This document shows, one piece after another, positions 1 to 64,000 of a stretch of 64,000 nucleotides of DNA. This DNA is from a bacterium (GTDB lineage Bacteria; Hinthialibacterota; Hinthialibacteria; H5-UNCL2), in assembly GCA_015075175.1 (NCBI GenBank), contig JABTUV010000001.1:124001-188000 (forward strand). Reading direction: 5' to 3'. Within the stretch, counting starts at the first letter, position 1, and each line of letters begins with the position of its first letter. Both the position numbers and the translations under genes were made by a program. The notes under the pieces were generated by a model. That model was not told where the DNA came from. It ran no database searches and worked only from the letters and a program-made list of their open reading frames with translations.

Positions 1-1889
1 AGGAGCGCCTCGTTCAACGATTTCAGCATGTAACGCTGATAGTAGCGGTTGGCCCAGTGGCCGGCGTAGTCGATGGGTTTGACGGGCGTGAGGATCAGAT
101 CGAAGTCGAGGCGCACTTTCTCATGCGCGGCCATCCGGCGCGGCCCGCTGTAGGCTTCCAGCATCACGCAGCCGTCGCGCGGCTCGATCCGGCAGCCGCC
201 CCTTCCCTCGTTGAACCAGCCCTCCGGCATGAGCAGCGGCTGCTTCCGATATTCCGTGGTGACGAGCGGGCGGCGATAGTTGGGTCCCTTCAAGCGCACC
301 TGCAAACCCGCATCCCAGTCGCCGAGCCATACGCTGTCCTGATGCCGGGCGGGATTCCACTGCCATTGCCAGGACTGGGGCCGAAGTCCGCCCTTGCGGT
401 TCATCCCCATCATGTACCGGGCCACCTCGACGCGAAGGGGGATCTCCAGGCGGATGTCTTGCGCCTCGATGTCCCGCCGTGCTTGGAGCTCGAGTTGAAA
501 GTGGGCGAAGCCGTCGAACTCCATGGTCGCCTGGCAGGTCAACGTGAAATCCGCGCTGGTGGAGAGGGCGCTCCAGGCTGCCCTGCCGGCGGACTGCCGG
601 GAAAAGGTCACGCCGCGGGAGGACCAGGATACGGGACGGCCGGGCGTCTGGACGACGAAGCGCATGGGCGCGGCGAGGATTTCCCGGGCGGCGGAGGCGC
701 CGGCGGGCAGGCCGTCGGCTCCCAGGCGCAGGCTCCGGCCCAGGCAGCGGAGGGTCGCTCCGTCAATCTCCAGCGGCGTGTAAGGAGCCGTGACCGAATC
801 GCCCGCGCCGAGTCTCGAATCCAGCCAGCGCAACCGCGAGTGCCGCCACGGTTCGCCGTCGCCGCGATCCTCCAGCACGGAATCGACGACCGATAAGCGC
901 AGTTCGAGCGAGGTCTCGGGCACGTCGCGGGCGGCGATGCGAAGCTCTCCCACGTAATCGCCGGGCGTTGCGTCCCGCGGTACGTCCACGCCTATCCACA
1001 GCGCCCCCACGCGCCCGAGGGCAACGCAGTATTCATGGCCGATCGGCTGTCCGTCCCAGTCGATTCCGCTCAAGTTAAAACAACGAAGCGCCTCTTTGGG
1101 GAGGATGCCGCCGCCGTTCCGGCGCAAGTCCGAGCAAGTGAGCGAAACCTGCGACAGCGGCGCGCGCGCCGCGTACAGGCCGATCTGAAACACGTAATAC
1201 TCGTTGCGTCGGGCATCTCCGGAGAAGCGCCGGCTCGGACCTTTCTCGATCCAGGCCAGTGGAAGGGCGTCGAACATACGGACCGGGTCGCGCCGGTCTT
1301 CAGTGAAAACGAGATAGGGCGCACCGGGATGGCGGCGAAGCAGGTCGTCCAGCTCGATGGGCGTGGCGGGAACTTCCATAGGGCCGAAGCGATGAAACTC
1401 GGACTGCGCCTCCAATCGGCAAAATTCGACTCGGGGCAGCGTCCGCCAGTCGTCGTTCTCCGCCGTCAGACCGTGACGCCCGAGCCACTCCGCGTCGGGA
1501 GTCGCAGCCGTGGTCAGATAATTCCCATGGTTGAACCCCGGCCTCCGACTCGGCCGAAAGGGCAGGTAATAGACGAAGTACTCCCCCGCTTGCGTGGCCT
1601 GGAAGACGACGTCGGCATGATCCTGTGTGTACTCCATCACGCGCGCGTTGCGGACGGGCTCTCTCCCCTTGGCGGAAAAGACGAACATCGGCCCGGGGCC
1701 AGACAGGGAAGGCTTCCGGCGCCATGGAAGGCGCAGCCAGACGGCGTCGGCGGGGTTGGCGACCGCGATGCGGGCGCGATGGTTGCCCATCTCGGGCGGC
1801 CACGGGCCGGTCCCGTCGACGACTTCGTAGTCTCCCGCGTATAGCATGGCCGCCCCCAGGCTGAAGCAAAGAATCGAAAAACGCTTCAT
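1..1889 (-). CDS. GH123/DUF6067-like secreted protein (3' end outside window)
   Basis: The reading frame is open from an ATG at 1889, behind a GGAGG-type RBS, to base 1, so about 629 N-terminal residues are visible and the C-terminus lies outside. Residues 1-18 form a signal peptide (MKRFSILCFSLGAAMLYA). Around residue 229 is NEYYVFQIGLYA and near residue 300 VPRDATPGDYVGELRI. These resemble the beta-sandwich part of DUF6067/DUF4091 proteins related to GH123, and the visible end (LTPVKPID...HWANRYYQRY) looks like the entry to the barrel. The family call rests on remembered motif resemblance. The likely role is an exported glycan-processing enzyme; the substrate cannot be told. Confidence 0.6.
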   Translation of the reverse strand, partial: MKRFSILCFSLGAAMLYAGDYEVVDGTGPWPPEMGNHRARIAVANPADAVWLRLPWRRKPSLSGPGPMFVFSAKGREPVRNARVMEYTQDHADVVFQATQAGEYFVYYLPFRPSRRPGFNHGNYLTTAATPDAEWLGRHGLTAENDDWRTLPRVEFCRLEAQSEFHRFGPMEVPATPIELDDLLRRHPGAPYLVFTEDRRDPVRMFDALPLAWIEKGPSRRFSGDARRNEYYVFQIGLYAARAPLSQVSLTCSDLRRNGGGILPKEALRCFNLSGIDWDGQPIGHEYCVALGRVGALWIGVDVPRDATPGDYVGELRIAARDVPETSLELRLSVVDSVLEDRGDGEPWRHSRLRWLDSRLGAGDSVTAPYTPLEIDGATLRCLGRSLRLGADGLPAGASAAREILAAPMRFVVQTPGRPVSWSSRGVTFSRQSAGRAAWSALSTSADFTLTCQATMEFDGFAHFQLELQARRDIEAQDIRLEIPLRVEVARYMMGMNRKGGLRPQSWQWQWNPARHQDSVWLGDWDAGLQVRLKGPNYRRPLVTTEYRKQPLLMPEGWFNEGRGGCRIEPRDGCVMLEAYSGPRRMAAHEKVRLDFDLILTPVKPIDYAGHWANRYYQRYMLKSLNEAL

Positions 1890-2030
1890 CGCGCGCCTCC
1901 AATCGAGGAGAAAGCACATAAACTAGCACGTTTCGGCAGGCGCGGATACGCCCACGAACGCCTCTGCGGCCGGCTTGCGCCGGCGGGCCGGGAGCGGTAT
2001 GGTTCGCCCATCCCAAGGATGGAGGCGAAG

Positions 2031-2788
2031 ATGATCCTGGACCGGTTCAAGCTGGAGGGCAAGGTCGCCGTGGTGACGGGCGCGTCGCGGGGCATCGGGC
2101 AGGCGGGGGCGTTGGCGCTGGCGGAGGCGGGCGCGGACCTGGCCGTCGTCGCCCGCGGCGACCTGTCCGAAACCGTCAGCGAAATCCAACGCCGGGGCCG
2201 TCGCGCTCTCCCCATCCACGCCGACCTGACCTGCATGACCAGTGTAGACACCGTCGTTCAGGCGACCCTGGCGGAGCTGGGGCGCATCGACATCCTGGTC
2301 AACAACGCCGGCTTCCTGCGTCGCACCGGCGTGCTGGGGACCCGCGAGGACGACTGGGACGGCGTGCTGTCCGTCACGCTCAGGTTCCTCTTTCTTTCCA
2401 GGCGTGCGCACGCCTCTGGATCGAAGAGAAGCGCCGCGGCAAGATCATCAACGTCTGCTCGATGCTGTCGTTTCAGGGCGGAGTGCGGGTCGTCTCGTAC
2501 ACCGCGGCCAAGAGCGGGCTGTTGGGTCTGACGCGCATCCTGGCCAACGAACTGGCGCCGCACGGCATCAACGTGAACGCGCTGGCGCCGGGTTATTTCG
2601 CTACCGAGAATACGCGCCCGCTCTGGGAGGACCCGGTGCGCAACGCGGCCATCCTGGAGCGCATCCCGGCGGGCCGCTGGGGAGAGCCCGACGATCTGGC
2701 GGGCGCCATCGTCTTTCTGGCCTCTCCCGCCTCGGACTACATGCACGGCGGCGTGTTGCCGGTGGACGGCGGCTGGCTGGCGCGGTAA
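2031..2788 (+). CDS. SDR-family oxidoreductase (frameshifted)
   Basis: NAD(P)-dependent short-chain dehydrogenase of about 252 residues, closest in feel to gluconate 5-dehydrogenase/KduD-type enzymes. The Rossmann motif TGASRGIG is near residue 18, followed by ILVNNAG, the catalytic YTAAK and the usual C-terminal PVDGGW. The start at 2031 is chosen because GGAGG sits 5 bases upstream; an in-frame ATG at 2019 overlaps that RBS. The first half is in one frame up to about 2385 and the second half resumes in another frame at about 2400 (ACARLWIEEKRRGKIINVCS). One base is therefore missing or extra, and the protein is otherwise complete. It is divergent from the GH123-like gene. Confidence 0.85.
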
Positions 2789-2798
2789 AGGGCTGAGG

Positions 2799-3011
2799 TC
2801 AGGCGGGGGCGCGGAGCCTTTGCGCTGCCGCATCGACAGAACGCAGCATGTCCTGGATGGCTTCGACGGAGGAGGCTTCCCAAAAAGGTTCGCCGCATTG
2901 GACGCACACCCACGCGGGAACACCCTCCAGCCGTAAGTGATATCCGGCTCGATCCACGTCAAATGGGGCGGAACCGCGCTCCATCTCTCCACGACAATAA
3001 AGGCACTTCAT
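2799..3011 (-). CDS. YgiT-type zinc finger protein
   Basis: A 70-residue protein with two CxxC knuckles: CLYCRGEMERG near the N-terminus and CVQCGEPFWE in the middle. This is the signature of YgiT/MqsA N-terminal zinc-finger antitoxins. The internal ATG at 3011 is preferred because MKCLYCRGEM matches how the family begins; an upstream in-frame start would add 11 residues. Such genes usually sit beside a DUF4258 or MqsR-like toxin, which is absent here. It may therefore be an orphan antitoxin. Confidence 0.7.
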   Translation of the reverse strand: MKCLYCRGEMERGSAPFDVDRAGYHLRLEGVPAWVCVQCGEPFWEASSVEAIQDMLRSVDAAAQRLRAPA

Positions 3012-3076
3012 GGCTTCCTCTTTGGTAAGCGGGACCTTCCCCATAGGCGATTACGGTCGCACGATTCGATCATCGT

Positions 3077-3316
3077 TTACTTTAACGCCAGCAGGCTTTC
3101 GATGGAGATGTCTTCGTCCACGTCCTCCCAGCGCACCCCAACGCCCGCGCCGATCAGGCGCCAATGGCGGCGCTGGGCGGGGGTGGGCTGGCGGAATCGC
3201 GGAAACCACGCCGGCGGCACGGAAATCCGGCGTCCGTCGACCAGCCGGACGATCAAGAGGTTCCTGGTGCACCTGGCATCAAGCGCCAATGGCTCAAATT
3301 GCATGGACTCCAGCAT
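3077..3316 (-). CDS. DUF2442 domain protein
   Basis: A 79-residue protein containing DGRRISVPPAWFPRF, then RHWRLIGAGVGVRWEDVDEDISIESLL. This is the characteristic DUF2442 pattern (wFPrl, a G-x-G-hxWxxlDEDIs block). DUF2442 proteins are commonly paired with DUF4160 in putative toxin-antitoxin modules, but no DUF4160 gene is seen. A second in-frame ATG at 3304 is a possible start. It lies between the YgiT-like gene and hicA, all on the minus strand. Confidence 0.75.
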   Translation of the reverse strand: MLESMQFEPLALDARCTRNLLIVRLVDGRRISVPPAWFPRFRQPTPAQRRHWRLIGAGVGVRWEDVDEDISIESLLALK

Positions 3317-3326
3317 GCCACCTTGT

Positions 3327-3532
3327 CTATAGCTTGCGGAAATCTTCGAGCGTGAAACCGCATTGCTTCAAGATCTGGCGCAACGTCCCCTGAGGCATGT
3401 CGTCCGTGTGCATCGCGACCATGGTTCGCCGGCCATCGGGGTGGCCCAAGAGGATGTGCGAACCTTCCTGCCTGCGAATCTCAGACCCAGCGCGCTTGAT
3501 TTTGCCAATACGTCGCGGGCCTTAAAGGGCAT
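3327..3532 (-). CDS. hicA: HicA-family toxin (frameshifted)
   Basis: Reading two frames together gives a complete small HicA. It starts MPFKARDVLAKI, then RRQEGSHILLGHPDGRRTMV, then HTDDMPQGTLRQILKQCG and LEDFRKL. HicA mRNA interferases carry a catalytic His in a GSHxxx context, which is present. The frame breaks at a run of four A residues at about 3500, where a fifth A would restore it, so this is probably a homopolymer error. The ATG overlaps the last 11 bases of the HicB gene, the usual coupled arrangement although the antitoxin is first here. Confidence 0.75.
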
Positions 3533-3758
3533 CGTCAACATCGACAGTCGCGTCAAGAACGTCGGACGAAACCGTTACCGGTTCGCCACTCGCCCGCATT
3601 TCCGCGACCCAGAGCCTTATCATTTCCGCGGCGGCCGCACGAGCTCCTTCAACCCCAAGCCCGTGTGTTGTTAGTCCCAGCGCCGGCACATGCGCGTAGT
3701 AGTACTCCGGCGGGAGCGAACCGTCCTCGATTCTCTCCAAGACAATCCCGTATTTCAT
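3522..3758 (-). CDS. hicB: HicB-family antitoxin
   Basis: A 78-residue protein beginning MKYGIVLERIEDGSLPPEYYYAHVPALGLTTHG and containing a helical stretch with AAAAEMIRLWVAEMRASGEPVP-like spacing. This is the partial RNase H-like fold of HicB/UPF0150 antitoxins. It sits immediately upstream of, and overlaps, the HicA toxin frame. It is predicted to bind HicA and repress the pair. No separate DNA-binding tail is seen, which is common for short HicB forms. Confidence 0.75.
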   Translation of the reverse strand: MKYGIVLERIEDGSLPPEYYYAHVPALGLTTHGLGVEGARAAAAEMIRLWVAEMRASGEPVTVSSDVLDATVDVDDAL

Positions 3759-3840
3759 GAGGGTTGACCCTCCTCTCTATTTATCATTGTCCAAGCACTG
3801 GGGCACCGGCTCAAGTTTCGTATGATCCCACGTGTCGGCG

Positions 3841-4422
3841 TCACGCGGACGGCAGGTCGGCCGGCGTGTTGAAGTCGTCCAGGACTTCGGGGCTGGACAC
3901 TTCCACGTAGCGCACGGTCGTGTTGGGATCGTGCTGGACGCTGTCCAGGGGGGCGTCGGGAGCGAGGCGGAGATAGTTGCTGAAGAAGCGGGCGGGGATG
4001 AGGGGGGGATGGCCGTGCACGCCGCCGTGAGTCGGCACGAGGATGGCGTCGCCCGGGGGAAATGCGGCGGCCAGTTCGTGATAGACGCGGCAGGGCACGC
4101 GCGGGCAGTCCACCGGGCAGGCGAAAACGCCGTCGGCCCAGTCCAAGACCGCGCGCAGGCCGCGCTGGAAACTGCCCGTCTTGCCCTTGCGCCACTCGCG
4201 GTTGATGACGGTCTCCACGTTGCGGGGCAGTTCCGCCTGGCAGGCGGCGGCGTGGCAGCCCAGCACCACCACCACGTCCTCGACCGCGTCGCAGGCGCGC
4301 AGATGCTCCAACAGCACCATGATCATGGGCTTGTCGTAGAGGGGGATGAGCGGTTTTTTCCTGCCCTGCATGCGTTCGCCGGCGCCCGCCGCCAGGATGA
4401 TCGCGGCCAGTTTGGTCTTCAC
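3841..4422 (-). CDS. MocA-like molybdenum cofactor nucleotidyltransferase
   Basis: A 193-residue NTP-transferase of the MobA/MocA group. The N-terminal LAAIILAAGAGERMQGRKKPLIP is the nucleotide-binding loop and the catalytic lysine region, and FACPVDCPRV is the metal-binding D-containing motif. HGGVHGHPPLIP is the G-x-GHP motif typical of MocA-like enzymes, which attach CMP to molybdopterin. It is the last gene of the molybdenum hydroxylase operon and its start overlaps the xdhC stop by 4 bases (ATGA), fitting a cofactor-maturation role. It could instead transfer GMP, but a MobA-specific feature is not evident. Confidence 0.8.
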   Translation of the reverse strand: MKTKLAAIILAAGAGERMQGRKKPLIPLYDKPMIMVLLEHLRACDAVEDVVVVLGCHAAACQAELPRNVETVINREWRKGKTGSFQRGLRAVLDWADGVFACPVDCPRVPCRVYHELAAAFPPGDAILVPTHGGVHGHPPLIPARFFSNYLRLAPDAPLDSVQHDPNTTVRYVEVSSPEVLDDFNTPADLPSA

Positions 4423-5444
4423 GATGGAACCTCCGCGGGAGCGTCTTTGCCGGCGCGCACCGCCACCAGTTGCGCGGCGATGCTGACGGCGATCTCTTCC
4501 ACCGTCCGGCTGCCGATGGGCAGCCCGATGGGCGCGTGCACCTGGGACAGGCGCGCCTTCGATACGCCCATCTCGGCGAGATCGCGGAAGGTGAGGGCCA
4601 CCTTGCGGCGGCTGCCGATCATGCCGATGTACGCCGGGGACTTGTCGATCACGGCGCGCAGCGCCGCTTCGTCGTGCTTGTGGCCGCGCGTCACGAGCAC
4701 CACGTAATCGCGCGGGGTGAAGTCGACCCTCGCCAGTGTGTCCGCGATGGGGCCGACCAGGATGGTAGTTGCATCCGGGAAACGCTGTCGGTTGGCGAAA
4801 TCGGGGCGGTCGTCCAGGATGGTGAGGTCAAAATCGAGGCGTGCGGCCAGCCGGCCAGGGCGCATCCCACGTGGCCGGCGCCCACGATCCAGAGCCGCTC
4901 GCGCGGTCCCTGCGGTTCCACGTAAAGATGGCGCGCCGTCGCTCTGGAAGTGGGGCAGACCCAGCCCATCCATCCCCGCCAGGCCTCTTCCATGCCCGCG
5001 GGCAGGATGGAAGCGGGGAACCGGCGGCCGGTGAACGCGACATCCACACCATCCTCTCGGCCCGGAGTACGACCACTCCGGCTTGTCCCGTAAGGCGGGC
5101 CTCCCGCCAGGCTTCAGGCGGGCAGCAGACCGGGTTCCGCGCGGAACGAGAGGACTGCGATGCGCCCCCGCAGATGAGGCCGTCGTCCCAGCCGTAGTCG
5201 GCGTCCAGGTTGAAGCGTTCAGCTGCGCGCCGCCGGTGGAGAGCAAGGGGACGGCGCGCTTGCGCACCTCCGCCTCGACGCAGCCGCCGCCCAGCGTGCC
5301 CGCCTGGGAGAGATCGGGAAAGAGCGCCATCCATGCGCCCGTCTCCTGCGGTGCGGAGCCGACCGTCTCGACCAGGATCGAGACGACCATGGGTTGGCCC
5401 GCCGCGAGCTGCGCGATCATGCGATCCAGAACAGCGGTCTCCAT
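4419..5444 (-). CDS. xdhC: XdhC-family Moco insertion chaperone (frameshifted, carries a repeat insertion)
   Basis: The N-terminus (VSILVETVGSAPQETGAWM, then GTLGGGCVEAEV) and the Rossmann-like C-terminus (WIVGAGHVG, YVVLVTRGHKHDEAALR, YIGMIGSRRK) are classic XdhC/CoxI family. These proteins bind molybdenum cofactor and deliver it to XDH-type enzymes. Apparent frame changes occur near 5220, 5045 and 4855. Between LICGG and MVDVAFTGRRF lies an extra block of 36 codons that is a palindromic repeat, open in the correct frame. Without the single-base shifts the protein would be complete apart from this extra loop. It is linked to the Mo hydroxylase subunits upstream and the MocA-like gene downstream. 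Confidence 0.8.
   Translation of the reverse strand: METAVLDRMIAQLAAGQPMVVSILVETVGSAPQETGAWMALFPDLSQAGTLGGGCVEAEVRKRAVPLLSTGGAQLNASTWTPTTAGTTASSAGAHRSPLVPRGTRSAARLKPGGRPALRDKPEWSYSGPRGWCGCRVHRPPVPRFHPARGHGRGLAGMDGLGLPHFQSDGAPSLRGTAGTARAALDRGRRPRGMRPGRLAARLDFDLTILDDRPDFANRQRFPDATTILVGPIADTLARVDFTPRDYVVLVTRGHKHDEAALRAVIDKSPAYIGMIGSRRKVALTFRDLAEMGVSKARLSQVHAPIGLPIGSRTVEEIAVSIAAQLVAVRAGKDAPAEVPS
5053..5153. repeat. Palindromic element inserted in-frame inside xdhC
   Basis: The ends are an inverted pair (CCTCTCG at 5053-5059 and CGAGAGG at 5147-5153). The interior carries GGCGGG/CCCGCC inverted segments such as AGGCGGGCCTCCCGCC. On the coding strand it adds 36 codons without a stop between two conserved XdhC segments. 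Confidence 0.6.
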
Positions 5445-5491
5445 GGAGGCTCCTTGTGGGCGTTGCTTGCCTCGCGCTCCCCCTCACCCAA

Positions 5492-5549
5492 CCCTCTCCC
5501 CACGGGAGAGGGCTAAAAGACCTTCTCCGCCGGGGAGAGGGCGGAGAAG
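5492..5549. repeat. Two adjacent hairpins in the xdhC upstream gap
   Basis: CCCTCTCCC at 5492-5500 pairs with GGGAGAGGG at 5504-5512. CTTCTCCGCC at 5522-5531 pairs with GGCGGAGAAG at 5540-5549. The text resembles the widespread CCCTCACCC...GGGAGAGGG intergenic repeat of GC-rich bacteria. It sits between two operon genes. Confidence 0.55.
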
Positions 5550-5552
5550 TTG

Positions 5553-5795
5553 TCAGGCGACCGGCGGGCGCGCCGGAACGGCGTCGTTTTCGTAACACGT
5601 CCGCGTCGGATTGCAGCAATCGTGGGCGCACACCGGTCCGTCGTCGGGTCCCACCACTTTCAGCGTCCGCAAGCACCAGAACGAGGCCGTGGTACTGGAG
5701 AAGTAGTCCGGCTCCTCCATCGGCAGGTACATCATCTTGGTGCGAAGATGGCGGCAGAGCATGAAATTGCGGTTCGGTTTGGGACTGGGGTTCAT
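5553..5795 (-). CDS. Small cysteine-rich protein in the Mo hydroxylase operon
   Basis: An 80-residue protein rich in Cys and aromatic residues: MLCRHLRTKMMYLP, DYFSSTTASFWCLRT, then GPVCAHDCCNPTRTCYE. It overlaps the FAD subunit gene by 4 bases, so it is translationally coupled in the operon. Seven cysteines, several in CxxxC and CC spacing, suggest a metal or iron-sulfur site. No known domain is recognised. Its position between hydroxylase subunits and XdhC suggests an accessory role, which is inference. Confidence 0.65.
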   Translation of the reverse strand: MNPSPKPNRNFMLCRHLRTKMMYLPMEEPDYFSSTTASFWCLRTLKVVGPDDGPVCAHDCCNPTRTCYENDAVPARPPVA

Positions 5796-6778
5796 GCTGG
5801 TTCTCCCTTCTCGGCGGCCATGAGCGCGCGCGCGATGAGGACGGTGAAGAGGGGGACCTTGTATTCATTCTGGGCCAGGGGAGCGGCGGCGGCCATCGCC
5901 AGGCGGGCCGCCTCCGCGGCGGCGCCCGCATCGATCTTTTTGCCGGAAAGATAACTCTCCGCCGTCGGGCAGCGCCAGGGAATGGGCGCGGCGTGTCCGA
6001 GCACCAGCCGCACGCCGTCGGCCGCGCCGTTCTTGACTTCATACACGACCGCCACTTCCGCCAGCGGCCAGTCCGCGGCCAGTCGCTCGCGCTGCTTGTG
6101 GTAGGCGCTCTTTTTCCCCTTGGCACTGGGAATCTCAACGGCCTCGATGATCTCGCCCGGCTGGAGCACGTTTTCCCGCGTCACATCGACGGAAGGCAGC
6201 GCGAAGAACTGCTCGACCGCCACGGAACGCGACTTCTGGCCGTCGAAGACGAGGATCTGGCCGCCCAGCGCCGCCAGAGCCGTGCCCAGCGCCGAGGGAT
6301 GCACGATGTGGCAGGGGCCGTCGGCGGCGAAGATGGCGTGATACCGGTTCTCGCCGGTCTCCGCGAAGCACTGGTCCCCGCCCTTCTTGCGGCAGGGGAA
6401 GTCTTCGTGGCGATAGTACCAGCAGCGGGGCCGCTGGCAGAGGTTGCCGCCGACGGTAGCCGCGTTGCGAATCTGGGGCGTGGCCGCCTGCCCCGCCGCC
6501 GCCGCCAGAATGCGCGCATGTTCCCGGACTTGTTTGTGGGCGGCCACGGTCGCCAGCGTGACCAGGGCGCCGATGCGCAGCTTGCCGTTTTTCACTTCAA
6601 TCCTGTCCATGCCCTTCAGCGCGGATAGGCGCACGACCTTTTCCGGGGCGACCAGGCCTTCCTTCATCTCGTCCAGGAGGTCGATGCCGCCGGCCTTCAA
6701 CATCGCCCCCTCTTGGCGGGCAAGGCGGGAGGCGTCGGCCAAGCCGGCGGGTTCCAAGTAGGTGAAAGGCGTGGTCAT
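5792..6778 (-). CDS. FAD-binding subunit of a xanthine dehydrogenase-family hydroxylase
   Basis: 328 residues of the CoxM/XdhB/PaoB type. After FTYLEPAGLADASRLARQEGAMLKAGGIDLLD comes an FAD-binding region, then the Q-rich AATPQIRNAATVGGNLCQRPRCWYYRH. Cysteines in this stretch (CQRPRCWYYRHEDFPC) are the pattern seen in PaoB-like subunits that also carry a 4Fe-4S cluster. The subunit passes electrons from the 2Fe-2S subunit to its acceptor. Its stop overlaps the next gene and its start overlaps the Mo subunit gene by 4 bases. Confidence 0.88.
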   Translation of the reverse strand: MTTPFTYLEPAGLADASRLARQEGAMLKAGGIDLLDEMKEGLVAPEKVVRLSALKGMDRIEVKNGKLRIGALVTLATVAAHKQVREHARILAAAAGQAATPQIRNAATVGGNLCQRPRCWYYRHEDFPCRKKGGDQCFAETGENRYHAIFAADGPCHIVHPSALGTALAALGGQILVFDGQKSRSVAVEQFFALPSVDVTRENVLQPGEIIEAVEIPSAKGKKSAYHKQRERLAADWPLAEVAVVYEVKNGAADGVRLVLGHAAPIPWRCPTAESYLSGKKIDAGAAAEAARLAMAAAAPLAQNEYKVPLFTVLIARALMAAEKGEPA

Positions 6779-9000
6779 GAGCGGCCTCCTCTCCTGGCCG
6801 CGTCGGCGGCCAACACGCGCCAGGGCGTAATCGGCAGCTCCCGCATGCGCAAGCCGGCGGCGTTATACACTGCGTTGGCGATCGCCGCCGCGGTGGGCGT
6901 GACCGGCGGCTCGCCCAGCCCGTTCACGCCCGCGTTGTTATACCCGATGGCCGCGTCGTACATGATCGCCTCGATCTCCGGCATGTCCCAACTGCCGGCG
7001 ATCTTGTACTGCTCCAGGTTGGGATTGACCATGACGCCGGTAGTCCGGTCCAGAATCCGGTCCTCCAGGAGCGCATAGGAAATGCCCTGGATGACCGCGC
7101 CGATCACCTGGCTCTCCGCCGTGAGGCGGTCCAGCACGGTTCCGCAGTCTTGGACCACCACCACTTTGAGCACGCGCACGCGACCGGTCTCGACGTCCAC
7201 CTCGACCTCGGCGAACTGGACGCCCGCCGCTTCCGCCTGCCAACCGTCGAAGTTGTCGCTGCGGGTGGCCAGCTCGTTGATGGGGGTCGTGCCCAGAAGT
7301 CCGCAGGCCCGCTTCCAATCCATCGTCTTGCCGGGATCCGACACGACGGTGATCTTTCCGTCGCGGCATTCCAATTGCTCGGGCTGCGCCTGCAGCGCGG
7401 GGGCGACGACTTCAAAGAGGCGGCGCCTGGCCAGCAGGGCGGCCTTGCGCACGGTCGGCGCCAGCCCGGGCGCGGTGGAGCTGCCGCCACTGGCCGGTCC
7501 GTACGGATAGGAGGTATGCCCGATTTTCACCGTCAAGGCTTCGACGGGCAGGCCCAGCTCTTCAGCAGCCAGAAGACCGACAATGGTGCGCGTGCCGGTC
7601 CCCAGGTCTTGGGCGCCGTTCTCGACTTCGACGCCGCCGTCGGGATGAATGGCGACGCGCACCTGGATGCGCGAGTTGCGGCGCTCGCCGACGTTGCTCC
7701 AGCGGCCGCTGGCCACGCCGATGCCGCGATGGAGGGGACCAGGCCCCGCGCCCGGCGTCTGGTTGCGCCGCTCCCAGCCGATGGCTTTCATGCCCAATTC
7801 GAATTCCGCGTCGCGGATGGGATGCGAGTTGTTCTTGCGCCGGAACTCGACCGGGTCCATGCCGATCTTGTACGCCAGTTCGTCCATCATGGACTCGACG
7901 GCGAAGATGCCCTGGGGATGCCCGGGGGCGCGCATGGGGCAGCCCGGGCCGGCGTTGGTATACACGTCCGCGCTGGTCTTCCGGACCGCGGGGAAATCGT
8001 ACACGCTGGGATTGGCGACCCCCGCGCCTCCCCCGATGCCCGAGGTTCCGTAGCTGTCCACCTGCCAGGCGGTCACCTTGCCGTCCTTGGTGCAACCGGC
8101 TTTCATCACTTGCACCGAGTTGGGGCGGTTGCCGGTGGAGAGATGCTCGAACTTGCGGTCGACCATGAGATGCACGGGGCGTCCGGCTTTCCTGGCCAGC
8201 TCCACGGCTGCGGATTCAAAATCGCGCAGGCCCAGCTTGCTGCCGAAGCCGCCGCCCATGTACTCGGTAATCACTTCGACGTTCTCGGCTCCCAGTTCGA
8301 AACGTCGCGCCAGGTTGTCGCGCGCGGCGAACGTGCCCTGGGTGGAGGACCAGACCTTGAGTTTGTCCGGCGCCTCCCAGTGGGCGACGAGGCCGTGAGT
8401 CTCCATGCAGGCGTGGGTTTGCACCTGGGTCTTGTAGGTCGCCTCGACGACGGCGTCCGCCGCCGCGAAGCCCTCGGCCAGATTGCCGCGCTCCGTGGGG
8501 TCGGCGGCACGCACGTTGCTGTCGCGGTTGTCGAAGACCTTGGGGGCGCCGGGTTGACGGGCCTCCTCCAGGTCCACGACGAAGGGCAGCGGCTCGTAAT
8601 CGACCTTGATGGCGCGGCAGGCGCGCTCGGCCTGTTCCAGCGTTTCCGCTGCGACCGCCGCCACGTACTGGCCGGCGAAGCGCACGTGCTGGTCCGCCGC
8701 CGCCACTACGGCCTTCACGCCGGGCATGTTCTCTGCGGCGGATGTGTCCAGCGACTTGACTCGGGCGTGCGGATGCGGGCAGGAGAGGAGCGCGGCATAG
8801 AGCATGTCGGGAAGACGGATGTCGTGCGCGTACTTGGCCTGACCGGTGACCTTGGCGAATCCGTCCAGTCGCGGATGCCGGCTGCCGACCACGCTCAACT
8901 TGCTGTCGGCGTCATAGGGCTTGGGCTCTCCCTCCGGCAGGGTGACGACTCTCTCTTCGTATTTGCCGGGGATGCCCAGTTTGAGTTTGACCTCGCTCAT
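6775..9000 (-). CDS. Molybdopterin-binding subunit of a xanthine dehydrogenase-family hydroxylase
   Basis: 741 residues, close to PaoC/YagR length. The N-terminal domain contains RLDGFAKVTGQAKYAHDIRLP and LYAALLSCPHPHARV. The cofactor region has YMGGGFGSK, and the catalytic glutamate lies in GVNGLGEPPVTP near residue 690. The enzyme hydroxylates an aldehyde or N-heterocycle at a Mo centre; the substrate cannot be inferred. It has no signal peptide of its own, so it is probably co-exported with the Tat-signal-bearing 2Fe-2S subunit encoded just upstream, as in PaoABC. Confidence 0.92.
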   Translation of the reverse strand: MSEVKLKLGIPGKYEERVVTLPEGEPKPYDADSKLSVVGSRHPRLDGFAKVTGQAKYAHDIRLPDMLYAALLSCPHPHARVKSLDTSAAENMPGVKAVVAAADQHVRFAGQYVAAVAAETLEQAERACRAIKVDYEPLPFVVDLEEARQPGAPKVFDNRDSNVRAADPTERGNLAEGFAAADAVVEATYKTQVQTHACMETHGLVAHWEAPDKLKVWSSTQGTFAARDNLARRFELGAENVEVITEYMGGGFGSKLGLRDFESAAVELARKAGRPVHLMVDRKFEHLSTGNRPNSVQVMKAGCTKDGKVTAWQVDSYGTSGIGGGAGVANPSVYDFPAVRKTSADVYTNAGPGCPMRAPGHPQGIFAVESMMDELAYKIGMDPVEFRRKNNSHPIRDAEFELGMKAIGWERRNQTPGAGPGPLHRGIGVASGRWSNVGERRNSRIQVRVAIHPDGGVEVENGAQDLGTGTRTIVGLLAAEELGLPVEALTVKIGHTSYPYGPASGGSSTAPGLAPTVRKAALLARRRLFEVVAPALQAQPEQLECRDGKITVVSDPGKTMDWKRACGLLGTTPINELATRSDNFDGWQAEAAGVQFAEVEVDVETGRVRVLKVVVVQDCGTVLDRLTAESQVIGAVIQGISYALLEDRILDRTTGVMVNPNLEQYKIAGSWDMPEIEAIMYDAAIGYNNAGVNGLGEPPVTPTAAAIANAVYNAAGLRMRELPITPWRVLAADAARRGGRS

Positions 9001-9003
9001 GGC

Positions 9004-9669
9004 TTACAACCTCCCTCCTTCCGGCAGGACCCGTGCGGACTTCATGCGCCGGGCGGCGGCGCGCGCGGCCTGGAACACCCGCGGGTAGGTCCCGCAGCGG
9101 CAGACGTTGCCGGCGACCGCCTCGCGGATTTCCTCGTCGCTGGGTTCGGGATTGGCGTCCAGGAGGGCTTTCACGGCCATGATCATTCCGGGCGTGCAAA
9201 AGCCGCACTGCAAGGCGTCGAACTCGACGAAGGCCGCCTGGATGGGATGCAGCACCTGGCCCTTGGCCAGTCCTTCGATGGTGAGGATGTCCTGGTCGGC
9301 GGCGTCGACGGCCAGCATCATGCAGCTGCACATGGGCTTGCCGGAGACGTGGACGGTGCAGGCGCCGCAGGCGCCGCGCCCGCAGGCCGGCTTGGTTCCC
9401 GTCAGCTGCAAGTGATCGCGCAGGGCGGAGAGCAGCGTGGTATCGGTATCGACCTTGATGTTGTAGCTCTTGCCGTTGACTTTCAAGCTAATCGGGACGG
9501 CGGCGGGGCCGATCACCTTGGCCTTGATGCCGCTTTCGGCCAGGGCCTTCTCCTGTGCAGCGGTCGGTAGGGCCAAAACGCCCACGGCTGCGCCGGAAAC
9601 GCCCAGAAATCCCCGCCGGGAAAGGCGCAGCCCCTCTTCCTTGCGTTCTCTTTCTTCCGGGTCTCCCAT
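9004..9669 (-). CDS. Tat-exported 2Fe-2S subunit of the Mo hydroxylase
   Basis: 221 residues. A twin-arginine signal (LSRRGFLGVSGAAVGVLALP) occupies residues 17-40, so the enzyme complex is predicted to be periplasmic. The ferredoxin-like domain has CGRGACGACTVHVSG...CSC, and the second domain has CGFCTPGMIM and NVCRCGTYPRVFQA, giving two 2Fe-2S clusters. It is like PaoA/YagT. The gene is 3 bases upstream of the Mo subunit start and 16 bases downstream of the VWA gene stop. Confidence 0.92.
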   Translation of the reverse strand: MGDPEERERKEEGLRLSRRGFLGVSGAAVGVLALPTAAQEKALAESGIKAKVIGPAAVPISLKVNGKSYNIKVDTDTTLLSALRDHLQLTGTKPACGRGACGACTVHVSGKPMCSCMMLAVDAADQDILTIEGLAKGQVLHPIQAAFVEFDALQCGFCTPGMIMAVKALLDANPEPSDEEIREAVAGNVCRCGTYPRVFQAARAAARRMKSARVLPEGGRL

Positions 9670-9684
9670 CGAGGCCTCCTTTCG

Positions 9685-10776
9685 TCAACGAACGCGCTTT
9701 TTTCGGTTGCGCACAAAATCGGCGAAAACGAACTCTCCCAGATGGTCGGGCGAGGCGAAGTACGCCTGTCCCTTGCACGCGCGCGACAGCCGCTGGACGA
9801 AATCCTGCAGGTACGGATCGCGCGCCACCATGAACGTCGTGATCACGATCCCCTTACGGCGGCATAAAACAGCTTCATTGATCGTTTGCGCCACGATCTT
9901 AGGATCGAGACCGAAGCTGTTCAAGTACAATTGGCCGTTGTCGTAGATGGCGGAGGGTTTGCCGTCCGTGATCATAAAGATTTGACGGTTAGCATGTTTT
10001 TTTCGGAGGAGCAGGTTGCGTGCCAATTCCAGGCCCGCCTTGGTGTTGGTGTGGTAGGGCCCCGCTCCGATGTAGGGCAACTGCGTCTCCTCCACCGGGA
10101 TCGCGTCGTCGCCGAACAGGATCACATCCAGGCTGTCCTTGGGATAGCGGGTGCGAATCAGCTCCGACAGGGCCAGCGCCACCTTCTTGGCGGGGGTGAT
10201 ACGATCCTCGCCGTAGAGGATCATCGAGTGGCTGATGTCGACCAGGAGCGCGGTAGCGCAGGAGGCCTGGTGCTCTTTCTGGTAGACCTCCAGGTCCTCT
10301 TCGACGACCTCGAAATGCTCCGGATCGCGCTGCAGCGTGTTGCGGATGCTGTCGGTGAAGCTGATGTCGCCGGTCTTGTCGCCGAAGCGAAAGGGGCGGG
10401 TCTCCGGCAGGTTGTCGGTTCCCTCGCCGGCGAAAGGCGTGCGATGGTTGCCGGCGATGTCCATCTTGAGTGAAGAAAAGATCTCCTCCAGCGCGGCGGT
10501 GCGAATCTTCTGCTCGCCGCGCTCGGTCAGCTCGACCACCTGGCCCGCGCCCTCGCGGATCAGGCCCTGCTCCTTCAGGTATTCCTTAAACTCCTCGAAG
10601 CTGATCTCCTGGCCGGGCGGGAATTCGAGTCGATCCCACAGGCGCGCCAGGTAGCGCAGGGCGGTCTCGGCGTCCCCGTTGGCGGACAGGAGCAGCTGGT
10701 TCCAGAGCCGCAGGAGCTGCTCCAGGATGTCCTGTTTGAGCAGGTTGGGATCGAACCTGATGTAGCGAAAATCCAT
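9685..10776 (-). CDS. VWA-domain protein (CoxE-like partner of the MoxR ATPase)
   Basis: About 363 residues. The C-terminal half is a von Willebrand A domain with the MIDAS motif DISHSM (DxSxS) in LLVDISHSMILYGEDR, plus MITDGKPS. The N-terminal half is a helical region without a recognised domain. The start at 10776 (MDFRYIRFDP) has an AGAGG RBS; an earlier start would read through a repeat. Immediately upstream is a MoxR-like AAA+ gene and immediately downstream the Mo hydroxylase operon. MoxR plus VWA pairs act as chaperone modules; CoxD/CoxE mature CO dehydrogenase. A similar role here is inference from location. Confidence 0.85.
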   Translation of the reverse strand: MDFRYIRFDPNLLKQDILEQLLRLWNQLLLSANGDAETALRYLARLWDRLEFPPGQEISFEEFKEYLKEQGLIREGAGQVVELTERGEQKIRTAALEEIFSSLKMDIAGNHRTPFAGEGTDNLPETRPFRFGDKTGDISFTDSIRNTLQRDPEHFEVVEEDLEVYQKEHQASCATALLVDISHSMILYGEDRITPAKKVALALSELIRTRYPKDSLDVILFGDDAIPVEETQLPYIGAGPYHTNTKAGLELARNLLLRKKHANRQIFMITDGKPSAIYDNGQLYLNSFGLDPKIVAQTINEAVLCRRKGIVITTFMVARDPYLQDFVQRLSRACKGQAYFASPDHLGEFVFADFVRNRKKRVR

Positions 10777-10786
10777 GGCATCCTCT

Positions 10787-10826
10787 GTAGGGTGCGCACC
10801 GCGCACCGCGCACCCCGCACCGCGCA
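10787..10826. repeat. GTAGGGTGCGCA-family palindromic repeat
   Basis: TGTAGGGTGCGCACCGCGCACC followed by further GCACC units. It belongs to the same family as copies at 13747-13830 and 33743-33763. It lies just upstream of the VWA start. Confidence 0.6.
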
Positions 10827-10865
10827 GTGTGGCGCTGCGAGTGTGATGACGTGCTCGTCATCGCG

Positions 10866-10983
10866 CTAGTGCCGTTTCAAGAAAAGTTTTAGCGACCCGG
10901 TCGTCCTCTCGATACGCGGAGTACCGCTACTCGAGGACTCGGTTTCTCCTTTCTCGCAACTACTTTTTGAGAAACGGCGCTAG
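10866..10983. repeat. 118-bp MITE-like element with CTAG ends and a nested CTCGATACG palindrome
   Basis: Left end CTAGTGCCGTTTCAAGAAAA and right end (reverse complement) CTAGCGCCGTTTCTCAAAAA are imperfect terminal inverted repeats. Inside is GTCCTCTCGATACGCGG paired with CCGCTACTCGAGGAC, a second palindrome family also found alone at 23474-23511. The right-hand CTAG supplies the TAG stop of the MoxR-like gene. Confidence 0.65.
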
Positions 10984-12446
10984 TCCGTCATTTCCTCCCA
11001 GTTGTCGCGCAGGGCGTCGCGATAGATGGTCATCTGTCCCAGCACCTTCTTGCCGATCATGAAGTGCTGCACCAGTCCCTCCAGGACGAACCCCATGGCG
11101 GCGGGCAGTTGCTCGCGCGGCGGTTTCATGTATTCGCTGGTGGTCTTTTTCAGGCCGGGGATTCTGGCCAGCGCGCCGGCGTACTCGCTTTCGGCCATGT
11201 CGTCGTAGATGTCCACGTGGCGGCCCTCCTCGAACCAGGCGACCGTCTCGGCGAAGATCTCGCGCTCGGGTTTCTGGCGCGAGCCGGGACGGAAATTGGG
11301 GATGAAGACGTGGTTGAAGGTGGTGCGCACGGCGCTGCCGATGAGCGCCTGCGCCACGTTGGAGACGCCTTCCTGTTCGCCCTTGAAAACAAGTTCGACT
11401 TTGCCGGTGATGGCGGAAGCGGAGGAGAAAAGGTCGCTGATGCGCGCGACGGCGCGCTCCTCACCCGCGCGGAACATGCGCCGCTCCACGTTGGAGTAGA
11501 GCGTCTCCAGGAGCGCAATCGTCATGCGCGCGGAGACGCCCGACTGCTGGTCGATGTAGTCGCTGGCGCGCGCCTCGAAGGCCACCCGCTCCAGGGACTG
11601 CCGGATGTAGTCCGGTACCACGATGGCGCGCCCCGCCCCGCGGTCGATCCAGGCCTCCTGGTCGGTGATGCGTACCGAGTCCTCCAGGCTCTGCGGATAG
11701 TGGGTGAGAATCTGCGCCTCGATGCGGTCCTTCAGCGGGGTGATGATGCTGCCGCGGTTGGTGTAGTCCTCCGGGTTGGCGGTGAACACCAGCACGATGT
11801 CCAGCGGCAGGCGCACGGGGAAGCCGCGGATCTGAATGTCGCGCTCCTCCAGGATGTTGAGCAGGGCGACCTGGATGCGGGCGGAGAGATCGGGCAGCTC
11901 GTTGATGGCGAAGATGCCGCGATTGGCGCGGGGGACCAGCCCGAAGTGGATGGCGTCCTCATCCGACAGGGAGAGTTTGCGCGACATGACTTTCATCGGG
12001 TCCACGTCGCCGATGAGGTCGGCCACGTTGACGTCAGGGGTCGCCAGTTTCTCGACGTAGCGCTGCTCGCGCGGCAGCCACTCGATGGGAGTTTCCGGCC
12101 CCCGTTCTTCCACCAGCCGGCGCGCGTAGCGGCTCACCGGTGCAAAGGGATCGTCGTTAATCTCGGATCCCGCCACGACCGGGAGGGCCTCGTCCAGGAA
12201 GCGCGACAGCAGTCGCAACAGCCGCGTCTTGGCCTGGCCGCGGAGTCCCAGCAGGATGAAGTTGTGCCGCGCCAGGATGGCGTTCTCGATCTGCGGCAGG
12301 ACGGTGCGCTCGAATCCGATGATGCCCGGAAAGAGAGTCTCACCCGCCCGCATCAGGGCGACCAGGTTCTCGCGCATCTCCTCCTTTACGGACCTGGGGC
12401 GATAGCCGCTGCGTAAGAGTTCCCCCAGCGTGGTCGGTCGTTTCAC
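10980..12446 (-). CDS. MoxR/Mg-chelatase-type AAA+ ATPase
   Basis: 488 residues. The P-loop is degenerate but recognisable (FILLGLRGQAKTRLLRLL near residue 65), the Walker B/sensor region is IFAINELPDLSARIQVALLNILEE, and VFTANPEDYTNRGSIITPLKDR is the sensor-1 and arginine-finger region. This is the magnesium-chelatase ChlI-like branch of MoxR ATPases, which remodel or insert cofactors with VWA partners, and the next gene is a VWA protein. It is the first gene of the eight-gene minus-strand cluster. The TAG stop is contributed by the adjacent repeat. Confidence 0.88.
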   Translation of the reverse strand: MKRPTTLGELLRSGYRPRSVKEEMRENLVALMRAGETLFPGIIGFERTVLPQIENAILARHNFILLGLRGQAKTRLLRLLSRFLDEALPVVAGSEINDDPFAPVSRYARRLVEERGPETPIEWLPREQRYVEKLATPDVNVADLIGDVDPMKVMSRKLSLSDEDAIHFGLVPRANRGIFAINELPDLSARIQVALLNILEERDIQIRGFPVRLPLDIVLVFTANPEDYTNRGSIITPLKDRIEAQILTHYPQSLEDSVRITDQEAWIDRGAGRAIVVPDYIRQSLERVAFEARASDYIDQQSGVSARMTIALLETLYSNVERRMFRAGEERAVARISDLFSSASAITGKVELVFKGEQEGVSNVAQALIGSAVRTTFNHVFIPNFRPGSRQKPEREIFAETVAWFEEGRHVDIYDDMAESEYAGALARIPGLKKTTSEYMKPPREQLPAAMGFVLEGLVQHFMIGKKVLGQMTIYRDALRDNWEEMTD

Positions 12447-12611
12447 GAAAGCGCTCCCTCGAGGTAGACCTTTACGGGACGCAGCCGGCGTCCCTTGCGC
12501 CTCAGTATAGGCGTTCCGACTCCCACGCGCAAGCGCGCACGATTATTTCAACAAATTCTCCCCCGCCGGCGTTAACCTGAACAACCCAATCATTTCTGGA
12601 GGATTAACGCG

Positions 12612-13214
12612 ATGTCGAGGAAAACCTTTAGGCGATTAAGTGTTCTGGTCCTGGCGGTCGGCTTCGGGCTGGCGGCCGCCTTCGCTGCGGATGAACCGGC
12701 GCAGAAGCCCCAGATCGGCAAACCCGCCCCCGACTTCGAGTTGAAGGACATCGAGGGCAAGACGCACAAGCTGTCCGACTATAAGGGCAAGCCGGTCGTG
12801 GTCGAATTCTGGAATTGCGGCTGCCCATGGGTGGTGGGAACCGAGAAGGACCGCAACGCCAACGTCGAGAAGTACAAGGACAAGGCGGTCTTCCTGTCCG
12901 TGGATCCCACCAACGGCAATACCGACGAAATCCGCAAGAACTTCCGGAGCAAACACAACTCGAGTTACACGCTGCTGGTGGACGAGGGCAACAAGGTCGC
13001 CGACCTTTATAAGGCCAACCAGACGCCGGAGGTCTTCGTCGTGGACAAGGAGGGGACGCTCATCTATCACGGCGCCTTCGACAATCGCAGCCAGCCCAAC
13101 ACCACGGGCGACGTGAACTACATTGCGAGCGCGCTGGATGCGGCGTTGGAGGGCAAGCCGGTGGAGAAGACCGAGACCAAGGCCTTCGGCTGCACCATCA
13201 AGCGGGTCCGGTAA
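12612..13214 (+). CDS. Secreted thioredoxin-fold protein (redoxin/AhpC-TSA)
   Basis: 200 residues with a signal peptide (VLVLAVGFGLAAAFA) and then a redoxin domain: IGKPAPDFELKDIEGKTHKL and VVVEFWNCGCPWV, where the cysteines occur as CGC rather than CxxC. A strong RBS (CTGGAGGATTAACGCG) precedes the ATG. The spacing differs from disulfide oxidoreductases, so it may be a peroxiredoxin-like or non-redox member. It is 1 base upstream of a second thioredoxin-fold gene, so the two form an operon. Confidence 0.85.
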   Translation: MSRKTFRRLSVLVLAVGFGLAAAFAADEPAQKPQIGKPAPDFELKDIEGKTHKLSDYKGKPVVVEFWNCGCPWVVGTEKDRNANVEKYKDKAVFLSVDPTNGNTDEIRKNFRSKHNSSYTLLVDEGNKVADLYKANQTPEVFVVDKEGTLIYHGAFDNRSQPNTTGDVNYIASALDAALEGKPVEKTETKAFGCTIKRVR

Positions 13215-13215
13215 G

Positions 13216-13749
13216 ATGCGCCGGGGCGCGTGGTTGTTGGCTCTCGGCCTGGCGGTTGCCGACGTGGGAGCCTGGGGCGACGCGGCGGGGGCGGTGCCGT
13301 CCAGTACCGCCCCCCGCCTGGCCTCGCTTTCCGAACTCACAGACGGATTGGTCAAGTCTCATGCGGGCCGCGTACTGATCGTGAACTTCTGGGCGACCTG
13401 GTGCGCGCCGTGCGTGGCGGAACTGCCGGAACTTGCGAGATTCCACCGGGAATATCACGCGAAAGGCGTGGAGATGGTGGGCATCTCGCTGGACTTCCTG
13501 GACCTGAAAAAGCCGAACGAAGTCCCCGCAACGCTCACGCGCTTTCTGGAGAAGAGACCGCTTGCCTACGGCGTCCTGGTCAAGAACACGACCGATAACG
13601 AGGCGCTGATCAACTACTACTCGCGCGAGTGGAGCGGGGCGATACCGGCGACGTTCATCTACGACGCCAGCGGACGGCAGGTGTTCTCGCGGGTCGGCGA
13701 AGTGGATTTCGCCACGCTGAGGCAGGCGGTCGAGGCGGTAGTGGAGTAG
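13216..13749 (+). CDS. TlpA-like thiol:disulfide oxidoreductase
   Basis: 177 residues. A short hydrophobic N-terminus (GAWLLALGLAVADVGAW) is followed by a thioredoxin domain with the canonical WCAPC in VNFWATWCAPCVAELPELARF and cis-Pro IPATF. Members reduce periplasmic disulfides or feed electrons to cytochrome maturation. The start at 13216 directly follows the upstream stop. The TAG stop is the first part of a GTAGGGTGCGCA repeat. Confidence 0.88.
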   Translation: MRRGAWLLALGLAVADVGAWGDAAGAVPSSTAPRLASLSELTDGLVKSHAGRVLIVNFWATWCAPCVAELPELARFHREYHAKGVEMVGISLDFLDLKKPNEVPATLTRFLEKRPLAYGVLVKNTTDNEALINYYSREWSGAIPATFIYDASGRQVFSRVGEVDFATLRQAVEAVVE

Positions 13750-13830
13750 GGTGCGCATTGCGCACCACCTTGCCCGCATCCGGTCGGCGCCTTGATGGAG
13801 CTAATCGGTGCGCGATGCGCACCCTACCGT
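13747..13830. repeat. GTAGGGTGCGCA inverted repeat pair between convergent genes
   Basis: TAGGGTGCGCATTGCGCACC at 13747-13766 faces GGTGCGCGATGCGCACCCTA at 13807-13826. The pair can form a large hairpin between tlpA-like (plus) and the superoxide dismutase gene (minus), and could act as a bidirectional terminator. The left arm supplies the stop codon of the plus-strand gene. Confidence 0.65.
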
Positions 13831-13833
13831 TGT

Positions 13834-14472
13834 CTACTTCCTGGCCGCCTTGTAGCGATCCGCCACGTCCTCCCAGTTGACCACGTTCCACCAGGCCTCG
13901 ATGTAGGCCGGGCGCTTGTTCTGGTACTTGAGATAGTAGGCGTGCTCCCACACGTCCAGACCCAGGATCGGCGTGCAGAGGCAGTCCACCACGCCCTTCA
14001 TCAGCGGGTTGTCCTGGTTGGCCGTGGAGCACACGCACAGCGAGCCGTCGGTCTTGACGCCCAGCCATGCCCAGCCGGAGCCGAATCGCGTCGTCGCCGC
14101 CTTGGCGAACTGCTCCTTGAAGGCGTCGAACGAGCCGAAGTGCTTGTCGATGGCGTGCGCCAGATCGCCCGAGGGCTTGCCGCCTCCGCCTGACGCGGGA
14201 CTGCTCATGATGGTCCAGAACAGCGAGTGGTTGTAGTGCCCCCCGCCGTTGTTGCGCACCGCGGCGCGAATGGACTCCGGCACGGCGTTCAGGTCGGCGC
14301 AGAGCTGCTCAATGGTTTTCGACTCCAGCGCGGCCTGACCCGCGATGGCGTTGTTCAGATTCGTCACGTACGCGTTGTGGTGCTTGCCGTGATGGATCTC
14401 CATCGTGCGGGCGTCGATGTGCGGCTCGAGGGCGTTGGAGGGGTACGGCAGGGCGGGAAGCGTGAAGGCCAT
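13834..14472 (-). CDS. sodA: Superoxide dismutase (Fe/Mn type)
   Basis: 212 residues of the Fe/Mn-SOD family. N-terminal [18 protein letters not shown] and [14 protein letters not shown] carry the first metal His. [13 protein letters not shown] gives the second His and the gatekeeper Tyr. FGSGWAWLG is followed by [21 protein letters not shown], which provides the DxxEHAYYL ligands. No signal peptide, so cytoplasmic. It converts superoxide to peroxide. Whether iron or manganese is used cannot be decided by eye, so the symbol is provisional. Confidence 0.93.
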
Positions 14473-14646
14473 GAGTCACCTCTCGATGCGGACAGGAATG
14501 ATGCGGGAAGTCGTGTCTGAAAGACGATAGGGGCGATGCGCCGCGCAGTCCGCGCGGCGGTCGACCCGGACCGAGGCCACCCTACCCTTGGGGTCGATCG
14601 CCAGGCGACGGCGGGACCGTCACCCCGGCGGACACGGGAGCGCCAC

Positions 14647-15105
14647 ATGACTTCGTTTCTCGAGGAACTGCGCTGGCGGGGCCAGCTTCATCAGACAGCA
14701 GGCGAGGGGCTGGAGGAGCATCTGCGATCGCCCTCGCAGGGCGGGGTGATGCGCGTCGCCTACGCCGGGTTCGACCCCACCTCCGACTCCCTCACCATCG
14801 GCAACTTCATCCCCGCCAAGGCCCTGATGCACTGGCAGCAGTGCGGACACAAGCCCATCGTGCTGATGGGCGGCGGCACGGGGCTGATCGGCGACCCGTC
14901 CGGACGCGAAAGCGAGCGCACGCTCATGTCGCGCGAGCAGGTGGAGGCGAACGTCGCCTCGCAGCGGCGCATCCTGGAGAAGTTCCTCGACTTCGACCGC
15001 AAGCGCCCCAACGGGGCCATCATCGTCAACAACGCCGACTGGCTGACAACCCTCGGCTTTCTTGACGTGCTGCGCGACGTGGGCAAGCACTTCTCGGTCA
15101 ACTGA
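14647..15105 (+). pseudogene. tyrS: Tyrosyl-tRNA synthetase, N-terminal part only
   Basis: 152 residues starting MTSFLEELRWRGQLHQ, with VAYAGFDPTSDSLTIGNFIP (the class I HIGH-type box, here TIGN), GGGTGLIGDPSGRESER, and the 3' end LRDVGKHFSVN followed directly by TGA. Full-length TyrRS is about 420 residues, with KMSKS and anticodon-binding domains that are absent here. The sequence stops in the middle of the catalytic domain, exactly where the FG-GAP protein gene on the other strand also loses its end. Either the locus is rearranged or the assembly is chimeric at this point. Confidence 0.85.
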
Positions 15106-15106
15106 A

Positions 15107-16644
15107 GGGATGGTGCGGACGGTATCGACGACCGTCACGGTACTGGTTGCGACGGAGACGTAATCCGCGTCCAGCACGGCCAGCTGACTTCGAAGACCAT
15201 CGGCGAGGACCCGTTGAAATAGAGCAGGGGCGAGACGGCGGTAGAGTCGTCGAACGCGGCGCCCGGCAGATCGACGAACCACTGATAAAGGAGGCTGTCG
15301 CCGTCGGGGTCGGAGGAGGCGGAGCCGTCCAATTGCACCCAGCTGGCGGTTCCGGCGGCCTCGACGGTGTAAGGCCCGCCGGCGTCGGCGACGGGCGGTT
15401 GATTGGCGCTCGTAACCAGAGCGTTGTTCCAGACCTGGGCGATGCGCGCCAGGCCGGTGTTGCCTGAAGGAGGATGTCCAGATCGCCGTCGCGGTCGTAG
15501 TCGCCCCAGGCCACGCTGCCCTTGGCCACCGCGGGCAGGACCACGGTGGCGTCGTGAATGAACACGCCGCCGCCGTCGTTGCGATAGATGCGCGCGGTCT
15601 TGCCCACGTCCGACTCGCCGGAGAGGAGGATGTCCGGATCACCGTCGCGGTCGTAGTCGCCCCAGGCCACGCTGGAAAGTGAGGCGCCCGGCAACGCGGC
15701 GCGCGTCTCGCGCGAGAACAACCCGCCGCCGTCATTCCGGTAGATCCAGGAGATCAGGCCCGAACCCATGTTGCCGGTGAGCAGAATGTCAGGATCGCCG
15801 TCCCGATCGTAGTCGGCCCAGGCGACGCTGCTGTTGGCCACGCCCAGCATGACGGCGGCCGTTTCCCACGCGAAGAGGCCGCCGCCGTCGTTGCGGTAGA
15901 TGCGGCTGATGCGACTGGAGCCGAGACTGCCGGTAAGGAGAATATCGGGATCGCCGTCCAGGTCGAAATCGGCCCAGGCCACGCTGCCGGAAATGACGCC
16001 GGGCAGGACCGCGCCCAGCTCTTCGGTGAAGACGCCGCCGCCGTCGTTGCGATAGAGGCGGGCGATCTTGGCCAGGTTGACGAGCGCGCCGGTCAGGAGC
16101 AGGTCGGGGTCGCCGTCGCCGTCATAGTCGGCCCAGGCGGCGCTGCCGTTGGAGACGCCGGGCAGTACCGCCGCCGCGTCCCACGTGAAGACGCCGCCGC
16201 CCTGGTTGCGATAGAGGCGCGTGATCGGCCCCAGCGTGGGCGAAAGTCCCGACAGGAAGACGTCAAGCGTCCATCTAGATCGTAATCGACCCAGGCGGCC
16301 GTCCCCAGCGAGATTCCGGGCAGGACGGCGTTGGCCTCAGGATGAAGGCGCCGGCGTCGTTGCGATAGACGCGGGAGAAGACGCCCACCGTGCCCGCGTT
16401 GCCGGCGACCAGAGCGTCGAGGTCGCCGTCGCCGTCGCAGTCGCCCCAGGCCACACTGCTGTCCGTGACGCCCAAAAGCCCTGCTTCCACGTCGGTAAAG
16501 GTCGGCCCGTCCGCGCGGCAAGTATACGCCGCGGCCAAGCCGATCAGGAGAAGCGCGAGAACCAATGGGTTTGTCGGGGTGAGGCAAGGCGGCTGCGATG
16601 GCGCGGGCCACAGGCCGGTGGACGCGCTGGGATGCTCCTGGCAT
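15107..16644 (-). CDS. Secreted FG-GAP/VCBS repeat protein with PKD domain (3' end missing, frameshifted)
   Basis: The start at 16644 has GAGGAGG 6-8 bases upstream; a signal-like segment (LVLALLLIGLAAAYTCRA) follows in another frame. About eight tandem FG-GAP repeats of roughly 55 residues follow, each with a Ca-binding loop D-x-D-x-DGDxD (for example WADYDRDGDPDILLTG) and IYRNDGGG. Then comes a PKD domain (PPVADAGGPYTVEAAG...LDGSASSDPDGD). Frames change near 16600, 16340, 16250, 15470 and 15180. The PKD domain is cut after VTVVDTV, and the next codons are antisense to TyrRS. It is predicted to be an extracellular adhesin or carbohydrate-binding protein. Confidence 0.75.
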
Positions 16645-16892
16645 GGTCACTACCTCCTCGGCCACCCCAGTTGGCGCGTGTAAATGGCTGCAACAGGTAT
16701 TTTACAGCATGGGCGATTCCTTTTCCAATTTGCCAAGAAATATTCTCATAAATGCAACGAAACGAGGCATGAAACAGCCGATTTGACACTTTGGGAGGTA
16801 GTTGCGCGCGTGTTGCGTCTTTGGAGTGCGGCTGCTCGCTGCCGCGGGGCGGAATAGGACCCATGGGACCTATGGGACCTATTCTCCGGTTA
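16645..16892. other. Intergenic region with two repeat families
   Basis: About 250 bases without a credible gene. It holds a copy of the GGAGTGCGGC...GCTGCCGC palindrome at 16822-16846 and the ATGGGACCT nonamer array at 16860-16880, just beyond the ferredoxin gene. No convincing promoter is seen. Confidence 0.5.
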
Positions 16893-17168
16893 CTACGAAT
16901 AATCGACCGTGATGTCCCCGCGGATCACGGCAGCACATCAGGCGCTGGTCCGGCTCGGCGTCGAAGTCGGAGAGGGTGCTCTTCTCCTGCTCATTGGGCG
17001 GGTCCAGGTTCTCCATGCCCGATACCACGCGCGTCATGCAGGTACTGCACGTGCCATGATGGCATCCGAAGGGCAGCTCGCCGTTGACCGCCTCGACCGC
17101 GTTGAGCACGCTGTCGCCGGCGGCGACTTCGTAGACCTTGTGTTCAGGCAGCACGGTGACCTTGGCAT
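16893..17168 (-). CDS. 2Fe-2S ferredoxin (frameshifted at both ends)
   Basis: A plant-type ferredoxin of about 91 residues. The cluster loop is FGCHHGTCSTCMTRVVSG (C-x4-C-x2-C) with the fourth Cys in RLMCC. The ATG at 17168 has a strong AAGGAGG RBS. One base is missing just after it (MAKVTVLPEHK is restored by a single insertion). Near 16925 another one-base shift gives the native end VIRGDITVDYS. It is a soluble electron carrier with no partner gene adjacent. Confidence 0.8.
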
Positions 17169-17239
17169 GGACGCCTCCTTTTTCGCCTTGTCGCGTTCAA
17201 GATAATCGCGGCGAAAACGCAGGTCAAGTCAATGCGTTG

Positions 17240-17258
17240 GTAGGTGGAACCCACCCTA
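17240..17258. repeat. GTAGGGTGGGTTCCACC repeat
   Basis: GTAGGTGGAACCCACCCTA; the same text recurs at 56232-56271. On the minus strand it begins with the TAG used as the stop of the DUF2339 gene. Confidence 0.55.
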
Positions 17259-20200
17259 CCCGAGCCATTTCATCAGTTTCTCTCGGAACTGCACATACAA
17301 GACGCGACTCGATAAGGCATCCGCCCAGGACCGCCCAGACGATGATCTTGGCGGGCAGGTCCAACTCCCTCGTGTCGAAAAGGGCGATGCGGGCGATCAC
17401 AAGAGAAACAGGGCCAACCCGTAGCGCCGATAGATGCCCGCGCGGAAGGCGAAACCCAGAGCAGGAGAATGACGGCGGTCGCGCTCCAACCGACGGCGGA
17501 GTTCAGGCGCCAGCAGGTCGCTGTGCGCAGTCGTCGACATGCCGACGAGGATCATGGCCAGGATGAGCAGATGGCGCAGGGGAGCGACGACGCGGCGCCA
17601 CTCTTCTGCCAGCGGCGGGAGGCCCGGCAGTTTCCAGCCGCCGGTCGCCGTGCGCTCGTAGGCTGCGGTCAGGAGTCCGGTCGCCAGCATGGGCAGGATC
17701 AGATCGGTGAAGCCGTGGCCCAGCGGCCGGCCCACGCCGTCCCGGCTATAGAAATAAAACGCGGCGTGCGCCAGCGCCAGCAGGGGCAGCGTGGCGGCCG
17801 CCAGGCGCGGGGCCGCCGCCGCGCGTGCACCCCACAGGAGCAGCCCGGCGGCCAGTGCCACGCCCGGATAGAGCGCCATCGGATGCACTCGCTGGTGGAG
17901 CAGGGCATAGACGATGCCGTAGACGGCCAGCGCCGGCAGAATCCACCACCACGCGGGGCGGTCGCGTTGCGCGCGGTCCGTGAGCGCCGTCAGGATCACG
18001 CCCACGATGAAAAGAAAGAGGCTGGTCATCGGCCAGTCGCGGGCCGCCGCAAAGGCGCCCAGGCCGTGATAGTACTGGCCGAGGGCGACCAGCAGCGCGA
18101 CTCCTGAAGCGTAGGCCATGGGCCGCAGGAGAACGGTTCCGCCGCCCAAGAGCAGCGCGCAGAGCGTGCTTGCCAGGAGCGCGTGGGGCCGCGCGAGGGT
18201 GGTCGTCAGGGCCAGTGGGACGATCCAGCCGCCCAGCGCCGCCAGCGTACGGGCCAACGCGCCATGCAGGGGCTCTATGGGATCGCGCGCCTCGCGCGTC
18301 ATGCGTTGGTACTCCCACGCCAGCGCCGGAAGGAAGAGGCCCGCGACCAAGATGGGCGCGCATCGCAGGAGCGAGGCTGTCGGCGCGCGTGACGTGGACC
18401 AGGGCGGTCGCGGAGAGGGTGAGCGCCGCGAGGGCGACGAGCGTCCAGTAGACGGGCTGGCTGCGTTCCAGGGTGGCCCAGGCGTGCCGCAGCGTGCGCG
18501 GCGTCAAGAGTCCCGCGGACAGGAGCGTGGCCCCCGCCAGCCACGCCCAACTCCACGAGGGGACGGCTTCACTGGGTCCGGGCCAGGAAGCGGGCAGCGA
18601 GGCCACGAACGCAACGTCCCCCAGACGGTCAAGGCCGCCGCCGCCCAGAAGGCGGGGCGCGTCCGCAGCGACAGCCCGCCAGGAGAATCACGAGCGACAG
18701 AATGGCCAGGGCGATCATCTCCGCGCGCCCGTCCCAGCGCGCGTGGGACAGCCAGGCGCACAAGACGACCGCCAGGCCCGCGTGCGTCCACGTCAGGACC
18801 TGGTTGGCGCGACGCATGAACTCCATCCATTCGCGCCCCCAGTGCGCGGGCGGCGGTTGGCGCTCCTCCAGCATGGACTTGGTGAACAGCACCGCCGCTC
18901 CGAAGAGTCCGCCCCAGTAGTCGTTGGGCGCAAAGGGCCGCACGGCGTGATAGTGCAGGAAGTCCAGTACCGCCACGGCCAAGACGCCCTCGGCCGCGTA
19001 ATAGAACACGGCCATGCGCAGGCGATAACCGGCGATGAGTAAAAGGAGCGCGAAGGCGTAGAGGATGGCGTTGCGGGCCAGGCCGTCCCAGGCGCTGAAG
19101 GTCCCCAGCAGCGCCAAGACGACCGCCAGCGCGAAGTAGAAGGCGTCCGCGCCCGAGTCCCGCCGCCGCTCCAGCATTCCCACGCCCACTTGCACCGCCG
19201 CCAGCGGGAAGTAGAACCCGAAGAGGACCTCGACCCGGTCCGTCATCAGGTACAGGAACGAGGTGAATACGAAGTAGAAGAGCGCGTTGACGACTCCCAC
19301 CGTGACGCCGAGGGCGGTTTCCAGGAAACTTTTTTGCGCTTCGCCCCGGCGCAGCAGAAAGAGCAGTTGCGCGCAGATGAAGACGCCGTAAATGGTTGTC
19401 AGACAGGTGAGATTGAGCCAGAAGTGAAAGTCGTTGTGCTCGCGTCCCGGATGGGTGAAAAGCCAGGGGGCCAGGGTGAGATAGGAGCTGGCCAGGGCGA
19501 AGAGCGAGAGATGCGTCCACCCGCGGCGGAGTTGCAGGTAGAGGGCGGCGGCGGCCAGGATCAGCATGGCCAGGAGCGGCTCGGCGCCGACTTCGCGGGT
19601 AGCGACGTAGGCGGCGGCCTGGCCGATGAAGATCGACATGCCCGCGATCACGGGCGCCTGCCAGCGCTCGGAGATGGCCAGCATCGCCGCCACGAAGGCC
19701 GCCGACAGGAGCGCGGAGGCGGGGACGGGCAGGCAGTTCATGGCGGGCAGGAAATGCGCGGCGAAGGAGACGAAGAAGCCGATGGCCAACCCGCCGGCGA
19801 TGAGGCTGCGCCCGAACAGCTCCACGTGCCGGCGATAGTACCAGCCGGCGGCCAGCAACACGGCGGAGAGCGCGTAGCCAAGGAGCACGCGCTGGACGGG
19901 ACCGGAGCCTTGGCTCAGGTACACGCCCCACATGCCGAGTGCAATCGCCAGCGCCAGTACGCCCAGTCGCACCAGCCAGTAGATGCCCAAGAGCATCTCG
20001 ATGTTCTCGCCTTCGGGCGGGCGGCCGATGATCTTGAAGAGCCATTCACGGGCGACGTGCCAGGGGGGCGGGCCGGGCGGCGCCGCCGGCGCGCCGCTTT
20101 GAAAAAAGGCTTGCAGGCGCCGCTGTGCAGAGGACGGCGGCTCGGGCTGGGGGGTTGAAACCGCGCCCGCCCGGAAGTCGCTGGTCGCTTGGGCCTGCGA

Positions 20201-20410
20201 TGGTGTCGGCGGCGGCGGCGCGACCGCCGGGGGAACCGGCAGACCTTCCGGGACGGCCGGTCTTTCTTGCGCGGCGGACAGCCGCTCGCCGAGTGCGAAC
20301 GCCGCTTCGCGGCAGGCGGAGAGGTCCTTTTCCACCTCTTTGAGGCGCGCGCGCAGGTGGGTTAACTCCAACTCAAGTTGTTCCAAGGGGTTGGGACGAT
20401 CTTCCGGCAT
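17256..20410 (-). CDS. DUF2339 multi-pass membrane protein (frameshifted)
   Basis: Reconstructed length about 1050 residues. Residues 1-50 are a coiled coil (LELELTHLRARLKEVEKDL), followed by a Pro-rich linker and, from about residue 135, more than twenty hydrophobic segments (for example LVRLGVLALAIALGMWGVYL). The repeated short helices and the C-terminal VLYVQFREKLMKWLG match DUF2339. Apparent one-base shifts occur near 18660, 18600, 18400, 17470 and 17310. The function of DUF2339 is unknown; integral inner-membrane location is clear. The stop is inside a GTAGGGTG repeat. Confidence 0.75.
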
Positions 20411-20496
20411 CGCGCATTCCTCCCGGGGCGGCCCGTCCGGACCGCGTTGTGAAGTGAATGATGCAAAGTGCGGGCCGAAGTGGGCGGCCCGTTCTC

Positions 20497-21177
20497 TTAC
20501 CGCGCGACGGGCAGCACGGGCCAGTAGGCGAACGGCCCGTCGCGCCGCGCCCGCTCGCCGCGAATAAACGGAATCGGCTGCTCGAAGATCGGCCCGTCGT
20601 AAACGAAGGTGTGAAACTCGCCATTCTCGCCGCAGGGGTCCACGCCAGGCGGAAGGTTGGACAGGAGGTTCTCGTCGTACTCGCGTCCGGCGAAATCCTC
20701 CGGCAGCTTGGCGGTATCGACGGAAACCAGCAGGGCGCGATAGCCGCGGGCGAGCAGTTTGCGCGCCAGGTCGTAGCTGCTGCGCTGCCAGAGGGGGAAG
20801 TAGGCGGACAGGCTGGCGCGCGCCAGAAGGCGCGTACGGCGGATGCGCAAGTCCTCAAGGAAGAGATCGCCGAAGACGAAGCCCTCCAGTTCGGGCAGCT
20901 CCGCCTTCAGGCGTTGGATGGCCTCGCCCATGACCCGCTGGTAGGTCTCCTGATCGCCGTCGCCGGGTACGGGCACGGCGTAGAGCGGCAGGCCGGCGCG
21001 CTCCGCCTGCAACGCCGTCAGCGCCGGCGGCGCTCCATGGTGGGTGGTGCAACCGTCGCTTTCCGTTACGGTCGTAAAGAGCCCGATGACGTCGAAGCGG
21101 GGGTCGCGGCGCATCTCCTCCAGCGCCAAGGCGCTGTCCTTGCCGCCGCTCCAGGCCAGAAGCATGGGTCGGGTCAT
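20497..21177 (-). CDS. Diphthine-ammonia ligase-like ATP pyrophosphatase
   Basis: 226 residues. N-terminal MLLAWSGGKDSALALEEM is the SGGxDS PP-loop. VTESDGCTTHHGAPPALTALQAERAGLPLYAVPVP and EGFVFGDLFLEDLR are characteristic of Dph6/MJ0570-type ATP pyrophosphatases. The C-terminal GENGEFHTFVYDGPIF is the family's signature. In archaea and eukaryotes Dph6 amidates diphthine; the bacterial role is not established, since diphthamide is absent. It is monocistronic between repeat-rich gaps. Confidence 0.85.
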   Translation of the reverse strand: MTRPMLLAWSGGKDSALALEEMRRDPRFDVIGLFTTVTESDGCTTHHGAPPALTALQAERAGLPLYAVPVPGDGDQETYQRVMGEAIQRLKAELPELEGFVFGDLFLEDLRIRRTRLLARASLSAYFPLWQRSSYDLARKLLARGYRALLVSVDTAKLPEDFAGREYDENLLSNLPPGVDPCGENGEFHTFVYDGPIFEQPIPFIRGERARRDGPFAYWPVLPVAR

Positions 21178-21255
21178 CGTGAGGGTCCCTTCGAATGGAA
21201 CGAGAGGGGATCATACTCCGGGGGGGGCGGCGAGTAAACAGGCGAGACGCGCCCG

Positions 21256-21340
21256 GGGAATGGGACGGATGGGACCTATGAGACCTGCACTTGACAGGGT
21301 GAGCCCTATAGGTTGCATAGGTCCCATAGGTCCCATACGC
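21256..21340. repeat. ATGGGACCT nonamer arrays
   Basis: GGGACGGATGGGACCTATG at one side and CATAGGTCCCATAGGTCCCA at the other, in inverted orientation. Other copies are at 16860-16880, 31870-31893, 44047-44081 and 56840-56872. Confidence 0.6.
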
Positions 21341-21396
21341 GGCAGCAAGGAGCCGCGTTCCAAAGGCGCGGCAGCAGGCAGCCGCAGTCCAGAGGC
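21339..21396. repeat. GGACTGCGGCTGC family palindromic repeats
   Basis: Two copies, CGCGGCAGCAAGGAGCCGCG and GCGGCAGCAGGCAGCCGCAG followed by TCCAGA. On the minus strand the second begins 5 bases after the TGA of the next gene. Confidence 0.6.
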
Positions 21397-21398
21397 GC

Positions 21399-22163
21399 TC
21401 AGAACTCCATCGTGTCGCCCAGGCCGCGCAGGCGCAGGCTCATGTTCTCGATGATCTCGGCGCGGTTTTTCTCGCGGGTCGCCAGGCGCTCGCGCAGCCG
21501 GGCCAGCTCCTCCTCGGCGCGTTTGATCTCGCGCTTGTGGTTTTCGCTGCGCAGGTCGAAGTGCTTGCCCAGGACCTCCTTCAACTGGCCCTCAATCGCC
21601 TTTTTCTCCTTCTCGTCGGTCGCGCGTTGGTAGGCCTGGGCCAGTTCATGCTCCTGGCGCTCGAAGTCCAGTTCGCGCTTGCGCAGTTCGAGGGCCTCGG
21701 GGTCCTCCTGGCGGAGGCGGTCCATCATGCGTTCGCCCAGGAGGGCCTGGCGCAGCATCATGGTGTAGGCCAGCGGACGCTCGGCCTTCAGGCGCTCGAC
21801 GCGCTCCATTTCCCAGGGGCGCTGAGTGCGGATGACCTCGAGCGCGCGCGCTTCCTCCTCTGTCGAAAGCGGCTGCTCCAGGCGCTCGCGCACGCGCTCG
21901 CGCATGGGCCCGGGCGGCTGATCGGCGGGCGGCTGGGGTCCGCGCGGCCCTTGGGGCCCCTGCGGTCCCGGACCGAGCCGCCGGCGGCCCTCCGGCCGCG
22001 GCGCATCCAAGCGTGGCCCGCCCTCCAGCGGCGGCGGCGGATTGTCCGCTTGCACGACCGGCGGCTGCTCCGGCCCCGGTCCTTTTTCCTCCTGTGCGGT
22101 CACACTCGCCGGCGCCATCAACGCCAGCGCCAGCACCAACAACCAGAGTCGTGTTGCGTTCAT
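21399..22163 (-). CDS. Secreted coiled-coil protein downstream of sigma/anti-sigma pair
   Basis: 254 residues. Signal peptide (LWLLVLALALMAPASVTA), then a Pro/Gly-rich segment with collagen-like GPQGPQGP, then about 150 residues of charged helix with long coiled-coil character (EKKAIEGQLKEVLGKHFDLRSENHKREIKRAEEEL). The helix resembles periplasmic Spy/CpxP-like or heavy-metal-sensor helical proteins, but no family motif is certain. It is the third gene after an ECF sigma factor and its anti-sigma factor and may be the regulon's envelope-stress effector or sensor. That role is inference from position. Confidence 0.7.
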   Translation of the reverse strand: MNATRLWLLVLALALMAPASVTAQEEKGPGPEQPPVVQADNPPPPLEGGPRLDAPRPEGRRRLGPGPQGPQGPRGPQPPADQPPGPMRERVRERLEQPLSTEEEARALEVIRTQRPWEMERVERLKAERPLAYTMMLRQALLGERMMDRLRQEDPEALELRKRELDFERQEHELAQAYQRATDEKEKKAIEGQLKEVLGKHFDLRSENHKREIKRAEEELARLRERLATREKNRAEIIENMSLRLRGLGDTMEF

Positions 22164-22169
22164 GGGCGT

Positions 22170-22761
22170 TTACCCCCTATCGATGAATGACGCCGGCCAC
22201 TCCAACTCGAGGGAGAGGTCGTCGAGCGTCTCTTGAAGCGTCTCCAGGCGCGCGCCGAGCTCGGAGGCGTCGGCGGTCCAAAGGAACGCCGATTCCTCGG
22301 CGTTCGGACTGGCATCCAAGAAGGTCAGGCGGTCGTCCACCCAGTCGAGGCCGGCCTCGGATTTCCAAGGCGGCGACGTCGGCCACGGGCGAGGCGCCGC
22401 CCGGTTCCCGTGCGGTTCGCTGGGTATAAACAAGGAGCGCCGGAAAAAGCGCGGCGACCGCGACGGCGCCGGTCAGGCGCGGCCAGGCAAAGAAGCGCCG
22501 CCAGGCGTCCCAACCGGCGACCGGCGCCGCCTCCTTTCGTGCCGCATGGCGCAAGGCGCGCAGCACGCGGCGCGATGGCCGCTCCGTCGGCAAGTGGCGG
22601 GGCTTCTCCAAGAGACAGCGAAAAACCGCCAGCCGCCGCGCCAGCTCGGGATCGGCCTCCAGAGCCGACAACAGGACCGCGCGTCGCGCTTCCGGCAACT
22701 CTCCCGAGGCCAAAAGCAGCAACTCCTCGTCCGTGGCGCGTGGTCTTTTCTCGTCCATCAT
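22170..22761 (-). CDS. Anti-sigma factor-like membrane protein (frameshifted)
   Basis: About 196 residues. The N-terminus (ATDEELLLLASGELPEARRAVLLSALEADPELARRLA) is the zinc-free helical bundle typical of anti-sigma factors in planctomycete-like genomes. A single transmembrane helix (GAVAVAALFPALLVYTQ) sits near residue 100. A one-base shift near 22375 joins to the C-terminal part ending ELGARLETLQETLDDLSLELEWPASF, a periplasmic helix. The gene begins 9 bases after the sigma factor stop. The role as an anti-sigma factor is inferred from order and topology. Confidence 0.72.
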
Positions 22762-22770
22762 CTTGCTTGC

Positions 22771-23370
22771 CTATTCCGTCTCGGCCAGAAGTTCGAGCCA
22801 TTCATCGCCCAGCCACTGGCGCAACTTACCCAAGGCGTCGTGCATCCTTCCGAGCGCCGTGCCCAGCGGGCAGTCCAGGAGGTCGGCGATCTCGCGGAAG
22901 CTGAGCTCGGAGACGGTGCGCAGGAGGAAGACCTGCCGCTGCATCTCCGGCAATCGGGCGACCGCCGCGTCCAGGGCTGAGAGGAATTGCGCCTCCAGCG
23001 CCGCGCGGTCCGGACGGGAGCCGGGCGCGGGCAGAACCCCGAGCAGCGATGCCGGCTCTCCTTCGCCGTCCTCACGCTGCAGCGAAACCGCCGGCCGGCG
23101 ACCCTCGCGGCGGAAAAAGTCGATGCACAGGTTGGTCGCCAACCGGTACAGCCAAGGCTTGAACTGCCCGCGATGCTCGTAGCCGGGCAGCCCCCGCAGG
23201 ACCCGCAGAAACGTCTCCTGGAAGAGGTCCTCGGCGCTCTCCCTGCGGCCCGTCATGCGCAGCAGGTAGGAGAAGAGCGGTCCCTGGTAACGATCCAGGA
23301 GGCGGTCGAAGGCCTGGGGACGACCAGCCTGAAAGGCGGCGATCAGTTCATCGTCGGTCGCCCGGTGCAC
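22771..23370 (-). CDS. ECF sigma factor (RpoE-type)
   Basis: 199 residues with region 2 (LLDRYQGPLFSYLLRMTGRRESAEDLFQETFLRV, ending in the conserved LxQETF block) and region 4 (LPEMQRQVFLLRTVSELSFREIADLLDCPLGTALGRMHDALGKL, the helix-turn-helix). The linker carries a Pro- and Gly-rich insertion. It recognises alternative promoters for stress or envelope functions. It is the first gene of a three-gene group with the anti-sigma and periplasmic proteins. No own recognition site was identified with confidence. Confidence 0.92.
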   Translation of the reverse strand: MHRATDDELIAAFQAGRPQAFDRLLDRYQGPLFSYLLRMTGRRESAEDLFQETFLRVLRGLPGYEHRGQFKPWLYRLATNLCIDFFRREGRRPAVSLQREDGEGEPASLLGVLPAPGSRPDRAALEAQFLSALDAAVARLPEMQRQVFLLRTVSELSFREIADLLDCPLGTALGRMHDALGKLRQWLGDEWLELLAETE

Positions 23371-23473
23371 GATCCGCTCACCTCCTGTAACGTCCCGCGG
23401 GCCGGGATATTGGACGGGAAGCCGTTGTTGCTGGGAACCAAGGCCGTTGCCAGGGCCGTTGCAGCGCGCCGAC

Positions 23474-23511
23474 GTCCTCTCGATACGCCCGCAGACGGGC
23501 TACTCGAGGAC
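23474..23511. repeat. GTCCTCTCGATACG palindrome
   Basis: GTCCTCTCGATACGCCCGC faces GCGGGCTACTCGAGGAC-like text after a short spacer. Same inner palindrome as within the MITE at 10866-10983. Confidence 0.6.
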
Positions 23512-23547
23512 TCGGCTCTCATTTCATGGCCATGAACTTTCCACAAG

Positions 23548-26062
23548 CTACCTGGGGCGGCGGGGATAGGCGGCCATGTTGGCCAGCGCCTGGTAGGCGC
23601 CCGGCCGGCGCTCCCGCAGTTGTCGATACCAGACCAGGCTGGTGTAGATGTAGCTGCCCTTGCCTGCGTCGGCGACCAGCCAGCCGGTGGAGAGCGGCTC
23701 GCCGCCCGCGTCGGCCATTGAGACCAGGCGCGTGTAGCGGCTGTCCACCTCGCGCGGGAAGTAGAGGCCCCGTTCCTGGACCCACCCCTGCCAGGCGCCG
23801 GCATCCAGCACGTTGGGCCAGGAGAGCAGCGGATGAGTCGGCTCCAGCAAGGTGACGGGCGCATCCTCCAGCGTGACCCGCTCGCGGCCCAGGACCAGGG
23901 GGTAGGGCGCCAGCTCGCTCTTCCACTCCTCCGTCTTCTGGTACATCACGACCAGGTTGCCGCCCGCGCGGGCATAGTCCAGAAGAAGAGAGTTGTATTG
24001 CGCCAGTTGCGGATGCACGAGATAGGCGCGCAGGTCCACGAAGACGGAGTCGAAGCCGGACAGGTCGACGAAGGGCATGCGCGCGCCGTCCAGCTCGACT
24101 ACGGCCGCGCCCAGGTTTTCCAACGCCTCCGCGAGCGTATCATCGTAACTGGTGAACACGCCTACGGAGAGGCCCGCCGGCAGAGTCGCGTCCAGGATGG
24201 TGATGGGCAGGTCGGCGGCGGCGCTGTGGCGGGCGGAACCTTCCGCCAGGACGAAGACCGAGAAGCGGCCGGTCGGCGTCTCCGAGGTGATGTCGCCGCG
24301 CACGCGCCAGACGGCGGAGCGGCCCGGTTGCAGCGCGTATTCGCGGCTGGCGGGGAAGAGTTCGTGGGCCATGCGCGACACGGTCGTGGGAAAAAAGAGG
24401 CTGAGGCGGCCGTCGCAGGGGACTTCCGTATTGTTGCGGACCTCGACGAAGAACTCGACCGGCCGGGCCGGATCGCCGGTCGCCGGTCGCACCCAGGTGA
24501 GCGCGGGCGGTCGAGCGGATTCCAACTCAGGGACAACGCGCGGGCGTCTCGACCACGCGCGAGAAGAGCGCGCCGTAGGCGCGCGCCGTCACGGTCGCCT
24601 TGAGCGGTGAACGCGGCGGGAAGAGGTCGCGTCGCAACTCCTCCAAGGGCGTGGATACCGGCGCCTCGCTGAAGACCTGGTTGCTGAAGCTGAAGCGCGC
24701 CGACTCTCCCGGCGCCAGCGGCTCGGGGACGCCGGCGACCAGCCCCTGTGACGGCCACTGGAAGGGCAGGAGCATGGCGGCGGTCACGTCGGTGAGCGTG
24801 GCCGGCCCCAGCGCCGTTACCGTGAGCCGGGTCGTAAAGGGCTGCCGTCGCACCAGCGCGGCGTCGTCGCTCTCCAGCATGGCGGACAGACCTGCGCACT
24901 CCCACAGGGCCGCCGAGACGTCCTCGCGCCGCTCGTGGAGGTAGCGCGTGACGGCGCGCTCCAACAGGCGCGTCTCCTCCGACGGTTGTGCGCGTTCGAG
25001 GGGGACGAGGCCGGAGAGCGCGGGCAGGCCGGAGAGGAAGTTGTGCGCCTCCGCCAGGAGGCGCCCCGTCTCCTCGCGCGAGCGCGGCATGGCCGCCGCC
25101 GCCCGCGACAGCGGCGCGTTGCAGGGCGCAAACGCCTCCAACGTGATGGCGGCGCTGGCGTCGTAGAGCGGATAATGTCCGCGCGCGGGCGCGAACCCTT
25201 CCGTCAGCCCCTCGAAAAGGTCGTTTGTGACCTGCTCGCCGGGCGGATAAATCTGCGTGAAATACGTGTAGGTCGCCGAGGGCAAAACGTCGTCGACCAT
25301 TTCCCAGCGGCCCTGACTCTTGTGCTCCTTGAGGGCGGCGGCGGCGATCTCCAGGTACGTTGCGCCGCGCAGGGCGTCCCAAGTTCCCACGGGGACCTTG
25401 ACGTCGTAATCCTCCTGCCCCGTGCTCCAGGGGAGATTGCGGCGCACGAACACGCGCGAGACCTTCCAGGCGGCCAACCCGCGCGTCTTCATCTCGGGAT
25501 ATTCCTGCCGGTTGGCCGCACCCTCGACGGCGGGCAGAAGCAGCGCCGCGATGGCCTGGTGGTGGCCGTGGCCCTGGCCGGGCTGATGGTTGGTGATGAT
25601 CACGTCCGGACGCAGGCTGCGAATGACGACGATCATCTGTTCCAGGGTGCGCTCGCGCCCCCACTTCTCCAGCGTCTCCGCCAGGGTTTTGGAGTAGCCG
25701 AAGTCCTCCAGGTTCATGCAGACGACCTCTTGGGTTCCCAAGAGCTCGGCGGCGGCGCGGGTCTCGCGGGCGCGCAGCACCGCCAGGTCGCCGTAGAGCT
25801 GGCCGCCGATCTCGTTCTGGCCGCCTTCGCCGTAGTTGGCCAGCGCGGTGAAGGTATGCACCCCGCGCGTCAGGCCGTAGTAGGCCAGCGGGGCGCCGTC
25901 CTCGTCGTCGGGATGGGCGGCGAAGCAAAGGAGGCGCAGGTCGTTGGAGGCCCGCAGCACGGCGCGCTGGAAGGCGGCCTCGCCGCGGTCCGGATGGACC
26001 GGCGGCAGCGCCCAGCCGGAAAGCGGGAGGCAAAGACACAGGGCGAGCATGTCCCGCGTCAT
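23548..26062 (-). CDS. PIG-L deacetylase-family secreted protein with C-terminal domain (frameshifted)
   Basis: Reconstructed length about 838 residues. A signal-like N-terminus (MLALCLCLPLSGWALPPVHP) precedes an LmbE/PIG-L domain with the metal motif AHPDDE (LLCFAAHPDDEDGAPLAYYGL), NYGEGGQNEIG and IITNHQPGQGHGHHQA. The C-terminal 400 residues contain beta-sandwich and then a GATase/ThuA-like segment (GNLVVMYQKTEEWKSELAPYPL). A missing base near 24530 splits it. The start at 26062 is chosen for its GGAG RBS and because the upstream in-frame extension lacks a signal peptide. It is predicted to deacetylate N-acetyl sugars outside the cytoplasm; the substrate is unknown. Confidence 0.78.
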
Positions 26063-26077
26063 GGAGAGGCTCCAGGG

Positions 26078-26099
26078 TGTTGCAGGAGGACATGCAACA
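26078..26099. promoter_or_regulatory. Inverted repeat TGTTGCA-N8-TGCAACA
   Basis: Perfect 7-base arms at 26078-26084 and 26093-26099, lying between the predicted -10 box and the RBS of the PIG-L gene. It could be an operator or an mRNA hairpin. Confidence 0.4.
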
Positions 26100-26113
26100 T
26101 GAGATTTTTCCGC

Positions 26114-26142
26114 ATGGTAGAGAGGCTTTCCGGCACTGTCAA
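26114..26142 (-). promoter_or_regulatory. Sigma-70-like promoter for the PIG-L gene
   Basis: TTGACA at 26142-26137, 17-base spacer, TACCAT at 26119-26114, about 52 bases upstream of the start. The -35 is a perfect consensus and the -10 has 4 of 6. Confidence 0.5.
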
Positions 26143-26195
26143 GGCAAGCGGGCGGCTTGCGCGGGGCGGGGTTCTTGGGTAGGATCAACGGCATC

Positions 26196-27377
26196 ATGCC
26201 TGCCCCGCCGGCCGGACTCTTGACGCGGACCGAGTTGGAGGCGCGCGAGCGCGCGCTCCTGGCGCCTTACGCCGTACTGGCCGCCGAGAGCCGCGGCCGC
26301 GTCCATCCCGAGTCCGAGCATCCCCTGCGCACCGCCTTCCAGCGCGACAAGGATCGCATCGTGCACAGTACCGCCTTCCGGCGGCTGGAGTTGAAGACCC
26401 AGGTCTTTGTCACGCACCAATGGGGGCAGTATCGCACGCGCCTCACCCACAGCCTGGAGGTGGCGCAGATTTCGCGCACCATGGCGCGCGCGCTGGCCCT
26501 CAACGAGGACCTGACCGAGGCCATCGCGCTGGCCCATGATCTCGGCCACACCCCCTTCGGCCACGCCGGCGAGGAGGTGTTGTGCGAACTCCTCTCGCGT
26601 TACGGCCGCCGTTTCGAGCACAACGCCCAGTCGCTGCGCGTGGTGGACCTGTTGGAGAAGAAGTACCTGGATTTTCCCGGTCTCAACCTGACCTACGAAG
26701 TGCGCGAGGCGCTGGAGAAGCACAAGAGTCCCTATGACAACGTGGGCGTCGCGGATCAGCCCGCCGGCCATCTGCATCTGGAGGGGCAACTGGTGGACCT
26801 GGCGGATCAGATCGCTTATAACAATCACGACGTGGACGACGGCATCGCCCACGGGCTGGTCGAGGCGGAGGAGCTGGAGGCGGTGCCGCTGTGGGCGGAG
26901 GTGCTTTCGGAGTTAAGACAGAACTATGAGTCGCGCAGCGTGAAGATGCACATCCGCGAGGCGGTGCGGAGGCTGATCAACCTGCTCGTCACCGACGCCA
27001 TTCGAGAGACGGCGCGAAACCTGGCGACGCGGGGGATCGCGTCGCTGTCCGAGGTGAGGGCCTGCGAGACGCGGCTGGTGCGGTTTTCTCTTGAAATGGA
27101 GGTGAAGAACCGGCAGTTGCGGAGCTTTCTTTTCGAGCGGTTGTATCGCCATCCCACCGTGACCGCCGACATCGAGGCGGGCAAGCGGATCGTCGCCGAG
27201 CTGTTCTTGCTGTTCCTGGAGGCTCCCGAGCGCCTGCCCGAGCACATCCGTTACTGGCTGGAAGGACGGGAGGACGACCGGGAGGCGCGGTTGGACGTGG
27301 TGACGGACTACGTGGCGGGCATGACCGACCGCTACGCCACGCAGGAACACGCGCGTCTCCTCGGACGACGGGATTGA
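26196..27377 (+). CDS. dgt: dGTP triphosphohydrolase-like protein (HD domain)
   Basis: 393 residues. HD-domain signature: HSTAFRRLELKTQVF, then RTRLTHSLEVAQISRTMARAL and AIALAHDLGHTPFGHAGEEVL, giving the H...HD metal ligands. RRFEHNAQSLRVVDLLE and DQIAYNNHDVDDGI complete the dGTPase type-2 pattern. It removes triphosphate from dNTPs, controlling the pool. The start at 26196 (MPAPPAGLLTRTELE) leaves a leader shared with the upstream repeat-free gap; an in-frame ATG at 26157 is an alternative. It is divergent from the PIG-L gene, about 130 bases away. Confidence 0.9.
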   Translation: MPAPPAGLLTRTELEARERALLAPYAVLAAESRGRVHPESEHPLRTAFQRDKDRIVHSTAFRRLELKTQVFVTHQWGQYRTRLTHSLEVAQISRTMARALALNEDLTEAIALAHDLGHTPFGHAGEEVLCELLSRYGRRFEHNAQSLRVVDLLEKKYLDFPGLNLTYEVREALEKHKSPYDNVGVADQPAGHLHLEGQLVDLADQIAYNNHDVDDGIAHGLVEAEELEAVPLWAEVLSELRQNYESRSVKMHIREAVRRLINLLVTDAIRETARNLATRGIASLSEVRACETRLVRFSLEMEVKNRQLRSFLFERLYRHPTVTADIEAGKRIVAELFLLFLEAPERLPEHIRYWLEGREDDREARLDVVTDYVAGMTDRYATQEHARLLGRRD

Positions 27378-27432
27378 CGGGATGAGTCGGAAGATTGGGA
27401 TGGGATGGACGGATTGAGGCGACGTGGGCGCC

Positions 27433-27545
27433 CATAGCGGCGACATCCTGCCGCCGGTCTCGGGGACGTCTCGTCCCCGATTCCACCAACCGCGCCGTCT
27501 CGGCTGGACGCCGACACGACCGGCGACAGGATGTCGCCGTTACGC
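27433..27545. repeat. GGCGACATCCTGTCGCC palindromic element
   Basis: GGCGACATCCTGCCGCCGG at the left and CCGGCGACAGGATGTCGCC at the right, with an internal GGGGACGTCTCGTCCCC hairpin. It fills most of the gap between the dGTPase and the BNR gene. Confidence 0.55.
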
Positions 27546-27621
27546 CGTCCGCCTCGCCTGCTTGAGCGTTTCTCCCGCTCGTGCTACGGTTGGGTTGGAC
27601 GCTACCTGCCTGGAGGCCGGC

Positions 27622-28968
27622 GTGAAACATATCTTGCTTTTTCTGGCTCTGCTGGTTTCCCTGCCCGCCCTCGCCGCGCCCTGGAAGGACTCGGGCTATC
27701 GCGGCATCTGGTATTACAATCAGCCCGTGGATACCGAGTACAAGTACAAGTACAGCGGCGGCATGGCGACGTATTGCGCCAATCATATCCCGCACGCCGT
27801 CTACGCGCCGGCGGTCCACAAGACCTTTTTTGTCTACGGCGGGACCGATCCCGGACGCCGGACGCTGTGGGAGACGGTCTCCTATTACGACCACGAGACA
27901 GGCACGCTGGCGGTTCCCACCGTGCTCATGGATAAAGAGACGAGCGACGCGCACGACAATCCGGTCCTCTCCATCGACGGCGACGGCCGTCTCTTCGTAT
28001 TCTGCAGTTCACACGGGACGGGAAGGCCGTCGTACATCTTCCGGAGCAGGACGCCCTACGACATCGAGGAGTGGGACGAGGTACTAAAAACCAATTTCTC
28101 CTATCCGCAGCCGTGGTACATCGAGGGTCAGGGGTTCCTGTTTCTGCAGACGCTCTACAAGCAGGGGCGGCGGTTTCTCTTTTCGCAAACCAGCGCCGAC
28201 GGGATTCACTGGTCCACGCCGGAAGCGTACGCGCAGATCGAGGAGGGGCATTATCAAGTCAGCCGCGCGCACGGGCGGCGCGTGGGGACGTTCTTCAACT
28301 ATCATCCCACCGCGTTTCAGGGAGACCGACGGAAGAAAGGGCTGAACTGGCGGACCAACCTGTATTACATGGAGACCTCCGATTTGGGCCGGACGTGGCG
28401 CAACGTGAAAGGTGAAGTGTTGGACGCGCCGCTCACGGAAGTCGACAATCCCGCGCTGGTGCGCGACTATGAGAAAGACGGCACGCTCATGTACACGTGC
28501 GACCTCAACTATGACGCCGAAGGGCGGCCGATTCTGCTCTACGTCACCGGGCGCACGTGGGAACCGGGGCCGGCGGGCGGTCCGCACGAGTGGACGGTCG
28601 CGCATTGGACGGGAAATGCGTGGGAGTTTTCGGTCGTCACAACGTCGGACAACAACTATGATTTCGGCAGCCTCTACGTCGAAAGGGACGGGACGTGGCG
28701 CGTGATCGGCCCGACGGGCGAAGGACCGCAGCGATACAATCCGGGCGGGGAGATCGCCATGTGGAGCAGTCGTGACGGGGGCAGGAGCTGGAGGAAGGTG
28801 CGCGACGTGACCCAGGGCAGCGAGTTCAATCACGGCTTTGTGCGCCGGCCCATCGACGCACATCCCGACTACTATGCCTACTGGGCGGACGGCGACGGCC
28901 GCGCGCCGTCCGAGTGCCGGCTGTATTTCGAATCAGAAGGGCGACCGGGTGTGGCGCATGCCGTATGA
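27622..28968 (+). CDS. Secreted BNR-repeat protein
   Basis: 448 residues after a GTG start at 27622 (TGGAGG RBS 5 bases upstream). Signal peptide MKHILLFLALLVSLPALA. The mature protein (WKDSGYRGIWYYNQP, YKYKYSGGMATYCANHIPHAVYAP) and motifs such as SADGIHW, SDLGRTW and SRDGGRSW match the BNR_4 family (neuraminidase/polysaccharide-binding six-bladed propellers) seen in polysaccharide-degrading bacteria. BNR_4 proteins are often adjacent to rhamnogalacturonan or fucose processing genes, and an alpha-L-fucosidase follows. The substrate cannot be determined. Confidence 0.8.
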   Translation: MKHILLFLALLVSLPALAAPWKDSGYRGIWYYNQPVDTEYKYKYSGGMATYCANHIPHAVYAPAVHKTFFVYGGTDPGRRTLWETVSYYDHETGTLAVPTVLMDKETSDAHDNPVLSIDGDGRLFVFCSSHGTGRPSYIFRSRTPYDIEEWDEVLKTNFSYPQPWYIEGQGFLFLQTLYKQGRRFLFSQTSADGIHWSTPEAYAQIEEGHYQVSRAHGRRVGTFFNYHPTAFQGDRRKKGLNWRTNLYYMETSDLGRTWRNVKGEVLDAPLTEVDNPALVRDYEKDGTLMYTCDLNYDAEGRPILLYVTGRTWEPGPAGGPHEWTVAHWTGNAWEFSVVTTSDNNYDFGSLYVERDGTWRVIGPTGEGPQRYNPGGEIAMWSSRDGGRSWRKVRDVTQGSEFNHGFVRRPIDAHPDYYAYWADGDGRAPSECRLYFESEGRPGVAHAV

Positions 28969-29007
28969 AATAAGAGCGACGCCGGTCGAGCCGGAGCGCG
29001 TGAAGTG

Positions 29008-29083
29008 ATGTGGGTGCGGCAGCGCTGCCGCCGGGGAGGGACCGGCCCGTCGGCGGCACTGCCGCACTCCACGTGAGGAAGGC
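29008..29083. repeat. GGAGTGCGGC-family inverted pair
   Basis: GTGCGGCAGCGCTGCCGCC faces GGCGGCACTGCCGCACTCCA, separated by about 30 bases. It is a variant of the family at 35153-35267. Confidence 0.5.
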
Positions 29084-29187
29084 CCATGGACTTATACAGG
29101 AAGGAGCGTCTGCGATGCTGGCGCGAGTGTTTATCATAGTAGCCACGCTGTTCAGCGTGGCCGCACTTGCCACCCAAGGAGATCCCC

Positions 29188-30856
29188 ATGTCCGATCCCT
29201 GGAACGATCCGCGCACCGAGTGGTTCCGCGAGGCCAAGTTCGGCCTCTTCATCCACTGGGGCCTCTACGCCATCCCCGCCGGCGAGTGGAAGGACCAGAA
29301 GGCGACCTTTTACGCCGAGTGGATCATGAAGCAGGCCAATATTGCCTCCCGTGAGTACGAACCGCTGGCCAAGCAGTGGAATCCCGTCAAGTTCAACGCG
29401 CGCGAGTGGGTGGGCGTGGCCAAGGCGGCGGGGATGAAGTATCTCGTGATCACCGCCAAGCATCACGATGGATTCTCGATGTATGACACGAAACTCTCCG
29501 ACTACAACGTGGTCAAGGCCACGCCCTGGGGCAAGGACCCGATGAAGGACCTGGCGGCGGCGTGCCGGGAGGCGGGCATCACGTTTTGTTTCTATTATTC
29601 CGATCCCGACTGGCATCATCCGAGTTTCCTGCGAAGTACTCGCAGGGCGGCTTTCACGGCGATCCAAGTCCGAGCGCCGATCTGGAAAAATACGTCGCGT
29701 TCATGCAGGGGCAGGTGCGCGAACCTTGACCAACTACGGTCCCATCGGGATCGTGGTTTGACGGCGGGGAGCGTTCCGCGACGAGCCGATGGCGGAGCTT
29801 TTGCACGCGCAGGAGACCATCGATCTGGTCAAGTCGATCCAACCTAACTGTCTCGTCAACAATCGGCTGGGTCTGCCGGCGGATTACGGCACGCCCGAGC
29901 AGTACATACCGGGCAGGAAGCCGCAGCATCTCTTTGAAGTCTGCATGACGACCAATGGGCATTGGGGCTACAACAAGTATGACGACAATTGGAAGTCGGC
30001 GGAGACGCTGGTGCGCAACCTGGCGGACATCGCGGGCAAGGGCGGCAACTATCTTCTGAACGTGGGGCCGACGGCGGAGGGCGTCTTTCCGCCGGCGGTC
30101 GTGCCCATATTAAAAGAGGTCGGCGCATGGCTGGCGGTCAATGGCGAGTCGATCTACGGCACGGGACCGGGGCCGTTCGCCAAACTGCCGTGGGGACGCT
30201 GCACGGCCAAGCCGGGCCGGCTCTATCTGCACGTGTTCGACTGGCCGAAGGGCGCTCTGGAGGTGCCCGGGTTAACCAATAAGACGGGCAAGGCGTGGCT
30301 CTTGTCCGACCCGGAGAAAAAGCCGCTTGCGGTGGAGCGGAAGAGCGGGGACACGGTCGTCATTACGGTCCCCGAGGCGGCGCCCGACAAGATCGACTCC
30401 GTGATCGTCTTGGAGATCGAGGGCGAGCCGAACGTAGTCGCCATGCCGATCCGGGCGGACGGGGACGGCCGGATCGTACTGCTCGCGGGCGACGCGGAGA
30501 TCGCGGGTGAAACGGCCCGTCTGGAGAGCCGCGGGCGGGAGGAGAACATCGGGTTCTGGACCGATCCCGCGGACCGGGTCGGCTGGAGATTTGAAGTCGG
30601 TCGCCCCGGTACGTACCGCGTGGCGATTCGCGTGGCGTGCGCGACCGGCTCGGAGGGGGCGGAATACACGGTCAAGGTCGGCGGCCGGTTGCTTTCCGGC
30701 AAGGTCGCCTCGACGGGGGGCTGGGACAAATTCGTGGACGTGTCGCTGGGCGAGTTCACCTTTGAGCAGGCCGGCGTGTACGCGTTGACGGTCGTGCCCA
30801 AGAATAATCCCGGCGGCGCGGTGATGAATCTGGCGCGGATCACGCTGACGCCGTAG
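29188..30856 (+). CDS. Alpha-L-fucosidase, GH29 (frameshifted)
   Basis: About 556 residues. The GH29 core is FGLFIHWGLYAIPAGEW, MKYLVITAKHHDGFSMYDTK, CFYYSDPDWHHP, and GIVWFDGGE whose Asp is the catalytic nucleophile. A C-terminal beta-domain of about 200 residues ends with WDKFVDVSLGEFTFEQAGVY, a carbohydrate-binding-like sandwich. Frames shift near 29630, 29720 and 29760. The ATG at 29188 has a strong AAGGAG RBS. A signal-peptide-like ORF begins at 29115 in another frame, so the true enzyme may be exported. It follows the BNR protein gene. Confidence 0.85.
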
Positions 30857-30860
30857 GTTG

Positions 30861-30963
30861 TCATTTCGACCGCAGCTGACATTTCGACCGCAGGGAGAAA
30901 TCTCCCGGCTCGTGCGCCGGCCCGCCGCAGAAAGGCAGGATTTCCCCCGGCGGTCGAAATGAC
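30861..30963. repeat. TGTCATTTCGACCG mini-element with terminal inverted repeats
   Basis: Left arms CATTTCGACCGCAGGGAGAA (and a duplicated start) and right arm reading CATTTCGACCGCCGGGGGAA in the complement. Same family as the copy at 41355-41442. It lies 6 bases after the fucosidase stop. Confidence 0.65.
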
Positions 30964-31088
30964 AGCTTTGTCTCTGGAGAAACCGGCTGGGAAGCGTTCT
31001 ACGGCGGGCCCGGACTTGGCGAGTGGCGTGACCTCGGTTAGGCTCGATGCGTTTAGATAAGAAAGCCTGACGGCAGGGAGGTGGATGG

Positions 31089-31865
31089 ATGGGGAGAAAA
31101 AATGGAGGTATGATGCGACTCATTCTCGCGGGGCTGGCGTGTCTGATTCTGTGCGGGCAGGCTGGGGCGGCCGAACCGGCCCCCGCGTCGGTGCTTCCCG
31201 CCAGCGTGGACTTGCGGCCCGAGTTCGAAAAGTGGGGGTTGTCGCCGCGGGGGCAGGGCGAGCGCGGGACCTGCTCGGTGTTCGTGACCGTGGAGGCGCT
31301 CGAGTTCGTGCTGGCCCGGCAACGGGGACGCGGCCAGCGGCTCTCAGTCGAATACCTCAACTGGGCCGCCAACCAGGGGTGGGGCGTGAGTCGGGCCGAC
31401 GGCAGCTTCTTTCGCGACTGCCTGCGCGGTTACAAATACTACGGCATCTGCCCGGAAGAGGACCTGCCCTACCGGGACACCTTCGACCCGGACCTGGTCC
31501 CCTCCGAGGCGGCCATCGCCAAGGCGACGGAGATTTGGGCGCACGGATTTCAAGTGCGCTGGATCAAGTTCTGGAACCGGCAGAAGGGGCTTTCCGACGG
31601 CGATCTTGTCCAGGTCAAGCAGGTCCTGGCCAAGGGTTATCCGGTCGCGGCGGGTTCCGACCACAGCCGGCTGCTGGTCGGCTACCGGGACGATCCGCGG
31701 CGGCCGGGGGGCGGGGTTTTTATCGCGCTGGATTCGGCGGCGGTGCGCTACACGCGGCTGGACTACGCGTGGGCCAAGGCCAACTTGAACGATCTTTACT
31801 GGATCGAGGGTCCGCCGGCTGGGCCGGAGAAGAGCGCGGAAGGCCGGCGGCCGCGCCGGGGATAA
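31089..31865 (+). CDS. Papain-like (C1 family) secreted peptidase
   Basis: 258 residues with signal peptide (LILAGLACLILCGQAGAA). Papain-fold landmarks: SVDLRPEFEKWGLSPRGQGERGTCSVFVTVEALE, where the catalytic Cys follows a Gln as in QGxxGxC, and a His-containing AAGSDHSRLLVGYRDDPRRPGGGVFIALDSAA. The Cys context (GTCSVF) differs from the usual GSCWAF and the His block is altered (DHSRLLVGY). It may therefore be a low-specificity or inactive member. Starts at 31089 and 31113 are both possible. It ends upstream of a perfect terminator hairpin. Confidence 0.68.
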   Translation: MGRKNGGMMRLILAGLACLILCGQAGAAEPAPASVLPASVDLRPEFEKWGLSPRGQGERGTCSVFVTVEALEFVLARQRGRGQRLSVEYLNWAANQGWGVSRADGSFFRDCLRGYKYYGICPEEDLPYRDTFDPDLVPSEAAIAKATEIWAHGFQVRWIKFWNRQKGLSDGDLVQVKQVLAKGYPVAAGSDHSRLLVGYRDDPRRPGGGVFIALDSAAVRYTRLDYAWAKANLNDLYWIEGPPAGPEKSAEGRRPRRG

Positions 31866-31869
31866 ACGG

Positions 31870-31893
31870 AATGGGACCGATGGGACCGATGGG
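31870..31893. repeat. ATGGGACC(G) array
   Basis: AATGGGACCGATGGGACCGATGGGACC, three tandem nonamers immediately after the peptidase gene. Confidence 0.6.
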
Positions 31894-31937
31894 ACCAGCC
31901 CGGGTGGGATAGAAGACCGGCAGGGGCGGCTAAAAGC

Positions 31938-31972
31938 GAGAATGCGCGGCGGGCGCCGCGCATTCTCTTTTT
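31938..31972. terminator. Rho-independent bidirectional terminator
   Basis: A perfect 14-base stem (GAGAATGCGCGGCG at 31938-31951 and its complement at 31954-31967) with a 2-base loop and a T-run after it. It separates the convergent peptidase gene (plus) and the next minus-strand gene. Confidence 0.8.
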
Positions 31973-31998
31973 CGGGGTCGTGGGGTTGGGCTGCGCCG

Positions 31999-32475
31999 TC
32001 AGTGGCTGGGCGGCTCCTCGCGCAAGACCCAGCGCGGCTGCAGGACGACCATGCCCTTGTCGATCTTCACTCCCGCGAAGCTTTTCTTTTCGTCGTTGAA
32101 GGTGGCCGTCACGTCGTAGCTGCCCGCCGGCAGCTTGGCGTAAAGCCACGGGCCGGAAGTGGTTACGTCCAGGAGCTTGTCGCCGTCGGACCCGCTGATC
32201 ACGATGTGGACGTTGGCCAGATACTCGCGATTGGTACCCGCGCAGTTGACTTTGAGGGTGAAGCCCTTGGCCTTGGCCTTCTCCTCCATCTTCTGCCGGT
32301 CTACCACCCCCACGCCGCCGTGCATGTAGGCGATGCCCGCCTCCGACTTGCCCTTGACGATGCCGTCCTCGTCCATCTTGGCCTCGCCGGCCCAACCTCC
32401 TGCGGCGCAGAGAGCGAAAAGCCCACAAACGGCCAGTACGAACAGGGATGCGTTGATTCTGTGACTCAACATCAA
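31999..32475 (-). CDS. Secreted carboxypeptidase-regulatory-like protein
   Basis: 158 residues. Signal peptide (INASLFVLAVCGLFALCAAGGWA). The body carries YMHGGVGVVDRQKMEEKAKAKGFTLKVNCAG, VHIVISGSDGDKLLDVTTSGPWLYAKLPAGSYDVTATFNDEKKSFAGVKI, resembling a carboxypeptidase-regulatory/transthyretin-like beta sandwich (LPAGSYDVTATF). No enzymatic motif. Its function is unknown. Confidence 0.6.
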   Translation of the reverse strand: MMLSHRINASLFVLAVCGLFALCAAGGWAGEAKMDEDGIVKGKSEAGIAYMHGGVGVVDRQKMEEKAKAKGFTLKVNCAGTNREYLANVHIVISGSDGDKLLDVTTSGPWLYAKLPAGSYDVTATFNDEKKSFAGVKIDKGMVVLQPRWVLREEPPSH

Positions 32476-32611
32476 CTTGCTCCTCCTTTCGGGGGAATCT
32501 CGCCCCCACCTGCCATGATCGGTTCACGTCCCCAAGTCGTAACGATCAGGACGCGTGTTCCGGTTGATACCGGATATAACGACGGGGCGGGGGCGTTGGA
32601 CGGGGAAACCG

Positions 32612-32650
32612 GCGCAGTCCAGAGGCGGCAGCAGGCAGCCGCAGTCCATA
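32612..32650. repeat. GGACTGCGGCTGC repeat downstream of the radical-SAM-like gene
   Basis: GCAGTCCAGAGGCGGCAGCA then GGCAGCCGCAGTCCA. On the minus strand it starts 4-6 bases after the reconstructed TGA stop. Confidence 0.55.
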
Positions 32651-32654
32651 CCGG

Positions 32655-33667
32655 TCAGGGTTGAAGCAGTCGCAGCGGCCAGACGTTCTCAAGGAGGTCG
32701 CGGGCGTAAAGACAGGGTTGGCCGGGTCGTGCGACTCAGCCAGGCGGCAGGTCAGGCGGCGGATTTCGAGAAGCAGAGGCAGTCGGGCGGCCGCCTCGAC
32801 CAGGGCGGGCAGGGCGTCTGGGCCGAGCTTTCCCACGCGCAACCGCGGCAGGAAGGCGTAGGGCAGAGGCTGGCGTAGGTTGGCGTAGACGGACAGGTCT
32901 CCGTAGATGTCCAAGTAGGCGGCGGAGTCCATGTCTGCGAGGTTTGCGCCGCTCAGGTCGGACGTCTCGGCGACGTGCTGTGCCCACTCGACTTCGGTGC
33001 GAGCTTTCAGGGCTTGGCGCATCCCGGCGGTCCAACCGGTCAGGTCCTCGGGGCGGGCGCGCAGGCGGGGTTCGGCGGCCCGTCCGGCGCTCTCGGGCAG
33101 GGCGATTTCGACCGTGGGCGGCTTCGGACCCATGTTCAAGAGACGGTCGCGCAGGCTGGGAAGGTCCGGCGCGGAACCGCGATGCAGGATCAAGCGTGCT
33201 CCCAGCTCCAGGTTCGTCTCCATCAGACGCCGCAGCGCCGCCATCTGCCCGGCGAAGGCGCCCGGCCGGCCCACGAACTCGTCGTGCGTTCGCTCCTGCC
33301 CGTACCAATTCATGATGACGCCCGCCACCCCCGCTTGGGCGAGGCGAGTGATATGGCCTTCCGGGCAGGACACGAGTCCCTCGCCATTGGTGGTCAGCAT
33401 GTACGGAACGTCCGGCAGGACGAGGTCGCCGCCCAGGAGCCGCTCTTGCACCTGCACGAAGTCGGGATGGCGGGTTGGCTCGTCCAAAACAGCTGCCACC
33501 ACGCTTGCGCCCGCCTGGCGCAGGGCGACGGCCTCGCGCAGAACCTTGCCGACCTCGCCGATGGGCATGACGGGCTGGCGCGGTCCGCCGTAGAGATGGC
33601 TGACGCCGAACGGGTCGGCGCTGGGCGCGGCGTGGAGGCGAAGATGAACGTATCCGGGTGGGGCCAT
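32655..33667 (-). CDS. Radical-SAM-like protein lacking cluster cysteines (frameshifted)
   Basis: About 337 residues. The layout is that of a radical SAM barrel: YVHLRLHAAPSADPFGVSHLYG where CxxxCxxC would sit, then VVAAVLDEPTRHPDFVQVQERL in place of the GGEP motif, then LPDVPYMLTTNGEGLV. No cluster-binding cysteine triad is present, so it should not bind the SAM [4Fe-4S] cluster. The open frame continues past a shift near 32700, but the native end is ARDLLENVWPLRLLQP (stop 32655). It lies just downstream of the glycosyltransferase. The function is unknown and the fold assignment rests on pattern resemblance only. Confidence 0.55.
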
Positions 33668-33763
33668 CTTAATCTCAATCGTAATGGTAACTGTTCATTT
33701 TACTCGTAATCGTCGTCAGGCTCGCAATCTCGATGTCCGCAACGGTGCGCGGTGCGCACCCTA
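33668..33763. repeat. GTAGGGTGCGCACC repeat at the glycosyltransferase stop
   Basis: On the minus strand TAGGGTGCGCACCGCGCACC begins with the TAG stop of the glycosyltransferase gene (33763-33761). The remaining AT-richer 70 bases hold no clear signal. Confidence 0.55.
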
Positions 33764-34995
33764 CGTTTCGAGCATCTCCGCAATGTGGCGCGCCAGCCGG
33801 CGATAGGTCCGATCGCGATTGAAGTCGCGGCGCGCGAGGGCGAAGGCGTTCTGGGCCAGGCGCTCGCGCAGAGGGGCGTCCTCGACGAGGCGGCGCAGGG
33901 CGGCGGCGAGCGCGGGCGCGTCGCCCGGCGGCACCAGGAGGCCGGTGTCGCCGTCGCGGACGACCTCGGGGATGCCGTAGAGGGGAGTCGTGACGACGGC
34001 GGCGCCGTGGGCCATGGCCTCCAGGACGACCACGGGCAGACCCTCGCGCTCGCCGGGCACGGGAAGCAGCGGCAGGGCAAGCACGTGCGCGGCGGCCATT
34101 TCCTCCAATACCCGCGGTCGGGGCAACATGCCTAACCAAGCGATGCGGTCGGCGATGTCCTCCCTTTTTGCCTGCGCGTACAAGTCGGAACCGGCCGGGC
34201 CGTCGCCCACGATCCGGCACTGGCAGGCGACGCCCTCGCGGGCCAGGTGCGCCAGCGCAGACAGGAGGGTAGGGAAGCCCTTGCCGCGCCGCAGTCGTCC
34301 GACCGCCAGGATGCGGAAGTCCGCGCCCTTGGTCGGGAGGCGCTCCGGCGCATCGACTCCGCAGCGGACCAGGTGGAAACGTTGGGCGAGCTCTTCGCCC
34401 AGGCGCTCGCGCAGATACAGCCGGCCGGCCTCGCTGACGGTCGTGCAGAAGACGGCGTCGCGGACAATGCGCGACAGCAGGCGCGGATGGGCCTCCAGGT
34501 CGAAACCGTGGCCCTCAAGGCCGAAGGGCACGTGCAGGAGCGAGGCGGCCACCCAGGCGGCGGTGGCGGGGGAATTGGCGAAGTGGGCGAAGAAGGCTGC
34601 CACCCCGGCGCGCTGCCCGCCAGGCGATCTGACAGGCGCGCAACAGCGCGTACAGGTCGCGGGCCAGCCGGGCGTGCGGCGCCCGTCGCCAGGATGGTCG
34701 CCAAGCGGGAGAAGAAGGCGCGCGGGTTGCGCCCCATCGCCCAAGCCACCCGCAGCCAGAAGCGCGGCATGAGCGGATGGATGGGATAACTCAAATGCTC
34801 GAACAGGCAGTGCGTATGCGGATGGATGATCTCGGGGCGGGGCGGGCGCAGGCTCCAAATGTAGACCTCCTGTCCGGCTTCTCGACAAGCCAGAAGCGCG
34901 TCGGCCACGAAGGTCTCGGAGGCGACTGGAAAAAGCGAGACGAGGTGGCCGACGCGCACGGCGGGCGCCGCGCCGGAAGGCGGTTTACTTTCCAC
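33761..34995 (-). CDS. GT4-family glycosyltransferase (frameshifted)
   Basis: About 410 residues. N-terminal VGHLVSLFPVASETFVADALLACREAGQEV matches colanic-acid-type GT4 enzymes. C-terminal half has FGLEGHGFDLEAHP, ILAVGRLRRGKGFPTLLSAL, GDGPAGSDLYAQA, then the E-x7-E motif in EREGLPVVVLEAMAHGAAVVTTPLYGIPEVV. At least one frame change lies between 34580 and 34720. The likely GTG start at 34995 overlaps the 32-residue gene upstream. It probably builds an exopolysaccharide or surface glycan; specificity is unknown. Confidence 0.8.
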
Positions 34996-35083
34996 CCCGG
35001 GTGCAATTGGGCTTCTTGCCGTGGTTGGCCTTTTTGCTTTTCCACCGCAACTTGCGGATTTCTCTGCGTTTGCCCGATGCCAT
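34985..35083 (-). CDS. 32-residue basic protein, possibly bL37-like
   Basis: ATG at 35083 behind a strong AAGGAGAG RBS encodes a 32-residue, Lys/Arg-rich protein: it begins MASGKRREIRKLRWKSKK and continues with ANHGKKPN and then a short basic tail. The ANHGKxPN end resembles the short ribosomal protein bL37, which I recall only approximately, so the call is tentative. The TAA at 34987-34985 is inside the start of the glycosyltransferase gene, so the two are coupled. Confidence 0.5.
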   Translation of the reverse strand: MASGKRREIRKLRWKSKKANHGKKPNCTRGGK

Positions 35084-35150
35084 GGGACTCTCCTTGGGTC
35101 TTCTCAAAGGCGGGCAACCTAGCAGAGCGGCCCGGCCATGTAAAGCTAAT

Positions 35151-35267
35151 GCGGAGTGCGGCCAGCTTGCTGCCGCGCCATGTGGAGTGCGGTGCTTGCT
35201 CCCTCGGTGGCGGCAAGCAGCCGCAGTCCAGAATCATGCGGCAGCAAGCAGCCGCAGTCCAGAGGCG
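35151..35267. repeat. Four copies of the GGAGTGCGGC/GGACTGCGGCTGC repeat
   Basis: Two direct-orientation copies (GGAGTGCGGCCAGCTTGCTG, GGAGTGCGGTGCTTGCTCCC) then two inverse ones (GCGGCAAGCAGCCGCAGTCC, GCGGCAGCAAGCAGCCGCAG). This fills the gap between the small basic gene and the SurA-like gene. Confidence 0.65.
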
Positions 35268-35291
35268 CGGCACCCGCCGCGGCGGACGCAA

Positions 35292-36014
35292 CTACGGTTT
35301 CAGGATGACCACCTGGGCGGCGGAGCGGCGCTCGGTGACCCACTTGTCGTACTCCTTCTCCTGCTTGAAGGAGATCATCCAGGCGCGCAACTTGTCTTTG
35401 ACTTCGTCCAGCGGGATGACCCGGCCGGAGGCGTCCGTCAACTGGCCGAGAGACTTGCGCTTTTCGTAGAGTTCGGCTACTTCCTCGTCGCTGACCTCGA
35501 CGGGATTCTGCGCCTTCCACTGCTCGGCCAGTTTGCGCACGGCCAGGTCGTCGGCCAGGCCGCGGCGATACTCCTGCGGGGTGAAGCGCAGGGAGGCGAT
35601 AACCTTCTGGTGCTCCTCCGGGGAGGCGAAGGTCTTCTCCAGGCGGGCGTAGAAGGCGTCAATCTCGGCGTCGCTGACGGCGATGTTTTGCTTGCGCGCC
35701 TCCAGGATTTGCACCTTGCGCTCGACCAGGTCGTCGAGGGCCTGGCGGCGCAGGCCGGTGCGCAGAAGGTCGCGGGGGGTGGTGGTGGCGGATTGGGGTG
35801 AGCGGGTCTGTTCGTTGACCAGTTGATCCAGGGCGCGCTCCAGTTCGACCTGGGTGATGGGTTCCCCGTCCACCACTGCGACCAGGTCGGACTCTCCGGC
35901 GGGCGTGGGCGCGGCGGGCGCCGGCGCACCCGCCGGCCCCTCGGAACAACCCCACAGCGCCGTCACGGCCAAGAGCAGGGCGGCGAACCCGAGCGTTTGG
36001 TACGATGCTAACAT
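35292..36014 (-). CDS. SurA-N-domain lipoprotein
   Basis: 240 residues. Start 36014 (MLASYQTLGFAALLLAVTALWGC) has a lipoprotein signal with a Cys after ALW, so it is probably membrane-anchored in the periplasm. VVDGEPITQVELERALDQL and LDDLVERKVQILEARKQNI are the SurA_N/trigger-type chaperone helices; no PPIase domain follows. It likely helps outer-membrane or secreted protein folding. The next gene (YicC) is divergent. Confidence 0.75.
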   Translation of the reverse strand: MLASYQTLGFAALLLAVTALWGCSEGPAGAPAPAAPTPAGESDLVAVVDGEPITQVELERALDQLVNEQTRSPQSATTTPRDLLRTGLRRQALDDLVERKVQILEARKQNIAVSDAEIDAFYARLEKTFASPEEHQKVIASLRFTPQEYRRGLADDLAVRKLAEQWKAQNPVEVSDEEVAELYEKRKSLGQLTDASGRVIPLDEVKDKLRAWMISFKQEKEYDKWVTERRSAAQVVILKP

Positions 36015-36182
36015 GAAGGACTCTCCGGGATGCTTCCACTGCATGAGATGACCTATTTGGAATCAAACTGAAGATACTGTCAAGCTGGTTTGTCGCGTTC
36101 GGGCGGCGAGCAGGCCCCTTGCCAAGGGCGACCTCCATCCCGTAGAGTGGCGTCTCAATCCCGGAAAGGACGGCTGATATTC

Positions 36183-37079
36183 ATGCTGCGATCCATGACC
36201 GGCTTCGGGCGCGCCGCAGGCGTGTTGGGGCGGCAGACCCTGGAGGTGGAAGTCAAATCGGTCAACCACCGGCATTGCGAGGTGAAGCTGGGGTTTCCGC
36301 GTAATTTCGCGGCCTTCGAGCTGCCGGCGACGGCGGCGGTGAGGGAGAAGATCGAGCGCGGGCGCATCGACGTGTACGCGCGGCTGTCGCGCAATCCGGA
36401 GACCGCGCCGGCCTTGCGCGTGGACCGCGGCATCGCCGCCGCCATCGTAGCGGAGGCCCGCAAACTCTCCGAGAGCCTTGAATTGCCCGAAGATCTCTCG
36501 CTTCTGTCCGTGATGCAGTTTCCTGGAGTACTCGTTTTTGAGGACGAGGCTCTGGATCCCGAGGAGGTGTGGCGCGATCTGCGAGCGGTGCTGGACCGGG
36601 CGCTGGATCAGTTGATCGTCAGCAAGTTGGCGGAGGGGGCGGCGCTGGCCGCCGAACTGGGCCGCCGGGTGGCGCGCCTGCGGGAACTGGCCGGTGTGAT
36701 TGAATCCCACCGCGAGGCCGTGATCGTCGAGTATCGCGACAAGCTGGCCGAGCGCATCCGCCAGCTGTCCGACAACGCCGCCTTGGACGAAAACCGCATC
36801 GCCACCGAGGCCGCCTTCTTCGCAGACCGCTGCGATATCACCGAGGAGGTGGTCCGATTTCGCACCCACCTGGCGCGTTTCGAGGAGCTCTTGGCCGGGG
36901 GCGGGAAAAAGGGGCGATACGAGTCGGTGGGACGGGCGCTGGACTTCGTGGTGCAGGAGCTCCTGCGCGAGGCCAATACCATGGCCTCCAAGTCCAGCTC
37001 CATGCAGATCATCGCGCCGGCGCTGGAGATGAAGGGCGAGATCGAGAAGATCCGCGAGCAGGTTCAGAACGTGGAGTGA
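36183..37079 (+). CDS. YicC/YloC-family endoribonuclease
   Basis: 298 residues. N-terminal MLRSMTGFGRAAGVLGRQTLEVEVKSVNHRHCEV is the family's fingerprint. The C-terminal EEVVRFRTHLARFEELLAGGGKKGRYESVGRALDFVVQELLREANTMASKSSS is likewise conserved. YicC is a stress-related endoribonuclease. Adjacent to guanylate kinase downstream, the classic yicC-gmk order. The start 36183 is chosen over 36090 because MLRSMTGFG is the conserved start. Confidence 0.9.
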   Translation: MLRSMTGFGRAAGVLGRQTLEVEVKSVNHRHCEVKLGFPRNFAAFELPATAAVREKIERGRIDVYARLSRNPETAPALRVDRGIAAAIVAEARKLSESLELPEDLSLLSVMQFPGVLVFEDEALDPEEVWRDLRAVLDRALDQLIVSKLAEGAALAAELGRRVARLRELAGVIESHREAVIVEYRDKLAERIRQLSDNAALDENRIATEAAFFADRCDITEEVVRFRTHLARFEELLAGGGKKGRYESVGRALDFVVQELLREANTMASKSSSMQIIAPALEMKGEIEKIREQVQNVE

Positions 37080-37083
37080 AGCG

Positions 37084-37671
37084 GTGAGGCGATTCGTGCC
37101 GGTCCCCGTGGTCATTTCGGGCCCGTCGGGAGTGGGCAAGAACACCGTGCTCGGTCGGATTCTGGCGACCTGCCCGGAGACGGCCTATTGCCTTTCGACC
37201 ACCTGTCGTCCGCCGCGGGGTGGGGAGCGGGACGGCGTGGATTATCACTTTCTCACCCGCCCGGCGTTCGAGGCGGCGGTGGCGGCGGGGGAGTTCGTCG
37301 AGTGGGCGGAGGTGCATGGGCAGCTCTACGGCACGCGGCGGGCGGACCTGGAGGCGCATCTCTCCGCGGGCCGGGACGTGCTCCTGCAGAAGGACGTGCA
37401 GGGGGGGATGGCTCTTTCCGCCGCCTATCCCGAGGCGTTGCTCATCTATCTTCTGCCTCCCAGCTGGGAGGAGTTGGAGCGGCGGTTGACCGGACGGGCG
37501 ACCGACGAGCCGAACGAGATCGCCCGCCGGCTGGAGACCGCCCGCCGCGAGAACGAGATGGCGCGGCATAACACGCACTGGGAGGTCAACGACGCGCTGG
37601 AAGAGACGATCACGGCGGTGCAACACATCATCCTGGGCGACCGCTACCGGAAAATTAGGGTCAGCGCCTAA
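37084..37671 (+). CDS. gmk: Guanylate kinase
   Basis: 195 residues from a GTG start 4 bases after YicC. P-loop ISGPSGVGKNTVL, TTCRPPRGGERDGVDYHFLT, EFVEWAEVHGQLYGTRRADLEAHL and the NTHWEVNDALEETI C-terminal helix are canonical. It phosphorylates GMP. The last residues RKIRVSA and the TAA are encoded by an inverted repeat element, so the original C-terminus may have been displaced or extended. Confidence 0.92.
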   Translation: MRRFVPVPVVISGPSGVGKNTVLGRILATCPETAYCLSTTCRPPRGGERDGVDYHFLTRPAFEAAVAAGEFVEWAEVHGQLYGTRRADLEAHLSAGRDVLLQKDVQGGMALSAAYPEALLIYLLPPSWEELERRLTGRATDEPNEIARRLETARRENEMARHNTHWEVNDALEETITAVQHIILGDRYRKIRVSA

Positions 37672-37736
37672 TTTTCCCCGGAATGCAGGAAGGACAAGCC
37701 AATGCATCGGGAAAATTAGGCGCTGACCCTAATTTT
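37651..37736. repeat. Perfect 25-bp inverted repeat between gmk and pilT
   Basis: AAAATTAGGGTCAGCGCCTA... at 37651-37675 is repeated in the opposite orientation at 37712-37736. Each arm is itself nearly palindromic (AAAATTAGG against CCTAATTTT). It encodes the last residues and stop of gmk and ends 15 bases before the PilT start. Confidence 0.75.
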
Positions 37737-37751
37737 CGGGGGAGGTGCGTC

Positions 37752-38841
37752 ATGGAGCTGGTGGAGATTCTCAAGAAGACGGCGGAAAAGGGGGCGTCGG
37801 ACCTGCACTTGAAGGTGGGCAGCCCGCCCAACGTGCGCGTGGACGGCGAATTGGAGCCGTTGGACCTGCCCGTGCTCATGCCGGACATGACCGAGGCGCT
37901 GGTGCTGGAGATGCTGCCGGCGCGCTTTGAGGGCAAGTTCCCGCACAGCGGCAGCGTGGACTTCGCCTACGGGGTGCCCGGGGTGGCGCGCTTTCGCGTC
38001 AACGCCGTCCGCCAGCGCGGCAGCATCTCCGCCGTCCTGCGCCTGGTGCGCTCCGACATCCTGCCCTTCGACCAGTTGGGCCTGCCGCCGATTCTCCAGA
38101 AGCTAGCCGAAAAAGAACGCGGCATGGTGCTCATCACGGGCGTGACCGGCTCCGGCAAGTCCACCACCCTGGCCAGCATGATCGATTACATCAACCATAG
38201 CCGCTCGGCGCACATCGTCACCATCGAGACCCATCGGTATCTTTATCAGGACGACAAGTGCCTCATCAACCAGCGCAGGCTGGGCATCGACTTCTGAGGA
38301 CTTCGCCGACGCGCTCAAGCGCGTCCTGCGCCAGGACCCGGATATCATTCTGATCGGGGAGATGCGCGACCGCGAGACCATCCAGGCCGCCATCAAGGCG
38401 GCGGAAACCGGGCACCTCGTCTTTTCCACCCTGCACACGGCGGACTCGGTGCAAACGGTGGACCGCATTTTGAAGTACTTCGACGCGACGGAGCAGGAGC
38501 TGATCCGCATGCAGTTGTCGCTCAACCTGCAAGGGGTGGTGAGCCAGCGGTTGTTGCGTAAGGCGTCCGGCAAGGGCCGGCTGCCCGCGGTGGAAGTGCT
38601 GGTCAACACGCCGATCGTGCAGAAACTGATTTTCGAGGGGCGGACGAAAGACCTTAAGGACGCGGTGAAGAATCGTGAGGACGGGATGCAGACGTTCGAC
38701 CAGTGCCTCCTGGAGTACGTGCAGAAGAAGCAGGTTACGGCGGAGGAGGCGCTCCTCAATGTGGACAATCGGGCGGCGTTCGTGCGCATGATGAAGGGCG
38801 GCTTCTCCGACAGCGACCGCGGGGGGAGCATTTTGCGGTAA
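37752..38841 (+). CDS. pilT: PilT-family twitching ATPase (frameshifted)
   Basis: About 363 residues. N-terminal region SDLHLKVGSPPNVRVDGEL, Walker A VTGSGKSTTL, Walker B region DPDIILIGEMRDRETIQAA, and the His box GHLVFSTLHTADS. The C-terminal half extends QLSLNLQGVVSQRLLRKA to the end. Frame changes near 38230 and 38290 disrupt the DPIEYL-type Asp box region; the real protein should read through. It retracts type IV pili. Stop TAA lies inside the GTAACGCCGGC repeat. Confidence 0.85.
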
Positions 38842-38925
38842 CGCCGGCGGGCGGATCGTAGTTGCATCCGCCGCGCGGATGCTGCGCCTCTGCGTACCGC
38901 CGGCATCCCTGCGGGCATGTGATAT
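38839..38925. repeat. GTAACGCCGGCG-family repeat after pilT
   Basis: TAACGCCGGCGGGCGG, then GCCGGCATCCCTGCGGGCAT. Same family as at 43186-43326 and 47989-48112. Confidence 0.5.
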
Positions 38926-39030
38926 GAAGTGCGGCGGCTTGCCGCCGCCGGATAGCTTCCGCGTCCCGTCGCGGCAGCAAGCAGCCGTAGTCCAGAAAAA
39001 AGGCGGCAGCAAGCTGCCGCAGTCCAGATA
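38925..39030. repeat. Three GGACTGCGGCTGC-type repeats before ftsH
   Basis: GAAGTGCGGCGGCTTGCCGC, then CGGCAGCAAGCAGCCGTAGTCC and CGGCAGCAAGCTGCCGCAGTCC. The last starts 4 bases after the TGA of ftsH on the minus strand. Confidence 0.6.
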
Positions 39031-39032
39031 CG

Positions 39033-40925
<1,893 letters not shown>

Positions 40926-41099
40926 CGACACTCCTTCGAACACGCTTGGGCGGGACGAGGTCGAAGATTCGACCGTACCCGGACCAAAGCAGTTGGGGTC
41001 AATTCTAGTGGAGTCAAGCCTCGAGCCGCGGGAAGACGGGTCTGGACAACCACGGTCACGGCCCAACTTCTCCGGCCTTGCGGCTCGATGTCGGGGCCA

Positions 41100-41375
41100 T
41101 CAAGTCTTCAGACCGATCCCGACCAGAAAGGTTTCAGCCGATTTGTCGCGCGAGGCCTTGGGCTTGATCGGCTTGGCGACGCGAAACCGGGCTTTGAAGG
41201 CCTGCATGAGCTGGCTGTAGCCGCTGCCGTGGAAGACCTTGGTCACGAGCGCGCCGTCCCGGGTGAGGTGGCGACTCGAAAAGTCGATCGCCAGCTCCAC
41301 CAGATCGGCCATCCGCGCCGCATCGGCCACCGCCACGCCACTGAGGTTGGGGGCCATTTCGACCGAAGGAGAAAT
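41100..41375 (-). pseudogene. rlmE: RlmE (FtsJ) 23S rRNA methyltransferase, C-terminal half only
   Basis: The frame reads [52 protein letters not shown]... and ends in [19 protein letters not shown]. It contains the SDMAPN-type motif, the KVF loop and the C-terminal Lys-rich end of RlmE. The N-terminal half with the SAM-binding GAAPG motif is missing. The break is exactly at a TTTCGACC palindromic element, and the next upstream gene is unrelated. In many bacteria rlmE precedes ftsH in the same operon, and that order is kept here. Confidence 0.8.
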
Positions 41376-41442
41376 CTTCCCGGCCGTTGCCGTCACGCGA
41401 GTGCGACACAGAAGATTTATACCTTAGGTCGAAATGTCAGTG
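41355..41442. repeat. CATTTCGACC mini-element with terminal inverted repeats
   Basis: Left CATTTCGACCGAAGGAGAAA... and right CATTTCGACCTAAGGTATAA in the complement, with about 25-base arms. Same family as at 30861-30963. It abuts the truncated end of the rlmE remnant. Confidence 0.65.
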
Positions 41443-41471
41443 GGGGGGCGTAAAGGCAATGCGGCTATCCG

Positions 41472-43130
41472 TCACCGGCGCGACAGGGTCATCTCGGAGA
41501 CGGAGACGCGGCCCCAGCGCGTGGCCAGGTGGTCGATGATGACGAGCGTGAGGTTGGCGGAATCGATGGGGCGCAGGTCCCAGTCGACGGGCACGCGGAC
41601 GGCGTCGTGGTTGCGGCCCCAGGCGCATTGCACCACGTCGCCGTACCGTCCGGCTTTCAGGTCGCGGTAGAGTTGGGCGGGGTCGGCCCGGTCCGGCAGG
41701 TCGGCGGCGCCCTCCAGGAGCAGGACTTCGGCCTGGCCGCCGGAGACGTTGAAGGCCAGCCGCAGGTTGCGGTCGTCGCATGGCAGGCGGCGCCAGAGGT
41801 ATCCCGTCGCCGCATCGCCCTCGTCCGTAAACGTGGTCAAGCGCCGGCCGTCCTCGGCGTCGAGCCACTGCGCGCACTCGGGTGCGCTGCGTTTCCAACT
41901 CTTGTCGCCGGGCGCGAGCGTGGCGCGCTTCTCCCGGCCCGGACGCATGGGCAGGGGCCGGCCGATCTCGGATTGCATCAAGACGACCTGGTAGGGATTC
42001 CAAGTGGAGAGCGTGTAGTAGAGGGTGCAGCGCTCCGCGTCGCCGCGGGTGAAGCGGTTGATGAGATAGGGGCCGTAAAGGCCGCCGGGGACGGCCTCTT
42101 TGCCGGGATCGGAGAAGCCGTCCCAGGGACCCAGCGAATCGGGCACGTGCATCCAGCGGGCCATGCCGCCGTCGGCGATGGGATCGACGATATGCCGGGG
42201 TGCGCTCCAGGGGCCCCACGGCGCGGTCGCGCTGCGCATGAGGACCCCCGCCGGCTTGACGGAGTTGTAGAGCACGATCCAGCGCTCTACCGGCGCGATC
42301 CAGTCGACCGAGAACTCTCCCACCTGGGGATCGGCGAAGAGGGCGATGGCGTCGCGCTCGTTTTCACTCCACACGGGAGCGCCTTCGCGGAAACCGGAAT
42401 AGTAGCGCATAGCCGACTTGTCCTCGATTCTCTCCGACGGGATGGCGGCCAGGTAGAGGTGGCTCTTGCGGTACTCTCCCGAGCCCCAGATGAGCACGAC
42501 CTTGCCGGAGGCGACGGGCAACCGGCCGGGATAGTCCACGGCGTCGACTTCGAGCATGTCCACGACCAGAAAGCGCAGGGTCTTCATGTCGTTGTTTTGG
42601 GCCACGGAGAGATCGTAGAGCAGCTTCCAGGTGCGGCCGTCGTCGTCGCTTTTGGCCAGCACGCTTTTGCCGATGATGGGCGGCACGGGCACGAAGCCGG
42701 TGGTAAACGAGACGTACATGCGGCCGGAGAGCGAGATGCCGCCGGTCGGCACCTCCATGGCACCGTGGCGGATGCCGGGCACGCGCAGGGGGACGAAGAG
42801 GCCGTCGTTCCCGACGGGGAAGTCGAGCGTGAGTCGGCGCGGATCGGTACTGTCGGAGAAGGCGAGGCAGTCGTCCAGAAAGCCGCCGCGTCCCACCGTG
42901 TCGCCGAAGAGGAAGCAGAGCCGGCCCCGATGCTCGAAGGAATGGCCGAGGTCGGTGCCGAAGACGCCGGCGGAGAGACCGGAGCGGGAGAGGGTGGGGC
43001 GTCGCAGGGGCGCGTCCACGTCGCCGGTTAATTGCAGCACTTTGCGGGTCGTGCCTGGATGATAGACGGGTTCGTCCGCCGCCAGATGGGCGGTGAGGAA
43101 AAGAGCGAGAGAGAAGGCGAGGGCGCGCAT
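41472..43130 (-). CDS. DUF4185 domain secreted protein
   Basis: 552 residues. Signal peptide (LAFSLALFLTAHLAA). VFGTDLGHSFEHRGRLCFLFGDTVG, PTGGISLSGRMYVSFTTGF, and LIWGSGEYRKSHLYLAAI are typical of DUF4185 (a five-bladed propeller-like fold). ERWIVLYNSVKPAGVLMRSATAPWGPWS follows. Members are found in carbohydrate-degrading loci; the activity is unknown. The start at 43130 (MRALAFS) is preferred to an upstream in-frame ATG in the repeat region. Confidence 0.72.
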   Translation of the reverse strand: MRALAFSLALFLTAHLAADEPVYHPGTTRKVLQLTGDVDAPLRRPTLSRSGLSAGVFGTDLGHSFEHRGRLCFLFGDTVGRGGFLDDCLAFSDSTDPRRLTLDFPVGNDGLFVPLRVPGIRHGAMEVPTGGISLSGRMYVSFTTGFVPVPPIIGKSVLAKSDDDGRTWKLLYDLSVAQNNDMKTLRFLVVDMLEVDAVDYPGRLPVASGKVVLIWGSGEYRKSHLYLAAIPSERIEDKSAMRYYSGFREGAPVWSENERDAIALFADPQVGEFSVDWIAPVERWIVLYNSVKPAGVLMRSATAPWGPWSAPRHIVDPIADGGMARWMHVPDSLGPWDGFSDPGKEAVPGGLYGPYLINRFTRGDAERCTLYYTLSTWNPYQVVLMQSEIGRPLPMRPGREKRATLAPGDKSWKRSAPECAQWLDAEDGRRLTTFTDEGDAATGYLWRRLPCDDRNLRLAFNVSGGQAEVLLLEGAADLPDRADPAQLYRDLKAGRYGDVVQCAWGRNHDAVRVPVDWDLRPIDSANLTLVIIDHLATRWGRVSVSEMTLSRR

Positions 43131-43185
43131 GGGGGAAGGATAGCGCAAGCGGGCGGCGGCGGGGAGCGAAATCGACCGGTACGTC

Positions 43186-43326
43186 GCCAGGGGTAGCGCC
43201 GGCATCCTGCCGGCTTGCGTGGGCGGCGTCCCGCCCCCACGGTTCGGGGGTTTTCGTGTTATGGCGTTGAAGCGTGTGGGCAAGATGCCCACACGCAAGC
43301 CGGCAAGATGCCGGCGCCACGGCGTT
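43186..43326. repeat. CCGGCATC-family palindromes
   Basis: GTAGCGCCGGCATCCTGCCGGC, then GCGTGTGGGCAAGATGCCCA and CAAGCCGGCAAGATGCCGGCG. Arms recur in opposite orientation around the gap between two genes. Confidence 0.6.
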
Positions 43327-43331
43327 GTGGG

Positions 43332-44024
43332 TCAGCGCAACTCGCGGAGGTAGATGTTCTTGAAGTAGAGCTTGGAGCCGTGGTCCTGCAGTTCGATCTG
43401 GCCCGTGGGATAGATCGGCTTGTCGCGTTCCCAGTAGTTCTCCATCACCACGTTGTCGACGACCAGTTGATCGTTCAGATACACGGTGACGCGCTCGCCC
43501 ACCATCTTGATGTAGAAGTGGTTCCATTCGCCGATCGGCCTGTCGGCGACGACGAGGGGCGTCCGGGGGCCTTGCTGGTTGTTGTAGAGGCCGCCGGAAC
43601 CTTCGGGATGTTGTGCCGGGTCCCAGATTTGCACCTGTGGACTGCCGCGCAGGTAGATGCCGGAGTCACCGCCCGGCCCGATCTTCCAATCGACCAGGAG
43701 CTCGAAATCGGCGTAATCTTTCCGGGTGCAAAGGGCGCGACCCTTGCCGTCGAAGACCAGGACGCCGTTGACCACGCTCCAGTGGGCGGTCATCTCCTCG
43801 TCGGCCTTTGCTTGCGCCGCGGCCAGCTCTTGCGGGGTCATGCGGGCGCGTTTGGGGGGACTTTCGACCAGGCCCTTCCAGCCGGAGAGGTCCGCGCCAT
43901 TGAAGAGGGCGACGAAGCCCCTGGGAGCGACGTTGTCGCGTGGACCGCGCACGGTATGGGCCTGCCGCGTGGCGCAACCCGCCAACAGCAGGGACGCGGT
44001 CAAAATCACGGCGATGCCGCGCAT
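43332..44024 (-). CDS. DUF1080 (3-keto-disaccharide hydrolase-like) lipoprotein
   Basis: 230 residues. Lipobox LLLAGCATRQ near residue 15 predicts a lipid-anchored protein. The body includes FVALFNGADLSGWKGLVE, HWSVVNGVLVFDGKG, YADFELLVDWKIGPGGDSGIYLRGSPQVQIWDP, EWNHFYIKMVGERVTVYLNDQLVV, a standard DUF1080 concanavalin-like domain. It may hydrolyse modified disaccharides, as DUF1080 proteins do. Downstream are nonamer and CCGGC repeats. Confidence 0.85.
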   Translation of the reverse strand: MRGIAVILTASLLLAGCATRQAHTVRGPRDNVAPRGFVALFNGADLSGWKGLVESPPKRARMTPQELAAAQAKADEEMTAHWSVVNGVLVFDGKGRALCTRKDYADFELLVDWKIGPGGDSGIYLRGSPQVQIWDPAQHPEGSGGLYNNQQGPRTPLVVADRPIGEWNHFYIKMVGERVTVYLNDQLVVDNVVMENYWERDKPIYPTGQIELQDHGSKLYFKNIYLRELR

Positions 44025-44046
44025 GGGGGCCTCCTGATTCTTGCAG

Positions 44047-44081
44047 GTCCCATAGGTCCCATTGGTCCCATAGGTCCCATT
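44047..44081. repeat. AGGTCCCAT nonamer array
   Basis: Four tandem copies, AGGTCCCATAGGTCCCATTGG and so on, between the DUF1080 gene and the toroid gene. Confidence 0.6.
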
Positions 44082-44088
44082 CTCTCTC

Positions 44089-45339
44089 TCACCGCTTGCC
44101 GGCGCGGATGCCGGACACCTTCTCCAGCGGAAAGTAGTGCAGATAGGGCGCGCGGTTGAAGGTCCAGGGAGTCGGATCGGCCTTGGGATGCGGAATCAAC
44201 TGGTTGATGAGGGCGACCGAGAGCAGCCGGAACCAGCTGGGGAAGAGGGCGCTCTCGTCCGCGTCCGAGCTCATCAGGGCGTGGCCGTACACGTAAGGCT
44301 TGCCGCGCATGTAGACGAAGCCGCCGTCGGGATTCTGGTGGGCCAGAATGGTCTCCAGCACCCGGGTCAGCGCGCGCTCGATGTCGGCGCGGCGATGGTC
44401 AAGGAGCAGATAGGCGTTGACCAGAATGAAGGCGGCGTCGATGTCCTCGCAGGCGCCGGAACGGCCGTCCAGGGCGAACCCGCCCGATTCAGGGTTCTGC
44501 AGGGAGAGGGTGGCGTCGACGGCCGCCTCCAGGTTGGGGATGGGGCGGTCGTCGTACACGTAGAGGATGTATTCGTGATAGGCGCCGCACATGGCGTGCA
44601 GCTTGCCGGCGCGGCTCTTGCAGTCGACGCCCAGAAGCCGGTGGCGCGGTCCTGGTGGGCGTCCAGCCAATCGAACAAGCGCACCACCAGGTCGCGGGCG
44701 CGGTCTTCGTGGTGGAAATCGCGCGCGTAGAGGAGAAAGGCGCCGAGATTGAGGACCTCGTTGCCGACCGCCCAGGCGACGTTCCAATCGCGCGCCGCCA
44801 ACCAATCTTCCAGGACGATGCGGCCGGAGTAGAAGTCCTCCAGGAGGCGGATGGGGCGGGCGGCGACGCCGCCCAGGCTGTCCAGGGCGCAGAGGATGTG
44901 GTTGGTCATGTGCCACCAGCCCCAACCGGCGATGCCGCCGTCCCAGCCGGCGTCGGGGGCGAACGGGACGCCGGACAAGTCGTCGGGCAGCCCGAAGGCC
45001 GGATCGCGGAAAAGACCGTCTTCACATTGGAAGGAATTGAGATAATCGACCCAGGCGCGCTTCTCGGCCTCGGAGGCGAGGGCCAGGTCGCCGGCGAGGT
45101 CGCGGGCCATGGCCGCGTAGGCCGAGCAGTACGCCAGCGGCTGGCGCGCTCGTGAAGTGTAGGCGTAGGCGAAGGGAGAAACCTGGGGCCGCGCGCAGGA
45201 TTGCGTGAACGCCAGCACGCCCGAGGCGGCCGTGGGCGTAGGACAGACGGACTTCGACATTCTCCAATACTCCCGGCATCATGTTGTCCATACCTCTACG
45301 CGGAAGCAACAAGTACACGTCATCGGCGATGGACTCCAT
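44089..45339 (-). CDS. Alpha-toroid (prenyltransferase-repeat-like) protein of unknown function (frameshifted)
   Basis: About 415 residues. Repeated segments such as LSLQNPESGGFALDGRSG and LAHQNPDGGFVYMRGK are QxPxGGF repeats of the six-hairpin alpha/alpha toroid fold. The C-terminal WTFNRAPYLHYFPLEKVS and the middle WDGGIAGWGWWHMTNHILCALDSLGG are aromatic-rich. Frames change near 45200 and 44640. Without active-site residues it cannot be assigned to cyclases or glycoside hydrolases. The start at 45339 (MESIADDVYLLLPRR) is the best guess. Confidence 0.55.
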
Positions 45340-45421
45340 GAACCAGGCAAAACGAGAGCCACAACGCAAAAATCATCGTAGCGGTTTCCCCCGCCACTGG
45401 CAAGTCCCATCTGTGGGCCGG

Positions 45422-45449
45422 TTGACACTGGGTGCGGCGGTGTTATCAT
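45422..45449 (+). promoter_or_regulatory. Sigma-70-like promoter of the MptE-like operon
   Basis: TTGACA at 45422-45427, 16-base spacer, TATCAT at 45444-45449; the start codon is 31 bases downstream. Confidence 0.6.
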
Positions 45450-45479
45450 ACCGTGAAAACCGGCCGCTGGGAGCCCTGC

Positions 45480-46097
45480 ATGGAAATCCTCTTCGACAAC
45501 CAGGCGGTGGACCTGGGACCCTTCGCCACTTTCCCGGAGTACGCGGAAGCCCTGGAACGCCGGGCGCAGGAGCGACGCCGGGTGATTACCGGCGTGGTGG
45601 TGGACGGACGGAATTACCATGGACTGGACAGCCGCGAGCTGGCCGGCCGGGATCCGGCGCAGGTCGCGCGATTGGAGATCAGTACCGAGAATCCCCGCAA
45701 GCTGGGCATCACGATCCTTTATGACACGGCGCGCTACATGCCGCGGTTGGCCAACGGCTTTTCGCGCGTGGCCGAGCAGATTCAGCGCCGCGAGGAACAG
45801 TCGGCGATGGAGCTGTTGCAGGAATGTCTGTCGACCTGGATGGAGCTGACGCAGGGCATGAAAGGCTCCATGATTACGCTGGGGCTGGACCTGGAGGAGG
45901 TCGAGCTGGGCGAAACCAATCTGGGGGTGATCTACGAGGAGATTCTGGACCTTCTGAGCGACGTGACCGACGCCATGGAGGAGGGGGACTACCTGGACTT
46001 GTCGGACCTTCTGGAATACGAGGTGGCGCCGCGGCTCCTGTCCGTGGAGGAGGGTTTGTATCGCATGATCAACCTGGCGGAGCGGAAGCTGCATTAG
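45480..46097 (+). CDS. 205-residue protein upstream of the MptE/Maf-like gene
   Basis: 205 residues, start with GGGAG RBS. Contains MEILFDNQAVDLGPFATFPEYAEALERRAQERRRVITGVVV and a long helical stretch (REEQSAMELLQECLSTWMELTQGMKGSM, then EEVELGETNLGVIYEEILDLLSDVTDAMEEG). No recognised domain; the helical, acidic nature is like FliS-type or bundle proteins, which is guesswork. It is 3 bases ahead of the MptE-like gene, so the two are very likely co-transcribed from the promoter at 45422. Confidence 0.7.
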   Translation: MEILFDNQAVDLGPFATFPEYAEALERRAQERRRVITGVVVDGRNYHGLDSRELAGRDPAQVARLEISTENPRKLGITILYDTARYMPRLANGFSRVAEQIQRREEQSAMELLQECLSTWMELTQGMKGSMITLGLDLEEVELGETNLGVIYEEILDLLSDVTDAMEEGDYLDLSDLLEYEVAPRLLSVEEGLYRMINLAERKLH

Positions 46098-46100
46098 GCC

Positions 46101-47991
46101 GTGGACGACCTTGGACGCAGTTGGCTGCATCGCAACCTGGCGGCGCTGGCGCCGCGCCAGCCGCGCCTGGCGGAGATGCTCTCGGCGCTGCCCCCCGATC
46201 CCCGCATCCACCTGGAGCCGACGCGCAACGGTCAGTGGACGGGTGTCTACACGCCGGCGGACGGCAGGCCGCAGCGGCTGGCCAGTCGGGGCGATCCGCG
46301 CGCGCAAGCGGCCCGCTCGCTGGAGGGCCTCTCGCTGGACTATCATCAGAATCAACTGCATCTGGGACTGGGGCTCGGCTACGCGGCGGAGCTGTTGCGC
46401 GAGCGCCTCTGCGGCGGCCATCTGCGGTTGATCCTCTGCGAACGCCGGCCGGAGCTGTTGCGCGCCGTCCTGTCGGTGCGAGACATGCGCCCGCTCCTGT
46501 CCGATCCGCGCGTGCACATCTTCACCGGCCCGGAGACCCGCGCGCTTTTCCCGCGCTTCTGGGACGAAGTCGTGGGATTCGCCCTTCACGGCTTGTCGCT
46601 CTCGGACAATCCCGCCGCCGTCTCGCTGGCGCCCGAGTGGTATTCCGAGGTGGCCGAGGTGGTACTGGACGCGGTCCGCGCGGCCAAGGTCAGCCTGCAT
46701 ACCAAGTTCATCGACGGCTGCCTCTTTCTGGAGAGCTGCCTGGCCAACGCGCCGCTCTTTGCGACCAGCCCGCCGGCGCGCGACTATGCGGCTCCTGTCC
46801 GGCAAGCCCGTGATCGTCGTGGCCGCAGGCCCCAGCCTGGACAAAAACGTGCATCTGCTCGCAGACGCCCGCGACCGCGCCTTCATCCTGTGCGTGGACA
46901 CGTCCTACCGCAACCTCATCCGGCGCGGCATTGTGCCCCACGCGGTCGTCTCCATCGACGCGCGCGACAACAGCTACAAGCATTTCGCCGGCATCCCGGA
47001 GCCGACCGGCGCGCGGCTGATCTTTGATCCCGAGAGCAATCCACTCACCGTCTCGTCGTTTGCCGGGCCGCGGCTGGCGGTGGGACTCTCCAAATCGCAC
47101 CTGACGCGCTGGCTGGACGAAATCTGCGGCGGCAAGGGGCAGGTCCAGAAGGGCAGCAACGTGATGCTGGCGGCGTTTCACATCGCCCAGGCCGGCGGCG
47201 CGGCGCCCATCATCCTGATCGGCTGCGATCTCGCCTATCCGCGCGAGGGCGGCACCACGCACGCGGGAGAGACGGCCTTCAACATGCGCTTCCGCCGGGT
47301 CGAGCGCGACGGAAAGGTCTTTTTTCAGAAGCCGCATTTCGACGATCCGGGTAAGATCGACGAGTTCGAGGTGCGCATGGTGGAAGGCGTGGACGGGCAG
47401 CCCGTGCCGACCATCCCGCAGCTCTACACGTATCTCTCCATGTTGGAGTCGGAGGTGGCGCAGAGGCGGAGCCGCGTGATCGACGCGACGGAGGGCGGGG
47501 CCAGAATCGCGGGCACGGAGATCCTGCCGTTGGCAGAGGCGTTGGAGCGTTATTGCCCGGCCGGGGGCGTGCCGCTGCCGGAGGCCTTGCCGGAGTTCTC
47601 ATGCCTTGACGGCCGAGCGCGCGTCAAGGCGGAGCTGTCGGCCCTGGCGGAGGCGTTGGAGCGCTCGGGGCGGAGCGCCGAGGAAGGGCTGCGCCTCTGC
47701 GCGCGCCTGGAGCGGGCGCTGGCGGCCGGCGAGCGTGAGGACGCGGCGCAACGAGCCGGTCGGCTCCCGGCGCATTTTCACACGCTGCTTTCTCCCAAAC
47801 CGGTCGAGACGATCATCGAATCCGGCGCGGCGGCGGAGATGTTCCAGTTCCTTCAGAACTCCGGCCGGCGCGCCCGACCGGACGTGACGCCCGAGGAGCT
47901 GGCCGCCGATTTCCGCGCCGCCTTCTCCGCCGTGCGCGCGGTTACGGCGCACTTCCATGCGCTGGTGGGCAGGGTGATGCAGGAGCTGTAA
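46101..47991 (+). CDS. MptE/Maf-like protein (DUF115) (frameshifted)
   Basis: About 628 residues from a GTG at 46101. The core begins KPVIVVAAGPSLDKNVHLL, HAVVSIDARDNSYKHF, MLAAFHIAQAGGAAPIILIGCDLAYP, a DUF115 signature shared by archaeal MptE pyrophosphokinase and bacterial Maf flagellin glycosyltransferases. The N-terminal 230 residues (GLGYAAELLRERL, LILCERRPELLRAVL) are the Maf-type domain. A frame change lies near 46790. Probably a nonulosonic acid glycosyltransferase, but no flagellin or nonulosonate gene is in the window. Stop TAA lies in a GTAACGCCGGC repeat. Confidence 0.75.
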
Positions 47992-48112
47992 CGCCGGCGC
48001 CTCGCCGGCTCACGTGTAGGCATCTTGCCGACACGTTTCGTTACGATATGCGCCGTGCCGAAGCGTGTGGGCAGGATGCCCCCACGCAAGCCGGCAAGAT
48101 GCCGGCGCTACG
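47989..48112. repeat. CCGGCATC/GTAACGCCGG family repeat
   Basis: TAACGCCGGCGCCTCGCCGGCT at the left and AAGCCGGCAAGATGCCGGCG plus GTGTGGGCAGGATGCCCCC at the right. Confidence 0.6.
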
Positions 48113-48210
48113 TGCGTTGTCGCTGCGTCTGTTGGCGCCAGGCGAGCCGCATTTGCCGTGCGCTTCTCGCCGTTTTAAAGTACATGCCGAATCCCCTCAC
48201 GGAGGTCCGT

Positions 48211-51200
48211 ATGCGTCGCCTGGTTGCGTCCCTCGTAGTTGCGTCCATCGCGTATACAGCGTCGGCCGCTCCCGCCGGCGACGTGTTGCGCTTCATTGCC
48301 CGGCCGGAGGCGCGCGAGAGCGCGGCCAATCTCTTCGTCTATTACGTCTTCAGTACCCGGGCGTACACCATAGAGGCCGGCGACGCGCTCCAGTATGACA
48401 TTTACATCGACGGGACGAGTCCGCGCGCGCAGGGCGGCGTCGAGCTGGTGATGGAGAGCGGCGCCTATCTGCGCGACAGCGGACTCCGCGACCGGTCCGG
48501 CCTGTCGTCCCACGGCAATACGGAACTGGCCGCCGCGCGCGACGCCTGGACGACCCGCCGCTTCGACCTCTCGGCGTTCGCGGGCCGGACCGTCGCCCAG
48601 TGGCTGGTGGTACAGGAAGGCGACCGGCTGGGCAATTACACCCAGTATCTCGACAACGTCGTGATCGTGCGCGGCGAGAAGGTCGTGGCCGTCGGCTATG
48701 AAAACGGGCCGCCGGAGAAGAGCCAGGTAGGTTGGCTCTACGGCTATCCGCCGGCGCTCTTGTCGCTGGAGGCGGTTCCCGCGCGGGAGCGGTACGCGGC
48801 GGGTTGGGCGGACGACCGGCGCTGGTATCAGGTCAACCTTTCTTCTCTCTGCGACAGTCGCGGCGTGGCGAAGGCGGAGGAGATGGGCCGGGCGGACCTG
48901 GACGGCAGCGGGCGCAGCCTGCCGGGCGAGGAGTTTCCCTACGGGAACGTGACCGTCTCGGGTGTGCCGTTTGCGATGCCGGCGGCGGGAGCGGAGCGGG
49001 ATAACGTGGTCGCGCGCGGGCAGACGCTGGATGTGTCGCAAGCCGGGACGCGCGCCGTTTCGCTTTTCATCCTGGCGACCGGCGCGCCGGAGGGCGCGCC
49101 GGCCGAGTTCGTCCTGCGCGACGCGCGCGGGCAGTCGCGCCGCTTTCATTTCGACGTGCCTTACTGGTGCGAGGCCTCGCGCGGACGGCCCGTCGTCGGC
49201 ATGAGCCGCCGCAACGATCCCACAGACCGCCAGCGACGCCAACCCAAGCTCTGGCTGCTCTCCGCGCACGCCATTCTGGACGCCCCCGTCGCCAAGTTGA
49301 TCCTGCCTGATAGTCCCCACGTCCACGTCTTCGCCGTCACGCTGGGGCGCATCGATCCCGACCATGCGCCGGACTCATTCAAGGAGGCGCTGGTGGAGAG
49401 CGACACACCCGGGGGCGAGGTCGCCCGCTATCTGCTCAACTACAAGTACGCCCGGCTGCTTGCGGACGTGTCCCCTGACGAGCATCGGGCGACGGTGGAT
49501 CGTCTCTATGCGGCGGCGCGCCGGCGCGACCGGGCGGGCGCGGAGCAGATCGCCCGCGAGGCCAACGCGCGCCTGCTGGATGCGGCGAGAGCGTACCGCG
49601 ACCGGTCCATCTTTTTCGTCGCCAACTGCCACATCGACCTGGCCTGGCTCTGGCGTTGGCGCGAGACGGTCGAGGTCTGCCGTAACACCTTCTCGCAGAT
49701 GGTCGCCCTCACCGACGACTATCCGGCCCTTCACCTTCACGCAGGCACGGCCGTATGCCTATGCCTGGATGGGAATACTATCCGGACTGATGGCCGAGAT
49801 ATTGGAACGCTACCGTCGCGGCCAGTGGAGATCGTGGGCGGCAGCTGGGGCGAGTGCGACACCAACCTGCCCTGCGAGGAGTCCCTGATCCGGCAGGTCC
49901 TCTACGGCAAGCGCTATTTCCGGGAGACCTTCGGCAAGGACGTCACGGTCGGCTGGCTGCCCGATTCGTTCGGATTCTCGCGCCAGTTGCCGCAGATCTA
50001 CCGCAAGGCGGGACTCCATGCATTCGTGACGACCAAGATGAACTGGAACAAGGGGACGGAAGTGGCCGAGCGGCTTTTCTGGTGGCAGGCGCCGGACGGC
50101 TCGCGCGTGCTGACGCTGATCCCCTATGACGATTACATCGGCAACACCAACGCCGAGCGGCAGCTGCAGAACCTCGACAAGTTCCACGAACGTTACGGAG
50201 TGAGTGAATACACCGTGCTTTACGGGGCGGGCGACAAGGGCGGCGGACCCACGCGCCAGCAGATCGAGGAGATCGGCGAGATGAGCCGCGCCGAGGCCTT
50301 TCCCGAAGTGCGTCACGCCACCATCGAGTTCGTGATGGACAACTACGAGCGCAAGTACGGCGACCAGCTGCCCGTGTATGACGATGAACTGTACCTGCAA
50401 TACCACCAGGGGACGTACACGACCCACGGTTGGGTGAAGAAGGCCAATCGGGAGAGCGAGGTGGGCCTCATCAACGCGGAGAAGCTGGCCTCGCTGGCCG
50501 CCGGCCTGGGACTCAAGGCGTACCCGGCCAGGGAGTTGGGCGAGACGTGGCGGCTGCTCTGCTTCAACCAGTTTCACGACATTCTGCCCGGCTCCAGCAT
50601 TCCGGCGGTGTACGCGGACGCCCGGATCGACTTCGATCGGATCAGGCGCGTTCACGAGCGCGTCCGGGACGAGTCGCTCGGGGCTTTGGCGGGACGGATC
50701 GACACGGCCGGGCCGCACGCGCCCATCGTGGTCGTCAATACGCTGGGTTGGGCGCGCGATGGCGAGATCTGGTTGGACCTTGCGGAAAAGGGTGCGACGA
50801 CGGCGGCGGTGTATGGTCCGGACGGGCGGCCGGTTCCCGCCCAGGTGATCGAGCGCGGAGGACGCCCGAAGCTTCTTTTCATCGCGCGAGGAGTGCCGGC
50901 GCACGGCTATGCCGTCTATCGCCTCGAGTATGGCAGGAAACCGAAGCGGGGCGGTGAGGTGAAGGCGGGCAGGTTCGAGCTTGAGAACGAGTTCTATCGC
51001 GTGGGCGTGGACAAGGCGAGCGGGCTGGTACGTATCTTCGACCGCCGGCTCTCCCGCGAGGTGATCGCGCCGGGAACGGGCGGCAATCAACTGCACGTGT
51101 CTGACGACCTGCCGACCGAGTACGACGCCTGGAACATCCGGCCGGTCGACCTCTGCACGGTCGAGACGGCGGAGTCGGTGGAGTTGATCGAGCAGGGCGG

Positions 51201-52032
51201 GCTGCGCGGCGCGATTCGCGTGGTGCGACGGACGCCGTCCGGCCGCTCGACCATCACCAGTGACATCGTCCTTTATTCCGGATTGCCGCGGATCGATTTC
51301 GAGACCACGGTGGATTGGCACGAGCGGCGCAAGGTGCTGAAGGCGGCCTTTCCCATGAACGTGACGACGGACGTGGCGACCTACGAGATTCCCGGCGGGC
51401 ACGTGGAACGGGCGGCGGTCCCCAAGGTCCCGTCCGACACGGCGGAGATCGAAGTCCCCGCGCAGCGCTGGGCGGACATGTCGGAGCGGGATTTCGGCGT
51501 TTCGCTCCTGAACGACGGCAAGTACGGCTACGACGCGCGGGGGAACCTCTTGCGGCTCACGCTTCTGCGCGCGCCCATCCCGCCGGGCGCGACCCGCGAC
51601 GCGGCCACGGGTCAACTTTCGCCGACCGACCAGGGAATGCACCGCTTCACGTACTCGATCTATTCCCATGCCAGCGACTGGCGCAACGGCTCGGTGCGAC
51701 AGGGCTACGGGCTGAATTATCCCCTGTTGGTTTATGAGACGGAGAGCCATGCCGGCGAGTTGCCGGCGGTGCAAAGTTTCCTGTCGGCGGAGGGCGCGGA
51801 GGTGGTGGTTTCGGCGGTGAAGCAGGCGGAGGAAGGCGACGGGGTAGTCGTGCGCTTTTACGAGACGGCGGGACGCGGGGGCGAGGTCCGGTTGCGCCTC
51901 TACCGTCCGCCGCGCGCCGCCTGGCGCTGCAATCTGTTGGAGGAGAACCAGGCGTCGCTCTCGATTGGGGGGGATACGGTTATCGTTCCCACGGGCGCGT
52001 ACAGCATTGAAACGGTGAAGCTGGAGTTTTGA
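48211..52032 (+). CDS. Alpha-mannosidase, GH38 (local frame disturbance)
   Basis: 1273 residues from ATG 48211 (GGAGG RBS), with a signal peptide (LVASLVVASIAYTASAAPA). The GH38 core contains NCHIDLAWLWRWRETVEV, EIVGGSWGECDTNLPCEESLIRQVLYGKRYF with the nucleophile Asp, GWLPDSFGFSRQLPQIYRKAGLHAFVTTKMNWNK and WQAPDGSRVLTLIPYDDY. Later domains include FHDILPGSSIPAVYADA and long beta-sandwiches. About 49740-49830 reads in the other frame (TFTQARPYAYAWM), so two compensating indels mask a conserved block. It likely trims alpha-mannosides outside the cytoplasm. Confidence 0.88.
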   Translation: MRRLVASLVVASIAYTASAAPAGDVLRFIARPEARESAANLFVYYVFSTRAYTIEAGDALQYDIYIDGTSPRAQGGVELVMESGAYLRDSGLRDRSGLSSHGNTELAAARDAWTTRRFDLSAFAGRTVAQWLVVQEGDRLGNYTQYLDNVVIVRGEKVVAVGYENGPPEKSQVGWLYGYPPALLSLEAVPARERYAAGWADDRRWYQVNLSSLCDSRGVAKAEEMGRADLDGSGRSLPGEEFPYGNVTVSGVPFAMPAAGAERDNVVARGQTLDVSQAGTRAVSLFILATGAPEGAPAEFVLRDARGQSRRFHFDVPYWCEASRGRPVVGMSRRNDPTDRQRRQPKLWLLSAHAILDAPVAKLILPDSPHVHVFAVTLGRIDPDHAPDSFKEALVESDTPGGEVARYLLNYKYARLLADVSPDEHRATVDRLYAAARRRDRAGAEQIAREANARLLDAARAYRDRSIFFVANCHIDLAWLWRWRETVEVCRNTFSQMVALTDDYPALHLHAGTAVCLCLDGNTIRTDGRDIGTLPSRPVEIVGGSWGECDTNLPCEESLIRQVLYGKRYFRETFGKDVTVGWLPDSFGFSRQLPQIYRKAGLHAFVTTKMNWNKGTEVAERLFWWQAPDGSRVLTLIPYDDYIGNTNAERQLQNLDKFHERYGVSEYTVLYGAGDKGGGPTRQQIEEIGEMSRAEAFPEVRHATIEFVMDNYERKYGDQLPVYDDELYLQYHQGTYTTHGWVKKANRESEVGLINAEKLASLAAGLGLKAYPARELGETWRLLCFNQFHDILPGSSIPAVYADARIDFDRIRRVHERVRDESLGALAGRIDTAGPHAPIVVVNTLGWARDGEIWLDLAEKGATTAAVYGPDGRPVPAQVIERGGRPKLLFIARGVPAHGYAVYRLEYGRKPKRGGEVKAGRFELENEFYRVGVDKASGLVRIFDRRLSREVIAPGTGGNQLHVSDDLPTEYDAWNIRPVDLCTVETAESVELIEQGGLRGAIRVVRRTPSGRSTITSDIVLYSGLPRIDFETTVDWHERRKVLKAAFPMNVTTDVATYEIPGGHVERAAVPKVPSDTAEIEVPAQRWADMSERDFGVSLLNDGKYGYDARGNLLRLTLLRAPIPPGATRDAATGQLSPTDQGMHRFTYSIYSHASDWRNGSVRQGYGLNYPLLVYETESHAGELPAVQSFLSAEGAEVVVSAVKQAEEGDGVVVRFYETAGRGGEVRLRLYRPPRAAWRCNLLEENQASLSIGGDTVIVPTGAYSIETVKLEF

Positions 52033-52057
52033 AGGCAGCGGTCGTAGAAGGCGTTGG

Positions 52058-52128
52058 GAGTGCGGCAGCTTGCGGCCGCGAGCGGAGGGAGGGTGCGCCC
52101 AGATGGCGGCAGCAAGCAGCCGCAGTCG
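52058..52128. repeat. GGAGTGCGGC / GGACTGCGGCTGC pair
   Basis: GGAGTGCGGCAGCTTGCGGC followed by GGCGGCAGCAAGCAGCCGCAGTC. It sits between the mannosidase stop and the transporter stop, facing convergent genes. Confidence 0.6.
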
Positions 52129-52208
52129 TGATCGTAAAGCCCCGCAGGCGCGATCTGCACGGCGACGTGGCTATTGCTTTTTTCACCGGTACTTCGCTGG
52201 AAGCGGCC

Positions 52209-53921
52209 TTACGCAGTCTCGTGCTGGAGGAGTTGCAGCGCCTCGCGCGTCGCGGCAGAAGGCCAGCTGATGCGGGACGGGTGCGACTCCCGCGCGCCAG
52301 GACGCGCCGGTTGCGCGTTGAGGCCCAGGATGATGGCGAAGATTTTCCTTGTCGCGCAGCTGCCGCAAGACCGACTCGAGCGCGACCAGTCCCGTCACAT
52401 CCATTGCGAGACGTCTTACGTCCAGGATCACCACCAGATGGTGGTCAGGATGTTCTGGAGGGTGGACATGGCCTTTCGGCGGCGCCGAAGAAGAAGCGGG
52501 CCGGCGATGCGGTGAGGACCACGTCGCCGGGCAGGGCGACGATGCAGGGCGGATGGCCGGAGGCGACCAGGCGCGTGTCGGCGATTTCCGCCATGCGGCG
52601 CATAGAAGAGCATGGCGGCCAGCATGATTCTGACCGACACGGCGACCACCATGTCGAAGATCACCGTGAGGAGAAGCACGTCAAGGCACGACCACGTCGC
52701 TGCGGGGCGCGACGCGCACAATGAGCGGAAGTGTTTCAGCCCATGTCCAGGCGACCATGAGGAGCAGGGCGAGCCAAGGCAGCGCTGGCAAGATAGGCCA
52801 GCAGCGGGGCCAGCACCAGGACGGCCAGGAGAACGAAGAGGGCGTGAAGGCGGCGGCCAGGGGCTTTTCGCCCCCGCCCGCAGGATGGCGGCGGTGCGCG
52901 CGATCGCGGCGGTCGCCGGCAGGCCGCCGAAGAACGGCACGACCACGTTGCCCACGCCCTGCGCCAGGAGTTCGGCGTCGGGATCGTGGCGCGTGCCGGC
53001 CATACCGTCGGCGACTACCGCGCAGAGCAGCGACTCGATGGCGCCCAGGATGGCGATGGTGGTCGCGGGCAGGACGAGCGCGCGCAGCAGCGAAAGCGAA
53101 AGCGCCAGCGGCTCTCCGTCGGGGCCGGGCAGTGACCAAGGCAGAAGCGGCAGCGGCGGCAGGCTGGGAATGCCGCGATAAACCGTGCCGCCTGACTGGA
53201 AGGTGAAGCGATCTCCGATGGTCGCGGCATGGAAGTCCGGCGCCAGCCGGTCCAGCGCGAAGGCCAGTACGGCGGCCAGAAGAGTCGCCAGGAGGGGGGC
53301 GGGCAGGCGCCGATTCCAGCGTTTCCAGAAGATCAGGACCGAGAGCGTGAAGGCTCCCACGAGCAGGTCGGGCGGATGCAGCGTGGGCGCGGCAGCAAGC
53401 AGCTCGCCCAGCCGCTCGGGCAGGTTCTCGGGCGCGCGCGCCAGCGAAAGCCCCAAAAAGTCCTTCACTTGCAGGGTGGCAATGACCACGGCGATGCCGG
53501 AGGTGAAGCCGGTGGTGACCGGGTAGGGGATGAACTGGATCAGGCGGCCCATGCCGCCCAGGCCCATGAAGATCAGGATGCAACCGGCCATGAGGGTCGC
53601 CAGGAGGAGGCCGCCCAGGCCGAAGTCGCGGGCGACCGGCGCCAACACGACGACAAAAGCGGCGGTCGGCCCCGAGACCGAGAAGCGGCTGCCGGAAAGG
53701 AGCGCGATCACCAGACCGGCGACGATGACGGTGTAGAGGCCGTGCTGGGGTGGAGCGCCGGAGGCGATGGCCAAGGCCATGGCCAAGGGAAGGGCGATGA
53801 CGCCGACGCTGGCGCCGGCCAACAGGTCGGAGACGAGGTGTTGGGCGGTATAGCCCTCCGCGAGCGCCCCCCGCAGAGCGGGGGCGAGGTGCCGCCGCAC
53901 TTCTCGCATCCAACGATTCAT
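52209..53921 (-). CDS. SulP-family anion transporter with STAS domain (frameshifted)
   Basis: About 570 residues. The N-terminal half is a SulP core: VSDLLAGASVGVIALPLAMALAIASGAPPQHGLYTVIVAGLVIALLSG, SVSGPTAAFVVVLAPVA, YPVTTGFTSGIAVVIATLQVKDFLG. The C-terminal STAS domain is recognisable at LDVRRLAMDVTGLVALESVLRQLRDK. Frame changes near 52865, 52680, 52600 and 52340 interrupt the second half. Transports sulfate, bicarbonate or other anions. Convergent with the mannosidase gene. Confidence 0.83.
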
Positions 53922-54258
53922 CCGTGTGTCGGTCCTTGTTGGGGTTACAAAATGCGGGGACGGTACCACGGCTCTCAGGGACGCACAAGCCGCGTATTGC
54001 GTCCTATTTTTATTTGGAGTGCGGCCGCTGGCCGCCGCGAGCGGAGGGTAGGCGCGCCGAGGGTGCGGCAGCAAGCAGCCGCAGTCCAGAGAGGGTGCGG
54101 CAGCAAGCAGCCGCAGTGCAGAGAGGGGCGAGGTAGCGAGCCGGATTGGGTTGAACCGGAGGAGGCACGGTTCTATACTTGCGCCCATCGGTATCAAGAG
54201 ATGGTTCTACAGCCTGAGGTTCGGAGCGAACCCCCTCGCCGAAAGGAGAGTTCCGGCC
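53922..54258. repeat. Gap with GGACTGCGGCTGC-type repeats and a promoter
   Basis: The gap contains GGAGTGCGGCCGCTGGCCGCCG and two direct repeats GCGGCAGCAAGCAGCCGCAG at 54067 and 54096, ending just before the promoter of the pilin-like gene. No gene is visible. Confidence 0.55.
54151..54179 (+). promoter_or_regulatory. Sigma-70-like promoter of the pilin-like gene
   Basis: TTGAAC at 54151-54156, 17-base spacer, TATACT at 54174-54179, followed 80 bases later by the ATG. Confidence 0.5.
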
Positions 54259-54891
54259 ATGCGTCGCTCGGGTTTTACGCTGATCGAACTCTTGATCGTG
54301 GTCGCCATCATCGCCATCCTGGCGGCGATCGCCTTGCCCAATTTCCTGCACGCGCAAATCCGCGCCAAAGTCGCCCAAGGCGTGGCCGAGATGCGGTCGA
54401 TTTGTACCGCTTTGGAGGCCTATCGCGCCGACAACACCGAGTATCCGCCCTTTCTCTCGCAACCGCCCACGGCGGAGTACCATTTCATCCTGCATCCCCT
54501 CACGACTCCCATCGCGTACCTGACCCAGGTCCCCCGGGACCTCTTCGCCAAGGAGTCGTCGGAAGATTATCTGCGGGCCAACGGCAGTTATTTCCGAGGG
54601 GACGGCGTGGACACGCGCGATTACCTTTACACGTACCTGCGCGAGTCGGCATCGACGAGCTATCTCTCGTTCTATCGCCGGTACGGCCGCTGGGTGCTGT
54701 GGGGGCATGGCCCGGACTTGTGCCGGCAGTCGGACCCGGACCTGATCTATGATCCCAGCAACGGGCTGACCAGCTCGGGGGACATCGTGTTCAGCCAGAA
54801 AGAGGGCTACCACCGGACCAGTTCGTCGGCGGTAGCGGGGAACGTGCCGTATCCGCGGGGGCGTTGCGGGCCGGGGACGCCGAATCCCTGA
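54259..54891 (+). CDS. Type IV pilin-like / type II secretion pseudopilin
   Basis: 210 residues from ATG 54259 (AAGGAG RBS). N-terminal MRRSGFTLIELLIVVAIIAILAAIALPNFLHAQ is a prepilin peptidase site (G|FTLIE) and the conserved helix. After AQGVAEMRSICTALEAYRADNTEYPPF the globular part is family-typical of pseudopilins in this kind of genome, with LTQVPRDLF. No H-x9-DG sequence is present. It may be a fibre subunit or GspG-like pseudopilin. The pilT-like gene is 15 kb away. Confidence 0.82.
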   Translation: MRRSGFTLIELLIVVAIIAILAAIALPNFLHAQIRAKVAQGVAEMRSICTALEAYRADNTEYPPFLSQPPTAEYHFILHPLTTPIAYLTQVPRDLFAKESSEDYLRANGSYFRGDGVDTRDYLYTYLRESASTSYLSFYRRYGRWVLWGHGPDLCRQSDPDLIYDPSNGLTSSGDIVFSQKEGYHRTSSSAVAGNVPYPRGRCGPGTPNP

Positions 54892-54896
54892 GTGGG

Positions 54897-56223
54897 CTAG
54901 CCGGCGCGCGCCCGGCTACGGGCGGGAGGCTTGCGGGCGTAGAGCAGGGCCGGAGGGCGCGGGCGGGGGCTGCGGTTGCGCCAGTGGGGCATCCATTCCG
55001 ACAGGTCGAACGGTCCCTTCACGTCCAGGCCCGCCCGCTGCAAGGCCGCCAATACGCGCACCATGCCCTGCTCGGTGACTCCGCCGCAGCTGAGAAAGAG
55101 GTGGCCGCCGTGCTCGGTGACGCGCGACAACTCTGCGCAGACGACCTCCAGCGGATCGGGGCCGAGGCGCTCCAGGTCGGGCGTGAAGGGGGGACGGCGG
55201 GGGAAGAAGCGCACGTCGGAGTCTTGGCCGGCGGGATCGGCGCGGAAGCCGTCGGCCCATAGCGAGGGCAGGGCCAGCGGCGAGACGCGGGTCAAGTGGG
55301 AGAGGTCCAGGTAGACGAGGGCGCCGTGCCGGTCGGGCCAATCGGAGAGGTCGAGGCCGGGCTGGCGGCGCAGGACCAGTTGCGCGCGCCCGGCGTGCTG
55401 CGACCAATGCGGGGCGAGTCGATGGAGGCGGCGCGCCAGGCGGCGCACGTGCCGGCCAAAGCTTTGCACCACGTTATACTCGACCCGCAGCGGCGGCTCG
55501 GCGACTCCGGCGGTCGGGGGATAGAGCTCCAGGAACATGGAGGTGAAGGCCAGAAAGAAGAGATCGCGCAGGCGCCCCTCGCGGGATTCGTTGATGGCCC
55601 GGAGCAGCGCGGCCAAGGCCAAGAGCGCGCGCGGCGAGTGCCGCGGGGGAAGGGAGGCCCCGCGCTCCGCGTGGCGTCGATAGAGGGGCGGCGTCCACAG
55701 GTTCTCCTGGTCGGCGATGCGCATCCAGAGGCCGGAGAGTCGTTGGAAGAGGAGCGTCTGGCGTTCGTCGCACGACGCGAAGGGTTCCACGTCGCCATGG
55801 GCGGGACAGGACAGGCGGGCCGCTTCAGGTCGGCCGTCGCGATAGAGCAGCGCCTCCAGTTCCGCTTCCGCTCCGCAGACAGGGCAGCGCGCGCGGTAAA
55901 ATGGGCGGGTGCGCGGGCGAAGGCGCTCGACCACCGTCTCGCCGGCGGCCAGAGTCGTTCGATTGGGTTCTCCAGCACGCGGCGGGTGAGAAAATGCGCC
56001 AGCGGCTGCTCGATCAGCGCCCCGGAAGGCCGGCCTTCCAAACCGCGGCCAACGACTCGAGGGCATAATCTGAATAGGGAAAGAGGGCGCGGCCGGCTTC
56101 GGGCGTGGGCAGGCATAAGCGCACTAGCGGACGCACGCGTTCCGCTCCCGCGCTCGGCCGTCCCAGCTCGGCCAGCGGTAGATCGGTAGGGACGAGGTTG
56201 GCCGACGGCGGCATTCCAGGCAT
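54897..56223 (-). CDS. Zinc-ribbon protein of unknown function (frameshifted)
   Basis: About 440 residues. A zinc ribbon CPVCGAEAELEALLYRDGRP...LSCPAHGD (CxxC...C) is followed by ENLWTPPLYRRHAE, LRDLFFLAFTSMFLELYPPTAGV, VEYNVVQSFGRHVRRLARRL, LVYLDLSHLTRVSPLALPSLWADGFRADPAGQDSDVRFF, and HLFLSCGGVTEQGMVRVL. The last block has the feel of a Rossmann DNA-methylase fold, but no DPPY-like motif is seen. The N-terminus (LPLAELGRPSAGAERVRPLVRL) is in another frame. Not assigned to a family with confidence. Confidence 0.55.
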
Positions 56224-56272
56224 CAATCATCCGTAGGGTGGGTTCCACCCACCAACCGTAGGTGGTTTCCAC
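56224..56272. repeat. GTAGGGTGGGTTCCACCC repeat
   Basis: GTAGGGTGGGTTCCACCCACC at 56232 onward with a partner GTAGGTGG at 56260, upstream of the zinc-ribbon gene. Confidence 0.55.
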
Positions 56273-56384
56273 AATCATCGCCGGCAGGGACCTTCGATCC
56301 TCTGGCGTGCTCAGGACTCAGGGGAGCTGCCGGCGGTACGGTTACGCCAGCTCTTCTGCAACCGGTAGATGCCCCAGAGTCCGA

Positions 56385-56629
56385 TCATCCGAGCTTGCAG
56401 CCCACCACGAATCCCACCAGCGGGTGCGCGACCGACAGGACGATCAGGCCGTACAGCGCCAGAAGCAGCGTGGTTCCCGACACGATCAAGGCCGAGCGCG
56501 CGCCCAGCGGCGTGAAATTGAGCAGAAGGATGAACGCGAAGACCGCGGAACAGCCGCAGGTCGCGCAGGTGGGACTCTGTAGAGCGGTTGGCCGGTCGGC
56601 CAGGGCCAACGCGAAGCCTCCCAGGACAT
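56385..56629 (-). CDS. Small membrane protein (frameshifted near its start)
   Basis: About 80 residues. The frame LGGFALALADRPTALQSPTCATCGCSAVFAFILLLNFTPL and SALIVSGTTLLLALYGLIVLSVAHPLVGFVVGCKLG has two or three hydrophobic helices and a CATCGC cysteine cluster. The likely ATG at 56629 (GGGGGG upstream) is one base out of frame. Just past the TGA a further in-frame run (MIGLWGIYRLQKSWRNR) suggests the C-terminus may also extend through a shift. Unknown function. Confidence 0.45.
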
Positions 56630-57173
56630 TCGTGGTTCCCCCCGATCGTGCAAGACGTTGAGGAGGTTCAATGCAACGCTTGTGCCAAACCCGCGGGCAG
56701 GCCGGTCGCGACGACTATCTCCTTGCGGTTGGCGCAGTTAAACATAGTTACGGGAATCACGATCGCGTGGTGTGGCGGTTTTTCCGGCAGCAACGTAAAA
56801 TATCTTTACCAAATGTAACTTCTATGCTCAGAAGAAATGGGACCTAAGGGACGGATGGGACCCAGGGACGGCACCGGCGAAAGAGAAACGCTTGACAGGA
56901 AAATTTCCGCTTGACATGGGTTTGGAATCGGGTATGGTTAAGAGTTAAGTTGACCCGCAGCCTCGGTAGGGATGTGCTTCGCGCGGGTCGTGGGTTGTCG
57001 GATGAATTGTGGTTGGAAACTCGGGAGGAACATCGGCTTTGCTTATGTTTTCATTCCGCTTCCGTCTTTCCAAGGTAGTAATCCCCGGGGCAGGAGTCTA
57101 TCCCGGGGCGGGCGATAAGAGGTTGGCAAGTCAAGGTTCGCATTCCTTTAACAGTCATACGTAGGAGGTTGTA
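56630..57173. other. Long leader/intergenic region before the beta-helix gene
   Basis: 544 bases. Contains a nonamer repeat (56840-56872), two TTGACA boxes, a -10 at 56933, and a CCCCGGG-N12-CCCGGGG hairpin at 57083-57108. A 38-codon ORF lies at 57002-57118, but it is unsupported beyond length. No known riboswitch was recognised. Confidence 0.45.
56911..56938 (+). promoter_or_regulatory. Promoter for the giant beta-helix gene
   Basis: TTGACA at 56911-56916, 16-base spacer, TATGGT at 56933-56938. A second TTGACA lies 19 bases upstream at 56892-56897. Confidence 0.45.
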
Positions 57174-60100
57174 ATGTCCAGGTTACTTCGTCTCGCGCTT
57201 TATGGGGTTTTGGTGGTAGCGCTGGCGGGACCGGCGATGGCGGCGACGTATTACGTCAGTCCCACCGGCAACAACGCCAACCCCGGAACGGCGGCGCTGC
57301 CGTTCCAGACGATCCAGCACGGCCTGACGCAACTGGCGGCGCCGGGCGACGTGCTCAACATCGGCGCCGGCACGTACATCGGGAGCGGCACCATCACCAT
57401 TGCGGTGAGCGGGGCGGCGGGCAACCCGATCATCGTGCAGGCCTCGGACGCGGCCCGGCCGGTGCTGCAGAACATGGCCTTTCTGACCACGGGCAGCTAC
57501 CTGACTTTCAACAGCCTGATCTTCGACGGGTCGCTGGTGCAGGAGTCGGCCTTCGACCTGACCCGTCCAGGAACCAACATCGTCATCAACGGCTGCGACT
57601 TCATGCGCATCGTCGAAAACCCGCTGGTGAACTCGATCAACCTCTCCAACTCGGGCGACGACGTTGCGGACGACTCGCCGGTGCGCATCTGGGGCGCCTC
57701 CAGCGTCACCATCAACGACTGCGACTTTTACGCCTACAATTCGCCCGGCGATTATTACTGCATTCAGGTGGTCAACGCCTCGGGGAACCTTTTGGACGCG
57801 ACCGGCATGGACCTCAACGTCCTGTCGGACCTGACGATCACCAACTGCAATAACTTCGGCCGCAGTTACTTCGTGGGCGTGCGCCGTCCGATGGAGAACA
57901 TCGTAATTGAGAACTGCGAGTCGAACGGCTCGGAAGCGTTCTTTTACGCGCGCGAGGCCAACCGCATCGGCAGTCGCATTCGCCAGACTTTGTCGGGCGG
58001 GGGCGCCGCGCCGGGCTATCCCGGAACCACGCTGCGCAACATTACCATCCGCGACTGCAGCATGACCTGCAACCGTGCGGTCGTGATTGACGATGCGTCG
58101 GCGGCGACCTCGGGCAAGGCCGGCAATTACACGTTGCAGAACCTGACCGTCAACGTGACCACGCAGACCACCAGCGGCAGCTCGATCTGCATCCAGTTCG
58201 ACCACGACACGGAGGGCGGGCTGACCCCCAGCAACAACGGTTGGATGGGCGATTACGAGAACCTGACGCTGAGGAACATCACGATCAACGACCCGGCGGG
58301 CGGGCGGGAGTTCAATACCGGCGTGTTCTTCGGCAACGGCAGCAACAACGCCGGTTATTTCGCCAACGTGGTGATTCAGAACTGCTCCTGGGACGTCCTG
58401 GACAACGCCATCCGCACCCACGGCTTCGGCGGGCGGAACATCCTGATCGGCGGTTCGGCGGGTACCGGTAACAGCCTCAAGACCCGCACCACCGACGGCA
58501 TCCAGACCAACTTCCATACCACGATCGCCGGCAGCCGCATCGTGGACATGACGGTGTCGTACAACAACTTCAACGTCAACCGCATCGGCCTGTACCTGTA
58601 CGGCGGCAACCTGGCGACCGGCATCAAGGCGGGCTTCCAGAATTTCTGGCTGACCAACAACACGATTTTCGCCAACACGCACTCGGGGCTCCTGATCGCC
58701 AACGGGGCCAGTGCGCACGCGGTGATGCGCAACATGGTGGTCAGCGGCAACGTGATCGACAGCAGCGACAACAACGGCTCGGGCTACCCGCTCTGGCTGT
58801 GGTCGACGCACACGGACGCGGACAACATGAGCCGCGACTGGGTCATCACCGGTAACACGGTGCGCAACAACACGACCAACGGATGGGGGACGATCCGCAC
58901 GGACGGCGCCGGTTTCGGCGGCAAGTTTGACATCACCAACAACACGCTGCAGTGCGGCTGGTTCGGGATCGTGCTGGTAGGCGGCGCGGGCGCGGGCCTG
59001 GGGCACAACAACCTGACCATCTCCGGCAACACGCTGTACAACGGGTATATCCCGCCCGGTTTCACGGCGGCCCAGGTCAACCTGCCCTACGGCGGGGTGG
59101 ACTTCGCGGCGACCAAGATCATCAACGCCACGGTCGTCAACAATACGATGATCAACCTGCGGCCGGTGCGGCGGGAGGAAGGCGACCGCGACCGCAACGC
59201 GCCCATCGCCTATGAGCAGGGCACGTCGCACAGCATCAACAACCTCCTGCAGAACGTGGTCTACAACAACAACACGGCCATCGGCTTGTGGAGCAACGCG
59301 CTGCAGATGGACACCGGGTACGTGCAGAACTGCACGGTCGAGAACATCATCTTCCCGCTGGCCACGCTGCACGGGCGGCTGGCGCGCATCAGCAACGTCA
59401 GCCTGAACGGGCTGACCGTGCGCAACATCGACCACAAGAACTCGGTGTTCGACCAGGACGCCATCTGGTTCCTGAACACCATCGGGTCGGGTCCGGTGGT
59501 TCTGAGCAACCTGATCCTGAACTGCGACGACCAGCCGGATCACGACTGGGCGGGCATCTGGGGGACCAACGACAACGCGGGCACGCAGGACAACGTGACC
59601 ATCAAGAACCTGGTGATCAAGAATCCGGGCGGGCCGGGCATCCTGTTGACCAACCGCAAGACCAACGTGCGCATCGAGGAGTGCCTGATCATCAACGCGG
59701 GCGCCAAGTCGCAGACGGGGCCGGCGGGCAACTCGGGCTGGGGCATCCAGGTTGAGGGACCGGGCAACAGCAACTACACCATCGTCAACAACGCGATCAT
59801 CAACGCTTCGGCGGGCATCAAGCTGGAGGCCTCCTTCAGCGTGATTTCCGGCAACGTGATCGGCCTGCGCAGCGACACGAACCAGAGCGGCATCGTGGTG
59901 GGCGGGCAGGGCAACACGGAAGTCACCGTGCGGCGCAACGGCGTGGCGGGTCCGGGCGTGGCGCCTGGCGGCATCACCGACGGCACGGGCCTGGTCATCC
60001 TGGGCGGGTTCGGCGTGATTTCCAGCTCGATCTCGAACAACACCTTCGCCGGCTTCGCCAACGGCTGCGTGGTGCAGGACGGGACGGGCGTGAAACTCTG

Positions 60101-63100
60101 GAACAACGCCTTCGACAAGCTCTCGGGCACGGGCCTGCGGGTGACGGCCGGTTCGGCCGGCACGGTCGCCAACTTCAACGCCTACAGCGGGGCGGCGACG
60201 ACCTATTCGGGCATCGCGGCGGGGGCCAACGACGTGGTCTCGGGTAATCTGCGACTGGCGTCGTATGATCCGACTACCATGAACTTCCTCCTGCCCATGT
60301 CCAGTCCGCCCAGCCCGCTGATCAACGCGGGTTCGGGCGACGGCGGGTCCACGCCGGACGGCACGACCGACATCGGCTACCGCGAGGGCGGCTCCATCGG
60401 GCCGACCGCGCCGGCGGGCTTCTCCGCGCCTTACTGCTTCCTGGATGCGGTCGCCGGCAACGACGCCAACGACGGCTTGACCGTCCCGACGGCGGTCCAG
60501 ACGTGGGCGGTCGCGCTGACCAAGGTTCCCGGCGGCGGCACCATCTATGTGGTCTCGACTACGCCGGGCGGCGTGTATCCCGCGGGCGTGGTGACGATTA
60601 CCAACGTGGCCAGCCAGGCCACGCCGCTGGTGATCCGTCCCGCGACGGGCGCGACCCCCGTCGTCAAGGAGCGCTTTGACCTGTGGGGTACGAGCCACGT
60701 CATCTTCGACGGGCTGACCTTTGACGCGGCCGCCCGGCACCGCTTCAACATCCTGTCGGGCACGGGCAGTTCCGACCTGACGGTACGCAATTGTATCTTC
60801 GACAACGCTCTGGGCGGCGTGGTCCGGACGCCGGGTGGGACGCTGGATCCGCCTATCCATCGCTGGACGTACCGGCCGGGCGTGATCTGAACATGAACAT
60901 CGCGCTCTTCGCCACGCCCAACACGGTCATCGAGAACTGCACGTTCCGGCGCAACAATGTGCTGTACGGGCAGGGTACGGGCAGCCACTACTCGATCGGA
61001 CTGGAGTGGTGGAACCAGACGCTTGGCCTGGAGGGCGCGTTCGCCGATCCCAACGTGGGCGTGACGGACGTGCTGCACGGCCTGCGGGTGCTGAGCTGCA
61101 ACTTTGACCCGACGGGCGCTACGGTCGCCGGCGGCTACGGCGTGGTAGCGCGGCGCGGGATCAATGATTACATCATTGACAATTGCCAGATCACGGAGAC
61201 GGCCAACCCGCTCATGTACATGCGGACGGCCAACAGCGCGACGGTCCCGCGGGCGGGCGGCTTCGGCCCCTGGACCAACCTGCAGATCACCAACTGCAAG
61301 GCCGACAGCTCGGCGGGGTACAACACCCTGGCGCGCATCGAACTGTGCCAGTTGAAGGACGTGTTGATCGCCGACTGCACCGGCAACGCGCGCGGCAACG
61401 CGGGCACGGACTGCCCGCTGTACTTCACCGCGACCGGCTTTGAGAACGACTCGCGCATCACCAATTGCGTGATTCGGGACTGCTCGTTCTCCGGCAACGA
61501 CTATTGCATGATCGTGGACGAGCAGCTCTTCACCAACTTCCTGATGGAGAACTGCAACTTCCACAGCTGGGGCCATCCCACGGGCGGGGGTTCGGTGTGG
61601 TACTGGACGTACTCGTTCCAGTCGGGCAACCAGGCGTATGCGGCGTACAATCCGTATGCGTGGCAGAACGTGACGTGGCGCAATTGCGACTTCCGGGTGA
61701 CGGCCAGGAAGGAGCGTCGCGTCATCAACATGCAGGAGTACAGCCCGAACATCAGGAACTCGACGTTCGAGAACCTGAATATTGACGGGACGAACGCGCG
61801 CGAGTCCACCAACACGATCGGCGCGGCGTGGTTCAAGCGTCGCGGGGCGCTCATCAACGTGACGTTCAGGAACATCACGCTCAAGTCCAACGTCGTCTTG
61901 GGCAACAACACCAACAGCACCGCCGACCCGGCGACGGGTTGGAACACCGGCCGCGGCATCTTCATGACGCAGCTGGGCGAGCTGGTGTTCGCCGAGCAGC
62001 AGCTTGGCTCGATCACCTTCGAGGACTGCAACATGGAGGCCTACTTCGGTTGCCTGGAGTCGGGCGGCGCCAATACCACCAACACGCACGGCGACTTCAC
62101 CCTGAGCAACTGCACCTTCCAGGGCAACTACTACGAAGGCATCTGGGGCAGCGACGGCCTGCGCGCGGGCAACGTGTTGATCGACGACTGCACGTTCATC
62201 TCGCGGCGCTCGCGCCAGGGGATCCTCTGGGGCGGCAACTGGGAGAAGAGCCTGACCGTCCGCAACAGCCGGTTCCTGAGCCTGCCTGATCTGGGTACGG
62301 CCAACGCGGATGCGATGCTGCTGTACTTCCGGTCGGCGAAGGGTCCGATTCTGATCGAGAACAACTTCTTCTACACTCGGACTTACGCGGGCTTTGCGCT
62401 GTCCAATCACTCGGGTTATATCCCGTCCACGTTCTACGGACCGCTGGTCATTCAGAACAACGAGTTCAACTCGAACGGGTACGGCATCTACACGGGCATT
62501 TCGGCGAAGAACGTAACCATCCGCAATACGGACCTGTCCAAGTACGGGTCGCCGGGCGCCTTGGGCGACAGCCAGCATCAGGGTGACGGCGGCATCCTGG
62601 TCTTCAACGGCACGGGCGCGTCGGATCAGGTGTACAACCGCGGGGCGCTGTTGATCGAGGACTGCACGATCTGGGCGAAGAACTGGACCAGCGGCAACGC
62701 GCACGCCATCCGGGTGTTGCGGGGTCCGTGGACCAGCATCACGGTGCAGCGGTGCAACCTGGAGGCCTTCGAGCGGTCGTGCTTCACGTTCCGCGAGGGC
62801 TACCAGTTGCCGATTCCCAACATCACCATCAAGGACAGCGTGCTCAACCAGCCGGACGCCGGCGTAACGGGCGACTGGGGCGCCATCGAGGTGTCCGGGA
62901 ACCCGAACGTGGCGGCCGGGCTGTACTCGCGGGTCACCAACCTGAATGTGGAGAACAGCACCGTCAATGCGGATGAGTACGGCGTGGCGCTGTTCACCAA
63001 CTCGTACATCGGCTCGCTGAACATCACGGGCAGCGTGATCAACGCGACCGGCTGGGGCGTCTATGTCACCAACGGAACGATGGAGAACATCAACATGAAC

Positions 63101-64000
63101 CTGAGCTCGATCGTGGCTCAGGATCGGGGCATGTTCATCACCAATCGGGTACCGTTGGGCGGCATGATCCAGAACTCGGTCATCAGCGCGTCCAACGGGG
63201 CGGGCATCCGCCTGGTGGGCGGCGGCGTGAACGGGCTGACCATCAAGGACAGCGTGCTGTCCACGTTGGGAACCGACTTCGCCGACGGGGCGGACGCGGT
63301 GTTCGTGGTCGAGGGCAACAGCACCAGCCCGACGGCGCCGGTAGTGGTGCAGAACCTGACCATCGACAACAACGTGATGACGGGCGGGACCTCGGCGGTG
63401 GCCATCCAGCCCGCCAACTACGGGGTCACGGGCGCCAGTTCGGCGTTGTTGGCGGCCAACAACCTGCAGGTGTCCAACGTGGACATCACCAACAACGTGA
63501 TGGCGTTCAACGGGGTGTTCGGCGTGGCGATCATCAACGCCACTGCGCGGCGGCGGCGTGGACGTGTCGGGCAACGCGATTTACAATCACGGGTCCGGCC
63601 TGGTCTATGCGGCGACGCCGCATGACACGTCGCTGTTCCCGAATCCGGGACCGGCCATCGCGATGAGCGGCGGCCTGAACGGAGTCACCATTACGGGCAA
63701 CCAGATCGACGGCGCGGGGACCGGCTCGGGTATCGTCCTGGGCACGCTGCCGGCCGGTCCGGGCGCGATGCTGACCAACGTGACGGTGACGGGCAACATC
63801 ATCGCCAACACGGTCGGCAACACCGGCATCGGGGCGGGCGCGGGCGCGGAGATCCTGGCGGCCACCAACTGCGTGCACGGCTACAATGACGAGGGCGCAG
63901 GCCTCCAAGCCGCGGGCGACAACAGCGTGATGCGCAGCAACACCGTCATCAACTTCGCTACCGGCGCGTCGGTGACGGGCGACAACAACGACGTGTACAG
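57174..64000 (+). CDS. Giant secreted parallel beta-helix protein, two-module (3' end outside window; frameshifted)
   Basis: ATG 57174 (AGGAGG RBS) with signal peptide RLALYGVLVVALAGPAMA. At least 2275 residues are visible. Module 1 opens ATYYVSPTGNNANPGTAALPFQTIQHGLTQLAAPGDVLNIGAGTY, a DUF1565/pectate-lyase-like N-terminal signature, then hundreds of Asn-rich turns (NNT, NVTITN). Module 2 opens at about residue 1085 with FLDAVAGNDANDGLTVPTAVQTWAVALTKVPGGGTIYV and continues to the window end. Frame changes near 60885 and 63540. Exported surface or polysaccharide-binding/lyase-like protein; catalytic residues are not assigned. Confidence 0.8.

What the first reader, a model, noticed from the sequence alone, without database searches (positions are those of the whole stretch)
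13738..48010. Short palindromic repeats supply the stop codons of several genes
The repeat text GTAGGGTG(CGCA or GGTT) begins with TAG at the exact end of three genes: the TlpA-like gene (13749), the GT4 gene (33761) and the reconstructed DUF2339 gene (17256). A second family, GTAACGCCGGC, does the same for pilT (38841) and the MptE-like gene (47991). The MITE at 10866-10983 gives TAG to the MoxR gene (10980), and an AAAATTAGG...GCCTAA arm gives the stop to gmk (37671). Seven genes and four repeat families is more than I would expect by accident. The repeats may be inserted at or created near gene ends, or selected as combined stop and terminator modules.
Basis: partly seen in the sequence, partly recalled or inferred. 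Interest (0 to 1): 0.7.

Follow-up and report, generated by a model that had tools for sequence, protein, structure and literature searches.

The report
Repeat DNA heads serve as stop codons
Short mobile palindromes (REP elements) that start with the letters GTAG sit so exactly at the ends of genes that their TAG has become the genes' stop codon, a little-studied effect already reported in other bacteria and here measured as about a quarter of all such repeats.

Summary
The GTAGGGTG and GTA(G/A)CGCCGGC repeats are GTAG-type REPs, and the genome has further families (GTAGTTGCGCAGCG, GTAACGGCGAC). In 2.0 Mb of the genome, 53 of 194 strict GTAG heads supply the TAG of a called gene. Offset zero is occupied 51 times, while no other offset within 60 nt has more than two; an independent 0.8 Mb repeats the spike. 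When a gene's frame reaches a head, the TAG is in frame 64 times of 75 (a third expected, p=2e-20). REP-stop genes keep complete domains, look coding to the last codon and end near where their relatives end. This fits insertion near the natural stop, with only in-frame copies surviving. Uniform insertion underpredicts exact hits about tenfold, so an insertion or retention bias remains open. The gmk repeat belongs to an IS200-like transposase that ends in its own repeat; three host genes gain the same '-EN' plus TAG ending. The MoxR case differs: the MITE ends in CTAG at both ends, so the stop may predate it. No REP has a terminator's T-run. That GTAG REPs 'often provide' TAG stops was published in 2013: a new, strong instance of a known effect.

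The parts
13746..13766 (+). REP family A (GTAGGGTGCGCATTGCGCACC); its TAG (13747-13749) is the stop of the TlpA/AhpC-like gene 13216-13749
13807..13827 (-). inverted partner REP family A; the convergent gene 13834-14472 ends 10 nt before its head
17240..17259 (-). REP family B (GTAGGGTGGGTTCCACCTAC); its TAG (17256-17258) closes the last piece of a frameshifted gene next to the DUF2339 fragment
33744..33764 (-). REP family A; its TAG (33761-33763) is the stop of the glycosyltransferase gene 33761-34603 (or longer)
37647..37678 (+). family E hairpin GGAAAATTAGGGTCAGCGCCTAATTTTCC; TAA at 37669-37671 is the gmk stop and the repeat codes the last residues KIRVSA
37709..37740 (-). inverted partner of the family E hairpin
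38838..38848 (+). REP family D head GTAACGCCGGC (hairpin degenerate); TAA 38839-38841 is the stop of the pilT-like (T2SSE) gene 38362-38841
47988..48009 (+). REP family D (GTAACGCCGGCGCCTCGCCGGC); TAA 47989-47991 is the stop of the MptE-like gene 46786-47991
48090..48111 (-). inverted partner REP family D with intact GTAG head
43193..43214 (+). REP family D copy not used as a stop
10787..10807 (+). REP family A copy not used as a stop
56233..56252 (+). REP family B copy not used as a stop
27522..27543 (-). REP family F (GTAACGGCGACATCCTGTCGCC), not used as a stop
10866..10983 (.). 118-bp MITE with inverted ends CTAGTGCCGTTTC / GAAACGGCGCTAG; the CTAG at 10980-10983 holds the TAG stop of the MoxR/AAA gene 10980-12446

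Best explanation
The repeats are non-autonomous mobile palindromes: GTAG-type REPs (families A-D and F) and, at gmk, the terminal repeat of a Y1/HUH transposase. They land near the 3' ends of genes. The invariant GTAG head of a REP contains TAG. A copy that lands head-first in the last codons, or in place of the old stop, is harmless only if that TAG is in the gene's frame, because it then ends the protein almost where it ended before. Copies in the other frames or the other orientation give long aberrant tails and are lost. The surviving TAG is then kept as the gene's stop and can drift to TAA. Shown here: the exact coincidence, the frame bias, the lack of tail-first cases, intact protein ends, and the lack of terminator T-runs. 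Inferred: the insertion step, loss of the other frames, and the mobilising enzyme of families A-D.
For: Offset spike: 34-36 exact heads in C1 and 23 in other contigs, every other offset 3 or fewer. Head-first: 51 exact, 21 within 60 nt after the stop, 2 run-through; tail-first: 0 exact, 20 within 60 nt, 0 run-through. Frame: 64 stop against 11 run-through, p=2e-20. Last ten codons of REP-stop genes score 0.302, like internal coding DNA (0.314) and unlike extension into noncoding DNA (-0.348). Pfam domains run to completion in almost all REP-stop genes whose last domain can be judged, with short tails in both REP-stop and control sets. The PilB-type gene ends 1-2 residues before most homologues. 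The base before the head is C in 71% of non-stop REPs against 31% at other noncoding GTAGs (p=4e-18), so GTAG appears to come with the element; stop REPs share this partly (48%). Five convergent gene pairs have both stops made by REP heads facing outward from the gap between them. Family E: three host genes and the transposase all end in -EN plus TAG from the repeat. [quoted passage not shown] PMC5896051 finds MITE insertions in functional Coxiella genes only at 3' ends without notable length change.
Against: Uniform insertion plus loss of bad frames predicts about 5 exact cases for a 30-nt tolerant tail, against 51 seen (my arithmetic from the densities); about 300 nt of dispensable tail per gene would be needed, which the intact domains argue against. 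So an extra insertion preference or retention advantage is required. No empty site was found: the nearest genomes held share only the class. No transposase was found next to families A-D. Stop-REP genes end slightly more 'coding' than normal genes, but not significantly more than genes with other GTAG stops (p=0.14).
Confidence: 0.72

Rival explanations
1. Site targeting: the elements insert at GTAG (or TAG) sequences that already exist, so genes that already end in GTAG are hit and the stop is old, not supplied.
For: If REPs fall on existing GTAG sites, 58% of those in the 0-60 nt zone should be exact stops; 71% are (p=0.03), close but not equal. Occupancy of GTAG sites at stops (25.2%) and in 3' flanks (17.6%) does not differ significantly (p=0.11). 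The MITE with CTAG at both ends is a plausible single case.
Against: The base before the head is strongly biased to C in non-stop REPs, unlike other GTAG sites. Five convergent gene pairs have both stops made by REP heads, which two independent old stops could hardly fit. In family E the stop lies inside the element.
Confidence: 0.15
2. Selected modules: cells keep REPs exactly at stops because the stop plus hairpin unit improves termination, mRNA stability or translational control.
For: REPs within 15 nt of stops are reported to stall ribosomes in E. coli (cited in PMC12306157). Stop-REPs are enriched between convergent genes, 33 of 55 against 404 of 1555.
Against: No T-run follows any of 55 hairpins; a functional hairpin would tolerate 1-15 nt spacing, which is nearly empty; stop and non-stop copies are equally diverged (0.950 against 0.928, p=0.38), so no sign of preferential long retention.
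Confidence: 0.1
3. Gene-caller artefact: ORFs near GC-rich repeats are spurious and end at the repeat's TAG by default.
For: The caller was home-made, and a few short calls are doubtful.
Against: 39 of the 46 REP-stop genes scanned have Pfam domains, among them FlgK, PilB, Fe-ADH, GH123 and OppC; coding scores are high to the last codons; in annotated E. coli K-12 the same happens for rcsC.
Confidence: 0.03

Closest known systems
GTAG-type REP sequences (Di Nocera et al. 2013, PMC3733652; Nunvar et al. 2010, PMC2817692)
   Same: GTAG head next to a short palindrome, hundreds of copies, mostly extragenic, inverted doublets, near gene 3' ends, TAG used as stop
   Different: not matched to one of the published families; no flanking RAYT gene found for families A-D; stop use is measured here (about 27% of strict heads, against 1 of 34 in an E. 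coli sample)
RAYT/TIRYT transposase with terminal inverted repeats (PMC3733652)
   Same: family E hairpins flank the Y1_Tnp gene on contig 46 in inverted pairs, and the gene's 3' end overlaps the repeat
   Different: motif is AGGGTCAG rather than a full GGGGWSAS; host genes carry the same '-EN' plus TAG ending
Coxiella QMITE insertions at gene 3' ends (PMC5896051)
   Same: mobile repeats overlap the ends of functional genes with little change of protein length
   Different: unrelated longer elements
E. coli BIME/REP at rcsC (K-12)
   Same: the TAG of a REP head is the gene's stop, and it persists while repeat number and type vary between strains
   Different: rare in E. coli; imperfect palindromes of another REP group

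Membership tests
GTAG REP | tetranucleotide GTAG (or variant) directly 5' of a short palindrome | tested here: met
   families A, B, C, D, F
GTAG REP | high copy number | tested here: met
   214 GTAGGGTGCGCA and 192 GTAGTTGCGCAGC in 4.98 Mb, 1 and 0 in the reversed control
GTAG REP | mostly extragenic | tested here: met
   18 of 194 strict heads lie inside called genes
GTAG REP | inverted doublets | tested here: met
   e.g. 13746/13807, 47988/48090 and convergent both-stop pairs
GTAG REP | cognate RAYT gene flanked by the REPs | tested here: inconclusive
   only two Y1_Tnp genes in an 84% complete assembly, neither near families A-D
RAYT/TIRYT element (family E) | Y1 HUH transposase flanked by the repeats in inverted pairs | tested here: met
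   PF01797 E=8e-13; hairpins at L061 1133-1207 and 1893-1966
RAYT/TIRYT element (family E) | GGGGWSAS motif in the repeat | tested here: inconclusive
   AGGGTCAG, 7 of 8 positions
MITE | short element with inverted ends and target duplication | tested here: inconclusive
   118-120 bp, inverted ends; CTAG at both ends may be duplication or part of the ends
Intrinsic terminator | hairpin followed by T-run | tested here: not met
   0 of 55 stop-REPs

The most novel reading that the evidence does not exclude
The mobilising enzyme has a real insertion preference for translation stops, or the last codons of genes, so that GTAG REPs systematically take over stop codons; the conserved TAG in the head would then be an adaptation that lets the element land at gene ends without harm.
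Probability: 0.15. Interest if true: 0.65.

Novelty: new member of a known kind. Interest (0 to 1): 0.38.

Why it matters
It turns a one-sentence published remark into numbers: offset, frame, orientation, protein ends and an E. coli contrast. It also leaves a testable puzzle: why exact stop hits are about ten times too many for random landing. If the TAG in GTAG helps the element survive, it bears on why this tetranucleotide is so conserved among REPs.

Tried and rejected
Deep C-terminal truncation rejected by Pfam ends. Extension into noncoding DNA rejected by codon scores. Terminator role rejected. Old-age retention of stop copies not supported. Search for close relatives gave none: class-level only. 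Search for a REP-rich model genus for empty sites failed. Within-genome paralogues were too few, nine pairs, though most ends are near each other. E. coli rcsC shows repeat-number changes but no empty site in the strains read. The 157 non-REP GTAG stops are mostly not decayed REPs by similarity or hairpin.

Full report
What was checked. The window is G000:C1:124001-188000 of a 4.98-Mb, 49-contig, 84% complete assembly whose nearest held relatives share only the class. I read the seven cited sites. Four are GTAG-type palindromes ending a gene exactly (13749, 33761, 38841, 47991); at 38841 only the head is intact. One is a different palindrome at gmk (37671). One is a REP at the end of a frameshifted gene next to a DUF2339 fragment (17256). 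One is a MITE at the MoxR-like gene (10980).

Is it more than chance? I took 1.2 Mb of contig 1 and 0.8 Mb of four other contigs, called genes with a codon-usage model and located REP heads. In contig 1, 36 heads of families A-D have their TAG or TAA exactly at a stop; every other offset from -30 to +30 has at most one. The independent 0.8 Mb gives 23 exact, at most 3 elsewhere. With strict GTAG heads the tally is 53 at stops, 24 in the next 60 nt, 99 in other noncoding DNA and 18 inside genes. Including diverged copies, 69 of 210 GTAG stops are followed by a REP-like hairpin, against none of 243 GTGA stops. If REPs were spread evenly over the stop and the next 60 nt, the excess would have p=5e-74.

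Anatomy. Head-first elements: 51 exact, 21 within 60 nt after the stop, 2 run-through. Tail-first: 0 exact, 20 within 60 nt, no run-through. The flank density is thus equal in both orientations; only the exact class is special. When a gene's frame reaches a head, the TAG is in frame 64 times, against 11 run-throughs. REP-stop genes lie mostly between convergent genes (33 of 55, background 26%), and five convergent pairs get both stops from REP heads at the two ends of the gap. No hairpin is followed by a T-run.

Do the proteins change? The last ten codons of REP-stop genes look fully coding (0.302), like internal sequence (0.314), and exclude extension into noncoding DNA (-0.348). In Pfam scans of 46 REP-stop and 40 length-matched control genes (a last batch of six controls was not scanned), almost all judgeable last domains reach the end of their profile, and the tails are short in both sets. 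The PilB-type gene ends 1-2 residues before most homologues; the apparent 90-128-residue differences there look like tblastn matches running on into a neighbouring gene. So the stops lie near the natural ends.

Family E. The gmk hairpin (AATTAGGGTCAGCGCCTAATT) flanks the clearest RAYT-like Y1 transposase of the genome, on contig 46, in inverted pairs. That transposase ends ...RPRKEN plus TAG, with EN and TAG from its own repeat. Three host genes end ...GEN...GEN and ...REN with the same TAG, two of them convergent around one pair, and gmk takes its last residues KIRVSA and TAA from another frame. The Guanylate_kin domain of gmk is complete to 179 of 182.

The MITE. Copies are 118-120 bp and most have CTAG at both ends. 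If CTAG is the duplicated target, the MoxR stop existed before; if it belongs to the element, it was supplied. This is not resolved.

Mechanism. The best reading is insertion near gene ends with survival of in-frame copies. Against a pure target-reuse model stand the C-biased base before the head (71% in non-stop REPs against 31% at other GTAG sites), the both-stop pairs, and family E. Against a pure random-landing model stands the size of the excess: from the flank density (21 head-first elements in 65,785 nt) a 30-nt tolerant tail would give about 5 exact cases, not 51. An insertion or retention bias is therefore needed and is not identified; stop and non-stop copies are equally diverged, which gives no support to long retention. 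In family D, GTAA heads are used as stops more often than GTAG heads (7 of 13 against 3 of 31, p=0.003; not seen in family F or over all families), which would fit later drift of a working stop from TAG to TAA.

What is known. Di Nocera et al. 2013 (PMC3733652) state that GTAG REP termini often provide the TAG stop of flanking ORFs, and place GTAG repeats in the Planctomycetes-Verrucomicrobia group as well. Coxiella MITEs behave alike (PMC5896051). In an E. coli K-12 sample 1 of 34 heads is a stop: rcsC, whose TAG stays a REP head in the four other strains read, while the repeat behind it varies in number and type. The difference from this genome is significant (p=2e-4), with the caution that E. 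coli ends were taken from long ORFs. The effect is therefore known; the strength and the several families in one genome are what this case adds.

Noticed in passing
L185 about 16990-17030 (E. coli K-12 rcsC 3' end): The rcsC stop TAG is the head of a REP; strains differ in having one or two BIMEs and in REP type there, while the TAG head stays.
   Followed up: partly
L061 1133-1966: Y1 transposase flanked by paired TTAGGGTCAGCGCCTAA hairpins whose own stop lies in its 3' repeat.
   Followed up: partly
G000 contig 1 (L001-L060) and others: Abundant unrelated repeat families: TGTCATTTCGACCGAAGGGAGAAATC (over 100 counts of its core), AAGATTAAGATTAAGAGC arrays, and a CTCGAGGACTCGG core seen at dozens of places, also inside the window MITE.
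   Followed up: no
G000, 2.0 Mb sample: The base before TAA and TAG stops is G in about 60% and 50% of non-REP cases, against 27% before TGA.
   Followed up: no
window 16842-16882, 21257-21345, 31859-31897, 44031-44089, 56834-56867: Short 9-base tandem units like CCCATAGGT / ATGGGACCT recur at several places.
   Followed up: no
window 15454-16458: 156-base tandem repeats (six related copies); the called genes are broken around them, suggesting a frameshifted or mis-called repeat protein.
   Followed up: no
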